Assembly: GCF_021391675.1 (NCBI RefSeq)
Contig: NZ_CP090096.1
Location: forward strand, 620,001-684,000
DNA: 64,000 nt
DNA from: Neorhizobium galegae
GTDB lineage: Bacteria > Pseudomonadota > Alphaproteobacteria > Rhizobiales > Rhizobiaceae
Direction: 5' to 3'
How positions within the stretch are numbered: the stretch's first letter is position 1; each line of letters starts with the position of its first letter. Positions 1-64,000 of the stretch are shown piece after piece. A program made the position numbers and the translations under genes. Under the pieces are notes generated by a model. It worked only from the letters and a program-made list of their open reading frames with translations, did not search any database and had not been told where the DNA came from.

Positions 1-121
1 AGTTGTAGTGCCGCGCGCATACCTCCCGAAAGGCATGCGGGATTGCTGTCGAAGAGGGTCTCGCTAACACGTTTGCTGTAAAATGAGGTCATGCGGCGTC
101 CTCAAAAAGTTCCATTGTCGA

Positions 122-892
122 TCAGGCGGGCCGTCTCAACGGAGCGTCATCATCAGGAATTGGCTGCTTGGATTTCCCAAGGGGAATACCGGTAAGGCGT
201 TCATATTCTGTCTCGGCTGGGCCATAGGTGCCCTGGCTGAGATCGATCAACCCATTGCGGTCTCTCACGAGAATTTCGCCTCGTTGCGATTCGATGAAGC
301 GCTTTGATTCGAGAATTTGCAGCGCGACGGTCACACCCGGCCGCCGAACCCCCAGCATCATGGCAAGAAATTCATGCGTCACCGAAAAGCTGTCGCCGTC
401 CATGCGATCGTGAACCATGAGGATCCATCGCGCCAACCGTTCCGCCAGCTTGATCTGGCCGTTGGCAAGCGCCGTATAGGTGGTCTGGATGCCGAGCGCT
501 CGGGCGTAGTGCATCAAAAGCGCTGCCAAGGGGATACTCTTTGACAAGACGTCTCGCAGATTGTCGGCAGAAACGCGCAATGCCGAGCCGCCCATTTGGA
601 CGAAGCAGTCGAATGGGCTTTCGGTATCACCTTGAACAAGCGATGTGCCCGTCATGCCATCCCGGCCGAAAAGGCCGACTTCGACTGTGGAACCGCCCTC
701 TTTGCTCGCCACTACAGAACCAAGGCCGGCCTCGAGAAAGTAGACGAACTCGATCGGCTGATGGGCGCTCTCAAGCGATTGGCGAAGGTTGAGCTGTATC
801 CTTTCCAGAGATGGCGCAAGCAGGCGCCTATCGTCGGGTGTGATGGCTGACAATAAGCGGTTTTTGGATGCACTTAAATTCTCGGGGGTCAT
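122..892 (-). CDS. Crp/Fnr family transcriptional regulator
   Basis: Predicted cytoplasmic DNA-binding regulator of 256 residues. The N-terminal two thirds resemble a cyclic-nucleotide-binding-like beta roll (stretch VEVGLFGRDGMTG). The C-terminal part carries a winged helix-turn-helix (THEFLAMMLGVRRPGVT followed by the recognition-helix region ILESKRF). I saw no Fnr-type N-terminal cysteine cluster, so an iron-sulfur oxygen sensor is unlikely, and the ligand is unknown. An in-frame ATG lies 44 codons further upstream. I chose the ATG at 892 because homologous sequence begins around MTPENL. The gene stands alone, with no obvious partner on either side. Family assignment is firm; the effector and target genes are not visible. 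Confidence 0.85.
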   Translation of the reverse strand: MTPENLSASKNRLLSAITPDDRRLLAPSLERIQLNLRQSLESAHQPIEFVYFLEAGLGSVVASKEGGSTVEVGLFGRDGMTGTSLVQGDTESPFDCFVQMGGSALRVSADNLRDVLSKSIPLAALLMHYARALGIQTTYTALANGQIKLAERLARWILMVHDRMDGDSFSVTHEFLAMMLGVRRPGVTVALQILESKRFIESQRGEILVRDRNGLIDLSQGTYGPAETEYERLTGIPLGKSKQPIPDDDAPLRRPA

Positions 893-1762
893 CGGGCTCT
901 CCAGGGGGCGAAAGCACGATGATCTTCCAAACGTCAGCGCCCTTGCGTGGCCAACGCTGTATATAAGGATGCTCTTAAAAATTGAGTCACGCAACAACTT
1001 TGGTACGAAATCGTACCGACGCACGACCCACCGTTGTTTCCGTGGAGACGGCTACCTCGCCGAGGCGAGGGAACTGCCAGCCCGTCACGGCGGTTTCCGA
1101 GGTCGTCGCGGAGCAGTTTCTCTTGAAGAACGAGCCGACGAACCTCGTCCGCTCCAAGTGCAATGAGAACGAACATACGTTCCGCTCCTTCACGAGCTTG
1201 GACTTCGGCGACGACGTTTCGGGCGATGAGCTCTTCCATGGTTATGTCGGATACTCCAGGGATGACGGAGGTCGGCTGAGGTTCGGGATGATACCGTCCA
1301 AGGAACCTGATGGCCTTATTCTGTCTGCCGTTAAGACCAAGCCGCGGGCCTTCGTTCCTGCGTTCGCGTTGCGCTCGGATCGACAAAACGGCTCGGTGTG
1401 TCATCATTACTTCCTCCGCGCTTGATCCTTCGGCAGGTCGTTGAGCTATCCACCGGGTGAGGCCAGAAGCTTGCTGCCCCTTAGATGGCTCCAAGAAGAA
1501 GTGGAAGCCCTTACGTTCTTTGTGCCATCGCGCCGATTGGGATATCTTCGCGGCACAACGTTCAGTTGCAACGATAGTTCCGTGTTCGAAGATAAAGTGC
1601 TCGGCCAGCATTTGATGTTTTGCGTGAACAAAGTTTCCGCATCGATGCCAAACACCTGGTAGGCAGCGGAATGCACGACGATCTCTACTGTCTCGTCGTC
1701 GAATTCGGTGAAAACCGCCACAGATGCTCGTACGTCATCAAGGAAATTTAAGCCGTTACTGG
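893..1762. other. No confident gene; overlapping minus-strand open frames
   Basis: About 870 bases without a gene I can assign. On the minus strand, an open frame at 934-1611 (with an internal ATG at 1239, coding MEELIARN...) and a GTG-started frame at 1446-1721 (MAVFTEFDDETVEIVV...) overlap in different registers. The segment 1560-1721 in the second frame has protein-like composition and may be one end of a decayed gene whose continuation lies in the first frame. No family is recognised. Being next to a decayed LuxR gene, the stretch may be part of the same degenerating region. Confidence 0.3.
1002..1017. promoter_or_regulatory. Perfect palindrome upstream of the Crp-family gene
   Basis: The sequence GGTACGAAATCGTACC is a perfect 7-bp inverted repeat around a 2-bp centre. 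It lies about 110 bp upstream of the start of the Crp-family gene on the minus strand. Position and symmetry fit a dimeric regulator site, possibly autoregulatory. There is no second copy in the window to support a consensus. Confidence 0.3.
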
Positions 1763-2602
1763 CTATCTAGCAGGCTCCTTTCTGATCAGGAGAAGGGCAC
1801 AGCGTTCGGGCAAGATTTCTATGGAGCCAGCCATAGGCAAGGGAGTGACGGAAACAACTTGTCGGGACGTCAACATGCCGGTGTCATCGGAGGCGATCAT
1901 AGCCATGCCTCCGGTACCGGATCGCTTGTCATCCGGGGGGCACATGACTGCACAACAAGCCGTTCAAGCTTCGGCCAGTCCGCGTCACGGGTCGTGCGAA
2001 GGTATCCCTACGTCACCCGAACGGCCGCGTCCATCAACGACCATGTAGGCATGCAACAGATTGACGATCCCGGGAAAAGCGGCATGACGGAGGGCAATCT
2101 CCAGCTCCTTTGCACATCTGATATGACCCGCCAACTGCTCAAGTAGATCAACGTCCTTATGCTCGAATTCCGGCTGCGCCTTGCTCCGGGATATGTCGAC
2201 AGACCAGCGTGTGGTTCGTCCGTTACGGAATACGCACAACAAGCCGTTGTCCATATCGCGGGGTTTGAAGAACCTCCTCGAATAGTCGCCCTGTCGAAAC
2301 GCGTCCAGATCGACCATCTCTCGATAACGCTGCGCCCTGTTGAGGGGTGCTCGCAGCCATGCCTTGGTCAACATGTCGTTCCGGGAAAGTTCAAGCGCCT
2401 CGGTTCCAATAAATTCGGGGTCCTCGACTGAAGCAACGGAACGAAAACCAGAGATGGGATCCGTTAAAATGATGCAAGCACGGGAGCCCCCGAAAAGACG
2501 CGTTGTAGCGTCTAAGGCCTCTTTCCAGCCATCCCCCTCGTAGGCCGCACGGTAGTACAAGTCGACCACCGAGGAGAATTCTCTAAGGGTTGGCTGTGAC
2601 AT
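1763..2602 (-). pseudogene. Decayed LuxR-type regulator (DNA-binding domain missing)
   Basis: The first 190 or so codons from the ATG at 2602 read cleanly (MSQPTLREFSSVVDLYY...), like the N-terminal sensor half of large LuxR/CsgD-type regulators of alphaproteobacteria. The frame is then lost near 2010. Homologous-looking sequence resumes in a second frame (RDADWPKLERLVVQSC, about 1925-2000) and again in a third (GGMAMIASDDTGMLTSRQ, up to 1763). The C-terminal helix-turn-helix that should follow is absent. Two shifts plus loss of the DNA-binding domain make a functional product very unlikely. Classification rests on remembered family pattern rather than alignment. Confidence 0.65.
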
Positions 2603-2947
2603 ATGGCGCGTTCAAAGCTATTGGGGTGGTTGATGCTAAGATCTATTGCGGCATTTCTGATGCTTACGTTATGAAAGTAACTCGACCTGTGGCACCTGGC
2701 AAATGCCGGGTGTGGATGCAGGAATTAAGAGTGGCGGCGCGGGGGTCGGAGGAAAACCGTGCGTGGTGGCCAAATCGCAGGCTCGTTTGGAGCCGAGGTA
2801 AAGCCTTGTGAATACAGTGAGCCAGTTGGCCCCATGCTCGGCAGGCGGAGCCTCGATTAAAAGCCTTGGTTCCCGCAACCCGGGACAACCGTTGGACCGG
2901 AAACGTCCATAGAACGCGCCACGCGCTACCCCGCCCTCGGAGGCAGG
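2603..2947. other. Intergenic, nothing recognised
   Basis: About 345 bases between the 5' end of the LuxR remnant and the 3' end of the methyltransferase-like gene. Only short overlapping frames without RBS or protein-like composition are present. I saw no clear hairpin, repeat or RNA gene. Confidence 0.4.
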
Positions 2948-3517
2948 CTATCGCTGATCAAACCGTGGCGTCAGGAAGCCAGTCTTGCGCCGATAGGCTT
3001 CATATTCGGATGCCAGCGGTGATAGAGAGAACTTCCTCTCCTCGTTGCGGGCTGCAGTGACATAGACAATCGTAAAAAATAATACCGGCAGGATCGACCA
3101 TATCGACCAAGATGCCAGGGCCCAGCCGCACCAGAACAGCAGGTAGGACGTGTAAAACGGATGCCGCAAGTATCGGTAGGGGCCGTCGGTGACAAGACTA
3201 TCTGGGTATTCTGGGTCGAACGCAAAGCGCAACCTGGCCTTTCTCGACGCCGACACCGCCCACCAGAATAAGCTCGCCGCCCCGAGCTCAAATCCCAGTC
3301 CAACTAGCTGTACCCATCGCGTCTGTGCCCCGGACCAGACCAGGTACAGGAAAAGCGCTGTCGTGACGATGACCACCACCGAGATCAGCTTTGCTCCGGC
3401 TTCCATCTTCGGTGAGTTGAAATGGCCGCGCAACGACCACGCGTAGAACCCGACGACAGTCAGGCTGGTAATCGAAACGATCAAGTCGAGAAGAATGTGC
3501 ATCTTGATGCCCACCAT
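2948..3517 (-). CDS. Isoprenylcysteine methyltransferase-like (ICMT/PEMT) membrane protein
   Basis: Integral membrane protein of 189 residues with four to five hydrophobic segments. The conserved C-terminal block of the ICMT/PEMT/NnrU superfamily is present: GPYRYLRHPFYTSYLL around residue 113, then an EERKF...SEYEAYRRKTGFLTP segment near the end. This block is where S-adenosylmethionine binds in characterised relatives. Bacterial members methylate diverse substrates, and the substrate here is unknown. An alternative start is the internal ATG coding MHILLD five codons in. It is transcribed away from the upstream hydrolase gene with about 200 bp between them, so the two probably have separate promoters. 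Confidence 0.8.
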   Translation of the reverse strand: MVGIKMHILLDLIVSITSLTVVGFYAWSLRGHFNSPKMEAGAKLISVVVIVTTALFLYLVWSGAQTRWVQLVGLGFELGAASLFWWAVSASRKARLRFAFDPEYPDSLVTDGPYRYLRHPFYTSYLLFWCGWALASWSIWSILPVLFFTIVYVTAARNEERKFSLSPLASEYEAYRRKTGFLTPRFDQR

Positions 3518-3720
3518 TTTAAGGTTGGTTACAATTGCTGCTGCCGACAGACCTAACCCGTGTGCATCGCCAAGGCAAATGATCGATGTATGACACGTGA
3601 CTGCATCGAAATGCTTCGTACCGACGCAACCTTGTTTATATCCGGTTTACGATGATCATGCACCTGCCGTAGACATTATTGTGCAAGACTTGAAGCTGTG
3701 ATTTTCGGAATCCGCAGCTT

Positions 3721-4605
3721 ATGGCCGTATTTGACCGTACAATCGACACCCGCCACGGGTCCGTGTGCATCAGCGACACAATGGCTGGGGCAGCGCCGCT
3801 GGTTATGATACACGGCTCCGGCAGCTCCAGGCACGTGTTTACACGGCAATTGCAAAGCCATCTATCCCGGAACTGGCGGCTGATAGCGATCGATCTTCCG
3901 GGGCACGGCGAATCGAGCGACGCCCGAGATCCGCAATCGACCTACACCGTCACCGGTCTTGCGGACTGCATAGGCGAGGTGACCGCCCGCTTGGGCCTTC
4001 ACCGCTTCCCGGTATTAGGATGGTCACTTGGCGGCCATGTCGCGGTCGAAATGGCGGCCAGCGGTAAGGGCATTTCCGGCCTCATGTTATGCGGGACGCC
4101 ACCCGTCCCCAATGGTCTCCTCGGAATGCTGCGCGGTTTTAGCCCGTCTTTCGATATTCTTCTTGCATCAAAACAGAACTTTACTTCCAGGGACGTGGAG
4201 CGGTTTCAGTCTCTCTGCTTCGGAGGCACGACCAATTCATCTTTTCGAGACGCGATCACGCGCTCCGATGGAAGGTTGCGGGCCATTTTCTCGCGCGCAA
4301 TGCTGAGGGGGCAGGGGATCGATCAGCGCCGCACAGTCGAACAGGCGGACATGCCCATTGCCTTCGTGAACGGCTCACGGGATCCTTTTGTCAAACTCAG
4401 TTATCTGCCGGGCTTGAACATCCAGTTGCTCTTCGAGGGCAAAGCTCATGTGATGGAGGGTGTTGGTCACGCGCCTTTCTGGGAAAATCCGGAAAGCTTC
4501 AACTCGCTGCTCGAGCGGTTCTTGCAGGCCGTCGTCGCCCATGAAGCCAAGACCGCGCCAGCCGAGAAAAATACTCACGCTCTTCCAAACAAAGGCTCTG
4601 TGTGA
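3721..4605 (+). CDS. Alpha/beta hydrolase
   Basis: Soluble alpha/beta-hydrolase-fold enzyme of 294 residues. An HGSG oxyanion motif is at 31-34 and the nucleophile elbow GWSLGG has Ser102. The probable acid is Asp221 (NGSRDPF) and the probable catalytic His is His250 (GVGHAPF). This complete triad and the length match the esterase/haloperoxidase-like group. The substrate cannot be deduced. The last 25 residues (polar, Ala/Lys rich) extend beyond the usual end and could be a tail gained by read-through into flanking sequence, since IS debris begins within 100 bp downstream. Confidence 0.82.
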   Translation: MAVFDRTIDTRHGSVCISDTMAGAAPLVMIHGSGSSRHVFTRQLQSHLSRNWRLIAIDLPGHGESSDARDPQSTYTVTGLADCIGEVTARLGLHRFPVLGWSLGGHVAVEMAASGKGISGLMLCGTPPVPNGLLGMLRGFSPSFDILLASKQNFTSRDVERFQSLCFGGTTNSSFRDAITRSDGRLRAIFSRAMLRGQGIDQRRTVEQADMPIAFVNGSRDPFVKLSYLPGLNIQLLFEGKAHVMEGVGHAPFWENPESFNSLLERFLQAVVAHEAKTAPAEKNTHALPNKGSV

Positions 4606-4659
4606 GCCACACTGATCTGGATACGTCGGTCGAATGTTTTTGTCGCTTGGCTGTGAATC

Positions 4660-4831
4660 AGTGTCGAAGGTTGACCCCTATAATCGGTCCCGTAAAGCCT
4701 TGATCTCCTGAGATGAAATGCAGATCGGGTAGGGTCACGATCGCCACCGATGATGATCCCGCCCTCGTTGCGAGTTTGCAAGTAGAGTCAGGCGCTTACC
4801 GCCTTTTCAAACGGGGTCAACCTTCGGTGCT
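4660..4831. repeat. About 170-bp segment with terminal inverted repeats (IS or MITE-like remnant)
   Basis: GAAGGTTGACCCC at 4666-4678 and its exact reverse complement GGGGTCAACCTTC at 4813-4825 face each other. Similarity extends outward (16 of 19 positions by eye). The segment has no gene of its own and abuts the IS5-type transposase fragment. This looks like the ends of an internally deleted mobile element or a MITE. GGGTCAA-type repeats are common near IS21-family ends, but the family is not established. Confidence 0.45.
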
Positions 4832-5009
4832 GTTTCACACTCTGGTCGAGACCGCGATCGGTCGCTACAAGTCGATTACCGGACACCGACTGAGGGCACG
4901 CTCATTCGCCGCGCAACGGACGGAAGTTGCCATCAGCTGCATCATCCTCAATCGAATGCTGGCATGCGCGCGCCCGAAATCCGTCCGGTGCGTGACAGCG
5001 ACCGCATAG
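4830..5009 (+). pseudogene. IS5-family transposase, C-terminal fragment
   Basis: Only the last 60 or so codons of a transposase remain: FHTLVETAIGRYKSI, RLRARSFAAQRTE and LNRMLACARPKSVR, ending in TAG at 5009. These match the characteristic C-terminal end of IS5-type transposases found in Rhizobiales. The DDE catalytic part is absent and the 5' side is interrupted by the inverted-repeat segment. The last 73 bases and the following 53 recur at 16 kb. Confidence 0.7.
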
Positions 5010-5062
5010 ACACTGCATCAACGACTGGAACCCATTCATTCATCGACCGATGCAACAACGCC
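4937..5062 (+). repeat. 126-bp direct repeat, copy 1 (IS5-type 3' end)
   Basis: This 126-bp stretch matches 16088-16213 in the same orientation with five mismatches by my count and no gaps. It covers the end of the transposase reading frame plus 53 bp beyond the stop. Similarity ends abruptly after TGCAACAACGCC, which may mark the end of the insertion sequence. The two copies bracket the peptide-utilisation genes. Confidence 0.85.
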
Positions 5063-5202
5063 CTTCATCGGCTATTCGATGGCCGCGATGATCAACCGCG
5101 GCGGCTATTGCAAAGCCGGCATGAAACTATTCCATTTTTATCATGTCCGTACCGCTTTGTCTGAAGTAACCTGCAGGTAACTTCGATATCAGAGCTCATT
5201 CA

Positions 5203-6249
5203 ATGACTTACGAAAATCGTGCCCCTTTGCGTTCGCTTGGTATATCCGTTGGCCATTATCCTGTAGGCAAGCTGAACGCGATCACCGACGTTGCCGGTGT
5301 TTCAGTGGGCCATGTCACCTGCGTCGAGGACGATCGGATCCGCACGGGCGCAACCGCCATCCTGCCGCATGCCGGCAATCTGTTTCAGGATAAGGTGCCG
5401 GCGGCACTTGCCGTCTTCAACGGCTTCGGCAAGTTCGCGGGTTCGACCCAGATCGCCGAGCTTGGCGAGATCGAGACACCGATCCTGCTCACCAATACTT
5501 TGGCCGTCGGTCGCGCAATCGAAGCTATCAACCGCCATACGCTGGCACAGGCCGGCAACGAACGCATCGTTTCGCTGAATGCCGTCGTCGGCGAGACCAA
5601 CGATTCCCGGCTGAACGATATCCGCGCGGCGCGTCCGAGCGTCGATGAAATGCTGGAAGCACTCTCCGCTGCCAAGGCCGGCCCGGTCGAGGAAGGCGCA
5701 ATCGGCGGGGGCACCGGCACGGTCGCCTTCGGACTGAAGGGTGGTATCGGAACCAGCTCGCGCATCGTGCCAGTCGCTGGCACGTCCTATGTGGTCGGCA
5801 TTCTCGTCCAGTCGAATTACGGTGGAAAGCTGACCGTCGCCGGCCGATCTTACGAGGCGGAAGGCCATGACAAGGACGGTTCGATCGTCATGATCGTCGC
5901 GACCGATGCACCGCTCTGCTCACGAAACCTCAACCGTCTTGCCGAACGCTGCTTTGGCGGTCTGGCGCGCACTGGCGCGGCACTCAGCAACGGGTCCGGC
6001 GACTATGCGCTCGCCTTCTCGACGGCTGAAGAGGTGCGTCGTACGCCGGAGCGTCGCAAGTCGGTCGCCAATTATCCCGTTCTCTCCAACGACGTCGTCT
6101 CGCCGCTCTTCGAAGCCGTCATCGAGGCGAGCGAGGAGGCCATCCTCAATTCGATGACGATGGCGACGACCACGCACGGCTACAATGCCGGGACCGACAA
6201 GCCTTCGACCATTCACGCGATTTCCCTCGACGCCCTCAAGCGCCGCTGA
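5203..6249 (+). CDS. P1 family peptidase (DmpA-type aminopeptidase)
   Basis: N-terminal-nucleophile hydrolase of 348 residues, resembling the L-aminopeptidase/D-Ala-esterase-amidase DmpA of Ochrobactrum anthropi and beta-peptidyl aminopeptidases. Conserved blocks include ITDVAGVSVGH (27-37), IGGGTGTVAFGLKGG (167-181) and GSIVMIVATDAPL. In this family the precursor self-cleaves before the serine of the last block, here Gly226-Ser227, and that serine becomes the nucleophile. NGSGDYALAFST near residue 265 is also typical. It starts a two-gene unit with the D-amino-acid transaminase 21 bp downstream. No signal peptide is seen, so it probably acts on peptides after import. Confidence 0.92.
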   Translation: MTYENRAPLRSLGISVGHYPVGKLNAITDVAGVSVGHVTCVEDDRIRTGATAILPHAGNLFQDKVPAALAVFNGFGKFAGSTQIAELGEIETPILLTNTLAVGRAIEAINRHTLAQAGNERIVSLNAVVGETNDSRLNDIRAARPSVDEMLEALSAAKAGPVEEGAIGGGTGTVAFGLKGGIGTSSRIVPVAGTSYVVGILVQSNYGGKLTVAGRSYEAEGHDKDGSIVMIVATDAPLCSRNLNRLAERCFGGLARTGAALSNGSGDYALAFSTAEEVRRTPERRKSVANYPVLSNDVVSPLFEAVIEASEEAILNSMTMATTTHGYNAGTDKPSTIHAISLDALKRR

Positions 6250-6270
6250 TTTTCTAGACTGGAGTTTCCC

Positions 6271-7137
6271 ATGCCTGCCGCAATGCCCCGCACCGTCTAT
6301 CTCAACGGTGCCTTCCTGCCCGAAAACGAGGCGCATATCTCGATCTTCGATCGTGGTTTTCTGTTCGGCGACGGGATTTACGAGGTGACTGCCGTTCTCG
6401 ACGGCAAGCTGATCGACAGCCCGCTGCACATGGCGCGCCTGGAGCGCAGCGTGCGGGAGATCGGCGGCACATTGCCGATTTCGACCGATGAGATCGTTTC
6501 AATCGAAAAGCGTCTGGTCGAGGAAAACAAGCTGACCGAAGGCGTGATCTATCTGCAATATACGCGCGGTGCCGAAGATCGCAATTTCCTCTATTCGGAC
6601 GATCTCGAGCCGACCCTGCTGCTCTTCACCCAGGCAAAGACGCTGGAACATGTGGCCGCCGTCGAAAAGGGCCTGAAGGTCAAGATCGTGCCGGACCAGC
6701 GTTGGGAACGCCGCGACATAAAGACTGTCTGCCTTCTGCCGCAGGTTCTCGCCAAGCGTATAGCCAAGGCCGAAGGCTGTGACGAGGCCTGGATGGTCGA
6801 GGACGGGTTCATCACTGAGGGCGCGTCATCGACGGCCTATATCATCACCCATGACGACAAGATAGTCACCCGCGGCAACGGCAATGCCACGCTGCCGGGC
6901 TGCACTCGCCTTGCATTGCTCGATCTCGCACGCGAACAGGGCCTGACGATTGAAGAGCGCCCGTTCTCTGTTGAGGAAGCCATGGCTGCGCGTGAAGTCT
7001 GCCTGACCAGCGCCTCGAACTTCATCGTGCCTGTCACCTCGATCGACGGCAAGCCGGTCAGCGATGGCAAGGCTGGTCCGATGTTCAAGCGCTTGCGCAC
7101 GCTATACATGGACAACGCCCGCCGCACCGCGGTTTGA
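6271..7137 (+). CDS. D-amino acid aminotransferase (class IV, PLP)
   Basis: Fold-type IV PLP transaminase of 288 residues, the length of bacterial D-alanine aminotransferase. The PLP lysine is Lys151 in RRDIKTVCLLPQVLAK, and the conserved glutamate is Glu183 in ITEGASS. The Arg/Asp/Ile context around the lysine is that of D-amino-acid rather than branched-chain transaminases. It would convert D-amino acids released by the neighbouring peptidases to 2-oxo acids. The ATG at 6271 has a GGAG ribosome-binding site six bases upstream. It is probably co-transcribed with the P1 peptidase gene. A related function (4-amino-4-deoxychorismate lyase) is less likely given the neighbours. Confidence 0.88.
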   Translation: MPAAMPRTVYLNGAFLPENEAHISIFDRGFLFGDGIYEVTAVLDGKLIDSPLHMARLERSVREIGGTLPISTDEIVSIEKRLVEENKLTEGVIYLQYTRGAEDRNFLYSDDLEPTLLLFTQAKTLEHVAAVEKGLKVKIVPDQRWERRDIKTVCLLPQVLAKRIAKAEGCDEAWMVEDGFITEGASSTAYIITHDDKIVTRGNGNATLPGCTRLALLDLAREQGLTIEERPFSVEEAMAAREVCLTSASNFIVPVTSIDGKPVSDGKAGPMFKRLRTLYMDNARRTAV

Positions 7138-7142
7138 TGAAA

Positions 7143-8027
7143 TCAGCCGGCGGCCAGAACGTCCCAGATGCGTTTGACAATCGGCCGCCGGTTTTCTTTT
7201 GAACGATAAAGCCGGATCTCGACATCGATATCCCAGTCAGGCTCCGCCGCCCTGACGAGCCGGCCATCGGCAAGTTCCGCGGTAACCAGGCTTTCCGGTA
7301 TCCAGGCAAGCCCCCAGCCCGCCATGACCATGCCCTTCAGGCCGACCGACATGCTTCCGACATGGACACGGTTTTCCACCGGCAGCCGATCCCCCATTGC
7401 GCCGGCGACGAGCTGGCCGAAGAACGAGATCTTTTGATAGCTGACATGTGCGAAACCCGGCTCGATATGGTGTTGGTGCTGTCCATAGGCGTCGGGGGCG
7501 CTAACTGCGATGATTGTTTCTGCGCCCAGCTGATGATGTTCGAACTGCGGATCGAGCAGCATCGGCACATGCTGGTTCTGGTAGGTCAGCAGGAAATCTG
7601 AATCGCCGTCGACGAGCGAGTTCAGGTTCTCCTCCATGCTGCCGGAATCGGGCCGCATATGCGTAACGATTGGTCCGAGCTTCGCGTTGAGCTCGTTCAG
7701 CCAGTTCGGGAAGAAGGTGAAGGACAAAGTATGCAGCGCCGTCACGGTGACCGTGCGCGCGTCACTACCCTCTTCGTGCTGCAGATTTCGGCGGGCCTGA
7801 TAGAGGCTTTGCAGGGTCTGTTCGGCGATCGGCACGAAGCGTTCGCCGGCATCGGTCAGACGCGACGGATAGGTGGCGCGATCGATCAGGCTGGTTCCGA
7901 CCCAGGCTTCCAGCTGCCGGATCCGCCGGCTGAAGGCGGATTGGGTGACGTGGCGCTCTTCCGCCGCCTTGGTAAAGTTTAGCGTCTGGGCCAACGCCAG
8001 GAAATCTTCAAGCCATTTGACTTCCAC
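7143..8027 (-). CDS. LysR family transcriptional regulator
   Basis: LysR-type regulator of about 294 residues. An N-terminal winged helix-turn-helix (LAQTLNFTKAAEERHVTQSAFSRRIRQLE) is followed by a periplasmic-binding-like effector domain. No ATG is near the start; I chose the GTG at 8027, six bases after GGAG, though TTG at 8039 and GTG at 8030 are alternatives. It is convergent with the transaminase gene (5 bp between stops) and codirectional with the D-aminopeptidase/dpp operon, whose promoter lies at the far end. It is the only intact regulator inside the IS-bracketed module, so it is the likely regulator of that module (inference). Confidence 0.88.
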   Translation of the reverse strand: MEVKWLEDFLALAQTLNFTKAAEERHVTQSAFSRRIRQLEAWVGTSLIDRATYPSRLTDAGERFVPIAEQTLQSLYQARRNLQHEEGSDARTVTVTALHTLSFTFFPNWLNELNAKLGPIVTHMRPDSGSMEENLNSLVDGDSDFLLTYQNQHVPMLLDPQFEHHQLGAETIIAVSAPDAYGQHQHHIEPGFAHVSYQKISFFGQLVAGAMGDRLPVENRVHVGSMSVGLKGMVMAGWGLAWIPESLVTAELADGRLVRAAEPDWDIDVEIRLYRSKENRRPIVKRIWDVLAAG

Positions 8028-8089
8028 CACAAGCTCCAATTGAAAACCGACCGCGGTTCTCCATTGGTATGATTGATGGAAAAATGCAA

Positions 8090-9598
8090 TCAGCCGACGC
8101 GGCTATACTCGATCATTCTCGCACGAGATAAGACGAGTTCGAGGCGATTTTCGGACAGGAGGTGAAGGCAGACACGCTTCGTCCACGGCCCATCCTTCAG
8201 CGTGAAGAGAAAACGGCCGCCGCCCAGCGCCATGAGCGGCATGCGATGACGCACCGGCCCAACGCCCATTACGACGGCACCGCCATCGATTTCGAAATAC
8301 GCGCCTTCATCGGAAAACCAGCGCCCGGAGAGCGAGGCCGGGACACCTGTATCGACTGATGGCAGCAGGCGGCGCACAGTATGGCCGATCTCGCCAACGA
8401 TGGCGGATCCATCCATCTTCAGGCGCATCGGCGACGAGGCCGAAAACGACGATACGAACTCGCCGTCATCCTGGTAAACTGTATCGTCGGAATCGAGCCA
8501 GGTGACGGTCGAGCCCTTGACCTCGGCCCAGAAGGGACCGGTTTCTGAGACATAGATGCCGTCGGTGAGCGTGGGGGAAGGGGCGGGCAGGGCAAGGCCC
8601 AAGAGGGCTGCCATGGCTTCCTGGGCAATCTTGTTGCCGTTCGTGTCTTCGCGGTTGGAGACGATGACGAAGCCGCTTTTGCTTTCGTGGTCGAGGAGGA
8701 AATAGGACTTGTAGCCCGGATGCGAGCCGCCATGGCCGGTGAACTGACGACCACCGAGAAGGGTACGGCGCAGGCCGAGGCCGTAACCGCTTTCGCGGCC
8801 GCCTTCGAGTGCGCGCGGTGCCGAGAGACGATCGAGTATGCTGGCAAAAGACCCTTCGCCGCCAAGCAGGAGGCGCAGCCAGTTGGCAAGGCTCGTTGCG
8901 CTGCCGGTCATGCTGCCGGAAGCGGAGATGTGCAGGCCGGCGGCGGACAGCTGCCACGTCTTCCCGTCGTGCCAGTAGCCGGGAACGAGGCCTGCGACGG
9001 CGTCGTTCCAGCCATCCGGGGCGTCGAGGACTGCGCCGGCTCCTATTCCGGCGGTACGGATGAAATCGCGGAAGAACAATCCCTTGCGCTCGAGCGCGGT
9101 CTCGACGAGGCGGTAGCCGGTATTGGAATAGGAAATCTCCGTACCAGCATCATAGTTCAGGCGCGTCTGGCGCGTGAGAAACTCCATCAGGGGGCCGGCC
9201 TTGGTTTCGGTATAGACTGACAGGCCGAGCAGCGACAGGCATTCACGCGTATCGGGCAGGCCGCCGCTCATGTCGAGGGCGCGGCCGATCGTAACGCTTG
9301 CCAACGGTTCCTGTAATTCGGGCAGATGCTGGCCGAGCGTGTCGTCGAGGGAGATTGCTTCCGGATGCGACAATATCATGGCGCAGAAGGCATGCTTGGT
9401 TACGGAGGCATAACGCACCACCGTCTCGGCCGAGAACGGGGCCATGGTGGAGAGACTTCCGACGCCGCCGACTTCCGCAAAGCGGATGCCATTGGCATCG
9501 AAGCCGATCACGGCGCCTCCAGGCTGGTCGGCGCCCCAACTGCCAGCGAATTTCCCGGCGGCTTCCTGTGCCGCCCCCCAATAGGCCGTGATCGACAT
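8090..9598 (-). CDS. dap: D-aminopeptidase (DAP, serine beta-lactamase-related)
   Basis: Serine hydrolase of 502 residues of the penicillin-recognising fold. The SxxK motif is SVTK (Ser65, Lys68), Y-S-N is at 157-159 and HGG starts at His289. These correspond in order and spacing to Ser62, Lys65, Tyr153 and His287 of Ochrobactrum anthropi DAP, which releases N-terminal D-residues (D-Ala, Gly). The C-terminal 170 residues form the beta-barrel lobes characteristic of DAP, including the segment after SLSGRWFSDEGAYFEIDGG. It is the last gene of the peptide transporter operon, 56 bp after the ATPase gene. There is no signal peptide, so a cytoplasmic site is expected. Confidence 0.9.
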   Translation of the reverse strand: MSITAYWGAAQEAAGKFAGSWGADQPGGAVIGFDANGIRFAEVGGVGSLSTMAPFSAETVVRYASVTKHAFCAMILSHPEAISLDDTLGQHLPELQEPLASVTIGRALDMSGGLPDTRECLSLLGLSVYTETKAGPLMEFLTRQTRLNYDAGTEISYSNTGYRLVETALERKGLFFRDFIRTAGIGAGAVLDAPDGWNDAVAGLVPGYWHDGKTWQLSAAGLHISASGSMTGSATSLANWLRLLLGGEGSFASILDRLSAPRALEGGRESGYGLGLRRTLLGGRQFTGHGGSHPGYKSYFLLDHESKSGFVIVSNREDTNGNKIAQEAMAALLGLALPAPSPTLTDGIYVSETGPFWAEVKGSTVTWLDSDDTVYQDDGEFVSSFSASSPMRLKMDGSAIVGEIGHTVRRLLPSVDTGVPASLSGRWFSDEGAYFEIDGGAVVMGVGPVRHRMPLMALGGGRFLFTLKDGPWTKRVCLHLLSENRLELVLSRARMIEYSRVG

Positions 9599-9654
9599 GC
9601 TGTTCTCCGCTGACTGCTCTTGAACCGGACCGGGTGGCCAGACCCTTCTAAAGG

Positions 9655-10398
9655 TCAGGCCGGTTCTTCGAGCTCCACGCTCAGGCTGCGCAATTCGCGG
9701 GTGTGAGCGTGACTGACATTGCCAAGTCTCAGATCTTCGGCGGTCACCTGTTCAACCATGTTGCCGTCGATCATCACGCCGACTTCGGTGCAAAGATGCG
9801 CGATGACGCTGAGATTGTGGCTGACCATCACATAGGTGAGGTTTCGCTCGGCCCTCAGATCCGCAAGCAGATTGAGGATTTCCGCCTGCACCGACACGTC
9901 GAGCGCGCTGGTCGGCTCGTCGAGCAGCAGCACTTCCGGCTCGGCGATCAGGGCGCGGGCAATCGCCACGCGCTGGCGCTGGCCGCCGGACAGCTGATGC
10001 GGATAGCGGAAACGCGCGCTGATAGGCAGGGCAACCGCCGACAGAACCTTGGCGATGCGATCATCGATCTTGTTCATGCCATGCACGAGCGGCAGTTCCG
10101 ACAGGATGCGGTCAATCGTCTGGCGCGGATGCAGCGAACCATAGGGGTCCTGGAAGACCATCTGCACCTTGCGGAAGAAGGCCGGCGGGCGATGCAGCGG
10201 AGCGTCTTCACCGGAAAAGGCGATGCGGCCCGACCATTCGTTGTTGAGGCCGGCCATGGCGCGCAGCACGGTGGACTTGCCCGAGCCGCTTTCGCCGACG
10301 ATGCCGAAACTGGCGCCCTTCGCGACATTGAAGGACACGCCTTTGACGACTTCGCGGTCACCGAAACTGATGCGCAGATTGTCGATCTCGATCGTCAT
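9655..10398 (-). CDS. dppF: Peptide ABC transporter ATP-binding protein (DppF/OppF type)
   Basis: ABC ATPase of 247 residues. Walker A is GESGSGKST near residue 37, the Q-loop is VFQDPYGSLHPRQ, the signature is LSGGQRQRVAIARAL, Walker B is VLLLDEPTSALD, and the switch histidine is in VMVSH. It energises import through the two permeases encoded upstream. I chose the ATG at 10398, which overlaps the stop of the preceding ATPase gene as ATGA; an in-frame GTG lies three codons upstream. It lacks the usual C-terminal oligopeptide extension, as is common in the DppF-like partner. The gene symbol reflects family position only. Confidence 0.88.
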   Translation of the reverse strand: MTIEIDNLRISFGDREVVKGVSFNVAKGASFGIVGESGSGKSTVLRAMAGLNNEWSGRIAFSGEDAPLHRPPAFFRKVQMVFQDPYGSLHPRQTIDRILSELPLVHGMNKIDDRIAKVLSAVALPISARFRYPHQLSGGQRQRVAIARALIAEPEVLLLDEPTSALDVSVQAEILNLLADLRAERNLTYVMVSHNLSVIAHLCTEVGVMIDGNMVEQVTAEDLRLGNVSHAHTRELRSLSVELEEPA

Positions 10399-11222
10399 TT
10401 CAGCCACTCCGGATCACGGGTCAGCACAGGCAGGCGCTCCTTGGGGTGGATCAGCGAGGGCATACAGTTCAGAAGCCCGCGCGTATAAGGATGCTGGGCG
10501 GAGAGAAGTTCGGACGCCTTCAGCTCCTCCACCACATGGCCGGCATACATGACGGCGACGCGGTCGCAGAAATGCGAGACCAGCGGCAGATCGTGGCTGA
10601 TCAGCAGAAGACCCATGCCGCGTTCCGACACCAGTTCCTCGATCAGGCGCAGGATTTCGGCCTGCACGGTCGCATCGAGCGCGCTGGTCGGTTCGTCGGC
10701 GATCAAGAGTTCCGGATCGGGTGCCAGCATCATTGCGATCATGACGCGCTGGCCCATGCCGCCCGAAACCTCGTGCGGATAGGAGGCCGCGACCTTTTTC
10801 GGATCGCGGATCTTCACCTGTTCCAGCAGCATGATTGCGGCTTCCAGCGCCTGTCGCCTGCTGCCACCCTTGTGGGTGTGCCAGGATTCGGCCACCTGGC
10901 TGCCGATCGTCTTCACCGGGTTGAGTGAATATTTCGGGTCCTGCAGAATGAAGCCGGCGCGCTTGCCGCGGATCGAGCGCATCTGCTTTTCAGAGGCAGC
11001 CAGGATGTCGATCCCGTCGAAGGCGAGCTTGTCGGCTTCGATGACCGTCTGCTTCGGCAGCAGCTTCATCAGGGCGCGGGCGGTGAGGCTCTTGCCCGAA
11101 CCGCTTTCGCCGACGATGCCGAGCTTTTCCGTGCCGAGCGTCATCGAGACGCCCTTGACCGCCTGATGCAAGCCGGTACGCGACTGAAAACCTATCTTGA
11201 GATTGTTGATTTCGACCAGCAT
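10395..11222 (-). CDS. dppD: Peptide ABC transporter ATP-binding protein (DppD type)
   Basis: ABC ATPase of 275 residues with Walker A GESGSGKS, signature VSGGMGQRVMIAMML and Walker B LLIADEPTSALD. The C-terminal segment SAQHPYTRGLLNCMPSL is the oligopeptide/dipeptide transporter C-terminal domain. It pairs with the next ATPase to form the heterodimeric motor. It begins three bases after the stop of the permease gene. The DPKYSLNP Q-loop and the two-ATPase arrangement are standard for Opp/Dpp systems. Confidence 0.9.
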   Translation of the reverse strand: MLVEINNLKIGFQSRTGLHQAVKGVSMTLGTEKLGIVGESGSGKSLTARALMKLLPKQTVIEADKLAFDGIDILAASEKQMRSIRGKRAGFILQDPKYSLNPVKTIGSQVAESWHTHKGGSRRQALEAAIMLLEQVKIRDPKKVAASYPHEVSGGMGQRVMIAMMLAPDPELLIADEPTSALDATVQAEILRLIEELVSERGMGLLLISHDLPLVSHFCDRVAVMYAGHVVEELKASELLSAQHPYTRGLLNCMPSLIHPKERLPVLTRDPEWLK

Positions 11223-11225
11223 CCG

Positions 11226-12125
11226 TCAGTTCCCCTTCGGATCCAGAACATCGCGCAGCGCGTCGCCCAAGAAGTTGAAGGCGAGCGAAACGAGGAAGAT
11301 GGCAATGCCGGGAATGGCCGCAACCCACCATTGTTCGAAGATGAAGCGTTTCGCGGTGGCGATCATAGCACCCCATTCCGGTGACGGAGGCTGGGCGCCC
11401 ATGCCGAGGAAGCCGAGCGAGGCGGCGGTGATGATGATCGAGCTCATGTCGAGCGTGACACGAACGATCAGCGTCGGTACGCAGAGCGGCATGATATGCC
11501 GGAAGATGATGCGCCAGGAAGAGCCACCGGTGAGGCGATAGGCGGCGATGAAGTCGCTGCCGCGCACCGTCAGCGTTTCGGCGCGGGCCATGCGCGCGTA
11601 AGGCGGCCAGGCGGTGAGTGCGATGGCGAGGACGGCGCTTTCGACACCGGGCTTCAGCGCTGCCACGAAGGCGAGCGCCAGAACAAGGCGCGGGAAGGCC
11701 AGGAAGATGTCGGTGATGCGCATCAGGATCGTATCGACGATGCCGCCGAAATAGCCGGCGATGCAGCCGATGGCGAGCCCGATCGGCGCGACGAGCACGA
11801 CGACGGCGATGACCATGCCAAGCGTGACGCGGCCGCCGTAAAACAGGCGCGAATAGATGTCGCGGCCGAGTTCGTCCGTGCCGAACCAGTGGGCGGCGCT
11901 CGGCGCGGCAAGGCGATTGCCGAGTTCCTGGGCGGCGGGATCATGCGTCGCCAGCAGCGGCGCGAACAGCGAGATTCCGATGAATACGAGAACGATGGTC
12001 AGGCCGATCATGCCGAGCGCGTTGCCGCGCAGGTTCAGCCAGATACGGTAGCGGTTGCCCCAGGCGGCCTGCTGGCGCGATGACGGACTTTCATCCAGCG
12101 CCCAGTTTCGGAAGGTGGCGATCAT
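11226..12125 (-). CDS. dppC: Peptide ABC transporter permease (DppC type)
   Basis: Inner-membrane permease of 299 residues with about six transmembrane helices. The N-terminal OppC region precedes the first helix (LRGNALGMIGLTIVLVFIG). The periplasmic motif GTDELGRDIYSRLFYGGRVTLG is typical of DppC/OppC, and an EAA-type cytoplasmic loop follows around RAETLTVRGSDFIAAYRLTGGS. The frame is open upstream, but the ATG at 12125 overlaps the preceding stop as TAATG, which decides the start. It is coupled with the DppB-type gene. Confidence 0.92.
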   Translation of the reverse strand: MIATFRNWALDESPSSRQQAAWGNRYRIWLNLRGNALGMIGLTIVLVFIGISLFAPLLATHDPAAQELGNRLAAPSAAHWFGTDELGRDIYSRLFYGGRVTLGMVIAVVVLVAPIGLAIGCIAGYFGGIVDTILMRITDIFLAFPRLVLALAFVAALKPGVESAVLAIALTAWPPYARMARAETLTVRGSDFIAAYRLTGGSSWRIIFRHIMPLCVPTLIVRVTLDMSSIIITAASLGFLGMGAQPPSPEWGAMIATAKRFIFEQWWVAAIPGIAIFLVSLAFNFLGDALRDVLDPKGN

Positions 12126-13138
12126 TATTTTACCCGTGGATCGAGGACGCGGTAGAGAATGTCCGCAATCAGATTGAGGCCGACATAGATCAGGCCGATC
12201 AGCAGCGTCGTGCCGATGACCGGGTTCATGTCTGCATTCATCAGCGATACGGTCAGATACTGGCCGATGCCCGGCCACGAGAATACCGTCTCGGTGACGA
12301 CGGCGCCTTCGAGAAGGCCGGCATAGGTCAGGGCGATGACGGTGACGAGCTGGACGGCAACGGTCGGGAAGGCATGGCCCCAGATGACTTTGGTCAGCGT
12401 AAGGCCCTTGGCGCGGGCGGTGATGACGAATTCGCCCTTCAGCGCATCGATCATGAAGGCGCGCGTCATGCGGGCGATATAGGCCATCGAGAAATAGGCA
12501 AGGATGATGACCGGCTGCGCCATATGCGCCAGTGCATCCCAGAAGGCGCCGAGATCGCCGGCGATCAGCGTATCGATCGTCAGGATGCCGGTGACCGTGT
12601 CGATCATGCCGTCATAGACGATGTCCTGGCGGCCGGGGCCGGGCGCGATGTCGAGCGCCGAATAGAAGACCAGGAGCGAGATCAGCGACAGCATGAAGAC
12701 CGGCACGGAATGGCCGGCGAGGCAGACGACGCGGATCGCCTGGTCGGTGAACGAGCCCCGGCGGACGGCAGCCCAGACACCAAGCGGAATGCCGATCAGG
12801 GCGGCCAGCAAAAGGGCGGCCGTCGCAAGCTCAAACGTCGCCGGGAAGAAACGGACGATGTCCTGCGCCACCGGGTTCTTGGTCAGAACCGACATGCCGA
12901 AATCGCCGTGGGCGAGCTGGTAGAGATAATGCAGGAACTGCACCGGAATGGGCTGGTCGAGGCCCATCTCGGTGCGTACGCGAAGAATGACGTCCTCGGG
13001 CGCATTGTCGCCGACGGCGGCAATCACCGGATCGACCGGCATGACCCGGCCGATGAGGAATGTCAGCACAGTCAAACCGAACAGCGTCAGGAGGACGCTG
13101 CTCAGTGTTGCTGCAAGGCTCTTGAAACGTCGGTTCAC
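12125..13138 (-). CDS. dppB: Peptide ABC transporter permease (DppB type)
   Basis: Inner-membrane permease of 337 residues. The first helix is LSSVLLTLFGLTVLTFLIGRV, followed by the periplasmic region typical of DppB/OppB (MGLDQPIPVQFLHYLYQLAHGDFGMS). An EAA loop lies around EFVITARAKGLTLTKVIWGHA. It follows the binding-protein gene with a 4-bp overlap, so translation is probably coupled. Together with the DppC-type subunit it forms the membrane channel for the imported peptide. Confidence 0.92.
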   Translation of the reverse strand: MNRRFKSLAATLSSVLLTLFGLTVLTFLIGRVMPVDPVIAAVGDNAPEDVILRVRTEMGLDQPIPVQFLHYLYQLAHGDFGMSVLTKNPVAQDIVRFFPATFELATAALLLAALIGIPLGVWAAVRRGSFTDQAIRVVCLAGHSVPVFMLSLISLLVFYSALDIAPGPGRQDIVYDGMIDTVTGILTIDTLIAGDLGAFWDALAHMAQPVIILAYFSMAYIARMTRAFMIDALKGEFVITARAKGLTLTKVIWGHAFPTVAVQLVTVIALTYAGLLEGAVVTETVFSWPGIGQYLTVSLMNADMNPVIGTTLLIGLIYVGLNLIADILYRVLDPRVK

Positions 13139-14733
13139 GCCTTGTTGGTCTCCAGGTAGGAATTGCCTTCCGAGAGAACGCCGAGCTGGAAACCATTGAC
13201 GTTCTTGCGGCAGGCGGCGGTCCTGGTGGTCTGGAACATCACCGCGAACGGACTGTTTGCCATGAAGTCGCGCTGCAGCGTTTCATAGAGAGCCAGACGC
13301 TTGGCCGGATCCTTCTCGTCGCGGGCGGCTTCCGCCTTGGCGGTAAACTCGTCGCTCTTGAAGCTCGAGCGCCATGCGAAAGGCTTCTTCTTGGCGTCGT
13401 CCGAATTGTCCTTGTTGATGCAGAACACTTCGGCGTTCGAATTCGGATCAAAGTAGTCCGTGCCCCATGCCGACAGCGCCATTTCATGGCCGCGCGCACG
13501 CATCTTGGTCAGGACCTGGCGGTTTTCGGCCGACTGCAGCTTCACGCGGATGCCGATGGCGCCGAGATTGGCCTGGATCGCCTGGGCGAGATCCGGATAG
13601 GGCTGCGCCGAATAATGGTCGAGTGTGATGTCGAAACCGTCCTTCAGCCCGGCTTCGGCCATCAGCGCCTTGGCCTTTTCGAGATCCTGCTTGAACGGCG
13701 TGTCGGTGACCGTGCCCGGGAAACCGGCCGGTTCCATGCTCTGGTGAACGGCGTGCGTCAGCGGCACGATGTTCTTTTGCATGCCTTCGTAATCGAGCGC
13801 CCACTTCACGGCCTGCCAGACCTGCGGCTTGGCGAGATTGGCATTGTTCTGGTTGAGCGAGATCAGCACCAGCGAGGCAATCTGCTTGCGTACGAGAACG
13901 ATGCCGTCGTCCGACTGCAGCGCCTTCAGCTGTTCGGAGGTCAGGTCGCGGGCGATATCGACGTCGCCCTTCTGCAGCATCAGCATCTGGGACGAAGGAT
14001 CGACGACGTGGCGGATGATGACGCGCTTCAGATTGCCCTTGTAGGGGCCGTTTTCGTTGAGCACCAGGGTAATGCTTTCCGAAGCCTTCCAGGCCTGCAG
14101 CTTGAACGAGCCGGAGCCGGCGCTGTTCTTCTGCAGCCAGGCATTGCCAAGGTCGCCATTCGTCTCATTGGCGAGAACCACCTTCTTTTCGACGATGGCG
14201 CCGATGTTTGCCGAGAGGCAGAACAGCAGGAAGGAAATCGCGGTCGGCGCTTCCGTCGTCAGCGTGACGGTCTTTGCGTCCTTGGCGACGATGCGGCTTT
14301 CGACGTTTTCGGCGGTGAAGCCGAACTGGTTGATGATGAAGGCCGGGCTCTTGTTCATCTTGATGGCGCGCTGCAGCGAGAAGGCCACGTCTTCGCCGGT
14401 GACCGATGCGCCGGACGAGAATTTGGCGTCGGCGAGCTTGAAGGTGAACACCTTGTTGTCGGCATCGGCTTCCCAGGAAGCGGCGACGACGGGGAGAACA
14501 TGGTCGGGATTGTCGCTGTTGGCACGCACCAGCTTCTGGTACATGTTGCTCATCACTTCGCCGCCGACCGCCTCAAAACCCTCATGCGGGTCAAGGCTGG
14601 TCATGTTGTCGAGCTGCTGGGCAACGACCAGAATATCCTTTGGCGTGGCGGCAAAGGCGGTGTCTGCCAGTTCGATATAGGACAGGAAGGGCAGGGCTGC
14701 GCCGCCGATCAGAAAATTGCGTCTGGATACCAT
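13135..14733 (-). CDS. dppA: Peptide ABC transporter substrate-binding protein (family 5)
   Basis: Exported binding protein of 532 residues. The N-terminus MVSRRNFLIGGAALPFLSYI has a twin-arginine-like motif (RRNFL) and ends near an AFA-A cleavage site. The mature part matches SBP family 5 (NMTSLDPHEGF, then DPSSQMLMLQKGDVDIA). The frame is open 67 codons further upstream. I chose the ATG at 14733 because a signal peptide begins there and AGGGGAA precedes it. This is the first gene of the operon, whose promoter must lie in 14734-14942. The ligand is inferred, not shown: peptides or amides containing D-residues. Confidence 0.9.
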   Translation of the reverse strand: MVSRRNFLIGGAALPFLSYIELADTAFAATPKDILVVAQQLDNMTSLDPHEGFEAVGGEVMSNMYQKLVRANSDNPDHVLPVVAASWEADADNKVFTFKLADAKFSSGASVTGEDVAFSLQRAIKMNKSPAFIINQFGFTAENVESRIVAKDAKTVTLTTEAPTAISFLLFCLSANIGAIVEKKVVLANETNGDLGNAWLQKNSAGSGSFKLQAWKASESITLVLNENGPYKGNLKRVIIRHVVDPSSQMLMLQKGDVDIARDLTSEQLKALQSDDGIVLVRKQIASLVLISLNQNNANLAKPQVWQAVKWALDYEGMQKNIVPLTHAVHQSMEPAGFPGTVTDTPFKQDLEKAKALMAEAGLKDGFDITLDHYSAQPYPDLAQAIQANLGAIGIRVKLQSAENRQVLTKMRARGHEMALSAWGTDYFDPNSNAEVFCINKDNSDDAKKKPFAWRSSFKSDEFTAKAEAARDEKDPAKRLALYETLQRDFMANSPFAVMFQTTRTAACRKNVNGFQLGVLSEGNSYLETNKA

Positions 14734-14942
14734 TATTATATTCCCCTGGAACGACCGGACCTCCGGAGTGCCGGAAGCCGGCAAGATTTTGCCGCAAAAA
14801 GATGCAGGCCTCTTATCAGGCGCGATTTCAGGCGACCAATTCCGTTTTTCGAATGGGTTATGCGCGGTTTGCATTTGCGGCCGCCGCGCCCGGAACTTAA
14901 CGGTAAACGCAATTTCCAGGCTCCGGTAGGACATTTCAGAAA
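14734..14942. promoter_or_regulatory. Divergent promoter region between dppA-type and dipeptidase genes
   Basis: A 209-bp spacer between start codons pointing away from each other. It must hold promoters for both the transporter/D-aminopeptidase operon and the M19 dipeptidase gene. A LysR-type regulator acting on a shared site here is plausible, but I could not identify a convincing T-N11-A operator with flanking symmetry. Confidence 0.4.
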
Positions 14943-15980
14943 ATGCTGAACAATTCGCTCCCGATCTTCGACGGCCATAACGACGTGCTGCTGCGCCTCA
15001 GGCGGGCTGGCGGCGAGGACCCGGTCAGGCGTTTTCTCGAAGGCGAGGAGGTCGGACATATCGACCTGCCGCGCGCAAGGGCCGGCGGCTTGGCCGGTGG
15101 CCTTTGCGCCATCTACGTGCCGTCGCCGAGCATGACCAAGGATGCCAATGGCGATTTCCCGACACCGGCGCAGCCGGAAGCGCTCAACGAAACGCTCGCC
15201 ATGGCGCGGCTGCTGTTCGATATCGAGGCACGCTCACAGGGTGCGGTGACGGTGTGCCGAACGGTCTCGGACATCCGCCAGTCGATCGACAAGGGCAGCT
15301 TCGCCGCCGTCTTCCATATCGAGGGCGCCGAAGCTATCGCCGCCGATCTCGATGCGCTTCACGTCCTTCATCAGGCCGGGCTTCGCACGCTGGGTCCGGT
15401 CTGGAGCCGGCCGAACATTTTTGCTTACGGTGTTCCCTTCCGCTACCCGTCATCGCCGGATATCGGTCCGGGTCTGAGCGACGCGGGCAGGGACCTAGTC
15501 CGCGCCTGCAACGAGCTGAAGATCATGGTCGACCTGTCGCACATGAACGAAGCCGGTTTCTGGGAGATCGCGAAAATCTCCAAGGCGCCGTTGGTGGCGT
15601 CCCATTCGAACGTGCTTGCGCTTTGCCCACACAGTCGTAACCTGACTGATCGCCAGCTCGACGCGATCCGCGACACGGGCGGCCTGGCAGGCATCAATTT
15701 CGGTGTGCTGTTCCTGCGCGAGGATGGCGTCCGGGATGCGAATACCAGCCTCGACCTGCTCGTCCGCCACGTCGCCTATATTGCCGAGCGGATCGGTATC
15801 GACCATGTGGCGCTCGGCTCGGATTTCGACGGAACGACCATTCCGACCGAGATGAAGGATGCTGCTGGTCTGCCGCGCCTCGCCGAAGCACTTCGCCGCA
15901 ACGGTTTCAACGATGCGGAAATGAAGAAGATCGCCTATGAGAACTGGGTCTCCGTACTGGAACGCAGCTGGGCGGCCTGA
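14943..15980 (+). CDS. Membrane dipeptidase-type M19 peptidase
   Basis: Zinc-dependent dipeptidase of 345 residues. All binuclear metal ligands of the family are present: HxD (His12, Asp14 in DGHND), the bridging Glu127 in HIEGAE, His200 (DLSHMNE) and His221 (ASHSN). An Asp in LGSDFDG follows. Family members cleave dipeptides, often accepting a D-residue at the C-terminal side. This suits the neighbouring D-aminopeptidase and transaminase. There is no signal peptide, so a cytoplasmic location is likely despite the family name. It is transcribed divergently from the peptide transporter operon. Confidence 0.9.
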   Translation: MLNNSLPIFDGHNDVLLRLRRAGGEDPVRRFLEGEEVGHIDLPRARAGGLAGGLCAIYVPSPSMTKDANGDFPTPAQPEALNETLAMARLLFDIEARSQGAVTVCRTVSDIRQSIDKGSFAAVFHIEGAEAIAADLDALHVLHQAGLRTLGPVWSRPNIFAYGVPFRYPSSPDIGPGLSDAGRDLVRACNELKIMVDLSHMNEAGFWEIAKISKAPLVASHSNVLALCPHSRNLTDRQLDAIRDTGGLAGINFGVLFLREDGVRDANTSLDLLVRHVAYIAERIGIDHVALGSDFDGTTIPTEMKDAAGLPRLAEALRRNGFNDAEMKKIAYENWVSVLERSWAA

Positions 15981-16244
15981 CCGCAGCACGCAAGGTCCAA
16001 GTCCCTCCGGCGTTGGTGCACGGACCAAATCTCAATAGTTCTTGCCTATGTCGCTGCGATTGAAAACAGCTTGATTGACCATCTCGGCTGCACCATCCTC
16101 AATCGAATGCTGGCATGCGCGCGACCGAAATCCGTCCGGTGCGTGACAGCGACCACATAGACACTGCATCAAAGACTGGAATCCATTCATTCATCGACCG
16201 ATGCAACAACGCCGTTTGATGCCTGAAATTTCGATTGCCTGCGT
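15981..16244. other. IS debris between the two peptide transporter clusters
   Basis: The 264 bases separating the M19 dipeptidase from the next ATPase gene hold the second copy of the IS5-type 3' end and nothing else that I recognise. Similarity to the 5-kb copy begins sharply at 16088. Confidence 0.5.
16088..16213 (+). repeat. 126-bp direct repeat, copy 2 (IS5-type 3' end)
   Basis: Matches 4937-5062 in the same orientation with about five differences. It encodes the last 24 or so transposase codons (ILNRMLACARPKSVR) to a TAG, then 53 bp beyond. No further transposase sequence is found upstream of 16088. The element was therefore cut back further here than at 5 kb. Confidence 0.85.
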
Positions 16245-18125
16245 CTAATCATTGCTTAAAACCAGATGTCCGGGTGCCTCTTCCCTGTAAAGCGATGGTT
16301 GCACGACATGATCCTGGGGATGGATCGGCGAATGTAGCGGATGATAGCTCGTTGGGCCGCTCATGATCCTCCGGGTGGGATCAGCGACCGGCACTGCAGC
16401 AAGCAAGGCTTGCGTATAGGAATGCTGCGGCCTTTCGAAAATTGCCGCCCGGGGACCGATCTCGACAATCCGCCCCAGATACATAACGGCAACCCGGTGA
16501 CTAATGCGTTCAACCACGGACATGTCATGACTGATGAACAGGAGCGAGATCCCTAGATCCCTCTGAAGCTCCATCAGAAGGTTCAGAACCTGTGCCTGCA
16601 CCGATACATCGAGGGCCGAAACTGCCTCATCGGCAACGATAAGCTTCGGATTGAGCGCCAGTGCTCGCGCTATCGCGATACGCTGCCGCTGCCCGCCGGA
16701 AAGTTCGTGCGCGTAACGGTGGAGGAAAGACGAGGGCAGTTGCACCCGGTCGAACAGTTCGGTGACCCGCTGATGCAGAGCGTTTCCTGACAGCAGTCCG
16801 TAGTTTCGCAGCGGCTCGGCCACCTGATCGAACAGCCGCATCCGCGGATTGAGGCTCGCATAGGGATCCTGGAACACCATCTGCATCTGGCGCCGCGTCG
16901 CATGAAAGTCTTGGCTCGACTGCGCGAGAACATCGAGACCGTCAAGCCATACCTGGCCGGAATTGGGCTGCACAAGCCTGAGAATAGACCGGCCACAAGT
17001 CGATTTTCCGCAGCCGGATTCTCCAACGATGCTAAGCGTCTGGCCCCGATGCAGCGAGAAACTCACGTCCTCGACTGCGTGGACATTGGCCGTAATCCTG
17101 CGCATCAGCCCTTTGCGGACGGCAAAACGAGTGGTCAGGTTCCTGACCTCCAAGAGAACCGCAGAATCTTCCGTTGCACGCGGCGACTGCGCGCGCTCCG
17201 GCAAAGAGTCGGCAGGCTTACCGGTGGCGGCAAGCACCCGCATCGGCTCCGGCTCTGTTGTTCCGCGCATTTCACCCAGCCGGGGAACGGCCGCAAGCAG
17301 CGCGCGTGTGTAGGGATGCGTGGCAGCGGTGAAGATCTCATCGACGGATCCCTCCTCCACTTTTTCGCCGCGATACATGACCACCACCCGGTCTGCCATC
17401 TGCGCAACGACAGACATGTCATGCGTGATAAACAGTACGGAAGCGCCGCTTTCGCGCTTCAGGGTATCGATGAGCGCCAGGATCTCCGCCTGGATTGTGA
17501 CGTCGAGCGCCGTCGTTGGCTCGTCGCAAATTAGCAGACGCGGCCCGCATGCCATGGCCATCGCGATCACGATGCGCTGGCGCATGCCACCAGAAAGTTC
17601 GTGTGGATACTGTTGTATGCGGCGCTCGGGTTCGCTGATCTGCATCTGGCGGAGCAGATCGAGTGCCCTGTTTCGGGCGGCAGCAAAGGTGAGCGGCCGG
17701 TGGGCCATGATGACCTCGACCAGCTGCCGCTCGATCGTGAAGACCGGATTGAGAGCGGTCATCGGCTCCTGGAAAACCATGCCAATCTGGTTGCCGCGAA
17801 TGGTTCGCATGGTGGCAGCATCGGCCTCGGCTAGGTCGATCCGCTGACCATTCGTTTGCTTGAACTGCATGCGACCGGCAGCGATGCGGCCACCGCCGAA
17901 TTCCACGAGCCTCATCAGCGAGAGAGCCGAGACTGATTTCCCCGAGCCGGACTCGCCGACGACGCACACACATTCGCCTGGCATGATGTCAAAACTGACA
18001 TCGCGCACACCGACAATCAGGCTACGATCGCTTTCGAACTCGACCCGCAAATTCTGAATCGAGACAAGCGGTTCGGACCGATCTTGCACAGGCGCTCTCA
18101 AGGCGCTGGAAATTTCGGACATCAA
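16245..18125 (-). CDS. Fused dipeptide ABC transporter ATP-binding protein (DppD-DppF/GsiA-like)
   Basis: A 626-residue protein with two complete ABC ATPase modules. Module one has Walker A GESGSGKS (about residue 57), signature LSGGMRQRIVIAMAM and Walker B LLICDEPTTALD. Module two has Walker A GESGCGKST (about residue 365), signature LSGGQRQRIAIARAL and Walker B LIVADEAVSALD. Each is followed by an HPYTRALLAAVP or HSYTQALLAAVP oligopeptide-transporter tail. It is a single-chain equivalent of DppD plus DppF, as in GsiA/YejF. Two adjacent ATGs (18125, 18122) are possible starts. It is divergent from the matching permease genes. Confidence 0.92.
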   Translation of the reverse strand: MMSEISSALRAPVQDRSEPLVSIQNLRVEFESDRSLIVGVRDVSFDIMPGECVCVVGESGSGKSVSALSLMRLVEFGGGRIAAGRMQFKQTNGQRIDLAEADAATMRTIRGNQIGMVFQEPMTALNPVFTIERQLVEVIMAHRPLTFAAARNRALDLLRQMQISEPERRIQQYPHELSGGMRQRIVIAMAMACGPRLLICDEPTTALDVTIQAEILALIDTLKRESGASVLFITHDMSVVAQMADRVVVMYRGEKVEEGSVDEIFTAATHPYTRALLAAVPRLGEMRGTTEPEPMRVLAATGKPADSLPERAQSPRATEDSAVLLEVRNLTTRFAVRKGLMRRITANVHAVEDVSFSLHRGQTLSIVGESGCGKSTCGRSILRLVQPNSGQVWLDGLDVLAQSSQDFHATRRQMQMVFQDPYASLNPRMRLFDQVAEPLRNYGLLSGNALHQRVTELFDRVQLPSSFLHRYAHELSGGQRQRIAIARALALNPKLIVADEAVSALDVSVQAQVLNLLMELQRDLGISLLFISHDMSVVERISHRVAVMYLGRIVEIGPRAAIFERPQHSYTQALLAAVPVADPTRRIMSGPTSYHPLHSPIHPQDHVVQPSLYREEAPGHLVLSND

Positions 18126-18245
18126 ACCTCCTGCTCGTCGGTTAGGTCATCCAGTCGCTTACCCGCGCATTCGCATCAGACCGCAACTCAGCGCATCTGA
18201 CACATTGCGAGACAGCAATCAGCGACATTCAAAAAGTACCATTTT
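18126..18245. promoter_or_regulatory. Divergent intergenic region, ATPase side
   Basis: AT-rich leader of the fused-ATPase gene. Together with 18246-18417 it forms a 292-bp divergent regulatory region. No distinct minus-strand promoter could be named with confidence. Confidence 0.3.
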
Positions 18246-18281
18246 TTACATATTGACTATCACAAGGCATTTTTGCAATCT
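18246..18281 (+). promoter_or_regulatory. Putative promoter/operator, copy 1
   Basis: TTACATATTGACT occurs here and again, exactly, at 23293-23305. Within it TTGACT (18253-18258) is a good -35 element, with CAATCT 17 bp downstream as a -10. The downstream parts of the two copies also share TTTTGCA and TACAAA at similar spacing. Both copies precede plus-strand genes of the same transport system, permeases here and the binding protein at the other. This suggests common control, probably by the RpiR-type regulator encoded nearby. Confidence 0.6.
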
Positions 18282-18417
18282 ATTTTACAAAAATTCGGGA
18301 ACCAAAAGAAGAAGCCGAGACGTGGAAGCTGGTCACATCTCTATCCGCAATATCAATGTCTACACACTGGCCCGGACGGCGCTCGCCTGTTCGGCTCGGC
18401 AAGCTGAGGCGTGGTGA

Positions 18418-19425
18418 ATGTTCCATTATACAATCAGGCGCCTCGTTGTCGCTGTTCCGACACTCCTACTGATCAGCTTTATCATTTTCCTCCTGCTCGG
18501 CCTCGCACCCGGCGACCCGATGGCGCAGCTACCATTGACCATCCCACCCGAGGTAAAGGAAAAAATGCGGCTCTCACTCGGGCTTGGCGACCCTCTGATG
18601 ACGCGCTATGCCCTTTGGCTCAAACAGTTTTTCTTGATCGAGCCGCTGCACGTCGTCGATGCGCTGTTCGGGCTTGATCTGAGCGGCAACAGCCAGCGGA
18701 TCGTTTCCTGGCAATCGCGCGCACCGGTGGCCGATATCATCGCACAGCGCCTGCCGCAGACGCTCTGGGTCGTCGGCGTCGCCTATATCGTCGGCATAGC
18801 GATCGCGCTGCCAATCGGCATCATCTCTGCTTACCGGCAATACAGCTGGTTCGATCAAATTGGCACGCTTGTGTCGATGATCGGATTTTCCGTACCTACG
18901 TTCTTCACCGGCGTCGTCCTGATCGTGCTGTTCTCCGTCGGTCTTCCCTGGTTTCCATCGTTCTATGACACGACGTTGCAGGTTACCGATTGGCAGAGCT
19001 TCCTAGCTCAGCTACGCCAGATGGTGCTGCCCGTCATGGTGCTTGCGCTGTACAATGCGAGCCAGATCAGCCGTTTCATGAGGGCTTCCGTCCTCGACAA
19101 CCTTCGCGAAGACTATGTCCGTACGGCGCGCGCCAAGGGACTTACCGAGAAGGTTGTGGTGCTGATCCATGTGCTACGCAACTCGATGATCCCCGTCGTC
19201 ACGGTCATCGGCATGGGGGTACCGCAGATTTTCGGGGGAGCGATCATCACCGAGCAGGTCTTCAAGGTGAATGGCATCGGCGAACTGCTGATCTCGTCGA
19301 TCCAGGCAAACGACCTTCCGATGGTGCAGACGCTCACGTTCATTTTCGCGGTGCTGATCGTTCTCTTCAATCTCATCACCGACATCCTCTATGGCATATT
19401 GGACCCGAGAATTCGCTATGACTGA
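18418..19425 (+). CDS. Peptide-type ABC transporter permease (DppB type)
   Basis: Inner-membrane permease of 335 residues. The first helix is VAVPTLLLISFIIFLLLGLAPGDP, a DppB-type periplasmic segment follows, and the EAA loop is DYVRTARAKGLTEKVVV. It belongs with the fused ATPase encoded divergently and the binding protein at 23.4 kb. The last codons overlap the start of the next permease gene by 8 bp (ATGACTGA), indicating translational coupling. Confidence 0.92.
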   Translation: MFHYTIRRLVVAVPTLLLISFIIFLLLGLAPGDPMAQLPLTIPPEVKEKMRLSLGLGDPLMTRYALWLKQFFLIEPLHVVDALFGLDLSGNSQRIVSWQSRAPVADIIAQRLPQTLWVVGVAYIVGIAIALPIGIISAYRQYSWFDQIGTLVSMIGFSVPTFFTGVVLIVLFSVGLPWFPSFYDTTLQVTDWQSFLAQLRQMVLPVMVLALYNASQISRFMRASVLDNLREDYVRTARAKGLTEKVVVLIHVLRNSMIPVVTVIGMGVPQIFGGAIITEQVFKVNGIGELLISSIQANDLPMVQTLTFIFAVLIVLFNLITDILYGILDPRIRYD

Positions 19426-20329
19426 CGTTACAACCCAAGTGATATTCACGAAGCGCCCCAGCCAGTTGCTCGATGTCTGCCGCCAGTTTAGCAGCCATCG
19501 CGGCGCAATGGCAGGAATGGTCATCCTGGGCCTTATGCTGCTTGCAGTTATTGCTGGGCCTTGGCTATGGCATGTGGACGCGACCGAGATCGCGATGCGG
19601 GCTCGAAACAAGGGGCCGTCGCTCGCACATCCGTTGGGCACGGATCAACTTGGCCGCGACATGCTGGCTCGATTGATGGCCGGTGGGCGGGTATCGCTGA
19701 CGGTGGGACTGGTAGCCATGATCCTGTCGTTGTCGCTCGGAACGCTGGTCGGCGTCTGCGCTGGTTATATCCGTGCGGTAGACGGTGTATTGATGCGGAT
19801 CACGGATCTGTTTCTGGCCCTGCCATTGCTGCCTCTTCTTCTCGTTACGTCAATGTTGTTTCGGGAGCCTGTATCCCGGCTGCTCGGAGCGGAAGCCGGC
19901 ACGTTTCTGCTGATCGTCTTTGTGATCGGGCTGACAAGCTGGATGCATGCCGCCCGCCTCGTGCGGGGAGAGGTGATGACGCTTAAGGAACGGGAATTCA
20001 TCCTTGCCGCGCAGTCGATCGGCACACGGCGCGGCAAGATGATCCTGCGCCATATCCTGCCCAATGTGCTCTCGCCGGTGCTTGTCTCCGCGACACTGGG
20101 CATCGCCAGCGCAATCATCACCGAAAGTTCGCTATCGTTTCTGGGCCTCGGCTTTCCGCCGGATTTCCCGACCTGGGGGCGTCTGCTCTACGACGCGATC
20201 GACCAGATACAGATCTATCCGATGCGGGTTGTCATGCCCGGTATTGCAATCTCGCTGACCGTTTTGTCGGTCAACTATGTGGGCGATGGTTTGCGGGATG
20301 CGATGGATCCAAGGATCCGCGGCAACTAG
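19418..20329 (+). CDS. Peptide-type ABC transporter permease (DppC type)
   Basis: Inner-membrane permease of about 303 residues. The OppC N-terminal region precedes HRGAMAGMVILGLMLLAVI. The motif GTDQLGRDMLARLMAGGRVSL is present, and an EAA loop runs around EVMTLKEREFILAAQSIGTRRG. The frame is open nine codons further upstream. The ATG at 19418, overlapping the previous stop, is chosen. It completes the channel with the DppB-type subunit. Confidence 0.92.
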   Translation: MTDVTTQVIFTKRPSQLLDVCRQFSSHRGAMAGMVILGLMLLAVIAGPWLWHVDATEIAMRARNKGPSLAHPLGTDQLGRDMLARLMAGGRVSLTVGLVAMILSLSLGTLVGVCAGYIRAVDGVLMRITDLFLALPLLPLLLVTSMLFREPVSRLLGAEAGTFLLIVFVIGLTSWMHAARLVRGEVMTLKEREFILAAQSIGTRRGKMILRHILPNVLSPVLVSATLGIASAIITESSLSFLGLGFPPDFPTWGRLLYDAIDQIQIYPMRVVMPGIAISLTVLSVNYVGDGLRDAMDPRIRGN

Positions 20330-20352
20330 ACCGGCGGCATGCAAATGGAGGT

Positions 20353-20389
20353 GGCGGGCAAAAGGGATCAGCTCCTGTTACCCGCCTTT
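20353..20389. terminator. Possible bidirectional terminator
   Basis: GGCGGGCAA (20353-20361) pairs with TTACCCGCC (20378-20386) with one mismatch, followed by TTT. It lies between the ends of two convergent genes (20329 and 20394), where a terminator is expected. The T-tract is short. Confidence 0.3.
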
Positions 20390-20393
20390 GCGA

Positions 20394-21662
20394 TCAGCTT
20401 TCCAGCTTGTCGCGCATCTGATTGTATGGACCTCGGCAACGCTGCACAATGCTGCCGAGAAGCCTACGTGCGATCACCTGTGGCGGGTTCCGCTGCGGCC
20501 AATAGGCAAGCCCCTTCGCCGGATCCTCCAGCGTTCGCGCGAAAGCTAGCGACAGCGCAGCCGAAGTCGGCACTCCGCGCCCCGACCACCCCGATAGAGC
20601 CCAGAGGCCATCATCGAGCTTTTGGATCGACGGTGTCTGATCAAGCGCCATACTGACCACACCCGTCCACATATGGTCCCATTGCAGATCGGCCAGGACC
20701 GGCCAAATAGCGCTGAGCCGGCGTGTCATGAAGGCTGCAGTATAGTCGAGGCGCGTTCCACGTCCGGGCTCACGCAGGCCGCCGGTGATTATCCGCCCCG
20801 ATGCATCAATGCGAAAGAACATGGGGTCGTGATGAGTATCGCCGAAATTCATTCCCGAGGGCATGACAGAGCGGCGCTGCTCGGCCGTCAGCGGTCGGCT
20901 TGCGACCGCGTAGCTCGTTAAAGGGAAAAAGCCCTTCGTCAGCGAACTGGGTATCGATCTGGTGGAATAAGCGTCAGTCGTCAGTCCAACGACCTTTGCG
21001 TGGATTTCACCATCCGGCGTCCGGACGTGCCAGGCGCCGTTTCGGCGGCTCATGCCAACCATGGGGCTTCGCGTGAAGATCTCGACGCCGAGGGAAAGAG
21101 CGACACGGGCCAGTTCCCGGACATAGGCAAGCGGGTTTAGGTGACCACCCTCATTGTGCGCCCAGCCGCCCGAAAACTTCCGGGTGCCCGTCAGCGAAGC
21201 AATTTCATCGGCATCGAAGTAGCAGTCGGACTTGCCGAGGCCGCTATATTTTGCGTGCGCGCTCCTTGTTGCCGCAAGGGTCCGCTTGTTATAGGCCGCT
21301 GTCAGCGTTCCCTTCTGCACGGCCTCGCATTGCATATCGTACTGGCGAATCCGCTCGAAGACCAGTGCGCCTGCATTGGCCAGCAGTTCCGCTCCCTTTG
21401 CGGGCAGGACTTCCGGATCGAGGTAGCGAAAGACAGGAATGCACTGGCCGTGATTGCGCCCTGAACCGCCGGCACCAATCTCGGCAGCTTCCAGCACGAC
21501 GACATGGGCACCACGCTCAGCGAGGTCGATCGCAGTCAACAATCCGCCATAGCCGCCACCAATCAACAGGAAATCCACCTCACGCGCGCCACTGAAAGCC
21601 GGAGTTACCGGAGCGTCCGGCGCCGTCAAACCATAGGGTGGTTCAGATTGGAATGGTTTCAT
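20394..21662 (-). CDS. FAD-dependent oxidoreductase (DAO family, PuuB/OrdL-like)
   Basis: Flavoprotein of 422 residues with the dinucleotide-binding motif LLIGGGYGGLLTAIDLAERGAHVVVLEA from about residue 32, then GAGGSGRNHGQC. This last block is characteristic of amine/amino-acid oxidases related to gamma-glutamylputrescine oxidase. C-terminal DGLWALSGWSGRGVPTS is the second FAD-contact region. It probably oxidises a secondary amine or amino acid made from the imported compound. Its ATG overlaps the stop of the amidohydrolase gene by 4 bp, so the two are coupled. The exact substrate is unknown. Confidence 0.85.
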   Translation of the reverse strand: MKPFQSEPPYGLTAPDAPVTPAFSGAREVDFLLIGGGYGGLLTAIDLAERGAHVVVLEAAEIGAGGSGRNHGQCIPVFRYLDPEVLPAKGAELLANAGALVFERIRQYDMQCEAVQKGTLTAAYNKRTLAATRSAHAKYSGLGKSDCYFDADEIASLTGTRKFSGGWAHNEGGHLNPLAYVRELARVALSLGVEIFTRSPMVGMSRRNGAWHVRTPDGEIHAKVVGLTTDAYSTRSIPSSLTKGFFPLTSYAVASRPLTAEQRRSVMPSGMNFGDTHHDPMFFRIDASGRIITGGLREPGRGTRLDYTAAFMTRRLSAIWPVLADLQWDHMWTGVVSMALDQTPSIQKLDDGLWALSGWSGRGVPTSAALSLAFARTLEDPAKGLAYWPQRNPPQVIARRLLGSIVQRCRGPYNQMRDKLES

Positions 21663-22405
21663 GCGGCCAGCCCTTCATCAATTGCTGCCAACAACGCACC
21701 GGACAGAAGGTCGGCCCAGCGGGAAAAGTCTGCTTTAGTCTCCAACAGGTCGTTCGTTACCTCGAAACCGCAGGCAGGCAGCCCCGAACCGTAGGTATGT
21801 CGATCGACCGTGTAAGCTCCACCTAAGCCGGAATAGGGCTGGTTATCGCCGAGCAAGAGGCTATCTTCGCGCGAAAGATGGCCGACCAGGTGGCGCGATA
21901 GGGTTTCGTCATCATGCCAGATTGTCCCCCCGTCCCAAGGACGATGAAAGCCCTCGAAAACGCGCGTGCAACTGTGCAACGAGAAGAAGAAAGGTCTCTC
22001 ATGCCTGGCTTTCTGCTCCATCCAGATTTCACCGAGGCAACACTGATAGGGCCAAAACACCGCCTCCTGACGAGCAATGCGGGCGGCATCGTCCATTTCG
22101 ACATTTGCGGGAATGGATGTTGCCTCAACCTCTGCCACGATAGACCTCGGGTCTTCGAGCCAACGGTTTACATCGATCACCAGCCGGCTTACGTCGCAAA
22201 GCACAATCGGCACGTCGATGCGGTCGGCCAGTGCATAGGCAAGCTCAGCCGCACCAAGATCACAGAAGTGATGAGTGTCCCGCCAGTGGGCGCTCAATCC
22301 CAGATCACCAAGCGCCTCGGGAATGGATCGACCGGCATGGTCGACGGCAATCACACCCGGCTGACGCCCTTGAGGGTTCAGGACGATCGGTGGGTTGGCG
22401 TTCAT
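21659..22405 (-). CDS. N-formylglutamate amidohydrolase family protein
   Basis: Predicted zinc-dependent amidohydrolase of 248 residues of the N-formylglutamate deformylase family. Conserved features include the early VDHAGRSIPEALGDLGL, then CDVSRLVIDVNRW, FFFSLHSCTRV and a C-terminal GFEVTNDLLE segment with the conserved NDL. It is not in a histidine-utilisation (hut) context but lies between an RpiR regulator and an FAD oxidoreductase beside a peptide-type transporter. A formyl- or acyl-amino acid other than N-formylglutamate is a reasonable substrate guess. It overlaps both neighbours by 4 bp. Confidence 0.85.
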   Translation of the reverse strand: MNANPPIVLNPQGRQPGVIAVDHAGRSIPEALGDLGLSAHWRDTHHFCDLGAAELAYALADRIDVPIVLCDVSRLVIDVNRWLEDPRSIVAEVEATSIPANVEMDDAARIARQEAVFWPYQCCLGEIWMEQKARHERPFFFSLHSCTRVFEGFHRPWDGGTIWHDDETLSRHLVGHLSREDSLLLGDNQPYSGLGGAYTVDRHTYGSGLPACGFEVTNDLLETKADFSRWADLLSGALLAAIDEGLAA

Positions 22406-23280
22406 TCGGCTTCGTCTTTCCCCGATGATGAGGCATCATCATCGAGCTTTCGCAAATCTTCGATGCGGGCCAGCCGATCGCGGCTTCGATCGTGTGTGCG
22501 CAGGCTTACCGCGGCAACGATTGCCTCGATCTGTGCCGTGGGGACCACGCGCGATCCGAAGGGAGACGTCGAGCTATCGGGCGACGTCAGGACTGCATCG
22601 GAATATTCGGCCACTGGCGAGCGCCAGGTATCGGTGAATAGGCAGATTCTTGCACCGCTGCGTTTTGCACCCCGCGCAAAATTAAGCAGCTCGGCCTGGT
22701 AGCGGCGGTAGTCGAAGATTACGAAACAGTCTTGCGGCCCGGCATCCACCAAGGCGTCGTAAGTAAAACCCAACGTCAGCGGCGTAAAGAAGACTGAGGG
22801 GCGTAACTGTCCGAGTTGCAAGGCCAGTCTTTGCGCAAGATTTTGGCTGTAGCGACCACCCAGAAGCTTGATCGTTATCTTCGGATTGATCAGCAAATCC
22901 ACGATAACATCAAATTCTACCGGCATCGCGTGGGCCGCGGCGGTTTGCAGCGCCTCCGCCTGCAAGAGCAAGGTCTGCTGATAGATATGATCCGGTTTTT
23001 CTGCCTGGACCGCGGAACGGATATTATTGAGCGGCGAGCCGAGCTGACGCTCAACATCTGCAATAGCGGCAGCCTGAAAATCAGCAAAGCGCGGATAACC
23101 GATCTTGGCAACAAAACGCAGTACGGTTGGCGCACTGACCGAAGCCTGCTTCGCCAGTGTTTCCACCGTCGAGAGCGCGCGTGTCGGATACCCCTCAAGA
23201 AGCACCGAGGCGACCTTCCGTTCAGCGGTCGAACGGGCTCCCTTGCGAATTCTCTCGAAAAGTGGGGAAGTCGACATCAT
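22402..23280 (-). CDS. RpiR/MurR family transcriptional regulator
   Basis: Regulator of 292 residues. An N-terminal RpiR helix-turn-helix domain (RALSTVETLAKQASVSAPTVLRFVAKIGYPRFADFQ, residues 33-67) is followed by a SIS sugar-phosphate-binding-like domain (KLLGGRYSQNLAQRLALQL). It is first in a three-gene operon with the amidohydrolase and FAD oxidoreductase. It is divergent from the binding-protein gene, with one of the two shared promoter-like elements directly upstream. Relatives often control amino-acid or amide catabolism despite the SIS fold. Two adjacent ATGs (23280, 23277) are possible starts. Confidence 0.9.
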   Translation of the reverse strand: MMSTSPLFERIRKGARSTAERKVASVLLEGYPTRALSTVETLAKQASVSAPTVLRFVAKIGYPRFADFQAAAIADVERQLGSPLNNIRSAVQAEKPDHIYQQTLLLQAEALQTAAAHAMPVEFDVIVDLLINPKITIKLLGGRYSQNLAQRLALQLGQLRPSVFFTPLTLGFTYDALVDAGPQDCFVIFDYRRYQAELLNFARGAKRSGARICLFTDTWRSPVAEYSDAVLTSPDSSTSPFGSRVVPTAQIEAIVAAVSLRTHDRSRDRLARIEDLRKLDDDASSSGKDEAE

Positions 23281-23292
23281 TTGTATTCTTTA

Positions 23293-23328
23293 TTACATAT
23301 TGACTCTGTGTGGTGATTTTGCACAATA
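23293..23328 (+). promoter_or_regulatory. Putative promoter/operator, copy 2
   Basis: Second exact copy of TTACATATTGACT, 13-25 bp from the RpiR start codon and about 110 bp upstream of the binding-protein gene. TTGACT (23300-23305) is followed 17 bp later by ACAATA. Its position between the regulator and a transporter gene fits an RpiR-controlled divergent promoter. Confidence 0.6.
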
Positions 23329-23404
23329 CGGTACAAAGGTCAATCGCCCGTCTGTGGCGTTCTGTCCCGTAACCAGCAGTGCAAAGCAACAGGAGACTCG
23401 TAAG

Positions 23405-25102
23405 ATGAATAAGGCCATATTCCTCGCCGCGGTCGCAGCCGCCGTGCTACCGTTCGGCGCGCAAGCCGCACCTGGCACGGACGGAAACTTGAAGATCCTG
23501 TATTGGCAAGGGGCGTCGACACTGAACCCCTATTTGTCAGGCATAGGTAAGGACGTCGATGCCGCTGCGCTCGTTGTAGAGCCGCTCGCGCGTTTTGATC
23601 CCAAGGGCAATCTGATCACTCTCCTTTCCGCCGAAATTCCCACCAAGGACAATGGCGGCATCTCGCCGGACATGACGACGATCACCTGGAAACTGCGCTC
23701 AGGTGTCAAATGGTCCGACGGCAGCAACATGACCGCGAAAGATGCGGTCTTCACATGGAAATATTGCACGGCGCCAGGCGCGGGCTGCGCGGCATCGAAT
23801 ACTTTTGACGGCGTCAAGTCTGTCGTCGCCAAGGACGATCTGACGCTCGAGATCAACTTCGCACAATCGACGCCCTATCCCTACATCCCCTTCGTCAGCT
23901 CAACAACACCGATCCTGCAGGAAAAGCAGTTCAAGGATTGCATAGGCGAGAAGATTGCGTCTTGCACGGCGCAGAACTTCGCCCCCGTTGGCACCGGCCC
24001 CTATGTGGTCAAGGAGTTCAAGCCAAACGATGTCGCGGTCTTTTCGATGAACCCACAGTTCCGAGATACCGACAAGCCACATTTTTCGAGCATTTCCATC
24101 AAGGGTGGCGGTGACGCGATGTCGGCCGCCCGCGCCGTCTTCAATACGGGGGAAGCGGACTATGGATGGAATCTACAGTTAGCGCCGGACGTCTTCGAGA
24201 ACCTCGTCTCAGCCGGAAAAGCGCGTCCGGTGACGGCATTCGGCTCGATGGTGGAATATCTCTTCTTGAACCTGACAGACCCGAGCGCCGAGCTTGGTGA
24301 CAAACGTTCGACGGTCGAGGGCGGCCCCAACAAATTCCTAAGTGACATTCGCGTCCGCAAGGCGTTGTCGCTGGCAATCGACCGCGGTGAGATCTCAGAA
24401 GTTCTCTACGCCGATCAAGGTGAGCCGAGCTGCAACGTGGTCCCGGCGCCATCGCAATTTGTCTCGAAAGCAAATGACAGCTGCTTGACGCCCAATGTCG
24501 AACAGGCCAAAGCGCTGCTGGATGAGGCGGGCTGGAAGCCTGGCGCTAGCGGTATCCGCGAGAAGGACGGACTGAAGCTGAAGCTTTCCTTCCTGACATC
24601 GACTAGCGGTGTCCGTCAGGATACCCAGGCGATGTTGAAGCAGAGCTGGAAAGCGATCGGTGTGGATGTCGATCTGCGTAACGTCAGCGGTTCGGTCTTC
24701 TTCGGTGGTGACGCAGGCAATCCTGACACGCGTCAGAAATTCTACGCTGATGTCGAGATGTACACCGACAATTCCAAAGGGATCGATCAGGAATCCTATT
24801 TGAGCAAATGGACATGCGCGGCTGTTCCTTCGCCCAAGACGCAGTGGCAGGGCAGCAACATGCCGCGCTACTGCTCGCCTGATTATGACGGGTTGGCTAA
24901 GACCTTCCGTCAGACCGGTACGATCGAAGGGCGCGGCGAGCTTGCGCGCAAGATGAATGACATGCTGGTTCAATCCTACACCGTCATTCCTCTCGTCCAC
25001 CGCGGCAACGTGTCGGGTGCGGTCATGTCGCTGCAAGGCAATACAATGAACCCATGGGATAGCGAGCTCTGGGATATCGCGGACTGGTCGCGCGCAAAAT
25101 AA
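23405..25102 (+). CDS. Peptide-type ABC transporter substrate-binding protein (family 5)
   Basis: Exported solute-binding protein of 565 residues. The signal peptide is MNKAIFLAAVAAAVLPFGAQA, with cleavage expected after AQA. SBP family 5 features follow: GASTLNPYLSG, LRSGVKWSDGSNMTAKDAVFTW and FAPVGTGPYVVKEFKPNDV. Six cysteines in the mature part (for example YCTAPGAGC and DCIGEKIASC) suggest disulfides. The frame is open far upstream. I chose the ATG at 23405 because a GGAG site and signal peptide begin there. It is separated from its ATPase and permease genes by the enzyme operon, but the shared promoter sequence ties them together. Confidence 0.92.
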   Translation: MNKAIFLAAVAAAVLPFGAQAAPGTDGNLKILYWQGASTLNPYLSGIGKDVDAAALVVEPLARFDPKGNLITLLSAEIPTKDNGGISPDMTTITWKLRSGVKWSDGSNMTAKDAVFTWKYCTAPGAGCAASNTFDGVKSVVAKDDLTLEINFAQSTPYPYIPFVSSTTPILQEKQFKDCIGEKIASCTAQNFAPVGTGPYVVKEFKPNDVAVFSMNPQFRDTDKPHFSSISIKGGGDAMSAARAVFNTGEADYGWNLQLAPDVFENLVSAGKARPVTAFGSMVEYLFLNLTDPSAELGDKRSTVEGGPNKFLSDIRVRKALSLAIDRGEISEVLYADQGEPSCNVVPAPSQFVSKANDSCLTPNVEQAKALLDEAGWKPGASGIREKDGLKLKLSFLTSTSGVRQDTQAMLKQSWKAIGVDVDLRNVSGSVFFGGDAGNPDTRQKFYADVEMYTDNSKGIDQESYLSKWTCAAVPSPKTQWQGSNMPRYCSPDYDGLAKTFRQTGTIEGRGELARKMNDMLVQSYTVIPLVHRGNVSGAVMSLQGNTMNPWDSELWDIADWSRAK

Positions 25103-25129
25103 GGCATCGCCGGTGCAAGCTTCGAATAT

Positions 25130-25175
25130 CTGCCCGTAACATGCGACTTGCTCTCCTGTTACGGGCAGACTTTTT
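25130..25175 (+). terminator. Rho-independent terminator
   Basis: Perfect 12-bp stem CTGCCCGTAACA (25130-25141) and TGTTACGGGCAG (25157-25168) with a 15-base loop, followed by ACTTTTT. It lies 28 bp after the binding-protein stop codon, where transcription of that gene should end. Confidence 0.85.
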
Positions 25176-25269
25176 GAATTTTCGGGCAAGAATGGCTGGC
25201 TGAGCCAAAGCCCTATCGCCAGTTTCCCTTGGGCCGACTGTCTCCGCCTTTAACTGGAAGCTGGCGCTC

Positions 25270-26324
25270 TCAGGCCCCGCGCGGTTCCTGCTTGAGCTGG
25301 TCACAACGGACCTTGCTCTGGAACTCGAATACCCAGCCGGGATATTCCGCGGGCAGCTTGCTGATCTCATCGAGTGTTTTCAGTTCGGCGTCGGTCAGCT
25401 CCACCTTGGTCGCGGCGATGTTATCATCGAGTTGCTCTGGCTTCTTGGCACCGATGATTACGCTAGTGACAGCCTTCTGGTGGAGCAGCCAGGCGAGTGC
25501 GATCTGGGCGATCGAGACGCCCTTGGCTTCCGCGATCGGCTTCATCGCGTCGATGACGTTGTAGCCGCGTTCCTCATTGACCGGCGGGAAATCGAAGGTG
25601 GCGCGGCGGTTGTCGCCTTCGTTGGCGCCGTCGCGGCTATATTTGCCTGACAGAAAACCGCCCGCTAGCGGACTCCACACCATCAGCCCGATGCCTTCGG
25701 ATTGCATCATCGGCACCAGTTCACGCTCCAGATCGCGTCCGGCGATCGTATAATGTGCCTGAAGCGAAGCGAAGCGAAGCGGGCCAAGTTGAACTGGTTG
25801 GAAATACCGACCGCCTTTGCGATCTGCCAGGCGGCCCAATTGGAGACGCCGATATAACGGACCTTGCCCTGTTGGACGACCGTTTCGAGCGCACGCAGCG
25901 TCTCCTCCATCGGTGTGATCTGGTCGAAGCCGTGGATCTGGTAAAGATCGATATGGTCGACCTGAAGGCGCTTGAGGCTGCCCTCCAGGGCGTAGAGCAT
26001 ATGCGACCGGGACGTGCCACGCGCGTTCGGGCCGTCGCCCGTAGGCCCGAAGAATTTGGTGGCGACGATCACATCTTCCCGTGCGATCCCGAGGTTGCGG
26101 AACGCTTGGCCCGTGATCTGTTCGGAAAGACCTTTTGAATAGACGTCGGACGTATCGATGAAGTTGATGCCGGCATCGATCGCGGTCTTGACCAGACCGT
26201 CAGCTTCTTTCTGCTGTAGACCGCCCATGCTGCTGTAGATACCGCTCCCGCCGCCGAAGGTCATGGTGCCGAGGCAGAGTTCGGAAACGAACAGGCCGGT
26301 GCGGCCGAGGATGTTATAGCGCAT
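25270..26324 (-). pseudogene. Aldo/keto reductase, frameshifted at a GAAGC repeat
   Basis: NADPH-dependent aldo/keto reductase reading from the ATG at 26324 (MRYNILGRTGLFVSELCLG). It passes the catalytic Tyr region (DTSDVYSKGLSEQITG) and DHIDLYQIHGFD to a frameshift near 25770. The C-terminal half, including SPLAGGFLSGKYS and the cofactor segment SVIIGAKKPEQLDDN, continues in another frame to 25270. At the break, four GAAGC units (plus-strand reading) occur. Three units would join the halves as NLARFASLQAHYTIAGR, the expected sequence. The lesion is thus one extra 5-bp unit, not general decay. An AraC gene is divergent and may regulate it. Confidence 0.85.
25761..25780. repeat. Tandem pentamer (GAAGC)4 inside a coding region
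   Basis: Four perfect GAAGC units. Since a pentamer is not a multiple of three, each gain or loss changes the reading frame of the aldo/keto reductase. Three units give a full-length protein and four give truncation. Confidence 0.9.
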
Positions 26325-26491
26325 GGGGCTCTCCTGAGTGAAACGTAACGGGCAGGCGTATGTCCCGTTTATGGCACCTGCCCCTGGCTTCTTCGCGCCC
26401 GATTGTCGCAAGTTTTTGCCTGATCCGATCACTGACCGTTCTAATCCGGCTGCATCTTGCCTGGACGCTCGGTGAAATCTATATAGATTTA

Positions 26492-27355
26492 ATGCACGAA
26501 ACTCTCGCCGATCTGGCATACCGCCACGCCACCCAATCGGAAGGCGCGTCGATCCCGCGAGTTAGCCTCCATGCCGCGCAGAAGGAGGGCTGGCCGGTTG
26601 GGGTTCTATATCAGCCGATGCTTGGCACCGTCTTGCGAGGCACCAAGCGAGTGGTCATCGGAGACCGCACGCTGCGCTACGATAGCAATTATTTTTTCAT
26701 CGCTTCGATCGACGTGCCGGCATCGCGCGTCACGATCGAGGATTTGCCCGAGGCGCCCTACGTCGCAGTACGGCTTGCGATCGACCAGGATATCCTTTCG
26801 GATCTGGTTGTTGACATACCTCGCAAAGCCGAGGGAGATACCATAGCTTTTGCGGTGGGCGCTATGACGCCTGAATTGCTCGATGCCTGGTCACGGATGC
26901 TGCGGTTGTTCGATGCGCCAGACGAAATCGATACGCTCGCACCATTGATCGAGCGCGAGATTCTGTTTCGCCTTTTGCAAGGCCCGCAAGGAGCGCTGCT
27001 ACGCCAGGCAGCCCGAGCCGGTAGCCGGATTTCACAGGTTCGGGACACTATCGCCCATTTGCGCACGAACTTGGATCGCGTTGTCAGAATTGAAGAACTG
27101 GCGGAAATTGCCGGGATGAGTGTGGCAACATTTCATCGCCATTTCCGAGCTGCCACTGCCATGAGCCCACTGCAATATCAGAAGACTCTCCGCCTGCAGG
27201 AAGCGAGGCGGCTACTGCTCGCCGACACCGACGCGACAAGCGCAGCATTTGCAGTCGGATATGAAAGCGCGTCGCAGTTCAGTCGGGAGTACACGCGGAT
27301 GTTCGGCACACCGCCTGCGCGCGATGCTGGAAGGCTACGGGCTGGCAGGAATTGA
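26492..27355 (+). CDS. AraC family transcriptional regulator
   Basis: Regulator of about 287 residues. An N-terminal AraC_N-type sensory domain (PRVSLHAAQKEGWPVGVLYQPMLG) precedes a C-terminal pair of helix-turn-helices (IEELAEIAGMSVATFHRHFRAATAMSPLQYQK and AAFAVGYESASQFSREYTRMFG). The frame is open 44 codons further upstream. I chose the ATG at 26492 because homologous sequence starts there. It is divergent from the aldo/keto reductase gene, a common pairing in which the regulator controls the reductase. Confidence 0.88.
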   Translation: MHETLADLAYRHATQSEGASIPRVSLHAAQKEGWPVGVLYQPMLGTVLRGTKRVVIGDRTLRYDSNYFFIASIDVPASRVTIEDLPEAPYVAVRLAIDQDILSDLVVDIPRKAEGDTIAFAVGAMTPELLDAWSRMLRLFDAPDEIDTLAPLIEREILFRLLQGPQGALLRQAARAGSRISQVRDTIAHLRTNLDRVVRIEELAEIAGMSVATFHRHFRAATAMSPLQYQKTLRLQEARRLLLADTDATSAAFAVGYESASQFSREYTRMFGTPPARDAGRLRAGRN

Positions 27356-27529
27356 TGTGGCCGCACATTTGGTGTGAATCCGGCCGATCCTGTCACTGAC
27401 GATCTAACCGAGTTTCCCAAAACAACATCGTTTGCGGGAAAGCTACGACACCGGCGACAAGCAGGTCTTTTCCGCCGCCTGAGCGGGCCTGCTAAATGTT
27501 TTAGCGCTTAGCGTATCTCTGGGTCTGTC
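27356..27529. other. Intergenic, nothing recognised
   Basis: Spacer between the AraC gene stop and the 3' end of the minus-strand PP2C-like remnant. No gene or clear terminator is visible. Confidence 0.3.
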
Positions 27530-27795
27530 CTATGTGCCGACCCCAAGATGGATTCCGCGCAGCTGTTTCGAAAAGGCATCGACATCAAGTGCTCCTTGTA
27601 GACCGTTGAACCAGTCGATCACTTCCCGCACGATCGCTTCGGCATATTCTCCGCTGTTCTCGTGTTCTCGCCTGCGGTAGAGTCATCGACGACGATGCCC
27701 ATCACGCCGCTGGTATTTGTGCCAAGCCCTGCATGGTCACGATTGTCTGTGGTCTTGGTGCCTTTCCGGCAATACCAGTTTGCTTCAATGCGCAT
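27530..27795 (-). pseudogene. PP2C-like N-terminal fragment, frameshifted
   Basis: From the ATG at 27795 (MRIEANWYCRKGTKTTDNRD) the frame shows a pattern like the start of PP2C-type phosphatases: DNRDHAG, then GVMGIVVDDSTAG. The frame is lost near 27650. A second frame continues plausibly (SGEYAEAIVREVIDWFNGL) to a TAG at 27530. At most about 88 residues remain, far short of a phosphatase domain. The start overlaps the end of the nucleotidyltransferase-like gene by 11 bp, implying an original two-gene operon. The family assignment is tentative. Confidence 0.45.
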
Positions 27796-28447
27796 GGGCG
27801 CCACCGTCTGCGCAGTGGCTTATGGCAACATAGCGCTCGCGCACGATAGCTACGCGGCCGGGCTGCCCACGCAAATTTCCCTCGAGGAAATCGTCAAAGT
27901 CGCGATGCTTGAGTAGCGCCTGGAATTGCTCAGCGATGTATGTCTTTACGTCGAGATCAGCATTCGCCAATTCCTGACCAAGTTCCTCTCTCCCATCAAC
28001 GACGAGAAGTATGTCGTCGGCATCTCTGCCGGAATAAAGATCATCACCGCCTCTGGTGAGACTTTCAGTGAGTTGGTGAACCTCAGCGGTTTCGATACCT
28101 TTTGCGTACCAGCGATTGCTAAAGCCAAGGATCGCTTCATCATCCGGCATGAAATCGACTTTGAGCGGGCCGAGCCGCATTCGGCAGATGACGTCGTCAT
28201 CCGAGGACTCTTTGAATCCCCTTTCTCGCAGCTGTTCCAATAGTTGGTCCCATTCGGCAAGCCCCGCAAGATCGACAATAAGGTCAATATCGTCGGTAGC
28301 CCTGACATCTTCGAGGGTCACCGGGTCTGTGATGAAGAGCGCCGTTATGCAGCCCCCGACGAACACAAGGCGATCGCGCAAATCTTGTTCAAGCGCTGCT
28401 GCGACGACTTTCAACATTTCGAGCAGTTGGCCGCGGACAGTGGTCAT
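27785..28447 (-). CDS. AbiEii/AbiGii-like nucleotidyltransferase with internal deletion
   Basis: Protein of 220 residues. An N-terminal nucleotidyltransferase signature is visible: FVGGCITALFITDP near 28-41, TDDIDLIVDL near 52-61, and the third acidic strand KVDFMPDDEAILGFSNRWY near 95. In this family a segment with the motif ATKLEAF or similar normally separates the last strand from the DLEDI-like helix. Here EVHQLTES runs straight into LTRGGDDLYSGRDADDILLVVDG, so about 20-25 residues appear deleted in frame. Relatives include toxins of type IV toxin-antitoxin systems, but no antitoxin gene is seen upstream. Function is doubtful after the deletion. Confidence 0.7.
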   Translation of the reverse strand: MTTVRGQLLEMLKVVAAALEQDLRDRLVFVGGCITALFITDPVTLEDVRATDDIDLIVDLAGLAEWDQLLEQLRERGFKESSDDDVICRMRLGPLKVDFMPDDEAILGFSNRWYAKGIETAEVHQLTESLTRGGDDLYSGRDADDILLVVDGREELGQELANADLDVKTYIAEQFQALLKHRDFDDFLEGNLRGQPGRVAIVRERYVAISHCADGGAHAH

Positions 28448-28766
28448 TTGCCGAGTATCCGCTTTGAGAGGCGCTCACTTGCCAAACCCACTTCAATCCG
28501 GCCCTATCTGATGATGCCGGTGCAGTGGCATGCGCCGCACGAAACCCTCTGCCTACAGCAGCCGACGTTTCTGCAGGCGAACCCTTTCCAAGGCCCCAAT
28601 CAAGCAATGCTCAATCCGAGGGACTTCTTGAAAAGGAAATCTATTGCGCCCCCGACACACAATCATGACGCTCTTGCAATCTCCCACGATTGGAGTAATT
28701 TTTCAAAAAATGCATCCTAGATGCTGTTCTATGTTGTTTTCGCATAATCGGTTTGGGGGCACCTGT
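28448..28766. promoter_or_regulatory. Upstream region of the eight-gene operon
   Basis: About 320 bases without a supported gene, between divergently oriented genes. It must contain the promoter for the long operon that begins at 28767. The part around 28680-28760 is clearly AT-richer than its surroundings, but I could not fix -35/-10 boxes. Confidence 0.35.
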
Positions 28767-30242
28767 ATGCAGGATCGAAATCGACCCGCTGATCTTGAGG
28801 TGCTTGAAGCGCGTCTCGCCCTGGACTTGCTGTGGTTGAATCAGCCGCCGAAGGCTTGGATGCCGTCCCGGGGCGTCAACGGCTCGCCAGTTCTCGATGT
28901 TGCCGTGATTGGAGCGGGTTTGTGCGGATTGGTCGCTCTGGCGGCACTGAAAAAGGTCGGAATATCGAATGTGCGGGCCTATGACCGTAGCCAGCAAGGG
29001 TTCGAAGGACCCTGGATGACCTATGCGCGCATGGAGACCCTGCGGACGCGCAAGGATGCCGTCGGTCCCGCACTCGGTATTCCGTCGCTGACGTTTCGGG
29101 CCTGGTTCGAGGCGCAATATGGCGCTCAGGCCTATCTCGACATGAGGCTCATCCCGCGTCCGATGTGGATGGAATACCTTGTCTGGTACCGCCGGGTGCT
29201 CGATCTTGACGTGGCCAACGAGACCGTGTTTTCGGGCCTGGAATTTCGTGGGGACGGTTTTCTGGCGCTGCAGCTGGAAGCCGGCGGGCAGACGACGGAA
29301 GTGCTTGCCCGCCGCGTCGTGCTGGCGACCGGTCTCGATGGATTGGGCGCACCCACCCAGCCGGAAGTCGCTACCCGGGTCTCGCCGCGCTTCGTGAAGC
29401 ACGGCGCCGACCTCATCGACATGACCTCGCTGAGGAGCAAGCGGGTTGCGATCGTGGGGGCCGGCGCCTCGGCCATGGACAATGCAGCAGCCGCTCTCGA
29501 AGCCGGCGCGGCGCGCGTCGATATCTTCGTCCGCCGGCCGGATATCCCGCGCATCGACAAGTTTACCGGTGTCGGCAGCCAGGGAATGACGCATGGCTAT
29601 CTCGGCCTGCCCGATGCGGACAAATGGACTTATATGGTGGCCGGCGAGCGGGCGCAGATTCCGCCGCCTCGCCACAGCGTGCTGCGCGTGTCGCGGCACC
29701 CGAACGCCTTCTTTCACGTCGCAAGCCCAGTGGACGATCTCGTCGAGACAGGCGATGGTGTCGAGGTCGTGACGCCGAAGGGCCGTTATGCCGCCGACCT
29801 GGTGATTTTTGCCACCGGCTTTTCGGTCGATTTCGACAAGCGTCCGGAATTTGCGGCGCTACGGGATAGGATCCTGCTCTGGCAGGACGTTTACACCCCT
29901 CCTGCCGGTTGGGAACATGCCGGCATCGGCGCCACACCCTATCTCGGCCCGGCTTTCGAGTTCCGGCCCAAACCCGATCTCGATACGGCGACGGCGGATG
30001 CGGTCTCCCGGATCTCATGTTTCGCCTATCCGGCAGTCCCGTCACACGGCAAGATCACGAGCGGCATTCCGTCCATCAGCGAGGGGGCAACGCGCCTTGC
30101 GACGGGACTTGCCCGCTCGCTGTTTGTCGAAGACCGCGCCTACCATCTCGATCGCTTTCTCGGGTTCGATACGCCGGAGCTGCTTGGCGACGAGTGGACA
30201 GATGCAGACCTCCATGAGGAAATGAACCGTGCCAATGGATGA
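28767..30242 (+). CDS. FAD/NAD(P)-binding monooxygenase-like oxidoreductase
   Basis: Flavoprotein of 491 residues with two Rossmann motifs: VAVIGAGLCGLVALAAL for FAD near residue 49 and VAIVGAGASAMDNAAAALEAGA for NAD(P) near residue 231. An ATGFSVDF segment follows, typical of flavin monooxygenases and related hydroxylases. The frame is open 41 codons upstream. The ATG at 28767 follows a GGGGGC-rich leader, and family similarity starts near there. It is the first gene of an operon with a DsbA-fold protein, an M19 protein, a Pot-type transporter and an esterase. The substrate is unknown. Confidence 0.8.
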   Translation: MQDRNRPADLEVLEARLALDLLWLNQPPKAWMPSRGVNGSPVLDVAVIGAGLCGLVALAALKKVGISNVRAYDRSQQGFEGPWMTYARMETLRTRKDAVGPALGIPSLTFRAWFEAQYGAQAYLDMRLIPRPMWMEYLVWYRRVLDLDVANETVFSGLEFRGDGFLALQLEAGGQTTEVLARRVVLATGLDGLGAPTQPEVATRVSPRFVKHGADLIDMTSLRSKRVAIVGAGASAMDNAAAALEAGAARVDIFVRRPDIPRIDKFTGVGSQGMTHGYLGLPDADKWTYMVAGERAQIPPPRHSVLRVSRHPNAFFHVASPVDDLVETGDGVEVVTPKGRYAADLVIFATGFSVDFDKRPEFAALRDRILLWQDVYTPPAGWEHAGIGATPYLGPAFEFRPKPDLDTATADAVSRISCFAYPAVPSHGKITSGIPSISEGATRLATGLARSLFVEDRAYHLDRFLGFDTPELLGDEWTDADLHEEMNRANG

Positions 30243-30873
30243 ACAAGTTCCGGAGTTGCAGATTTTCTACGGCATCTCGTCCCCCTGGGCATATTTCGGG
30301 GCACGGAAGGCGATCACCGTCGCCATCGACAACAGCGCCCATGTGCGTCTGCGCCCGATCCGCATTATCGAGGCCAATGGCGGTCTACCGTTACGCAAGC
30401 GGCCGGACGCGCGTCAGCTCTATCATGAAGTCGAATTGCGCCGCTGGCGGGAATATCTCGGCATCCCGCTGAACCTGAAACCGAAATTCTATCCCTGCCG
30501 CACGATCGAACCGGCGGCGCAGGCGGTGATCGCGCTCCAGAAAGCCGGCCTCGACGCCATCTCGTTTTCCTTCGCTGTCCAGCGCGCCCTATGGGCCGAA
30601 GAGCGCGACATCGCCGACACCGACACCTTGCGCGCTATCGCCCATGCGACGGCCGGCGAAGAAGCTGCCGCATTGGTGGTCGATCCGCAGCCGGAAGCGA
30701 TCGTCGATGAGTGGCAGGAAAACCTTGCCGAAGCCGAGCGGCTCGGCATTTTCGGGACGCCGACCTATGTCGTCGGCACGGAATTGTTCTGGGGCCAGGA
30801 CCGTCTCGATTTCGTCGACCGGGCCCTGAAAGCCGGCCGAAAAAGGACTGAAGCACTGAAGGAGCCTGCGTGA
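30235..30873 (+). CDS. DsbA-family/2-hydroxychromene-2-carboxylate isomerase-like protein
   Basis: Thioredoxin-fold protein of about 212 residues. The active-site region reads FYGISSPWAYFGARK, with Ser in place of the redox CxxC, as in HCCA isomerases and kappa-class GSTs. The C-terminal cis-proline motif is GIFGTPTYVVG, followed by FWGQDRLDFVDRAL, also typical. Such enzymes isomerise aromatic intermediates with glutathione. The chosen ATG overlaps the preceding gene; a GTG at 30229 is an alternative. No signal peptide is seen, so it is cytoplasmic. Confidence 0.87.
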   Translation: MDEQVPELQIFYGISSPWAYFGARKAITVAIDNSAHVRLRPIRIIEANGGLPLRKRPDARQLYHEVELRRWREYLGIPLNLKPKFYPCRTIEPAAQAVIALQKAGLDAISFSFAVQRALWAEERDIADTDTLRAIAHATAGEEAAALVVDPQPEAIVDEWQENLAEAERLGIFGTPTYVVGTELFWGQDRLDFVDRALKAGRKRTEALKEPA

Positions 30874-31889
30874 TGCCCGACACCGAAAACCTGAGCGCGA
30901 AGAAATTGCACGAAGATGCCATCATCGTCGACGGCCTGCAGACCTGCCAGTGGAGTCGGTCGATCTTCGAGGAAATGCGGGCAGGGGGTCTGACGGCCGT
31001 CAACGTCTCATCGCTGCTGTGGGAGAATTTCCGCGAAGGCATCGGTTACGTTTCCGAATGGAAGCGCTTCTTGCGCGAGAACGACGACATTCTCCGTCCG
31101 GTTCGCACCGTCGCCGATATCCATGCCGCCAAGGCGGAGAACAAGACCGGCATCATCATCGGCTGGCAGAACACGTCGCCGCTCGAGGACAAACTCGACT
31201 ACGTGGAGATCTTCAAGGATCTCGGCGTCGGGATCATGCAGCTCACCTACAATACCCAGAACTATTCCGGTGCCGGTTATCTGGAGGAGGTCGACAGCGG
31301 CCTCACCGGTTTCGGCAAGGAAGTTCTGGCGGAGATGAACCGTGTCGGCGTGCTCTGCGACCTCAGTCACGTGGGCGACAAGACGACCGCGGACGTTATT
31401 GCGCAGTCGAAGAGCCCGGTCTGCATTTCCCACATCCTGCCGAGGGCACTGAAGGACGTGAAGCGCAACAAGCCGGACGAGCTCTTCGTGGCCTGTGCGC
31501 AAAAGGGTGGCATTATCGGTGTCAGCCTGTTCGCACCCGGCCTTGCCGCCGGCAATGATGCCACCGTCGAGGACTACCTCGATGCCATGGCCTATGTCAT
31601 CGACCTGGTCGGCGAAGACCATGTCGGCGTCGGCACCGACTTTTCGCTCGATCGCCCACGTCCCGGCCCCTGGCTGCTCTGGGCCAACAAGGACAAGGGC
31701 ACGGCCCGCACGCTCACCGAGTTCGGCTCGGTCAAGATTTCCAAGCCGAAGGGCATAGAGCGCATGACCGAGTTGCCGAACCTGACGACCCGCATGTTGG
31801 CCCGCGGCTGGAGCGAGGACCTGGTGCTGAAGCTGCTCGGAAAGAACTGGCTGCGTGTTCTCGGCAAGGCCTGGACGCCAGCCGCCTAG
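30873..31889 (+). CDS. Atypical M19 dipeptidase-like protein lacking metal ligands
   Basis: M19-family TIM-barrel protein of about 338 residues. The canonical HxD is replaced (VDGLQTCQW) and the bridging Glu region reads IIIGWQNTS, with Gln. The two later histidines (CDLSHVG, CISHILP) and the Asp in GVGTDFSLD remain. This pattern matches, from memory, a subfamily like Pseudomonas aeruginosa PA5396, found beside glycine-betaine catabolic genes. Ordinary binuclear zinc dipeptidase activity is therefore doubtful. The ATG overlaps the previous stop (TGATG). A GTG one codon upstream is possible. Confidence 0.85.
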   Translation: MPDTENLSAKKLHEDAIIVDGLQTCQWSRSIFEEMRAGGLTAVNVSSLLWENFREGIGYVSEWKRFLRENDDILRPVRTVADIHAAKAENKTGIIIGWQNTSPLEDKLDYVEIFKDLGVGIMQLTYNTQNYSGAGYLEEVDSGLTGFGKEVLAEMNRVGVLCDLSHVGDKTTADVIAQSKSPVCISHILPRALKDVKRNKPDELFVACAQKGGIIGVSLFAPGLAAGNDATVEDYLDAMAYVIDLVGEDHVGVGTDFSLDRPRPGPWLLWANKDKGTARTLTEFGSVKISKPKGIERMTELPNLTTRMLARGWSEDLVLKLLGKNWLRVLGKAWTPAA

Positions 31890-31997
31890 ATGAAGCCGGA
31901 AGAAAACTGCAACGCGCCGAATAGTGGTTCGCGTTGGCGTGCTCAATGAATTGCAAGCCGATAACGGCAAGCCTTGTCTAAAACTGGAGAGACGGAC

Positions 31998-33095
31998 ATG
32001 ACGACATGCATGGTGAATAGGATATCAGGGAATGCGGTTTCGCGGATCTTGCTCCGCGCCGGCGTGGCTGTCACCGGGCTGCTGGCGCTGCTGGGCGTGG
32101 CTCAGGCGCAGGACGCCCCCACCAAAGGTACGGTCAACATCGTCGGCTTTTCCGGCGTGTTCGCCGACAACTACCAGAAGTTCATCATCGAACCGTTCAA
32201 GGCCAAACATCCGGGCATCGACGTAACCTATCAGCAGAGCAAGAACTCTGCGGAGACGCTGGCGCTGTTGACCCTGCAGCGCGCCGATCCGAAGATCGAC
32301 ATCGCGCTAATCGACGTTGCCGTCGCCATCAAGGCCAGCAAGGACGGCATTTTCGCCAAGCTCGACCCCGCCAAGGTCAAGGTGCTCGACGAGATGCCCG
32401 CCTGGGCTCGTCTCGACGGTGACAAGGCCGTCGCGTTTTCGCAGGACAACCTGGCGATCCTCTACAATACCGATACCGTCAAGCAGCCGCCGACCAGCTG
32501 GAACGATCTGGCGGACCCCAAATACAAGGGTAAGATCGCCGCAAAGCTTGGCGATACCCGCGGTGTCATCCTGCTGCCGATTCTCGACAAGCTGGCGGGT
32601 GCCGACTACAAGCAGAGCATCGACCCCGCCCTCGGTCTCCTGAAGAAGATCGCACCGAACGTCTCGACCTGGGAGCCGGCTCCGGACTGCTATGCGGTGA
32701 TCCAGAGCGGCGAAGTCGATCTCTCGATTTGCTGGAACGGCCGTGCGCAGTACCTGCACGACACACAGGGCGGCAAGATCGGCGTCGCGGCCCCGAAGGA
32801 AGGTTCGATCGGCCAGACCAACACAATCGGCCTCGTCGAGAGCTCCAAGAACGCCGCGGCGGCCCAGCTCTTCATCAACTATGCGCTCGGCACCGAAGCG
32901 CAGGCGGCGTTCGCCGAGAAGAGCTTCTATGGTCCGGTCAATACCAAGGTGAACCTGCCGGACGCCGTTGCTGCCCGCATCTACGGCTCGAAGGAAGCGC
33001 AGGCCGCCCAGATGTCGCTCGACTGGAATTTCGTCGCCGAGAAATACTCGGCCTGGATCCAGCGCATCAACCGCGAAGTCATCGCGCTCAATTGA
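31998..33095 (+). CDS. ABC transporter substrate-binding protein (PotD/spermidine-putrescine type)
   Basis: Periplasmic binding protein of about 365 residues. A long signal peptide ends in LLALLGVAQA-Q. The mature part has the family-1/PotD-like pattern FSGVFADNYQKFIIEPFKAKHPGIDVTY, then NDLADPKYKGKIA and LDWNFVAEKYSAWIQRINREV at the end. It precedes the matching ATPase and two permease genes in one operon. The ligand is unknown; relatives bind polyamines, opines and other small amines. The start at 31998 has a GAGAGACGG leader. Confidence 0.9.
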   Translation: MTTCMVNRISGNAVSRILLRAGVAVTGLLALLGVAQAQDAPTKGTVNIVGFSGVFADNYQKFIIEPFKAKHPGIDVTYQQSKNSAETLALLTLQRADPKIDIALIDVAVAIKASKDGIFAKLDPAKVKVLDEMPAWARLDGDKAVAFSQDNLAILYNTDTVKQPPTSWNDLADPKYKGKIAAKLGDTRGVILLPILDKLAGADYKQSIDPALGLLKKIAPNVSTWEPAPDCYAVIQSGEVDLSICWNGRAQYLHDTQGGKIGVAAPKEGSIGQTNTIGLVESSKNAAAAQLFINYALGTEAQAAFAEKSFYGPVNTKVNLPDAVAARIYGSKEAQAAQMSLDWNFVAEKYSAWIQRINREVIALN

Positions 33096-33119
33096 TCCAA
33101 CTTGAGGAATCTGGCCGCC

Positions 33120-34187
33120 ATGGCTGATCATCACGTCGTCATCGACAATCTCGTGAAGACCTATCCAGGCGCCCAGAAGCCTTCCGTGGATCACGTCAGC
33201 TTCTCGCTGCCGCGCGGCGAGATGCTGGCCCTGCTTGGCCCCTCGGGGTGTGGCAAGACAACGATCCTGCGCATGATAGCAGGCCTGATCGCCCCGACCT
33301 CAGGAGCGATCAGGCTCGAGGGCAGGGATGTGTCGTCGCTTGCCGTCTACAAGCGCAACATGGGCATGGTCTTCCAGGCCTATGCCCTGTTTCCCCATAT
33401 GACAGTCGCCCAGAATGTCTCGTTCGGCCTCGAAATGCGCAAGGTCGGCCGCGCCGAACGGGAGGAGCGTGTCCGCAAGGCGCTCGATCTCGTCAAGCTC
33501 ACCGGGCTTGGCGACCGCAAGGTCAGCCAGCTATCCGGCGGTCAGCAGCAGCGCGCGGCGATTGCCCGCTCGCTGGTGATCGAGCCGGAACTTTTGCTGC
33601 TCGACGAACCGCTTTCCAATCTCGATGCCAAGCTTCGCGACGAGATGCGCGATGAGATCCGCGATATCCAGGCGCGCACCGGCGTCACGGCGATCTTCGT
33701 CACCCATGACCAGGACGAGGCCTTGTCCATGGCAGACCGCCTGGCGGTGATGTCCGCCGGGCGTCTGGAACAGGTCGGCACGCCGCGCGAGATTTTCGAC
33801 CGGCCTCAGACCGAGTTCGTCGCGTCCTTCATCGGTGCAGGGACCTTCTTCGAAGGCCGGGTAGCCGAACCCGGCCTTGCCGTGGTCGAAGGGCTGAAGA
33901 CGCTGCGTTTCGTCGGTGAAGCGCCGGTGGGATCGACGGTCAAACTGATGATCCGGCCGCACAGGCTGGTCCTCGCCGACAGTGCCGGCCACCCGAACAG
34001 CTTTACCGGAACCGTGGAGCACATCGTCTATCGCGGCCAGATCCTGACGCTGAACATTCGATGCGGGGGCAGGCTGCTGCAGGCGGATCTTCCCACTCAC
34101 GCCGGCGTGTTGCCCGAAAAAGGCGACGAGGTGACGCTCGCCGTCGCCCCACAAGACGTGACCCTGGTCGGGCAGGTGGCGCCATGA
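33120..34187 (+). CDS. ABC transporter ATP-binding protein (PotA type)
   Basis: ABC ATPase of 355 residues. Walker A is GPSGCGKTT, the Q-loop FQAYALFPHMTVAQN, the signature LSGGQQQRAAIARSL, and Walker B LLLLDEPLSNLDAKLR with VTHDQDEALSMADR after it. The C-terminal 110 residues form the TOBE regulatory domain of PotA/CysA-type ATPases. It overlaps the following permease gene as ATGA. It energises the adjacent transporter. Confidence 0.93.
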   Translation: MADHHVVIDNLVKTYPGAQKPSVDHVSFSLPRGEMLALLGPSGCGKTTILRMIAGLIAPTSGAIRLEGRDVSSLAVYKRNMGMVFQAYALFPHMTVAQNVSFGLEMRKVGRAEREERVRKALDLVKLTGLGDRKVSQLSGGQQQRAAIARSLVIEPELLLLDEPLSNLDAKLRDEMRDEIRDIQARTGVTAIFVTHDQDEALSMADRLAVMSAGRLEQVGTPREIFDRPQTEFVASFIGAGTFFEGRVAEPGLAVVEGLKTLRFVGEAPVGSTVKLMIRPHRLVLADSAGHPNSFTGTVEHIVYRGQILTLNIRCGGRLLQADLPTHAGVLPEKGDEVTLAVAPQDVTLVGQVAP

Positions 34188-35068
34188 GTGCCGCCACACT
34201 TCCGGCCGCCGGGACATCACCGGCAAACGCGTCGCGCGGGATATTGCTGATGTTGCTGTTGCCGGGGCTCATCGCTCTTGCGATCACCTTCCTGCTGCCG
34301 CTGATATGGCTTTTGCGGGCCTCCTTCGCATCCTCGACGATGGGCGCGTTCAGCGGCGGAAACTGGACGGTGCAATCCTATTCGGCGGTGCTGTTCGATC
34401 CGTTTTACTGGCGGATAGCCTGGAACACGCTGGTGCTCGGCTTCAACGTGGCGATCTTTGCGGTGATCCTGTCCTATCCGATCGCGCTGTTCCTGGCGCG
34501 CACGGAAAGCCGCTTTCGCGGTGTCCTGACGGCACTTGCCGTCGCACCGCTGCTGACGTCGTCGGTCGTCAGAACCTATGGCTGGATGGTCATCCTCGGA
34601 GACCGCGGCGTGATCAACAGCACGCTCCAGTCTCTTTCGCTGACGGGCGGGGTCATCCGGCTCACCAATAACAGCTTTGGTGCCACGGTTGCGCTGATCG
34701 AAATCCTGATGCCCTATGCCATCCTTGCGATGCTCAGCGGTTTCGGGCGGCTGAACACGCAACTCGAGGAGGCCGCCGCCATGCTCGGGGCGAACCGCTT
34801 GAGGGTCTTCACGCGCATCATCCTGCCGCTCAGCGCCCCCGGCGTGCTCACTGCAGCGCTTCTGGTCTTCGTACTGGCGATTTCCTCATTCGTCACGCCG
34901 CGGCTGATGGGCGGCGGACGCGTTTTCGTGCTCGGCACCGAAGTCTTCAACGAGGCGACGGTCACGCTCAACTGGCCTTTGGCGGCAGCCCTGTCGGTCA
35001 TGCTGCTGATCCTGTTCAGCAGCATTATCCTGCTTTACCAGCGCGCTTTGCGCGCATTGGAGACGTGA
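34184..35068 (+). CDS. ABC transporter permease (PotB type)
   Basis: Inner-membrane permease of 294 residues with six predicted helices. The first is LLMLLLPGLIALAITFLLPLIWLLRASF. An EAA loop is at QLEEAAAMLGANRLRVFTRIILPLSAPGV. The frame is open 41 codons further upstream, but the ATG at 34184 overlaps the ATPase stop and is followed by the first helix. It pairs with the PotC-type permease. Confidence 0.92.
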   Translation: MSAATLPAAGTSPANASRGILLMLLLPGLIALAITFLLPLIWLLRASFASSTMGAFSGGNWTVQSYSAVLFDPFYWRIAWNTLVLGFNVAIFAVILSYPIALFLARTESRFRGVLTALAVAPLLTSSVVRTYGWMVILGDRGVINSTLQSLSLTGGVIRLTNNSFGATVALIEILMPYAILAMLSGFGRLNTQLEEAAAMLGANRLRVFTRIILPLSAPGVLTAALLVFVLAISSFVTPRLMGGGRVFVLGTEVFNEATVTLNWPLAAALSVMLLILFSSIILLYQRALRALET

Positions 35069-35074
35069 GGGGCC

Positions 35075-35869
35075 ATGCAGAGCAATCCACTCCTCGGCCG
35101 GATCGCCTGGAATACGCTGATCGCGCTGCTTTACCTGTTCCTGCTGGCGCCGATCATCGTTGTCTTCATCATCTCCTTCGATACACGCCAGTATCTCGCC
35201 TTCCCGCCGGAGAGCTTCTCCTTCGGCTCCTATGTAAAGGTCTTCCAGAACGTCAAGTTCATCTCGGCCTTCTGGCGGAGCCTTGTCATCGGCGCGGTTG
35301 TCGGCCTCGTCGCGGTTTCTGCCGGAATGCTGCTGTCGTTGTCGCTGGTGCGTTACCAATTCCGTGGCAAGGCGGCGGTGAACTTCCTTATCCTCGCGCC
35401 GTTCCTGGTGCCGCATATCGTTCTTGCCGTCGGCATCATGCTGGTGATCGCGCCGCTCGGCCTGCTGGATAGCTATCCGGGCATCGTGCTTGCCCATCTC
35501 GGCATCACGATCCCCTACACCGTCAGAACGATCACCATGAGCCTGATGGCGGTGGATACCCGCGTCGAGGAAGCAGCCCTCGTCCATGGCGCATCGCCGC
35601 GTATGGTGTTCTGGCGCATCACCCTGCCGCTGGTGCGGCCCGGGCTGATCGCGGGCGGCGTGATTGCCTTCCTCATCTCCTTCGACGAAGCGACGATCTC
35701 GCTCTTTATCGTGTCGGTCAAGGCTTCGACGCTGCCGACGGAAATCTACCACTATCTCGAATATTCCACCGATCCGCAGATCGCCGCCCTCTCCGTCGTC
35801 CTGATCCTGATCTCGGTCGGGGTGGTGATGGCGGTCGAAAAGCTGATCGGCCTACGCAAGGCGCTCTGA
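35075..35869 (+). CDS. ABC transporter permease (PotC type)
   Basis: Inner-membrane permease of 264 residues. The first helix is NTLIALLYLFLLAPIIVVFIISF. The EAA loop is VEEAALVHGASPRMVFWRITLPLVRPGL. It starts six bases after the previous gene and ends one base before the esterase ATG. Length and loop placement are those of PotC/YdcV-type subunits. Confidence 0.92.
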   Translation: MQSNPLLGRIAWNTLIALLYLFLLAPIIVVFIISFDTRQYLAFPPESFSFGSYVKVFQNVKFISAFWRSLVIGAVVGLVAVSAGMLLSLSLVRYQFRGKAAVNFLILAPFLVPHIVLAVGIMLVIAPLGLLDSYPGIVLAHLGITIPYTVRTITMSLMAVDTRVEEAALVHGASPRMVFWRITLPLVRPGLIAGGVIAFLISFDEATISLFIVSVKASTLPTEIYHYLEYSTDPQIAALSVVLILISVGVVMAVEKLIGLRKAL

Positions 35870-35870
35870 C

Positions 35871-37361
35871 ATGCTCGTCGAGACAACTGCCGGCACCGTC
35901 GAGGGGTTCAAAGAAAACGGCTACGCCGTTTTTCTCGGGGTTCCCTATGCGGCACCGATTACTCCCGAGCGGCGTTTCGCCGCGCCGCAGCCGGCGCCGC
36001 GCTGGTCCGGGATCCGGTCCGCCAAGGCGCTCAGCGAAGTGTGTCCGCAGATCCCGACCTATGGTCCCGTGGGGAAAGCCGCTGCATCGACGCTGGAATT
36101 CGGCACCGACTTCCTGACGATCAATATCCGCACGCCGTCCGTCACCGGATCGGCACCGGTCCTGGTCTGGATTCACGGAGGCGGTTACGCGGTCGGTTCC
36201 GCCAACGAGGCGGTGCTGCAAAGTGGTGCATTCGCCGCGAGCGGCCTCGTCGAGGTGACAGTCAACTATCGGCTCGGGGCACTCGGCTTTCTGCATCTCA
36301 ACGACGGCTCGCCGGACAATCGCGGTCTTCTCGATCAGATCGCGGCACTGGAATGGGTCCGCGACAACATCTCCTCCTTCGGAGGGGATCCCAAGCAGGT
36401 AACGTTTGCAGGTCGTTCGGCGGGGGGCTTCTCGATTGCGGCTGTCATGGCGATGCCGGCTGCCGACGGGCTGTTTTGCAAAGCAATGCTGCAGAGCGGC
36501 GCAAGCACTGGCGTCTCGACGATGGACGATGCCCAGAAGCTCAACAGGCGCATGCTGGACTATCTAGAGGTGACCGAAACGGAACTCGCAAACGTGCCCT
36601 TCGAGAAACTGCTCATTGCACAGCGCGACCTCTGTAATGAATCTTACGAAAAGCACGATTTCGAGCGGGACGGCTCGGCCTCGATGCTGGGCGTGCCTTT
36701 CGTTCCGGTTGTCGACGGCTTCTCGCTTCCGTTGCACCCGGAAGACGCAGCCGCGCGCGGAAAAACGGCCGCCGTCCCGATGATGATCGGCTGCACGACC
36801 GGCGAATACGTCACGCACGCGACAGCGCAGCCGGAAATGGACTTCGACCTCGCAGCCCGGCTGCTGCATCAGCGCGTGCTGCCCTTGGGCCTGTCCGGCG
36901 TCGAGATCGTCGGGCGATATCGTGAAGCTCTTCCGCAGCACACGGCACGCGGCATCTGGAGGGCCGTCGGCGGTGACCTGGTATTCCAGAACCCTGCCAC
37001 CCGGTTCGCGCGCCTCCATGCGGCGCATCAGCCGGTCTATAAATATCTCTACGGTCCCGTCGAGCCGGACGAGCTTGGCGCCCCACACGGTGCGGAGGTC
37101 GGCGAGGTCTGGTATCGCCAGGGAATGGATGTCAGCCATCTGCCGGCACGTCAGGCCGTCAAGGACAGGACCTTCGCGGCAGCGGTTCACAAGGTCTGGG
37201 TTTCGTTTATTCGCGACGTGAGGCCCGAGACGCCTGCAGGCAGGTGGCCGCGTTATTCCCGCACCAAGCCACAGGTCTTGCACATGGAGAAGGGTATATT
37301 CCGCCTCCCGATCGATCCCTTCGACGGCCGAACGGCGCTTTGGGCAAGGCCGCTCGCCTAA
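35871..37361 (+). CDS. Carboxylesterase/lipase family protein (type B)
   Basis: Alpha/beta hydrolase of 496 residues, the length of type-B carboxylesterases. HGGG (102-105) supplies the oxyanion hole and Ser183 in GRSAGG is the nucleophile. FLGVPYAAPITPERRFAAPQP near the N-terminus is the usual signature. The nucleophile motif usually reads GESAGG in this family; Arg182 is a departure. The probable catalytic His lies in GAPHGAEV near residue 404. It is the last gene of the operon and has no signal peptide, so it may hydrolyse an ester brought in by the Pot-type transporter. Confidence 0.87.
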   Translation: MLVETTAGTVEGFKENGYAVFLGVPYAAPITPERRFAAPQPAPRWSGIRSAKALSEVCPQIPTYGPVGKAAASTLEFGTDFLTINIRTPSVTGSAPVLVWIHGGGYAVGSANEAVLQSGAFAASGLVEVTVNYRLGALGFLHLNDGSPDNRGLLDQIAALEWVRDNISSFGGDPKQVTFAGRSAGGFSIAAVMAMPAADGLFCKAMLQSGASTGVSTMDDAQKLNRRMLDYLEVTETELANVPFEKLLIAQRDLCNESYEKHDFERDGSASMLGVPFVPVVDGFSLPLHPEDAAARGKTAAVPMMIGCTTGEYVTHATAQPEMDFDLAARLLHQRVLPLGLSGVEIVGRYREALPQHTARGIWRAVGGDLVFQNPATRFARLHAAHQPVYKYLYGPVEPDELGAPHGAEVGEVWYRQGMDVSHLPARQAVKDRTFAAAVHKVWVSFIRDVRPETPAGRWPRYSRTKPQVLHMEKGIFRLPIDPFDGRTALWARPLA

Positions 37362-37565
37362 CCCGGTTTCCTTGGGCCGAGCCTGCCCCTTATGGACTTT
37401 CGCTTCGATGATGGAGATTGCCGACCTTGTTCAATCCACCTCTAGCTTCCGCTGAGCAAATCGACCTATGGGTATTATCGGGCAATCCGAGCGGGTCTAA
37501 GAAGACATCCCGTCGGCTTGCAACTATTGCTAGGCTTTGCGGTCTTGCCGAATTCAGGATTTTGG

Positions 37566-38501
37566 ATGCCCCCTGACTATCTGGATACGAAACAGCTCGA
37601 AGCGTTCGTTGCCGTGATCTCGATCGGCAGCATGACCGGAGCTGCCAAGGCGCTGGGCAAGTCGCAGCCGGTGATTACCCGGCTCATACAGGATCTGGAG
37701 CAGGAACTCGGATTTCCAATCCTGCATCGGAACGGTCCGCGGATAGCGCCGACGGAGCATGGCGTGGCCTTCTTCGCTCAGGCGGAGCTGTTCTTGAGCG
37801 GATTGCGCACGATCAGCGAACGTGCCCGGTCGATCGCGACAGCGCGGGCGACGCCGATCGAAGTGGCGTCGATCCCGGCCATCGCCGCGAGCATTGTTCC
37901 GCTCGCCCTCAGTGACTTACCCGCGGATCAGTTTCCGGATCATGTCCACCTTCAAAGCACGTCGGCTGAAAATGTCGTGCAGGCGGTCGTAGCACGAACC
38001 GCTGATATCGGCATTGCAAGCCTTCCGCTGGATAATCCGGGGGTGGATGTGCATTGGGTGGGCGAAGTCCCCTGTGTCGCCGTTGTCGCCGCAAACGATC
38101 CCCTGGCCGGTCTCGATCTGCTTTCCGCGGAAAACCTGAAGGGCCGCCGGCTGATCGCTTCCGCCAACCCCTATCGGCTGAGGATGAGGATCGACAAGGC
38201 ACTTGCGGAGCAGTCGATTGAAACGGGTGGAATTATCGACAGCAATGCGACTTATGTCTCGCTCGCGCTGGCTCGATCGGGACTTGGGGTGGCGATCGTC
38301 GAATCCGTTACCCTCACGGGCCTTCCGATCAAGGATGTCGTCATCCTGCCGCTCGCCTTCCACATTCCGTTCTACTGGGGCGTCATCACGGCAACCGGCG
38401 TACCGCTGCCTGCGACTGTTGAGCGGCTGATCTTGTCCATCGAGCGCCGAGCAATGGACGTGCCGCATTTTCGCAGGCTCAAAGGGATACCAGCGGTTTA
38501 G
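37566..38501 (+). CDS. LysR family transcriptional regulator
   Basis: LysR-type regulator of 311 residues. The helix-turn-helix runs from DTKQLEAFVAVISIGSMTGAAKALGKSQPVITRLIQDLEQELG, followed by the effector-binding domain. The frame is open 16 codons upstream. The ATG at 37566 starts where family similarity begins. About 200 bp separate it from the end of the upstream operon, which it may regulate. Its last 12 or so bases overlap the remains of a narK-like gene on the other strand. Confidence 0.87.
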   Translation: MPPDYLDTKQLEAFVAVISIGSMTGAAKALGKSQPVITRLIQDLEQELGFPILHRNGPRIAPTEHGVAFFAQAELFLSGLRTISERARSIATARATPIEVASIPAIAASIVPLALSDLPADQFPDHVHLQSTSAENVVQAVVARTADIGIASLPLDNPGVDVHWVGEVPCVAVVAANDPLAGLDLLSAENLKGRRLIASANPYRLRMRIDKALAEQSIETGGIIDSNATYVSLALARSGLGVAIVESVTLTGLPIKDVVILPLAFHIPFYWGVITATGVPLPATVERLILSIERRAMDVPHFRRLKGIPAV

Positions 38502-38921
38502 GCAGTTGATGCTCGATTTCTTGACCGCGCCGGCAAGACCGACGCCGAGCCCTGCGATGAGCATTTCGGCATAGGTTGTCGCATAAGAAAGCAGGAAGGT
38601 GGCCATCGCCGATGCCAGCATGGTGAGCGTGTAAACCAAACGCCCACCATAGCGCCCAGTCCAAATTCCAAGCACAAGATGGGCGACGGATCCGGTCAAT
38701 ATGGGCGTGCCGACCAACAGGCCGAACTGAGCCTCACTAAGTCCGAGATCCTGCTTGATGCGAACACCGATGATCGCAAAGATCGCCCACACGGCGAAAC
38801 AGACGGTGAAGGCAGTCGTGGAAATCCACAGTGCTTTCGCTGGTGCGCCGGCGTTTAGGGAACAGTTTTTCTCAGAAACAGACTGACTTCTCCGCGGCCC
38901 GACAAGTTTGTGCTCAATCAA
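38490..38921 (-). pseudogene. Nitrate/nitrite MFS transporter (NarK-like), N-terminal fragment
   Basis: About 145 codons from the ATG at 38921 match the start of NarK-type major facilitator proteins. FAVWAIFAIIGVRIKQDLGLSEAQFGLLVGTPILTGS is followed by LGIWTGRYGGRLVYTLTMLASAMATFLLS, and the similarity fades at RWYPFEP. The frame then runs antisense through the LysR gene without any transporter-like sequence. Some 250 residues, including eight or more helices, are missing. This is a 3' truncation caused by rearrangement at the LysR boundary. Confidence 0.8.
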
Positions 38922-39355
38922 TCGATGAGGGTCAGAAACGCCAAACGCCGCACGTCAGGGCAGGCATACGAAAGTACGCGGGATACCTGCTCAGCGGCTT
39001 TGCTTGAGGCGCACGTCATTGGGCTGCAAGATGCGGCCTTTCGGCTCACAATTTTATAAGAAAGGGCCGTGCCAGTTTCTGATGTCGAATATCCGGTCTT
39101 TTTGCCGGAATTCCGCCTGAACTGATCTCGGTAGAGCTTAAATCATCAGCAGTTGTTGTCAAAAATTGTGCACTGCGCACAAGGTAGGCGCTGGGCTGGG
39201 AACTGTCTTAGTCCTGCGCATATTCGGCCGCGATCCGAAAAGGTTCCCTGTTGATTTCCACAGAACCGAGCCGGTTCGGGCCATAATTTCCATTCAGAAT
39301 TGAGCCTTGCGAACGTCCCACATCGGGGCACGCGGCGGGGCAACGGAGTGATCAC
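38922..39355. other. Intergenic, nothing recognised
   Basis: About 430 relatively AT-rich bases between the narK fragment and the IS21-like fragment. No gene with a plausible start and composition, and no convincing hairpin or repeat, was seen. Confidence 0.4.
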
Positions 39356-39535
39356 GTGGGACCTCTAAACATCATCCGTCGGATGGCACTGCGCGAGAAG
39401 TCGTCGATTCGTGAGATTGCTATCCTGTCAGACCTGGAGTGGAACGGCCTGCCAATCCATGGGAGTGCCGGTCTTGAGCTAGGATTGATCAAGCGGTTCA
39501 CGCTTCCCTGGAGCATCCTGAACGCAGTGAAGTGA
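39356..39535 (+). pseudogene. Possible IS21-like IstA N-terminal fragment
   Basis: A GTG codon with CGGAG seven bases upstream opens a 59-codon frame. Its first 20 codons (PLNIIRRMALREKSSIREIA) resemble the N-terminal helix-turn-helix of IS21-type transposases. The resemblance stops after about 25 codons and the rest of the frame is unfamiliar. It is probably a short scar of an insertion sequence. The identification is by eye. Confidence 0.4.
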
Positions 39536-39554
39536 AGCATGACGTTTGCGGTAT

Positions 39555-40175
39555 CTACGCCTTTCGCCCATCAAGATGCTCTTGGATGATCCTGGCCCGG
39601 GTCCTGCGGCCCGAGAAATCCCAGCCGATCTTGCCGACAGTCTCAATATATTCGTCAAACATCGCGGCCCGCGCTTTCGTGCCTCTCCCTGGAGGCGCGG
39701 TCATCTTCTTCCAGGCACCTTCAAGACCATCCTTGAACTGGGTGCTCGGCCAGAAGTATCCTTTTCCTTCTGCGATATCTTTCGTCCACACTAGCGCGAT
39801 ATAGGCGGTAATGGCGCCACCAAACGCGGAAGTGACAGCTTTTATCCGCTCATCGCCCGCAACTGAGCCGAGCCAGGCCGGCAGTGGTTGGAGACTGACG
39901 AACAAGATAGCGTATGTCGCGAGCGCCATGATTCCTAATGCGGTGGCAATCCAGAATTCAATGAACCATCGGCCAGCTTTCGGCGCGGTCGGGAGGAGAA
40001 GGTTGCCGATCCACAGTAGCCCGAAGCCGCCGATGACGAGGGCAACATCCGCGATCAGCCACCAACCGCTGCCGGTGAAGGATCGAATACCGAGTAGCAC
40101 GCCCGCCGTCGCCGGCAGGCCGGTTGTCGCCGTTCCGATGAACTGTTTCACTTTGGCGTTCCGTTCAACCGCCAA
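39555..40175 (-). CDS. Hypothetical membrane protein
   Basis: Protein of 206 residues with four likely transmembrane segments: GLPATAGVLLGI, WLIADVALVIGGFGLLWIGNLLL, WIATALGIMALATYAILFVSL, and AFGGAITAYIALVWTKDIA. A basic soluble C-terminal tail of about 70 residues follows (KARAAMFDEYIETVGKIGWDF). No family is recognised. Its start overlaps the end of the small upstream gene by 28 bp, so the two probably form an operon. They form an intact island amid gene fragments. Confidence 0.6.
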   Translation of the reverse strand: MAVERNAKVKQFIGTATTGLPATAGVLLGIRSFTGSGWWLIADVALVIGGFGLLWIGNLLLPTAPKAGRWFIEFWIATALGIMALATYAILFVSLQPLPAWLGSVAGDERIKAVTSAFGGAITAYIALVWTKDIAEGKGYFWPSTQFKDGLEGAWKKMTAPPGRGTKARAAMFDEYIETVGKIGWDFSGRRTRARIIQEHLDGRKA

Positions 40176-40450
40176 CGATGCGGTATTGCGTGTTGACAGC
40201 GGTAGACCAGGCTGCCGTCATTATCGACGACCATTTCGATTTCAGGTGGGGGCGGGGGATCGAAATCGCATTTGGCGAATGCCATCGCCAGCAAATGATT
40301 GACCTGTTTGAGCGACGGAGGCGGCGCGAAATTCTGCCCCTGCCGTGTCATCTCGGTCGCAGCTTGGCGGACTGCTTCAAGGATATCAGGCACGAGATCG
40401 GGCCGACCGATCCTTACGTCAGGCAGCTGATTAAGCGGTACTTCCACCAT
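40148..40450 (-). CDS. Hypothetical protein
   Basis: Small soluble protein of 100 residues (MVEVPLNQLPDVRIGRPDLVP...). A proline run (DPPPPPEIEMVVDNDGSLVYRC) lies in the C-terminal half. The pattern of VPDILEAVRQAATEMTRQGQNF suggests an amphipathic helix. No family is recognised. The ATG at 40450 is preferred over one 13 codons upstream. Overlap with the membrane-protein gene suggests joint expression. Confidence 0.5.
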   Translation of the reverse strand: MVEVPLNQLPDVRIGRPDLVPDILEAVRQAATEMTRQGQNFAPPPSLKQVNHLLAMAFAKCDFDPPPPPEIEMVVDNDGSLVYRCQHAIPHRWRLNGTPK

Positions 40451-40774
40451 GCGCAAACTCCAACTTGGGGCAAAAGACTGGGGATGCAAATGCTGATGTG
40501 AAACAAGCTATGGGGGTTCGATGGAGCAGCTCGAAGAGTAATCGCGGCTCGCGGAGAAGTCGAGTCGATTGGCTTGCGACGCCATCCGAAGAGGAAACCG
40601 TCGGATCAACCGGCGTCGCCGAAGCTCTCAGGAAGAGTACGTCTTCACCGTTGGTTCAGATCCTGTCAAGAGCAGCCATCTGGCTATCCATTGCTGGTCC
40701 AAGACTTCGTCCCATTGGCAATGGCTGCTCCTTGGCTGTCACATCAAAAGACCGGGCGATTTTGGCCTTGCCGG
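40451..40774. other. No intact gene; possible 5' remains of the cysteine-synthase-like pseudogene
   Basis: About 320 bases in which plus-strand frames overlap but none is convincing. Any 5' half of the following PLP-enzyme remnant would lie here, but I could not trace it in any frame. Confidence 0.3.
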
Positions 40775-41072
40775 TATGACAATCCGGACAACCCGCTGTC
40801 ATACGCGAAGGTAGCCGCGAAGCTGATCGAACGGATCGGCCGCATCGATTGCCTCGTCGGAACCATGGGGTCAGGCGGTTCGCTCTGCGGCACTGCCCGC
40901 TATCTGCGGCTGTTGTTTCCGGACCTCTTCGTTATTGGCGTCGACACGATGAACAGTGTCCTCTTCGGGCAGCCGGACGCACCGCGCTTGATCCGCGGAC
41001 TGGGCGGCAGCATTCTTCCGAAGAATGTCGACCATACACAGGTGGGATGAGGTCCACTGGCTTTCCGCCGCA
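40775..41072 (+). pseudogene. Cysteine synthase-like PLP enzyme, internal fragment
   Basis: YDNPDNPLSYAK, then GRIDCLVGTMGSGGSLCGTARYL and VIGVDTMNSVLFGQPDAPRLIRGLGGS match the middle of PLP-dependent cysteine synthase/beta-synthase homologs. The GSGGSLCGT loop is the phosphate-binding region. The frame breaks after NVDHTQ, and DEVHWLSAA continues in another frame to about 41072. The N-terminal catalytic-lysine part and the C-terminal end are not found. The remnant is clearly non-functional. Confidence 0.75.
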
Positions 41073-41291
41073 TCGCCGGTCACCCGCATGTCGGGATGGC
41101 AGCCCCGAAACCGTCCGGCGCGGGCATGGCGACATGCCATCTCGGTCCGGACGTTACCCAAAGGCGAAATGCGCGGTCGTAGATTCGCGCGGTCCCTTGC
41201 CGACGACAGCAATGAATTTATGGCAGAAGATGCCGGGCGGCGCAACGCAGCAATGGCGTTGAGCCAGGCGATCACCTCGTGCTGAATCGAG
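41073..41291. other. Unassigned scar between two gene fragments
   Basis: About 220 bases between the PLP-enzyme fragment and the livG fragment. Open frames exist on both strands but none is recognisable. The junction with livG is sharp near 41290. Confidence 0.3.
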
Positions 41292-41489
41292 ATCGACGAG
41301 GTCCTGGCGATCCTTTTCGCGCTCAACCGGTCAGGCGTCGCGGTGATCATGATCGAACACATCATGCATGCGGTCATGCGCTTCTCGGAACGGGTCGTCT
41401 GCTTCGAGACCGGCCGCCTGATCGCGGCGGGAACCTCGTCCGAGATCGCCGAAAATCCGCTCGTTCAGAAGGTGTATTTCGGTGAATAG
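41292..41489 (+). pseudogene. Branched-chain amino acid ABC ATPase (LivG), C-terminal fragment
   Basis: Sixty-five codons reading IDEVLAILFALNRSGVAVIMIEH, then VVCFETGRLIAAGTSSEI and QKVYFGE, end in TAG. These are the last third of a LivG-type ATPase, including the switch-histidine segment (MIEH). The Walker A, signature and Walker B parts are missing, so the gene is 5'-truncated. Its stop overlaps the GTG start of the following livF as in intact liv operons. This is not a copy of the livG at 50 kb. Confidence 0.85.
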
Positions 41490-42213
41490 GCTGATTATTG
41501 AAAACCTGTCGGCCGGTTACGGCGCCGTCTCGGTCCTGCGAAAGGTTTCGCTGGAACTGAACGAGAGCGAGATGGTCGCGCTGCTCGGCATGAACGGCAA
41601 CGGCAAGAGCACGCTGCTCAACTGCATCCTCGGTTTCGTGCGGGCAAGCGCGGGCCGGATCGTGCTCGAATGGAACGGCAAGAACACCGACCTCACGAAA
41701 CTTCAACCGCACGAGATCGTCCGCCTCGGCCTGTCGATCGTCCCGGAAGGGCGCCGCCTCGTGCCGAACATCTCGGTCGAAGACAATCTCAAGCTCGCGG
41801 GCAGCAACCCCCTGGTCCGCGACCGGATGAAGCAGAACCTCGCCTACTGTTTCGAAACTTTCCCGCTGCTTCTGGAGCGTCGCAGGCAGATCGCTTCGAC
41901 CATGAGCGGCGGGCAGCAGCAACTGCTGGCGATCGCCCGTTCGCTGATGACGGCGCCGAAGATCATCATCATCGACGAACCCTCGGTGGGCCTGGCGCCG
42001 ATCGTCGTGCGCGACGTGCTGAATGCCATCACAAAGCTGCGCGAGAAGAGCAACATGACGATCCTGATGGCGGAGCAGAGCTTCTTCCAGGCGATCGACG
42101 TGTCGTCGCGCGCCTATGTGCTCGCCCATGGCAGCATTCAACGGGAGTTCAAGCGTTCGGACGGCGAGATCGCCCATGACGAGATCCGCCGCGCCATGCT
42201 GGGCGCGCATTAG
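41482..42213 (+). CDS. livF: Branched-chain amino acid ABC ATPase (LivF type), orphan
   Basis: Intact ABC ATPase of 243 residues. Walker A is GMNGNGKST, the signature MSGGQQQLLAIARSL and Walker B IIIIDEPSVGLAP. PEGRRLVPNISVEDNL is the usual LivF-type Q-loop region. GTG is the start, overlapping the livG stop (GTGAATAG). Its partner ATPase is truncated and no matching permease lies nearby, so it is probably a non-functional relic though its frame is intact. It could also serve the second liv system, but that has its own livF. Confidence 0.88.
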   Translation: MNRLIIENLSAGYGAVSVLRKVSLELNESEMVALLGMNGNGKSTLLNCILGFVRASAGRIVLEWNGKNTDLTKLQPHEIVRLGLSIVPEGRRLVPNISVEDNLKLAGSNPLVRDRMKQNLAYCFETFPLLLERRRQIASTMSGGQQQLLAIARSLMTAPKIIIIDEPSVGLAPIVVRDVLNAITKLREKSNMTILMAEQSFFQAIDVSSRAYVLAHGSIQREFKRSDGEIAHDEIRRAMLGAH

Positions 42214-42222
42214 GGGAGACAC

Positions 42223-42276
42223 GGCGGAACCGCCGAGATCATGGTGGACGGCGGCATTCAGGCGGATGCGCGCTAG
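42223..42276 (+). other. Possible 3' end of an SDR-like gene
   Basis: The frame GGTAEIMVDGGIQADAR ending in TAG resembles the end of a short-chain dehydrogenase. It has no upstream continuation because livF ends 10 bases before. It is probably another rearrangement scar. Confidence 0.25.
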
Positions 42277-42965
42277 GGTTTCCGTCGAACGATCGCCTTT
42301 GCGATTGCGGGGCCACCGAGCATGAAGCTTCGGACGCCGTCGCGGACGATGTCGTCCAGAGATTCCGGGGTGGGCGTCGCGTATACGAACCGACGGATCG
42401 CCAGATAGAAGATGCGGCCATGGAGACCCCAGAACAATTCGGTCTCCCGCTCGGAAAGCGGCGCCTCGTCCGGGCCTGGCAGGCCCAGTTCGTGGCGGAG
42501 TTCCAGGCAGGCAGGTTCGACGATCTGCCGGCGCACGATGTCGAGATAGCGCGTCGTGATGTCGAAGGTTTTGAGGCCGGAGAAGACGAAGATCCGGACC
42601 CAGTCGTAGTGGAAGACACGCTCCACATATCGCAGGTAGAATTCCGTCAGCCGGCTTTCCAGTGATCGGCCGCGGTCGATGATGAGGCCGGCCCAGCTAT
42701 CGTCCCAGCGGCTGAGATAAACATGTTCGTAGACCCGCTCGATCAAGGCTTCCTTGCTGGGAAAATGCCGGTAGATCGCAGAATGGGTGATGCCGATGCG
42801 CTTGGCGAGTTCGCGGGTCTGGCCCTCGAAGCCATGCTCGGCGAAGAAGCGGACGGCCTCCTCCAGGATGAACTGTTCGCGCTCGTTCGCCCGCATGTAT
42901 TGCTTGGGACGCCGCGGTTTTTCTCCGCCACCTTCGCGTTCAAGGCTCTTCTGCTGATCCGTCAT
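42273..42965 (-). CDS. TetR family transcriptional regulator
   Basis: Regulator of about 230 residues. The N-terminal helix-turn-helix is ILEEAVRFFAEHGFEGQTRELAKRIGITHSAIYRHFPSKEAL. The large C-terminal ligand domain includes RVFHYDWVRIFVFSGLKTF. It is divergent from the molybdenum hydroxylase operon, with three ACCARKTGGT-like decamers between them, so it most likely represses that operon and itself. The inducer is probably the substrate or a metabolite. The ATG at 42965 is preferred to one nine codons upstream. Confidence 0.9.
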   Translation of the reverse strand: MTDQQKSLEREGGGEKPRRPKQYMRANEREQFILEEAVRFFAEHGFEGQTRELAKRIGITHSAIYRHFPSKEALIERVYEHVYLSRWDDSWAGLIIDRGRSLESRLTEFYLRYVERVFHYDWVRIFVFSGLKTFDITTRYLDIVRRQIVEPACLELRHELGLPGPDEAPLSERETELFWGLHGRIFYLAIRRFVYATPTPESLDDIVRDGVRSFMLGGPAIAKAIVRRKP

Positions 42966-43043
42966 GCCTGCCCTGATCTGCCATGCCGCCACCGAGTCAC
43001 CGGCAACTCATTTCGCATAGCGATACCGCGACCCGCGTTTGAG

Positions 43044-43126
43044 ACCAAGTGGTAATTTTATTTGAGACCAGTTGGTTATTTTTCTTGACCGGCGGATCGA
43101 CCTGCGAAATATTGTAACCAAGTGGT
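43044..43126. promoter_or_regulatory. Three operator-like decamers (ACCARKTGGT)
   Basis: ACCAAGTGGT at 43044-43053, ACCAGTTGGT at 43067-43076 and ACCAAGTGGT at 43117-43126. Each has ACCA/TGGT dyad ends. The first two share a longer TTTGAGACCA context, spaced 23 bp apart; the third lies just upstream of the first gene. They fit binding sites for the divergently encoded TetR regulator and overlap the probable promoters. No such decamer was noticed elsewhere in the window. Confidence 0.65.
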
Positions 43127-43158
43127 CACAAATCCGGAGGGCCACGTGGGAGGAGCCG

Positions 43159-44018
43159 GTGAAGGCGAGAGCTTTCGATTACATGCGCCCGAAATGCGTG
43201 CAGGAAGCATTGGAAGCTTTCGTCAGCGCGGATGGTGATGCGAGCTATATTGCGGGGGGCAGAGTCTCGTCCCGGCGCTCGCGCTTCGGCTGCAAGCCCC
43301 CGGCCTTCTCATCGATATCGCTCGCCTGGACGAACTGCGCGGCCTTTCCATCGCTGGCGGTCATCTGCGCATCGGCGCAACCACTCGTCACTGCGAAATT
43401 CTCGGCTCGGACCTCGTGCGGGAACATGCGCCGTTGCTTGCAAAGGCGGCTCCTTTCGTGGCGCACCCGGCGATCCGCAACAAAGGCACATTCGGCGGCA
43501 GCCTGGCACTTGCCGATCCCGCATCGGAATTCCCCGCCATGGCGCTGGCGCTTGATGCGATCATTGAAATTGCCTCCGTTGAAGGCGGCCGCCGCGTCGG
43601 TGCCGGCGATTTCTTCATCGATCTCTATGAAACGGCGCTTCAGCCCGGCGAGCTCATCACCGCGGTATACGTACCCCTGGCTACCGCGAAAACCCGGACA
43701 GCCTTCGACGAATTGGCCCGCCGGCGCGGCGATTATGCGATCGTCGGCGCAGGCATCGATGCGGAGATGCAGGGCGGTTTTGTCGAACGCATGCGGATCG
43801 CCTTCCTTTCGGTGGGCTCGACGCCGGTCAGGGCGGGTGCGGTCGAAGCCACGCTGACCGGGCGGCAATTGACGCCGGAGACGATCCGGCAGGCACAGGA
43901 CGTACTCGGCACGGAGCTTGACCCGGTCGGTGACGAGCACACGCCTCCAGAGATGCGCCGGCATCTTGCAAGGGTGCTGCTCGGAAGGCTGCTTGGTCGG
44001 CTGGAGGCGAATGTATGA
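43159..44018 (+). pseudogene. Molybdenum hydroxylase FAD subunit (CoxM-like), one-base frameshift
   Basis: Starts at GTG 43159 after a GGAGG-like site and reads VKARAFDYMRPKCVQEALE. The frame is lost at a run of six G (43254-43259). With one more G the sequence would read AGGQSLVPALALRLQAP, the canonical FAD-binding motif of CoxM-type subunits. The rest continues in the other frame, with HPAIRNKGTFGGSLALADPASEFPA, to 44018. Everything else looks intact at about 286 residues. The lesion may be a sequencing error in a G homopolymer. It overlaps the next gene by 4 bp. Confidence 0.88.
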
Positions 44019-44512
44019 GCGGCAAGGTGGAGATTTCGCTGGCCGTGAACGGCGAGACAATCGAGGCTCTGGTTGCACCGCGCACCACGCTTGCCGATTT
44101 CCTGCGGCAGGACATCCAGCTCACCGGCACCCATACGGGTTGCGAAATGGGTGTCTGCGGCGCCTGCCTGGTATTGCTGGACGACCGACCGGTGCATGCC
44201 TGCCTGATGTTTGCGGTGCAGGCCGATGGCTGCGCCGTCGAGACGGTCGAAGGCCTGACCCTTCGCAGAGCTATAGACGACCTCCAGAAGGCGTTTCATG
44301 AGCGCAATGCTTTGCAATGCGGCTTCTGCACGCCGGGCATGCTGGTGAGCGCCTACGGGATTCTGGCTTCCGGGGGAGAACCCGATCGCGACGGTATCCG
44401 TGACGCGCTCTCGGGAAACTACTGTCGCTGTACCGGTTACGAATCGATCGTCGATGCGATCGAAACGACGGTGAGACAGCGCCGGCAGCATGTGGAGGAG
44501 GAGAAGGCATGA
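44015..44512 (+). CDS. Molybdenum hydroxylase [2Fe-2S] subunit (CoxS-like)
   Basis: Iron-sulfur subunit of 165 residues. The ferredoxin-type cluster motif is TGCEMGVCGACLVLLDDRPVHAC. The C-terminal helical domain has the second cluster ligands in LQCGFCTPGMLV and GNYCRCTGY. It transfers electrons from the molybdenum centre of the large subunit to the FAD of the medium subunit. It overlaps both neighbours by 4 bp in the medium-small-large order common in this family. Confidence 0.95.
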   Translation: MSGKVEISLAVNGETIEALVAPRTTLADFLRQDIQLTGTHTGCEMGVCGACLVLLDDRPVHACLMFAVQADGCAVETVEGLTLRRAIDDLQKAFHERNALQCGFCTPGMLVSAYGILASGGEPDRDGIRDALSGNYCRCTGYESIVDAIETTVRQRRQHVEEEKA

Positions 44513-46878
44513 ACGCGTTCGCCGGCTCCATCGACAGGCCGAACTCCTATATCGGCCGCTCGGTATCGCGACCGAATGCCAAGCGTCTGCTCGAGGGCCG
44601 GGGGCGGTACGTGACCGATCTCGTGCTGCCGCGCATGCTGCATGCGGCTTTCGTCCGCAGCCCTTATGCGCATGGAAAAATTGTTTCGATCGATATCGAG
44701 GAGGCAAAGGCCCTCTCCGGCGTTCGCGCGGTCTTCACCGGTGAGGACCTGGCATCGATCTGCGCGCCCTGGACCGGAACGCTCGATCATTTCACCAATA
44801 TGAAGTCTCCGCCGCAAGTGCCGCTACCTCTTGAAAAGGTGATGTGGTCAGGGCAGCCGGTCGTTCTCATCGTCGCCGACAGCAGGGCGATCGCCGAAGA
44901 TGCCGCCGAGCTGGTGATCGTCGATATCGAGGAGCTTCCAGCGCTGGCGGACCCGGTCGAGGCCATGTCCGCCGCGGCGATGTCGCAAGAGCTCGCCGAC
45001 AATATCTGCTTTGCCACGAAACTCGACAGCGGCGGCGTCGAGGAGGCATTCGATGCAGCGGACACGACGGTCGAACAGAGCTTCATTTTCGGCCGGCACA
45101 CGGCGGTGACACTCGAACCGCGCGCGATCGTTGCCGACTACGATCCGAGCGAGAACCGGCTGACTGCCCACCACGCGACCCAGACACCCTATCAGTTCCA
45201 GGATGTCTATTCCCGCCACTACGGCATTCCGGAAGCCAATGTCCGCGTCATCGCGCCGGATATCGGCGGTTCGTTCGGAATGAAACTGCATGTCTATCAC
45301 GAGGAGATGGCGGTCGTTGGCGCGTCGATCCTGCTCGGTCGCCCCATCAAATACGTCGCCGACCGGATGGAATCCTTCGTCTCGGATATTCATGCCCGCG
45401 ACCACCGGGTAACCGGGCGTCTTGCCCTCGACAGGGACGGCCGCATCACAGCCATGGACGTGGACGACGTCACCGCGATCGGTGCCTTTTCGAGCTACCC
45501 GCGCACCAGCGCGGTCGAGGGAAACCAGGTCATCCGCCTGATGGGCGCCCCTTATGACTTCTCGTCCTATCGCGCCAATCTTTCGGTCGTGTTCCAGAAC
45601 AAGGTGCAGACCAGCCAGTATCGCGCCGTCGGGCACCCGATAGCCTGCGCGGTGACGGAATCCCTGGTCGACGCCGCGGCGCGCGAACTCAGCCTCGATC
45701 CGTTTGAAATCCGCGAACGCAATCTCATTCCGGACAGCAGCTATCCCCGCACATCGCCGACCGGGTACCAGTTCGAAAAGCTCTCCCACCAGGTCTGTCT
45801 CGCGCGGCTGAAGTCGATCATGAATTATGACGCTCTTCGTGCGGAGCAGGCGGGTCTGCGGCAGAAAGGTATCCTGCGCGGCATCGGTATCGCCCTTTTC
45901 GTAGAGATCACCAACCCGAGCCCGGCTTTTTACGGTGTCGGCGGCGCGCGGATTTCCGCGCAGGACGGAGCCATCCTCAAGCTCACGCCGTCCGGTGAGG
46001 TGCATTGTTCGATTTCCGTGACCGAACAGGGGCAGGGGACCGAGACCATCATCGGTCAGATCGTCGCGGACCAGCTCGGCATCGATCGTGAAAAAGTGCG
46101 GGTGATGACCGGCGACACGGATACGACACCCCATGGTGGCGCCACCTGGGCCTGCCGTGGGGCGGGCATCGGCGGCGAAACGGCGCTGCAGGCGGCGCGC
46201 AAGCTGAAGGCAAATCTGCTCGCCGTTGCAGGCCTCATCCTGCAGGCGCGGCCGGGCGAGCTTGATATCCGCGCGGACTGGATCGTCGAGGCGGTCACGG
46301 GCCAGCAACGCATCAGCCTGGCGGAAGTCGCGCGCATCGCTTTCTTCCGGTCGGACACGCTGCCGCCCGAAACTCAGGCGCAGCTTTCCGTTGCGCATCA
46401 CTATGCGCCGCAGGGTTATCCGTTCGCATTCACGAACGGGGCCCAGGGCTGCCTGGTCGAAGTGGATGCGGAGACCGGTTTCGTGAAGATCCTCAAGCAT
46501 TGGGTGGTCGAGGATTGCGGCCGCATCATCAATCCGCTGCTGGTGGACGAACAGGTGCGGGGCGGGGTGGTGCAGGGACTGGGCGCGGCTTTTTTCGAGG
46601 AATGCCTCTACAACGAGGAAGGTCAGCTCACCAACGGTTCGCTTGCCGATTACCTCGTGCCGATGGCCTGCGAGATGCCGGATATAGAGATTTCCCACGT
46701 CGAAACGCCGACCCGGGACACCGAGCTCGGTGCAAAGGGCTGTGGCGAAGCAGGGACGGCGGCGGCTTCCGCTGCCGCGATGAATGCCGTCAACGATGCG
46801 CTTGTGGGTCACGGCGCGGTGCTGACGCAGATACCGATGACGCCGACGCGCATATTGAAGGCGCTCGGCACGATCTGA
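44509..46878 (+). CDS. Molybdenum hydroxylase large subunit (CoxL/XdhB-like)
   Basis: Molybdopterin-binding catalytic subunit of 789 residues. An N-terminal aldehyde-oxidase/xanthine-dehydrogenase hammerhead domain (SVSRPNAKRLLEGRGRYVTDL) is followed by molybdenum-binding segments: GGSFGMK (253-259), QYRAVGHP around 370-377, and GCGEAG with the catalytic Glu near 747. True CO dehydrogenases carry an AYxCSFR loop at the second position. Its absence here points to hydroxylation of an aromatic, heterocyclic or aldehyde substrate. The enzyme is cytoplasmic and works with the CoxS and CoxM-like subunits. Confidence 0.93.
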   Translation: MNAFAGSIDRPNSYIGRSVSRPNAKRLLEGRGRYVTDLVLPRMLHAAFVRSPYAHGKIVSIDIEEAKALSGVRAVFTGEDLASICAPWTGTLDHFTNMKSPPQVPLPLEKVMWSGQPVVLIVADSRAIAEDAAELVIVDIEELPALADPVEAMSAAAMSQELADNICFATKLDSGGVEEAFDAADTTVEQSFIFGRHTAVTLEPRAIVADYDPSENRLTAHHATQTPYQFQDVYSRHYGIPEANVRVIAPDIGGSFGMKLHVYHEEMAVVGASILLGRPIKYVADRMESFVSDIHARDHRVTGRLALDRDGRITAMDVDDVTAIGAFSSYPRTSAVEGNQVIRLMGAPYDFSSYRANLSVVFQNKVQTSQYRAVGHPIACAVTESLVDAAARELSLDPFEIRERNLIPDSSYPRTSPTGYQFEKLSHQVCLARLKSIMNYDALRAEQAGLRQKGILRGIGIALFVEITNPSPAFYGVGGARISAQDGAILKLTPSGEVHCSISVTEQGQGTETIIGQIVADQLGIDREKVRVMTGDTDTTPHGGATWACRGAGIGGETALQAARKLKANLLAVAGLILQARPGELDIRADWIVEAVTGQQRISLAEVARIAFFRSDTLPPETQAQLSVAHHYAPQGYPFAFTNGAQGCLVEVDAETGFVKILKHWVVEDCGRIINPLLVDEQVRGGVVQGLGAAFFEECLYNEEGQLTNGSLADYLVPMACEMPDIEISHVETPTRDTELGAKGCGEAGTAAASAAAMNAVNDALVGHGAVLTQIPMTPTRILKALGTI

Positions 46879-46913
46879 ACGCAATAACGATCCGATGTCA
46901 GGAGGAGGACAGG

Positions 46914-48164
46914 ATGACAAACGGAATTGAGAAGCTGGCTTTAAGGCCGATCGGCCGCCGTGCAGCCCTTTTCGGGTTGGCCGGTGTCGCCGGAACACTT
47001 TCGATGCCATGGATAGCGCGGGCGCAGGCGGAAACCATCCGCATCGGTTTTCCGACGCCTTTGACCGGCCCGTTCGCAGCCGAGGCCAACGACCAGGTCC
47101 GCAGCGCCCAGCTCGCCGTAAAGCTCGCCAACGACAAGGGCGGAATTGCCGGACGGAAGGTCGAGCTCCTGGTGCGCGACGACAAGCTGAATGCCGGCGA
47201 AGCCGCCACCCGCACGCTCGAACTGATCGAAAAGGACAAGGTCCATGCCGTGGTCGGCGCACTTTCGAGCGCCGTACAGCTTGCGGTCAACGAGGTGACC
47301 CGTGCCCGCAGCATGCTGTACATCTCGATCAGCCAGTCGGACACCATCAACGAGATCAAGGATTTCAGCCCCTATACGTTCCACGAGGCGCTAAATCCGA
47401 CGATGACGACCGCGGTTGTCGCCAAGCACAGTTTCAAGAAGGGTTCGAAGGTCGCCTATCTTGTTGCCGACTATGCCTACGGTCACGAGATGCTGCGCGG
47501 TTTCAAGCGGGCGGCCAAGGAAATCGGTGCACAAACAGTCAGCGAAATCCTGCACCCGTTCGGCGCGGCGGATTATTCGACCTTCATCCCGACCATCCTG
47601 TCGTCGGGCGCCGACATCCTCTGCATCTGCAATTTCGGTCGCGACCAGGCCAATTCCATCAAGCAGGCGGTGGATTTCGGCGTGAAGGACCAGATGAAGA
47701 TCGTCGTGCCGGTGCTGCTGCACAACCAGCGGCTTGCGGTCGATCCCGAAGTCTTCGAAGGTGTCACCGGCGGCGCGAACTATTACTGGGGCCTGGAAGA
47801 AACGGTGCCTTCCGCAAAGGCGTTCAACGACGCCTTCAGAGCCATGTATAAGGGCACGATCCCGACCGACTATGGAGCCTACGGCTATACCGGCGTCGCT
47901 TCCCTGTTGATGGCCATCGAAAAAGCAGGCGGGACGGAGCCACAGAAGGTCATCGCGGCTCTGGAAGCGCTGAAATATGATATCGCCAAGGGAGAGCAGT
48001 CCTACCGCAAGTGCGACCACCAGTCGATGCAATCGGTACTCGTCCTGGAATCCAAGGCGAAAAGCGCGATGAAATCGGATGCCGATCTCTTCAAGATCGT
48101 CGCCGCGGAACCTGCGTCGGAGAGCGTGTTGCGAACCTGCTCCGAACTCGGCTTCAAGAGCTGA
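46914..48164 (+). CDS. ABC transporter substrate-binding protein (branched-chain amino acid type)
   Basis: Periplasmic binding protein of 416 residues of the LivJ/LivK family (IRIGFPTPLTGPFA, then NDKGGIAGRKVELLVRDD). The N-terminus RPIGRRAALFGLAGVAGTLSMPWIARAQA has a twin-arginine-like motif and a signal cleavage after ARA or AQA. The ATG at 46914 follows GGAGGA. The same family binds many aromatic acids and amides, so co-transcription with a molybdenum hydroxylase suggests an aromatic ligand. Three permease/ATPase genes and a fourth ATPase follow. Confidence 0.92.
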   Translation: MTNGIEKLALRPIGRRAALFGLAGVAGTLSMPWIARAQAETIRIGFPTPLTGPFAAEANDQVRSAQLAVKLANDKGGIAGRKVELLVRDDKLNAGEAATRTLELIEKDKVHAVVGALSSAVQLAVNEVTRARSMLYISISQSDTINEIKDFSPYTFHEALNPTMTTAVVAKHSFKKGSKVAYLVADYAYGHEMLRGFKRAAKEIGAQTVSEILHPFGAADYSTFIPTILSSGADILCICNFGRDQANSIKQAVDFGVKDQMKIVVPVLLHNQRLAVDPEVFEGVTGGANYYWGLEETVPSAKAFNDAFRAMYKGTIPTDYGAYGYTGVASLLMAIEKAGGTEPQKVIAALEALKYDIAKGEQSYRKCDHQSMQSVLVLESKAKSAMKSDADLFKIVAAEPASESVLRTCSELGFKS

Positions 48165-48185
48165 TACCCTGGGACGGATGAGGTC

Positions 48186-49061
48186 ATGACTGTCCAATTG
48201 ATTGCAATGCAGCTGTTTTCGGGTCTCGCGCTGGGCGCCGTCCTGATCATGGTTGCGCTCGGCCTGTCGATCATCTTCGGCATGCTCGGCATCGTGAACT
48301 TCGCGCATGGTGCGCTGTTCATGGTGGGAGCCTATGCGGGGCTCTACGTGGCCGGCCTGACGGGGAGCTTCTGGTGGGCTCTCCTGATCGCGCCGGTCAT
48401 GATCGGCCTGTTCGGCATGCTGATCGAGCGTTTCCTCATCCGTCCTCTCTATGGCCGCTCGCCGGACGATCCGCTGCTTCTAACCTTCGGCCTTGGTTAC
48501 GTGCTGGTCGAGGCGGTACGGATATTTTTCGGCACCGACGGCATTCCGTTCTCGACGCCGGCAGCCCTTCGAGGCGTGGTGAACCTCGGCATCGGCTTTT
48601 TTCCGCTCTACCGCCTTTTCGTCATCGGGGTGGTTGTCGCCGTCCTGCTGCTGCTGTGGGTCGGTCTCGAAAAGACGAAATTCGGCCTGATCGTCAGGGC
48701 AGGTTCCGCCGATCCGCTGATCATGCGCGTGCTGGGTGTCGATATCAGTAGATTATGGTTGGTCGTGTTCGGTATCGGGGTCGGCATCACCGCACTCGGC
48801 GGTGTGCTTGCTGCACCGATGCGCAATGTCAGTCCGGAAATGGGCACGCTTGTGTTGGCCGAGGCCTTCGTGGTGACGGTCATCGGCGGCATGGGCTCGC
48901 TTCCCGGCGCCGTCATTGCCGGGCTCATCGTCGGCGTCTCGGTCAGCATGACATCGCTCTTCGCGCCGGAAATGGCGACGATCGTCATGTTCGCGCTGAT
49001 GGCGCTCATTCTGCTGGTGCGTCCGAACGGCCTTTATGGCCGCGCCGCGCCTGGACTCTAG
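48186..49061 (+). CDS. livH: Branched-chain-type ABC transporter permease (LivH)
   Basis: Inner-membrane permease of 291 residues with eight or so helices. Typical LivH sequence is visible: LALGAVLIMVALGLSIIFGMLGIVNFAHGALFMVGAY, and near the C-terminus GGMGSLPGAVIAGLIVGV. It follows the binding-protein gene by 21 bp and precedes livM. It forms the channel with LivM. Confidence 0.93.
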   Translation: MTVQLIAMQLFSGLALGAVLIMVALGLSIIFGMLGIVNFAHGALFMVGAYAGLYVAGLTGSFWWALLIAPVMIGLFGMLIERFLIRPLYGRSPDDPLLLTFGLGYVLVEAVRIFFGTDGIPFSTPAALRGVVNLGIGFFPLYRLFVIGVVVAVLLLLWVGLEKTKFGLIVRAGSADPLIMRVLGVDISRLWLVVFGIGVGITALGGVLAAPMRNVSPEMGTLVLAEAFVVTVIGGMGSLPGAVIAGLIVGVSVSMTSLFAPEMATIVMFALMALILLVRPNGLYGRAAPGL

Positions 49062-49071
49062 GGAGACCGCC

Positions 49072-50070
49072 ATGTCCGTCATCAGAAATGCGGAACTTGT
49101 CCCGGCGCCCGCCCGCCGCAGCTTCGCGACACTGTTTTCCAATGTCAGCCGCTGGCGGGTGCCGCTTTCAATCCTGGCGCTCTGCATCCTGCCCTGGGTG
49201 CTGCCCTCGCAGGCGCTGGCCGTCAACGTGTTGATCTACGGCCTCGTCGCCGTCGGCTACAACCTGCTCTTCGGTTACACCGGCCTGCTTTCCTTCGGTC
49301 ATGCGGCTTTCTTCGGGGCCGGAGCCTATGCGACGGGTATCGCGATCGGTGCTTTCGGGGTCCACTGGTTCATCGCGATGCTGATCGGTGTGCTGATTTC
49401 GGGCCTGCTTGCGACGGTCATGGGGGTGCTCGCCATCCGCACGCGTGGCATCTACTTCTCGATGGTGACGCTCGCGCTGGCACAGCTCGTCTACTATGCG
49501 GCGCTGCAAGCCTCATCCTGGACCGGCGGCGAAAATGGTCTGCGCGGCTTTACGGTCAGCACGCTGCACCTTCCCGGCTTCTCGGTAAATTTCCTCGATC
49601 CTCTCGTGAAATATTACGCGATCATGATCGTGGTCGCGGCGGCGCTCTGGTTCGTGTCGAGGGTATTGAATTCGCCTTTCGGCGCGGTGATCGAGGCGAT
49701 CCGCGAAAACGAGACGCGGGCGCGCGCCTGCGGCTATGATGTCGAGCGAACCAAGCTGCTGTCCTTCATCCTTTCAGGCATTCTCTGCGGGCTCGCGGGC
49801 ACGCTGTCGGCGATGCATCTTTCGATCGTGCCCCTGGATTCGCTCCACTACCATACGTCCGGTCTGATCGTGATGATGACGCTGCTCGGCGGCGCCGGCA
49901 GCTTCTTCGGTCCGTTTATCGGCGCGTTGGCGTTTCTTTCGATGGAGGACATTTTCTCGCTCTGGACATCCAACTGGCAGCTCATTGTCGGCGTGATCTT
50001 CATCCTCTTCGTCCTCTATCTGCCGAAGGGCATCTGGGGCACCTTAATAACCTGGGGCAAAAGCCGATGA
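49072..50070 (+). CDS. livM: Branched-chain-type ABC transporter permease (LivM)
   Basis: Inner-membrane permease of 332 residues. LIYGLVAVGYNLLFGYTGLLSFGHAAFFGAGAYATG is the LivM signature, and GGAGSFFGPFIGALAF lies near the C-terminus. The ATG at 49072 follows AGGGAGA. An upstream in-frame ATG at 49036 lies inside livH and is less likely. Its stop overlaps the livG start (ATGA). Confidence 0.93.
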   Translation: MSVIRNAELVPAPARRSFATLFSNVSRWRVPLSILALCILPWVLPSQALAVNVLIYGLVAVGYNLLFGYTGLLSFGHAAFFGAGAYATGIAIGAFGVHWFIAMLIGVLISGLLATVMGVLAIRTRGIYFSMVTLALAQLVYYAALQASSWTGGENGLRGFTVSTLHLPGFSVNFLDPLVKYYAIMIVVAAALWFVSRVLNSPFGAVIEAIRENETRARACGYDVERTKLLSFILSGILCGLAGTLSAMHLSIVPLDSLHYHTSGLIVMMTLLGGAGSFFGPFIGALAFLSMEDIFSLWTSNWQLIVGVIFILFVLYLPKGIWGTLITWGKSR

Positions 50071-50822
50071 GCGCACCCATCATGAGCGTCACCAATATCG
50101 GCAAGCAGTTCGGCGGACTGGTCGCACTGAAGGACGTGACGGCCGATTTCCGGGAAGGCCAGATCACCGCCATCATCGGGCCGAACGGTGCCGGCAAGAG
50201 CACGTTCTTCAACATCCTGTCCGGCGCCCTGAAACCCTCCAGCGGAACGCTTAGGTTTCGTGGCGCGGACATGGCGGGCGTGCCACAGCACGACTATGTG
50301 CACCGCGGCATCGCCCGCTCGTACCAGATCACCAACATCTTCCCCAACCTTTCCGTCTTTGAGAACGTCCGTGTCGCTGCACAGGCTTTCCGATCCCGCA
50401 TGAACATCTGGGCAGACCGCAGTGCCGACAGGGATAGCGAGGACAGGGCCTCGGCAATGCTCGCATCTGTCGGGTTGTCGGCGCGGGCGGCGACACCGGC
50501 CAAATTCCTGGCGCACGGCCAGCAGCGTGCGCTGGAAATCGCCATCGCCCTGGTGGCCGATCCGGCGCTTCTGTTGCTCGATGAGCCGACTGCCGGGATG
50601 GGGCCGGAAGAGACGCGCGAGATGGTCGCGCTGATAGAGAAGCTGGCGACCCAACGCACGATCCTGCTGGTCGAGCACAAGATGAAGATGATCCTCGGCC
50701 TCAGCGACCGCGTGCTCGTACTTCACCATGGCCAGTTGCTGGCCGACGGGACACCGAAGGAAATCCAGGCGAACTCCGAGGTTCGCCGCGTCTACCTGGG
50801 ACAAAATGATGGCTATGCTTGA
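50067..50822 (+). CDS. livG: Branched-chain-type ABC transporter ATPase (LivG)
   Basis: ABC ATPase of 251 residues. Walker A is GPNGAGKST, followed by the LivG-type GIARSYQITNIFPNLSVFENV. Walker B is LLLLDEPTAGMGPEE, with VEHKMKMILGLSDRVLVLHHG after it. The helical signature reads FLAHGQQRALEIAIALVADPA, where the usual LSGGQ serine-glycine pair is replaced by AHGQ, a variant seen in other LivG proteins. It is coupled to livM and livF by overlaps. Confidence 0.93.
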   Translation: MSAPIMSVTNIGKQFGGLVALKDVTADFREGQITAIIGPNGAGKSTFFNILSGALKPSSGTLRFRGADMAGVPQHDYVHRGIARSYQITNIFPNLSVFENVRVAAQAFRSRMNIWADRSADRDSEDRASAMLASVGLSARAATPAKFLAHGQQRALEIAIALVADPALLLLDEPTAGMGPEETREMVALIEKLATQRTILLVEHKMKMILGLSDRVLVLHHGQLLADGTPKEIQANSEVRRVYLGQNDGYA

Positions 50823-51519
50823 AATCGAAGGCCTGAACGGCTGGTATGGCGCGAGCCATGTGCTTCATGGGGTATCGTTTGCGGTGGAACCGGGCGAGAT
50901 CGTCGCGCTTGTCGGCCGCAACGGCGCCGGCAAGACGAGCATCATCCGTTCGATCATGGGGCTCATGCCGCGTACCGCCGGCGCCATCCGGTTCAACGGC
51001 GAAGACATATCCCGGCTAAAGGCTCACGACCGCTATGTCCGCGGCCTCGCCTATGTTCCGGAAGAACGTCGTATCGTGCGTGGGCTGACGGTGCTGGAAA
51101 ACCTGCAGCTGGGGCTCGTCGCCGACCGTAAGCGGATCGACGAGGCGGCTGCGATCGACGAGATCGCCCGCAGCTTCCCGCGCTTGAAGGAGCGGTTGCA
51201 TCAGGAAGGTGTAACGATGTCGGGCGGCGAGCAGCAGATGTTGGCGATAGCCCGCGCCATGATCGCCCGGCCGAAGATGATCCTGCTCGACGAGCCGTCG
51301 GAAGGCATCATGCCCGTGCTGGTCGAGGAGATGGGCGCACTGTTCAGGCGGCTGCGGGAGGAGGGGACGACGCTGCTCCTCGTCGAGCAGAATGTCGAAT
51401 GGGCGCTGAACCTTTCGGACCGGGCGGTTATCGTCGACCAGGGCGAGATCGTCTATCGCAGCGATGCGGCAACACTTCTGGCGGACAAGGACATTCAGGA
51501 GCGATACTGCGCGGTCTGA
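50815..51519 (+). CDS. livF: Branched-chain-type ABC transporter ATPase (LivF)
   Basis: ABC ATPase of about 234 residues. Walker A is GRNGAGKTS, the LivF-type PEERRIVRGLTVLENLQLG follows, the signature is MSGGEQQMLAIARAM and Walker B MILLDEPSEGIMP. The ATG at 50815 overlaps the livG stop by 8 bp; ATGs at 50806 and 50809 are alternatives. It completes a five-component Liv system inside the molybdenum hydroxylase operon. Confidence 0.93.
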   Translation: MLEIEGLNGWYGASHVLHGVSFAVEPGEIVALVGRNGAGKTSIIRSIMGLMPRTAGAIRFNGEDISRLKAHDRYVRGLAYVPEERRIVRGLTVLENLQLGLVADRKRIDEAAAIDEIARSFPRLKERLHQEGVTMSGGEQQMLAIARAMIARPKMILLDEPSEGIMPVLVEEMGALFRRLREEGTTLLLVEQNVEWALNLSDRAVIVDQGEIVYRSDAATLLADKDIQERYCAV

Positions 51520-51592
51520 GCCCGCAATCCACCGACCCGATCATCATCGAACACAGGGCTTCGTCGCTTGCGCGGCGAAGAGCGATATTTTA

Positions 51593-52030
51593 ATGGAAAT
51601 CACTGGAGAGTACCGGCTGGAAGAGCCGCGTGACAACGTGTGGGTGAGGCTCTTCGATCCCGATGTCCTGCGCCGTTGCATTCCGGGCTGCAAGGAACTG
51701 ACGCAGAAGGCCGAGAACAGTTTCGACGCCAAGGTCGTGCTCAAGATAGGCCCGGTTTCCGCAACCTTTGCGGCCACCGTCGAGATCATCGATATCGAGG
51801 CGCCGGAGAGCTGCCGCATCATCGGCAAGGGAAACGGCGGCATCGCCGGTTTCGCCAAGGGAGACTGCGTTGTCAGGCTTGCGCAGGATGGCGACGCCAC
51901 CATCCTGACCTATAGCGCCGACGCGGAAATCGGCGGAAAGATTGCAGCGCTGGGCGGCAGATTGGTGCAGGCGACATCGAAAAAGCTCGCCGACCAGTTC
52001 TTTGTTTCATTCTCCTCGCGCGAGGACTAA
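51593..52030 (+). CDS. CoxG-like SRPBCC family protein
   Basis: Protein of 145 residues of the carbon-monoxide-dehydrogenase subunit G family. The N-terminal pattern MEITGEYRLEEPRDNVWVRLFDPDVLRRCIPGCKEL is characteristic, with a conserved Cys-Ile-Pro-Gly. Later SATFAATVEI and GGRLVQATSKKLADQFF are also typical. CoxG proteins help assemble or membrane-anchor molybdenum hydroxylases, and this gene closes the same operon as the CoxMSL-like subunits. It is separated from livF by 73 bp. No enzyme activity is expected. Confidence 0.9.
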   Translation: MEITGEYRLEEPRDNVWVRLFDPDVLRRCIPGCKELTQKAENSFDAKVVLKIGPVSATFAATVEIIDIEAPESCRIIGKGNGGIAGFAKGDCVVRLAQDGDATILTYSADAEIGGKIAALGGRLVQATSKKLADQFFVSFSSRED

Positions 52031-52091
52031 CGCGTCCCGAACACGACGGATCCCGCCGTGGCGCATCGAACCATCGTCGTCGGCCGTCTCG

Positions 52092-54196
52092 TCATGCCAT
52101 CAGGGCCGTCATGATCCGATCGCGGGTCATCGGCATATGATGAATGCGCGTGCCGAGGGCATGGGCGACCGCATTGCCGATGGCGGCTGCCGTTGGACCA
52201 CCTGCGCATTCACCGACGCCGAGCGGCGGGCATTCACTGGCTTCGACAAGCTCGACGCGAATCTCGGGTATCTGCGAAAAGCGGATGACCGGATAACTTT
52301 CCCAGTCGAGCGTCGCGATACCCTGCGGACCGAAGCGGACCTCCTCGATCAGCGTCCAGCTGATGGCCTGGACGATATTGCCTTCGATCTGGTTGAGAAT
52401 TCCGTTGGGATTGATGGCGAGCCCGGCGTCGATGGCGCACCAGATATCCGTGACCCGCACTGCCTCGTCCACATCGACGGCGGCGACGACCGCCGCATAG
52501 GCCGAAGAATTCTTGTAGCGGGCGAGGCCGATACCCAGCCCGCTGCCCGCCCCCCGGCATCGCGGGATGACCAGTTCGCCATCGCGGCCGCTTTCTCGAG
52601 GACGCGACGGGCGCGAGGGTCGGAAAGGATGGCCAGCCGGTATGCAACCGGATCTTCGCCTGCTTGCCCGGCCAGATCATCGAGAAGGCCTTCGATGGCG
52701 AAGACGTTCAGCGTCGCTCCGAGGCCGCGCAATGACGAGGTCCGTACCGGCACGTCGTGGATCAGATGCAATTCGATCCGCTTCGGGCCGATGTCGTAAA
52801 GGGGAATGCCGTTGCGGGCAGCTCCGCCGCCGCGTTCAAGCGGAATGTCGAAGGGCTTGCGGTCAGGTGGCGGCGTCTTCATGGCGTGGGCGGCAAGCAG
52901 GCTGGCGCCGCCGACACCGGGCCGCTGGCCGTGGGTGGCACTCCAGATTTCCGTAGTCCAGTCGACGGGCCGGCCGGCCGCGTTCAATCCTGCATGGACG
53001 GCGACGGTCATGGCCGAGGAGAGAGGCTCGTAGCCAAATTCCTCTTCGCGCCGCCACATGAGGCGGATCGGCTGATCGGGCAGCGCGAGTGCCACGAGAG
53101 CAGTATCCAAGGCGGCGTCGTCGGCACCGTTATGGCCATAACAGCCGGCACCCTGGACATGATGACAGGCAACCGCGTCGAGCGAAAATCCGACCGTTCT
53201 TGCGATATTCTCCCGCAGCGGGTGCATGCCTTGTGCATGGGACCAGACGGCAAGGATGCCGTCACGGTAGAGCGCGATCGCGCAGGAGGGCGCGATGGAG
53301 CCGTGCGAAAGGAACGGGCGGGTGAAGCGCGCGGAGACACGATTCGTCGCCAGCTCCGGCGGAGGATCGCCCATGAGACGATCGTCCGCGGGCTGGGAGG
53401 CGACCCAGTCTGGCGTTGCCTGTTCGGGCGAGAGACTGAGGGCATTGTCCCAGACGGCGCCTTCCGTTGCAGCCACGGCGGCAGCGCGGACCGCGGTCTC
53501 GTCGGTGCCGACGAACGCCACGAAATTGTTGAGGCGAACGATGCGAACCCCGCCTCCCGCTCTGCGCCGGATGATTTTCTCATCCAGTTGCAGAAGCACC
53601 GCGCCCGGCCCGGGCTGGCGCAGTGTCCGCGCGTGCAGCATTCCCGGAAGCATCATATCCTGGATGAAGCCGGATCCGGTGAGTTTTGCCGGCAGGTCCA
53701 GCCGTGGGACAGATCTGCCGACGAGGCGGTGAGCGCTTTGGGGTTTTGGCGGAACCGTGCCGGTGGCTTCGGCGGAAAGGTCGAGTTCTCCAGCAATGTT
53801 CCAATAGTCGATGCCGCTCGGTGCACCGTTCTTCAAGAAGGCGCCGTCCGCGACCGTCAGCTCGTCGGGTGCCGCATTCAGGCGCAGCGCCGCCCGCGCC
53901 AATGCAAGCGCACGGACTTCCGCCGCGACAAGGCGGATCGCAGCACCGGAATGCTCGATGGACCAGCTCGAGGCGGTATAACCTTCGCCTGGACCTTCGA
54001 CGCTGTTGCCGGACATCATCCGCACTTGATCAATGCGAAGATCCAGTTCCTCCGCCGCGATCTGCGCAAGCGCCGTCAGCACGCCCTGGCCGAGTTCCAC
54101 CTTGCCGGTGCCGATCCGCACCGTGTGGTCGTCCTGAAAGCGAAGCCAGCGGTCGAGCCGGGGATTGTCCTTCAGGCTGAAGGTAAGAGCGGTCAT
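52092..54196 (-). pseudogene. Molybdenum hydroxylase large subunit (IorB-like), one-base frameshift
   Basis: Large catalytic subunit of the isoquinoline-1-oxidoreductase/aldehyde-dehydrogenase type. It starts directly with the permuted segment VRIGTGKVELGQGVLTALAQIAAEELDL at residues 26-53. The first 560 or so codons are open, to a run of six C on the plus strand (52550-52555). One more base there would restore RDAGGAGSGLGIGLARY, and the frame then runs through DEAVRVTDIWCAIDAGLAINPNG and GVGECAGGP, with the catalytic Glu, to the end at 52092. Restored length is about 700 residues. The lesion type matches that in the CoxM-like gene. It directly follows the iron-sulfur subunit gene. Confidence 0.87.
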
Positions 54197-54675
54197 CAGG
54201 CTACCTTCTCACGCATGTCGGCTGCCGCCTTCAGCACGGCGCGCAAAATGCGGGGGTGGGAGCCACAGCGGCAGAGATTTGCGTCGAGCGCTGCGGCGAT
54301 TTCGGCCCGCGTCGGGTCGGGATTGTGATCGAGGAAAGCCTTTGCCGCGATGAGAATGCCCGATAGGCAATAACCGCATTGTCCTGCCTGCTCGTCGAGG
54401 AATGCCTGCTGCAGCGGATGCAATGCATCCGCCGAGCCCAAGCCTTCGACCGTGGTGATCGTGCGGCCGGAAAGCGTGCCGATCTCCCGGCTGCAGGAAT
54501 AGGCGGCAACGCCGTCGATCAGAACCATGCAGGCGCCGCATTGCTCCAATCCGCAGCCATACCGGCTGCCTTTCAGCCCCAGGTGATTGCGCAGCACGTC
54601 CAGAAGCGGCGCTGACGAAGGCACGTCCAGCTCATGCACCTGCCCATTGACATTGAGAGTGAGGCATTCGTTCAT
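54196..54675 (-). CDS. Molybdenum hydroxylase [2Fe-2S] subunit (IorA-like)
   Basis: Iron-sulfur subunit of 159 residues. The first cluster motif is YGCGLEQCGACMVLIDGVAAYSC, the second CGYCLSGILI with LCRCGSHPRI. GLEQCGAC rather than GxCGxC spacing is typical of two-subunit IorAB-type enzymes, which take electrons to a separate acceptor rather than FAD. The ATG at 54675 gives a normal family N-terminus; another ATG five codons upstream is possible. The stop overlaps the large-subunit ATG. Confidence 0.93.
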   Translation of the reverse strand: MNECLTLNVNGQVHELDVPSSAPLLDVLRNHLGLKGSRYGCGLEQCGACMVLIDGVAAYSCSREIGTLSGRTITTVEGLGSADALHPLQQAFLDEQAGQCGYCLSGILIAAKAFLDHNPDPTRAEIAAALDANLCRCGSHPRILRAVLKAAADMREKVA

Positions 54676-54788
54676 CCAGTTCAATTCCATCCTTGCGCCA
54701 GTATCTCCAAGTCCCGCCGAGAGGCGTCGCGGCCAGGTGATTGCGGCCGCGACACCGATAAGGCGCTACTGCGCCTGCGACGAGCAGC

Positions 54789-55762
54789 TTAGGTCGGCTC
54801 GACAAGCCCGGCCTTGACCAGCGGCTCGATCGACCGGATCTCGCGTTCGATCGAGCCGGCCATTTCGTCAGGCGAATTGACGACGGGGGTCAGTCCAAGC
54901 GACGCAAATTTCTTCTGTGCTGCCGGCGTATCGCTCCACTCCTTGATGGCTATATAGATCTTGCTCACGATCTCCTTGGGCATCCCTTTTGGGCCGACAG
55001 CGCCGAACCAGAGGGTCTGCTCGTAGCCGTTGAGACCCTGTTCTGCGACGGTCTGCACCTCGGGCAGTTCCGGAATCCGCTTGGCCGAGGTAACCGCAAG
55101 CCCACGGATTTTCGCCTCGCGGATATGAGGGAGATAGTTGGACGGGGCGTCGAGCGCGAAGTGGATGTGCCCGCCCAGCAGGTCGGCCAGCAGCGGCGGC
55201 GAACCCTTGTAGGGAATATGGTTGATCTGCACGCCGGCCATCTGGCCGATGATCGCAGCGGCTATATGCCCCTTGGTCCCCGCACCCGGATTTCCAATAT
55301 TCAACTTTCCAGGGTTTGCCTTTGCATAGGCGATGAGTTCCTGGACCGATTTCGCCGGAGCCGAAGCGCTTGCGCTGAGCAGCGCCGGGCTTTCTGCGAC
55401 AATCGAGATCGGTGTGAAGTCCACCTGCGGATCGTATGCAAGGTTCTTTTGCACCACCTTGTTAGCCGCAATCGGCGCGCTGCCGCTGATCATGATCGTG
55501 TAGCCGTCGGGCGCGGCGCGTGTGAGCCGGCCGCCGGCCAGGGCCCGGCTGCGCCGGCATGGTTCTCGATGACGAATTGCTGGCCGTATTTGGCCGTCAA
55601 TGCGTCCGCGACCAGCCGGGCAATTATGTCACTGGTGCCACCCGGAGGATAAGCCGAGATCACCACCACCGATTTGCTCGGCCAACTGTCGGCCAGCGCA
55701 ATTCCTCTGGACGCCAGCATGGCAGCTGTCCCGCCCAATACGATAAATTCCCGCCTGTTCAT
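54789..55762 (-). pseudogene. Tripartite tricarboxylate transporter binding protein (TctC), one-base frameshift
   Basis: Bug/TctC-type periplasmic receptor. From the ATG at 55762 the signal MNRREFIVLGGTAAMLASRG (twin-arginine-like) leads into PSKSVVVISAYPPGGTSDIIARLVAD, a TctC hallmark. The frame breaks after NHAGAAG at 55544-55546, where GGG would need to be GGGG. Restoring a G gives AGALAGGRLTRAAPDGYTIMI, the expected sequence. The rest (NIGNPGAGTKGHIA, HIPYKGSPPLLADLLGGHI) is intact to 54789. Restored length is about 324 residues, normal for the family. Confidence 0.87.
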
Positions 55763-55896
55763 TACACGTCTCCTCCCACCCGTTGAATCGAGTTCTATAG
55801 GCGCAACACTATCGTGCCGGATTGCGACCGCGAACCTCTGACTGAGACCATTCCGCTGCTTGGAATGGTCCGCTCGATCGCAAGCCTTGATGGCCG
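55763..55896. other. Spacer before tctC
   Basis: About 130 bases between the NTF2-fold gene and tctC. AGGAG-like sequence precedes the tctC ATG. No terminator was recognised, so tctC may be transcribed with the genes upstream. Confidence 0.3.
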
Positions 55897-56520
55897 TCAT
55901 TCCATGCCGGCAAGCCAGCGTTCCTCGCCCTCATGAAAAGCGCCGAGTTGGTCCGGCCGATCGTCGCCCAGCAGATCGGATTTTACCGTCACCCCGCGCG
56001 TATGCTGGATATAAGCCAGGAACTTGTAGGAGGGACGCATCGTCGACAGGACGGACCAGTCGATGGGAAGTGTCTCTGCCGGGTTGACGGGCTTGGCGAT
56101 ATCCCTCTCGAACAGGACCTCGAAGGTGAGGAGCTTCCAGGTGCCGGCCTCCCGCACGGCGCGGGAGAAGAACCGGCAGAAGACATGAAGGTCGATCTCG
56201 ACGCCGTCAGGCCTTGCGCGATTGAAGATCATCGCCGGGCTTTCCACCGTTGCCCGGTCCCCAGTCACTTGCGCAAAGGCGGGAAAGACCCAGTGTTTGC
56301 TGTTTCCGGTCGCCTTCATCCACTCGCGCGTAGCGTCCACATAGGCCTGGCCGCCACGTCCCTCGTACCAGCTTGTCCGGATATAGGCGTCGCGATGGAA
56401 GCATGCGCTCATCACGTCGAAACGGCGCTGGTCACGGGCAAAGCGTTCGCGGCGCACGAGATCGAAGAGTTCTTCGCGGTCTAGAAGAGCCCGAAGGCGC
56501 CTGTCGTCGTCCGGTTGCAT
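55897..56520 (-). CDS. Nuclear transport factor 2 family protein (SnoaL-like)
   Basis: Protein of 207 residues with an NTF2-like domain. REELFDLVRRERFARDQRRFDVMSACFHRDAYIRTSWYEG is the usual alpha-helical start and metal/substrate-pocket region, and HVFCRFFSRAVREAGTWKLLTFEVLFERD the beta-sheet. Relatives include small subunits of ring-hydroxylating dioxygenases and polyketide cyclases. The ATG at 56520 has GAGGAGA upstream, and longer upstream frames only run antisense to tctA sequence. It sits between tctA and tctC, an unusual interruption, so it probably acts on the transported compound. Confidence 0.82.
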   Translation of the reverse strand: MQPDDDRRLRALLDREELFDLVRRERFARDQRRFDVMSACFHRDAYIRTSWYEGRGGQAYVDATREWMKATGNSKHWVFPAFAQVTGDRATVESPAMIFNRARPDGVEIDLHVFCRFFSRAVREAGTWKLLTFEVLFERDIAKPVNPAETLPIDWSVLSTMRPSYKFLAYIQHTRGVTVKSDLLGDDRPDQLGAFHEGEERWLAGME

Positions 56521-56567
56521 AAGGGTCTCCTCAAAGTTGGTGCGTATATGGATGCGTGCTGTAGCGA

Positions 56568-58073
56568 TCAGTCGACTTCCTGCAGCCCTTCCTCGCGCAC
56601 TTTGCGAAAGCGCGGCGACACGATCGACAGGAGTAGCAGGGCGGCGACGACCAATGTTCCGAGACTGAGGGGGCTCGTGAAGAAGACGCTTGCATCTCCA
56701 TGGGAGATCAGCAGCGTCCGGCGCAGATATTCTTCCGCCATGGGACCAAGGATCATGGCCAGGATGAGCGGCGCGGGCTCTGCTCCCATCCTCTTGAAGA
56801 AATATCCGAGCACGCCGAACAGCGCCATCATGTACACGTCGAAAACGCTGTTGTTGATGCTGTAGACGCCGATTGCCATGAAGACGCAGATCGTCGGGAA
56901 CAGAAAGTGGTATGGCACCGAAATCAGCTTTGCCCACATGCCCACGAGCGGAAGGTTCAGGAACAGCAACATCAGATTGCCAAGCCACATCGAGACGACC
57001 AGGCCCCAGAACAGGGCAGGCTGCTGAGACAGGATTTCCGGCCCGGGCTGGACGCCCTGAACGACCAGCGCTCCGATCATCAGAGCCATGGTCGCGGTTC
57101 CCGGAAGGCCGAGCGTCAGCATCGGTATGAAGCAGGTTTGCGCCGCGGCGTTGTTCGCGGCCTCTGGTGCGGCTACCCCCTCGATCGCACCCTTGCCGAA
57201 TTGCTCGGGATGTTTCGAGATCTTCTTCTCCAGCGCATATGCCGAGAAGGACGCGAGCAGGACGCCGGCGCCGGGCAAGACTCCGAGCAGCACCCCGATA
57301 CCGGTGCCGCGCAGGATCGGCGCGGACATCCGGCGCCAGTCCTCGGCCGTCGGGAACAGGCTGCTGACGGGCGCGACCCCGACCACCCGCAAACGCTCGT
57401 TTTCCAGGTTCATGAGGACGTCGCCCAGACCGAATATGCCCGTGGCGACGACGACGAAATCCAACCCGTCGAGCAGGTAGGGCGAGCCGAACGTATACCG
57501 CGCGGCCCCTGTATTGATGTCGGTTCCGATCATTCCGAGGGTGATGCCGAACAGAGCCATGCCGAAGGCTGTCAGGAGCGATCCGCTGGTCAGCACCATC
57601 GAGGTGATAAGGCCGAGCATGATAAGCGAGAAATACTCCGCCGGCCCGAAGGTGAGGGCCAGACTTGCCAGCAGTGGCGCTGCTATCACGATGAAAAGCG
57701 TTCCCACCGTGCCGGCGAAGAAGCTGCCGATGGCGGCCGCCGCCAGCGCGCGCCCGGCTTTGCCCTGCTTCGCCATCTGGTGTCCGTCGAGCGTGGTGAC
57801 GACGGATGAAGCTTCTCCTGGAAGATTCATCAGGATCGCAGTCGTTGAGCCTCCATATTGCGATCCGTAGAAGATGCCCGCCAGCATGATCAGCGCTGTA
57901 TCGACCGGCAGCCCGAACGTGAACGGCAGGAGCATGGAAATGGTCGCGATCGGCCCGAGACCGGGCAGGACGCCCACTGCGGTGCCAAGAAGTACACCCG
58001 CAAAACAATAGGCGAAATTGGACAGCGTCGTTGCCGTCGAAAACCCCAGGAGAAGTCCATTGAAAATGTCCAT
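56568..58073 (-). CDS. tctA: Tripartite tricarboxylate transporter large permease (TctA)
   Basis: Integral membrane protein of 501 residues with about 12 helices. The motif [39 protein letters not shown] is the family signature, and [37 protein letters not shown] its repeat in the second half. With TctB and TctC it imports carboxylates. It begins 18 bp after tctB. Confidence 0.94.
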
Positions 58074-58091
58074 GTCAATCCTGCAAAGCGG

Positions 58092-58553
58092 TTAGAAACC
58101 GAGAACCCGTAGCCAGCTTCCCACGATGGGGATGGGTAGGCCGAGGAGTTCGATGAAGACGACGGAGCAGAGCGCGGCAAAGGCGAGAGACCCTGCGACG
58201 GCCTTCCATCCGATGTGAAACTTGATGCTCGTCGCCGCGGTCAAGACCGTCAGCAGGAGAATGGCCAGCGGCAACCCGAGGGTCTCGACCGCCAGCCCGA
58301 AAATCACGACCGCACCGGGGATCAGCAAGAGCGGCTTCCACCGAATGGCTGGCAGTATTTCCGGCTGGACGAATTTCGAACGAAAGAGGACGAGGAGGCC
58401 CGTCAACACCAGCAAGCTCGAAATGATGACAGGAAAATAACCCGGCCCCATCCGACCTGATGTGCCGAATGGGTAACTCATCGCAACTGAAACGGACACG
58501 ACACCAAAAACAACGAAAAAGAGTCCCAGTAGAACGTCTTGGCTCAGCTTCAT
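58092..58553 (-). CDS. tctB: Tripartite tricarboxylate transporter small permease (TctB)
   Basis: Membrane protein of 153 residues with four helices. The N-terminal LGLFFVVFGVVSVSVAMSYPFGTSGRMGPGYFPVI is the TctB signature, including the MGPGYFP motif. It is the first gene of the tctB-tctA-NTF2-tctC-iorAB gene order. Its promoter would lie in 58554-58792. Confidence 0.92.
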   Translation of the reverse strand: MKLSQDVLLGLFFVVFGVVSVSVAMSYPFGTSGRMGPGYFPVIISSLLVLTGLLVLFRSKFVQPEILPAIRWKPLLLIPGAVVIFGLAVETLGLPLAILLLTVLTAATSIKFHIGWKAVAGSLAFAALCSVVFIELLGLPIPIVGSWLRVLGF

Positions 58554-58792
58554 CCGAGGCTCCCATCCAAAAGTTGTTCATGCGATTTGCCATTTTGCGC
58601 GCGCTGATTTGTCTGTTCAACAAGCGAACCAATCTCCTCGCGAGGTCGCAGACATTCACAATACAAAGCCGGCTCAAGCTGGCAATGTCGCAGGCAACCT
58701 GTTTCGCCAGACGATTGACCAATGATGCGGAAGCAGCGGGAAGGCAGCGCCTGAAGGCGCCGCCGCCTCTGAAATATCTGCGGCTTCAGCGG
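58554..58792. promoter_or_regulatory. Spacer upstream of the tct operon
   Basis: About 240 bases between the SDR gene stop and tctB, moderately AT-rich near 58580-58690. It probably contains the tct/ior promoter. No decamer of the TetR-operator type was found here. Confidence 0.3.
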
Positions 58793-59554
58793 CTAGAGAT
58801 GGCGGCCTTCGTCGACCGGTATGACGATTCCCGTCGAACTGGTGAGGTTGACGATGCAGGCGGTCACTGCCCGCGCGACATCGTCGGGAGTGGTGATCCT
58901 GGCGAGTGGAAGTCGTTCCGCGACTTTTTGCAGCTGGTCCCGGGTACGGTGTGGAACAAAATCCGTATCCACGCCAGCGGGCGAAACGGAGAAAACTCGA
59001 ACTTTGGGTGCCAGCACCTTGGCGAGGGCAATTGTGAGCGCATCCAATCCGCCCTTCGCCGCAATATAGGCCAGGCTGCTTCCCACACCGGTCCGGGCCG
59101 CAATGGAGGAGATATTGACGACGGCGGCGTTGTTGCCTTGCTCCAGCATCGGGCGGAATGCACGAACCATCGCGAAGGGGCCTCTGAGGTTTATCGCTAC
59201 CGCGCGATCGAATATGTCGTCGGTGAGCGCGTCGAGGTCGTTTGCCGCGACCGGGGTTGTCGCACCCCCGCAGTTGATCAGGGCATCGAGGCTACCGAAT
59301 TTTTCCCCGACGGCGACGGACGCCTCGGTGACGGATGCCGGATCATCGATCGCGATGCGCAGGGCGCTGTGGCCGCTGCCTTGAAGGCTTTGGACGACGT
59401 CAGCGGCCATCTCCGGGCGGCTGTTGTAGCCGACCACGATGGTGGTGCCCATGCGGGCGAGCCGCGCGGCGATCGCGCGCCCGATCCCGCTGTTTCCACC
59501 GGTCACGAGCGCAACTCTTGGAACTGCCAGTTCCGGAACTTCGATCAGTGGCAT
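58793..59554 (-). CDS. Short-chain dehydrogenase/reductase (SDR)
   Basis: NAD(P)-dependent oxidoreductase of 253 residues. TGGNSGIGRAIA near residue 18 is the cofactor motif. Ser in VNISSIA and YIAAK (Tyr and Lys) form the catalytic set, and ALINCGGATTP stands where NNAG is usual. Oxidation or reduction of an alcohol/ketone intermediate of the pathway is likely. Its stop is followed by the tct spacer, and the aldolase gene lies upstream on the same strand. Confidence 0.9.
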   Translation of the reverse strand: MPLIEVPELAVPRVALVTGGNSGIGRAIAARLARMGTTIVVGYNSRPEMAADVVQSLQGSGHSALRIAIDDPASVTEASVAVGEKFGSLDALINCGGATTPVAANDLDALTDDIFDRAVAINLRGPFAMVRAFRPMLEQGNNAAVVNISSIAARTGVGSSLAYIAAKGGLDALTIALAKVLAPKVRVFSVSPAGVDTDFVPHRTRDQLQKVAERLPLARITTPDDVARAVTACIVNLTSSTGIVIPVDEGRHL

Positions 59555-59587
59555 TTTTCCTCCCGAAAAGACCTGCCGACAATGAAT

Positions 59588-60361
59588 TTAAGCCGAGTAT
59601 TCCTTGAGAGCGGCGGCGGCGGCCGATCGGATGAAGCCATGGTCGCTCGACACCAACATCGCACTCGCGCCGAGTTCGGCCGCAAAATTGAAGTCGGCCT
59701 TGCTGGTCGGCAGCATCATGAGCGGAATATCGGCCTCTCGTGCCGCTGCCGCGATCTGCCTGCTTGTTTCCGCCACCTTGATGCCGGCCTGCGGATCGCC
59801 TCGGTATGCTGCAGTCAGATCTCCCCGGCCGATGAACAAAGCGTCTATGCCGTCTACCCTGGCGATATCCGCCGTCCGGTCAACGGCTTCGAAATCTTCG
59901 ATCATGGCGATACAGGCGACCTGGCTGTCCTGCAGCGACATATGATGCACCGCCTCAACACTTCCCCAATTGCTGGCGCGCGTCAGCCCGGCAAAACCTC
60001 GGCTGCCTCCCGTATATCGGCAGCTGCGTGCGATTGCCCGAGCCTTTTCGACCGTGTTTACATGTGGGACCATGATCCCCATCGCGCCCGAATCGAGCGC
60101 CGACAGGATGTTTGCTTCGCTGAATTCGGCGATGCGCACCACGGGCGCGATATTCGATGCGCGAGCGGCAAAGATCATCAGGTCGGTCATGTCGCGCCCG
60201 AGCGCGGCATGCTCCTGGTCGATAACCACGAAATCATAGCCGATCGCCCCCAATATCTCGACCACCTGCGTCGTGGGAAGCTTGAGGAATGTGCCGAGCA
60301 TCCGTTGGCGCGTCAGCAGTCGTTCACGGAATGCGGTAAAATCGGGACGCTGTTCTGTCAT
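59588..60361 (-). CDS. HpcH/HpaI family aldolase
   Basis: Class II pyruvate aldolase of 257 residues. His51 in DFVVIDQEHAALG is the catalytic base. The metal ligands are expected in CIAMIEDFEAVD and LFIGRGDLTAAY, and an Arg-rich start segment is present. Members split 4-hydroxy-2-oxo acids into pyruvate and an aldehyde, often the last step after aromatic ring cleavage. It is 33 bp upstream of the SDR gene on the same strand and diverges from the BKACE gene. Confidence 0.9.
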   Translation of the reverse strand: MTEQRPDFTAFRERLLTRQRMLGTFLKLPTTQVVEILGAIGYDFVVIDQEHAALGRDMTDLMIFAARASNIAPVVRIAEFSEANILSALDSGAMGIMVPHVNTVEKARAIARSCRYTGGSRGFAGLTRASNWGSVEAVHHMSLQDSQVACIAMIEDFEAVDRTADIARVDGIDALFIGRGDLTAAYRGDPQAGIKVAETSRQIAAAAREADIPLMMLPTSKADFNFAAELGASAMLVSSDHGFIRSAAAAALKEYSA

Positions 60362-60581
60362 CTGGCCACCTTTCGATACCGATCCCTAGCTATTCCCATG
60401 CCAGGAGCGAAGGCAATTGCGGTCCCGTTTCTCCCTGCGAAACATCTCCCACGCGGCTGGCGTTTCTTCTCGCGAAACGGGCGGCGATAACGATTGTGAT
60501 CGGCAGCTTCGGGTGCGAGCCAATGTCTCAGGACAGTGCGACTTCATTCGCGCGTGACGCTCAACGAGGAACACATAAGCC
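60362..60581. promoter_or_regulatory. Divergent promoter region between aldolase and BKACE genes
   Basis: A 220-bp spacer between oppositely transcribed genes, so promoters for both units are expected. No operator-like repeat was recognised. Confidence 0.3.
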
Positions 60582-61475
60582 TTGGCCAATCCGACCATCA
60601 TAAGCTGCGCCGTCACAGGCAATATCACGACGATCGATCAGACCCCCTATCTGCCGGTCACTCCGGAGCAGATCGCCGCTGCCTGCATCGATGCTGCGCG
60701 GGCGGGCGCTGCGATCGTTCATATCCATGTGAGGCATCCGGACGGCAGGCCAAGCATGGAGTTGCAGCATTATCGCGAGGTTGTCGAGCGCCTGCGGGCA
60801 GCGGACGAGGACGTGATCATCAACCTGACGACCGGCCCTGGCGGGCGGTTCGTCCCCAGCGAAGACGAACCGCGGATCGCTGCGCCGGGAACCACGCTGA
60901 TGCGACCGGAGCACCGGGTCGAACATATCGCTTTCCTGCGGCCGGAGATCTGCAGCCTCGATTTCAATACGATGTATTCCGGTTCTTCCGTGGTCATCAA
61001 TACGCCCCGCAATCTCGCGGTCATGGCGGACATCGTTCGCAATGCGGGCGTACTGCCGGAGATCGAGGTATTCGATACGGGAGACATCCAGCTCGCCAAT
61101 CAGTTCCTTCAGGAGGGGAGGCTGGCGGAGCCCGCGCTGTTCCAGATCGTGCTCGGAGTGCGTTACGGGGCAATCGCCACGCCGGAAACGCTGATGTACA
61201 TGAAATCGCTTCTGCCGGCAGGCGCTCATTGGGCGGCCTTTGGCGTGGGGCGCTGGGAGTTTTCGATGCTGGCGCAGGCCTGGCTTCTGGGCGGTCACGT
61301 TCGGGTCGGACTGGAGGATAACATCTATCTGGAGAAAGGCGTCCTCGCCTCAAGCAACACCGTGCTCGTGGAGAAGGCCGTGCGCATTTTAAGAGAGCTG
61401 GGAGGCACCATCGCGACCGCCGGCGAGGCGCGAGAAATTCTGGGGCTGAAGAAGCAGCTTCCGAAGCCACGCTAG
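60582..61475 (+). CDS. Beta-keto acid cleavage enzyme (BKACE/DUF849 family)
   Basis: Zinc-dependent enzyme of 297 residues related to 3-keto-5-aminohexanoate cleavage enzyme (Kce). Features are TGNITTIDQTPYLPVTPEQIA, the metal-binding AAIVHIHVRHPDGRPS (His-x-His), TTGPGG and NTMYSGSSVVINTPRN. The family condenses a beta-keto acid with acetyl-CoA, giving acetoacetate and a new CoA ester. The reading frame begins at TTG 60582 (MANPTII); no ATG is nearby. The gene is codirectional with the bicupin gene. Confidence 0.9.
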   Translation: MANPTIISCAVTGNITTIDQTPYLPVTPEQIAAACIDAARAGAAIVHIHVRHPDGRPSMELQHYREVVERLRAADEDVIINLTTGPGGRFVPSEDEPRIAAPGTTLMRPEHRVEHIAFLRPEICSLDFNTMYSGSSVVINTPRNLAVMADIVRNAGVLPEIEVFDTGDIQLANQFLQEGRLAEPALFQIVLGVRYGAIATPETLMYMKSLLPAGAHWAAFGVGRWEFSMLAQAWLLGGHVRVGLEDNIYLEKGVLASSNTVLVEKAVRILRELGGTIATAGEAREILGLKKQLPKPR

Positions 61476-61619
61476 ATCCTTCGGGCGGAGCATGCCACTC
61501 GGCCGGCTTCCCGGGAAGGCGGCCCGCAGCCCTGCCTTAATGCAATCCGGTTTCCTGTCGCGGAGCCAGACGATTTCGACTACGGCGCCAGCAATTCTGG
61601 CAGAAAAGCGGAGATGCCA

Positions 61620-62530
61620 ATGTACGTTCAGAGTGACCCACGATCCAATCTGTCCAACGCTGCGAAACCGGGCGGCACGAAGGTGCACAACAGCTATTTC
61701 GGCTCGCAGCTTGCCCTGTTCTACGAAACCGCGCCCCAGATCGCCGATGCCAACGGCGACACATGGATCAGCCGTGGGCAGAACTTTGTCGTCGCATACA
61801 GCAATGCGACAGAGGGCGGCATCTTCTCACGCCGGTCGCAGCCCGATGAATATGCCTTGATCATTCCCGACAAGGAGACCTCGGTCGAAATCACGACCGC
61901 GGAGGGAGCCACCGTCGTTCCGGGCTATTCCGTCGCCTTCGTGCCGCCGGGCGACAGCTCAATCCGGGTATCCACGGGCGGCAGCGTCGTTCGCCTTTTT
62001 ACACCAAAGTCGGAGGATCTGGCTGGCGCCGCTTCGAACGCGGATGCCTTCCTCGGAGAGCATCCCAATGTCCCCCCTTCGAAGCGTGGCCGGAGCCGCC
62101 CGGCGGGCTGAAGTTGAAGTGGTATACGCTGGAGGTTCCGGACGATCCGTCCCGGTTCGGGCGCATCTACCGCTCTACGACGTTCATGATCAACTATCTG
62201 TCGCCGCGCATCGGTCCTCGCGAGCGGGACAAGGTGTCCCCGCACCATCACGACGATTTCGAGCAGTGCTCGCTGGCGTTAAGCGGTTCCTTCACGCACC
62301 ATCTGCGCTGGCCCTGGACTACGAACATGAACATCTGGCGGGAGGACGAACATCTCTACTGCGAATCGCCGTCGATCTGCGTTATCCCGCCGCCAGCGAT
62401 CCACACGACAACCGCTGAATCCGCCGGCGTAAATCAACTGGTGGACATCTTCGCGCCGCCGCGGATGGATTTTTCGCAAAAGCCCGGCTGGGTCCTCAAC
62501 GCAGACGATTACCCGATGCCCCAGGTCTAG
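61620..62530 (+). pseudogene. Two-domain cupin protein, one-base frameshift
   Basis: N-terminal half from the ATG at 61620 (MYVQSDPRSNLSNAAKPGGTKVHNSY) through a cupin-like region ([18 protein letters not shown]) to a break at a run of six C (62072-62077). One more C would join it as [26 protein letters not shown]. The second cupin follows, with a clear metal site [19 protein letters not shown] and a later His in PPPAIHTTT. About 303 residues would result. Such bicupins act as isomerases, decarboxylases or dioxygenases. The activity here is unknown. Confidence 0.78.
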
Positions 62531-62533
62531 CCG

Positions 62534-63556
62534 CTATCGGCTCGCCGTCGGCTCCGGAACGGCGTGGGCAAGCGCCGGATCGACGGCAAGGACAACTTTG
62601 CCGATCTGGCGGTTTTCGTCCAGGATGCGATGAGCCTCCCGCACTTGCCCGAACGGGACGACCTGATGGATGCGGGTGACAATGCGGCCGTCCCCAAGCA
62701 GCGGCCAAACGTGGTCGACCAGGTCTTTCGCAAGCCGTCCCTTGTAGGAGGGTGGCCTTGGTCTAAGGGTCGATCCGGTGATCGTCAGCCGTCGGCGAAC
62801 CAGCGTACGGATGTTCACCTGCGCCATGCTGCCTTGATGGCTGGCGATGAAGACGAGCCGGCCGTCGTCCTTCAAGAGGTCCAGCTGGCGCTGCGTTTCG
62901 GTTCCGGCTTGCCCGTCCAGGATGATATCGACCCCTTCGCCGCCGGTCAGGTTGCGGATGTGTTCATCCCAGGCATCGCGATAGTCGACCGCGGCTTGCG
63001 CGCCGACGATCTTGCAGACCGCTCGCTTCTCGGCGGTGCCGGCGGTCGCAAAAACGGTTGCGCCTCGAAGCTGCGTGGCGATCTGGATGCCGGCCATTCC
63101 AACCCCGCTGGTGCCGCCCTGGATCAGCAGGGTCTCCCCATATTCCAGTCGCGCCAACCAGATCAGGTTGTTCCAGGCCGTGAAGAAGACTTCCGGAAGC
63201 GAAGCAGCCTCTATGAAGCTCAGGCCTTTCGGGATCGGCATGCATTGCACGGCCGGCGCCACGCAGAACTCCGCGTAGCCGCCGCCGTTGACGAGTGCGC
63301 AGACCAGGTCTCCTGCCTGAAGCCCCTCAACGCCTTCCCCGAGGTCGTCGATGATCCCGGCAACGTCGAGACCGGGAATTTCGGAGGCGTCTGGCGGCGG
63401 TGGATAGAGACCGCGCCGCTGCTGGACGTCCGGCCGATTGATCCCGGCTGCGACGACGCGGATCAGCACTTCCCCGGGCGCCGGCCGCGGCTGCGGGCGT
63501 TCAACGATGCGAAGAACTTCAGGCCCGCCTGGACGTTCGATCTCGATGACTTGCAT
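62534..63556 (-). CDS. NAD(P)H:quinone oxidoreductase (zinc-independent MDR, PIG3-like)
   Basis: Medium-chain dehydrogenase/reductase of 340 residues. The N-terminal groES-like domain includes AAGINRPDVQQRRGLYPPPP and IPGLDVAGII; the nucleotide motif is IQGGTSGVGMAGIQIA. Zinc-binding cysteines are absent, as in quinone oxidoreductases. It faces the bicupin gene (convergent, 3 bp between stops) and is followed upstream by the DUF6282-like gene, 26 bp away on the same strand. It would reduce a quinone or unsaturated ketone. Confidence 0.9.
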   Translation of the reverse strand: MQVIEIERPGGPEVLRIVERPQPRPAPGEVLIRVVAAGINRPDVQQRRGLYPPPPDASEIPGLDVAGIIDDLGEGVEGLQAGDLVCALVNGGGYAEFCVAPAVQCMPIPKGLSFIEAASLPEVFFTAWNNLIWLARLEYGETLLIQGGTSGVGMAGIQIATQLRGATVFATAGTAEKRAVCKIVGAQAAVDYRDAWDEHIRNLTGGEGVDIILDGQAGTETQRQLDLLKDDGRLVFIASHQGSMAQVNIRTLVRRRLTITGSTLRPRPPSYKGRLAKDLVDHVWPLLGDGRIVTRIHQVVPFGQVREAHRILDENRQIGKVVLAVDPALAHAVPEPTASR

Positions 63557-63582
63557 ATGACTGGGTCAGCGGAATGGAGTGG

Positions 63583-64000
63583 TCACGTCGGCAATCCGAC
63601 CAGCTTGGCCGGATTGTCTGCAACCATGGTCCGCACCTCCGTTTCGCTGAAACCCAATGCCAGGCAGAGCTTGATCGCCTGGCGCATGCCTTCCACCGGC
63701 GTGGGATTGTCGACCTGTCCGAGGTCCGAGCCGATCGAGGAATGTTCGACGCCTGCAGCCAGGATGTGTTCCTTGAATTCCTCCGGCGTATAGGTGTTGA
63801 AGCGGGAATCGACATACAGTCCGGCGGACTGTTCGATGAGGGCGCCCAGTTGAGCCAGTTCGCGAACGTCGTCGGGGGTGAAGTGGAGCCCGTACATCGG
63901 ATGATTGACGAGCAGACGCTTGACGCCGCGGGCCCGCGCTTCATCGAAGAGCTTCCAGATTTCCCAGACATGCAGATGCCCGGAGGACAGAATGGCATCG
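63583..64000 (-). CDS. DUF6282-like amidohydrolase-related protein, 5' end beyond the window
   Basis: C-terminal 138 codons of a protein running off the window edge. Visible sequence includes ILSSGHLHVWEIWKLF, KRLLVNHPMYGL and GVEHSSIGSDLGQVDNP, then NPAKLVGL. His-containing strands and the late Asp region (GSDLGQ) resemble the metal-dependent amidohydrolase fold of the DUF6282 group. The start codon lies beyond base 64000. It is co-oriented with the quinone oxidoreductase and probably in one operon with it. The reaction is unknown. Confidence 0.7.
   Translation of the reverse strand, partial: DAILSSGHLHVWEIWKLFDEARARGVKRLLVNHPMYGLHFTPDDVRELAQLGALIEQSAGLYVDSRFNTYTPEEFKEHILAAGVEHSSIGSDLGQVDNPTPVEGMRQAIKLCLALGFSETEVRTMVADNPAKLVGLPT

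Follow-up and report, generated by a model that had tools for sequence, protein, structure and literature searches.

A catabolic gene cluster on a large Neorhizobium plasmid looks like two adjacent modules, one of them built around a recurrent DUF6282, bicupin and HpaI-type aldolase triad

Does a long run of catabolic genes with two molybdenum hydroxylase-family enzymes and two importers encode one pathway, or do separate modules lie side by side in it? This question is raised by the last third of the window, i.e. the whole stretch of 64,000 nucleotides analysed here, which corresponds to bases 620001-684000 of contig C2 (1,254,988 bases) in a genome of 6.05 Mb and three contigs. The host replicon is a large, rhizobial plasmid of a Neorhizobium-type bacterium, and the closest named relative found for the stretch is plasmid pNgVX of Neorhizobium galegae VafX2 (CP090555.1), with 97.5% identity across 50.7-62.5 kb. 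The initial annotation had proposed a single pathway for an N-heteroaromatic compound, with two hydroxylations of the ring followed by its opening. Its gene inventory was right, as Pfam scans found every gene type named, in the order TetR (-) / CoxM-CoxS-CoxL-SBP-LivH-LivM-LivG-LivF-CoxG (+) / IorB-IorA-TctC-NTF2-TctA-TctB-SDR-HpaI (-) / BKACE-bicupin (+) / QOR-DUF6282 (-) / IclR-type regulator (+), the last being an intact gene past the window end. Rfam and tRNA scans of the window gave no matches. Elsewhere in the window, an aldo/keto reductase is split across two frames (25270-26519), and two M19 dipeptidases (14943-15980, 30870-31889) adjoin ABC importer genes.

Module 1 (42.3-52.0 kb) comprises the TetR-type regulator, CoxMSL, the Liv-type importer and CoxG. 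The regulator gene (42273..42992, minus strand; PF00440, 57 bits) keeps its position in the relatives and in Methylobacterium. On the plus strand follow the CoxM-type FAD subunit (43183..44018; PF00941, PF03450; frame broken near 43257), the CoxS-type [2Fe-2S] subunit (44015..44512; PF00111, PF01799), the CoxL-type molybdopterin subunit (44509..46878; PF01315, PF02738, PF20256), the Liv-type substrate-binding protein (46899..48164; PF13458; start chosen by us), the permeases LivH (48186..49061; PF02653) and LivM (49036..50070; PF02653), the ATPases LivG (50067..50822; PF00005, PF12399) and LivF (50815..51519; PF00005), and CoxG (51593..52030; PF06240), with the starts of LivF and CoxG set according to the VafX2 annotation. 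An orphan LivF (41482-42213), close to a PALP fragment (40574-41050), is what survives of another Liv operon, and the alignment with VafX2 and four relatives starts at base 41289.

Module 2, the core module, extends from IorAB to DUF6282 (52.1-64.5 kb). On the minus strand lie the IorB-type molybdopterin subunit, a probable aldehyde oxidoreductase (52092..54196; frame broken near 52554), the IorA-type [2Fe-2S] subunit (54196..54675), the TctC-type binding protein (54789..55762; PF03401; frame broken near 55544), an NTF2/SnoaL-fold protein (55897..56520; PF13577), the TctA-type (56568..58073; PF01970) and TctB-type (58092..58553; PF07331) permeases, an SDR dehydrogenase (58793..59554; PF13561) and the HpcH/HpaI-type aldolase (59588..60361; PF03328). 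The beta-keto acid cleavage enzyme BKACE (60582..61475; PF05853) and the bicupin of 303 residues, a proposed hydratase (61620..62530; frame broken near 62075), are on the plus strand, and a PIG3-type quinone oxidoreductase, QOR (62534..63556; TIGR02824, 406.5 bits, cut-off 296.8), and the 3' part of the gene for the DUF6282 amidohydrolase-fold protein (63583..64000, running on to 64530; PF19799) are again on the minus strand. Between CoxG and IorB (52031-52091), a glutathione S-transferase gene of about 0.8 kb that VafX2 and four relatives carry is cleanly missing here.

The cupins of N. galegae HAMBI 540 and of five relatives (80 to 66% identical) were used as queries to scan genome contigs. 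This survey yielded 353 relatives, and the best 80 of them, from 76 distinct genomes, were analysed. Among these best 80 loci, 73 carry an HpaI-type aldolase (at least 40%), 72 a DUF6282 protein (at least 38%) and 68 both; where at least 20 kb had been read, both are present in 55 of 59 loci. Because these two genes accompany the cupin so regularly while the other genes and the importers vary, we conclude that DUF6282, bicupin and HpaI-type aldolase are the constant part of the module and that BKACE and the importer are additions. The same 80 loci include SDR (at least 70%) in 34 cases, BKACE (at least 50%) in 28, QOR (at least 55%) in 26, and TctA (at least 80%) and NTF2 (at least 60%) in 21 each, and the importer adjoining the core is of the Tct, TRAP or Liv type. 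A second cupin locus was seen in some genomes (L010:14971-15876; also G299, G312, G315 and G342); in L010 this second cupin is 55% identical and lies beside Liv-type importer genes.

The bicupin has 2536 homologues at E <= 1e-10 among 2963 candidates and no sequence relative in the PDB at E 0.1. Among the structures that match its fold are quercetin dioxygenases, with a Z score within 1 of the best, as well as IolB-like structures and those of BacB and AerE, which are isomerases. Since the quercetin dioxygenases come so close to the best match, the bicupin might open a ring with oxygen; we prefer to regard it as a putative hydratase. Cupin relatives in R. opacus and Streptomyces lie among aromatic-ring genes, the gene tables of R. 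opacus being incomplete. A sequence search at the same E of 0.1 likewise found no PDB relative of DUF6282. The predicted model of a relative (locus L009) and an alignment of relatives suggest an amidohydrolase barrel with an H-x-H motif and further ligand-like H and D residues; identity to the listed fold matches is 10-18%. The aldolase is nearest to 2-dehydro-3-deoxyglucarate aldolases (4tv5, E 2.7e-29). BKACE matches PF05853 with 326.2 bits against a gathering score of 24.8; for the 3-keto-5-aminohexanoate cleavage equivalog it scores below the cut-off (NF052387, 268 bits, cut-off 382).

The survey also bears on whether the two modules belong together. CoxL falls within the flank read of only two of the 80 core loci, with four more carrying it just beyond, and it occurs somewhere (E <= 1e-200) in 31 of the 76 distinct core genomes. 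Within the family, CoxL orthologues (E <= 1e-200, with the best 3 candidates per genome scored) were found in 18 of 297 genomes, and the core genes (cupin, DUF6282, HpaI) are absent around CoxL in all 17 other than the window's own (8-20 kb read each). Eight of these 17 loci have a TRAP importer (Dinoroseobacter-related), two the Liv set, and in seven neither importer matched at that strength. The cupin (E <= 1e-80) is present in 28 of the 297 family genomes and both genes in two, which is no excess; these two are the window's genome and G001, where they lie on different contigs. At the level of the order, CoxL and cupin occur in 38 and 22 of 297 genomes and together in 8 against 2.8 expected (P 0.003 in a hypergeometric test, which ignores kinship and genome size). 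Of these eight, the two genes are close only in the window's genome, and in the other seven they lie on different contigs or more than 1 Mb apart.

Close linkage in the same order is found in six genomes of the N. galegae group, i.e. the window, VafX2, HAMBI 1146, DS1978, N. tomejilense and N. vignae. The modules are also linked in N. petrolearium, where CoxMSL is moved to the opposite flank of the core, and, in divergent form, in one distant MAG (L035; CoxMSL-Liv genes 42-62% identical). In the stretches read of N. galegae HAMBI 540 and SOG26, the core is present and CoxMSL is not. Because both halves thus occur together in the five same-order relatives, in N. petrolearium and in the MAG, their complete separation elsewhere, which the initial annotation had named as an argument against its reading, is not what we observe. 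A single pathway read from adjacency alone was set aside after the family, order and core-genome counts. The description of a sizeable catabolic cluster that combines two molybdenum hydroxylase-family enzymes and two importers with an aldolase and BKACE holds, and what is not well supported is the single pathway: the cluster looks like two adjacent catabolic modules. Some joint use of them is nevertheless favoured because they adjoin in the N. galegae group and co-occur more often than expected at the order level.

IorAB has two subunits, with [2Fe-2S] and molybdopterin domains and without an FAD subunit; apart from the module 1 gene, no CoxM-type match was found beside it in the loci read. 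SOG26 has an aldehyde dehydrogenase (ALDH; PF00171, 525 bits) between TctB and SDR and lacks IorAB. Among the best 80 core loci, IorB (at least 70%) is present in 12 and ALDH (at least 75%) in 24, and both in none. A whole-genome search of 26 of the 76 genomes, with matches of 42-43% treated as paralogues and left out of the counts, gave 13 genomes with an IorB orthologue only, 9 with ALDH only, 1 with both and 3 with neither; the one with both (G305) has a partial IorB (399 residues at 81%). On a tree of SDR plus cupin (35 rows), the IorAB/ALDH labels need 3 changes compared to 10.5 when shuffled, and the starred branches force at least one change (ALDH) or at least two (IorAB). The nearest solved structure of IorB is an aldehyde dehydrogenase large subunit (8gy3, 4.1e-43, compared to 2.5e-18 for quinoline 2-oxidoreductase); its top-ranking NCBIfam models, for all of which it scores far below cut-off, are of xanthine dehydrogenase-like subunits and do not single out aldehyde enzymes. 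Because of the alternation with ALDH and the nearest structure, IorAB most likely oxidises an aldehyde, which argues against two ring hydroxylations as initially proposed; the alternation may also reflect replacement of different steps. In the Bradyrhizobium loci (L047-L075), where SDR is likewise paired with ALDH, as in distant loci, the two are 74-84% identical to the HAMBI 540/SOG26 queries, with cupin and HpaI only about 53% identical, so that SDR and ALDH would be either an unusually constrained or a transferred pair.

A single hydroxylation of an N-heterocycle is still conceivable for module 1, because CoxL is most like quinoline 2-oxidoreductase, its closest solved structure (1t3q, E 2.4e-140). 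The CO dehydrogenase-type CoxL 8uem is nearly as close (E 6.9e-137), and the best NCBIfam models of CoxL and CoxM are glyceraldehyde dehydrogenase subunits (alpha for CoxL), below cut-off. Aerobic CO dehydrogenase itself was rejected (497 bits for CoxL against the TIGR02416 equivalog cut-off of 991), and the CoxL sequence does not contain AYxCSFR, the motif of form I CO dehydrogenase. In Methylobacterium radiotolerans pMRAD01, the order from TetR to CoxG is identical, with 47-62% identity from CoxM to CoxG, and the module adjoins urate genes (uraH twice, uraD), an FAD oxidoreductase and an NCS1 symporter. These urate breakdown genes hint at a purine-like substrate. Judged from such similarities, the substrate is probably an N-heterocycle or a purine-like compound, the heterocycle being weakly founded because of the NCBIfam models and the near tie between 8uem and 1t3q. 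The host plant Galega contains quinazoline alkaloids; a substrate from this source was dropped because many other soil bacteria have the core as well.

CoxM, IorB, TctC and the cupin are broken in this strain as read. The four frameshifts noted at the outset are real differences, since all four relatives with 93-96% identity to the stretch (N. tomejilense, N. vignae, N. galegae HAMBI 1146 and DS1978) carry both pieces of each gene in a single continuous frame. Among the genome's own matches, IorB has its two pieces and a 31% paralogue, nothing else (E <= 1e-30), and the cupin a single partial match (E <= 1e-80). Decay by slippage and read error are both possible. That the breaks stem from errors in sequencing or assembly, with the cluster functional in this strain, is in our judgement just short of an even call: three of the four sit at six-base homopolymers, of which the region 41.0-69.5 kb contains just six, and VafX2 shows at least 10 further frame differences, yet the breaks in CoxM, IorB and cupin are identical in two independently deposited genomes. 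VafX2 lacks the TctC break, has a different one of its own in that gene and has a second break in CoxM. Loss of long runs from this assembly was looked for and not found; against read error, seven-base runs are about as frequent as in the relatives (3 in 92 kb compared to 3.8 expected from stretches some of which overlap and are counted twice). GANTC sites lie near only one of the four breaks. Cluster decay as a firm conclusion was set aside because three breaks are at six-base runs.

The gene inventory and order, the modularity, the alternation of IorAB and ALDH, the recurrent triad, the fold predictions and the frame breaks are results of this analysis, whereas each reaction, the sequence of reactions and any joint action of the modules are inferred. 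To the following scheme, as a whole, we give an even chance of being right. Module 1 would import a small substrate and oxidise it with its three-subunit molybdenum hydroxylase. In module 2, TctABC would import a carboxylate, SDR would oxidise an alcohol, and IorAB, standing in for an aldehyde dehydrogenase, would oxidise the aldehyde to an acid. DUF6282 would then open a ring (lactone, pyrone or amide) by hydrolysis, the bicupin would hydrate the unsaturated oxo acid so formed, and the aldolase would release pyruvate; BKACE, where present, would convert a beta-keto acid fragment with acetyl-CoA, and NTF2 and QOR may assist at unspecified steps. More tentatively, and with doubt outweighing confidence, the bicupin could be the first member of a hydratase family, metal-dependent and so far undescribed, that forms, with the DUF6282 ring hydrolase and the HpaI aldolase, a widespread, unrecognised pyruvate-feeding module for many upper pathways, with IorAB having replaced ALDH in Neorhizobium.

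Two other readings compete with this scheme. One N-heteroaromatic pathway, in which a ring is hydroxylated by CoxMSL and again by IorAB, opened by the cupin with oxygen and broken down further by aldolase and BKACE, draws on the CoxL relationship to quinoline 2-oxidoreductase, on the adjacency in six genomes with linkage in two more, and on the quercetin dioxygenases among the cupin fold matches; the alternation of IorAB with ALDH and the scarcity of CoxL beside the core, and of core genes beside CoxL, make it decidedly improbable. Unlikely, if less so, is a sugar-acid or deoxysugar pathway, in which IorAB or ALDH would give an aldonate and SDR a keto acid that BKACE cleaves, with the cupin as an isomerase and HpaI as a 2-keto-3-deoxy acid aldolase. 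The 2-dehydro-3-deoxyglucarate aldolases nearest to HpaI and the IolB-like, BacB and AerE structures agree with it, as does the combination of IorAB-like enzyme, SDR and BKACE, which is the deoxyribose/deoxyribonate set in the part of PMC6365646 available to us. It is opposed by the presence of BKACE in no more than 28 of the 80 core loci, by the aromatic-ring genes around the R. opacus and Streptomyces relatives, and by Pfam scans of the cluster, which found no glycerate kinase, the enzyme for product use in the deoxyribose pathway.

What stands out here is the conserved triad and the exchange of enzymes rather than the count of molybdenum hydroxylases. Two families without known function recur with an aldolase across many Alphaproteobacteria, and if their roles are right, a reaction that can be tested follows for many genes called hypothetical. 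The exchange of a molybdenum enzyme for a classical ALDH within one cluster is a natural experiment on the IorAB reaction, and it warns that not every molybdenum hydroxylase is a ring hydroxylase.

Literature searches found nothing naming DUF6282 or N. galegae VafX2; PMC12746152, available in part, was the only match for dienedioate hydratase, pyrone hydrolase and cupin, and the accessible portions of the sources from broader searches, including PMC4085339, do not mention the cluster. Like quinoline 2-oxidoreductase and other CoxMSL hydroxylases, the module 1 enzyme has three subunits with FAD, 2Fe-2S and molybdopterin domains, but in contrast to 1t3q it is adjoined by its own importer (Liv; TRAP in many relatives) and CoxG. 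DUF6282 shares the amidohydrolase barrel and metal-ligand-like residues, as modelled, with LigI and COG3618 (PDC hydrolase, amidohydrolases) but forms a separate Pfam family. According to the part of PMC6365646 at hand, the oxidative deoxyribose/deoxyribonate pathway of Pseudomonas simiae uses an IorAB-like molybdenum dehydrogenase, SDR and BKACE. Matched by gene types, all three are present here, but as members of a single cluster that also includes cupin, aldolase and DUF6282, and with TctABC instead of MFS importers. Because the Pfam matches of the window neighbours include no cytochrome c gene adjoining IorAB, as there is in P. simiae and P. putida, this IorAB is not of their subtype. The nearest parallel to the triad, as described in the available part of PMC12746152, is the lower riboflavin/lumichrome pathway, in which LumW, LumY and LumX are a metal-dependent ring hydrolase (cobalt hydrolase by description), a 16 kDa cupin and an aldolase acting in series, with pyruvate and the beta-keto acid acetoacetate as products. 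The window differs from that account in its larger bicupin and in that no Rieske or catechol dioxygenase was found in the cluster. The likeness, which concerns gene types and described roles, is to the hydrolase-like, cupin and aldolase genes that stand together in most core loci, and by this analogy we propose that DUF6282, bicupin and HpaI-type aldolase may carry out hydrolysis, hydration and retro-aldol cleavage to pyruvate, as LumW, LumY and LumX do.
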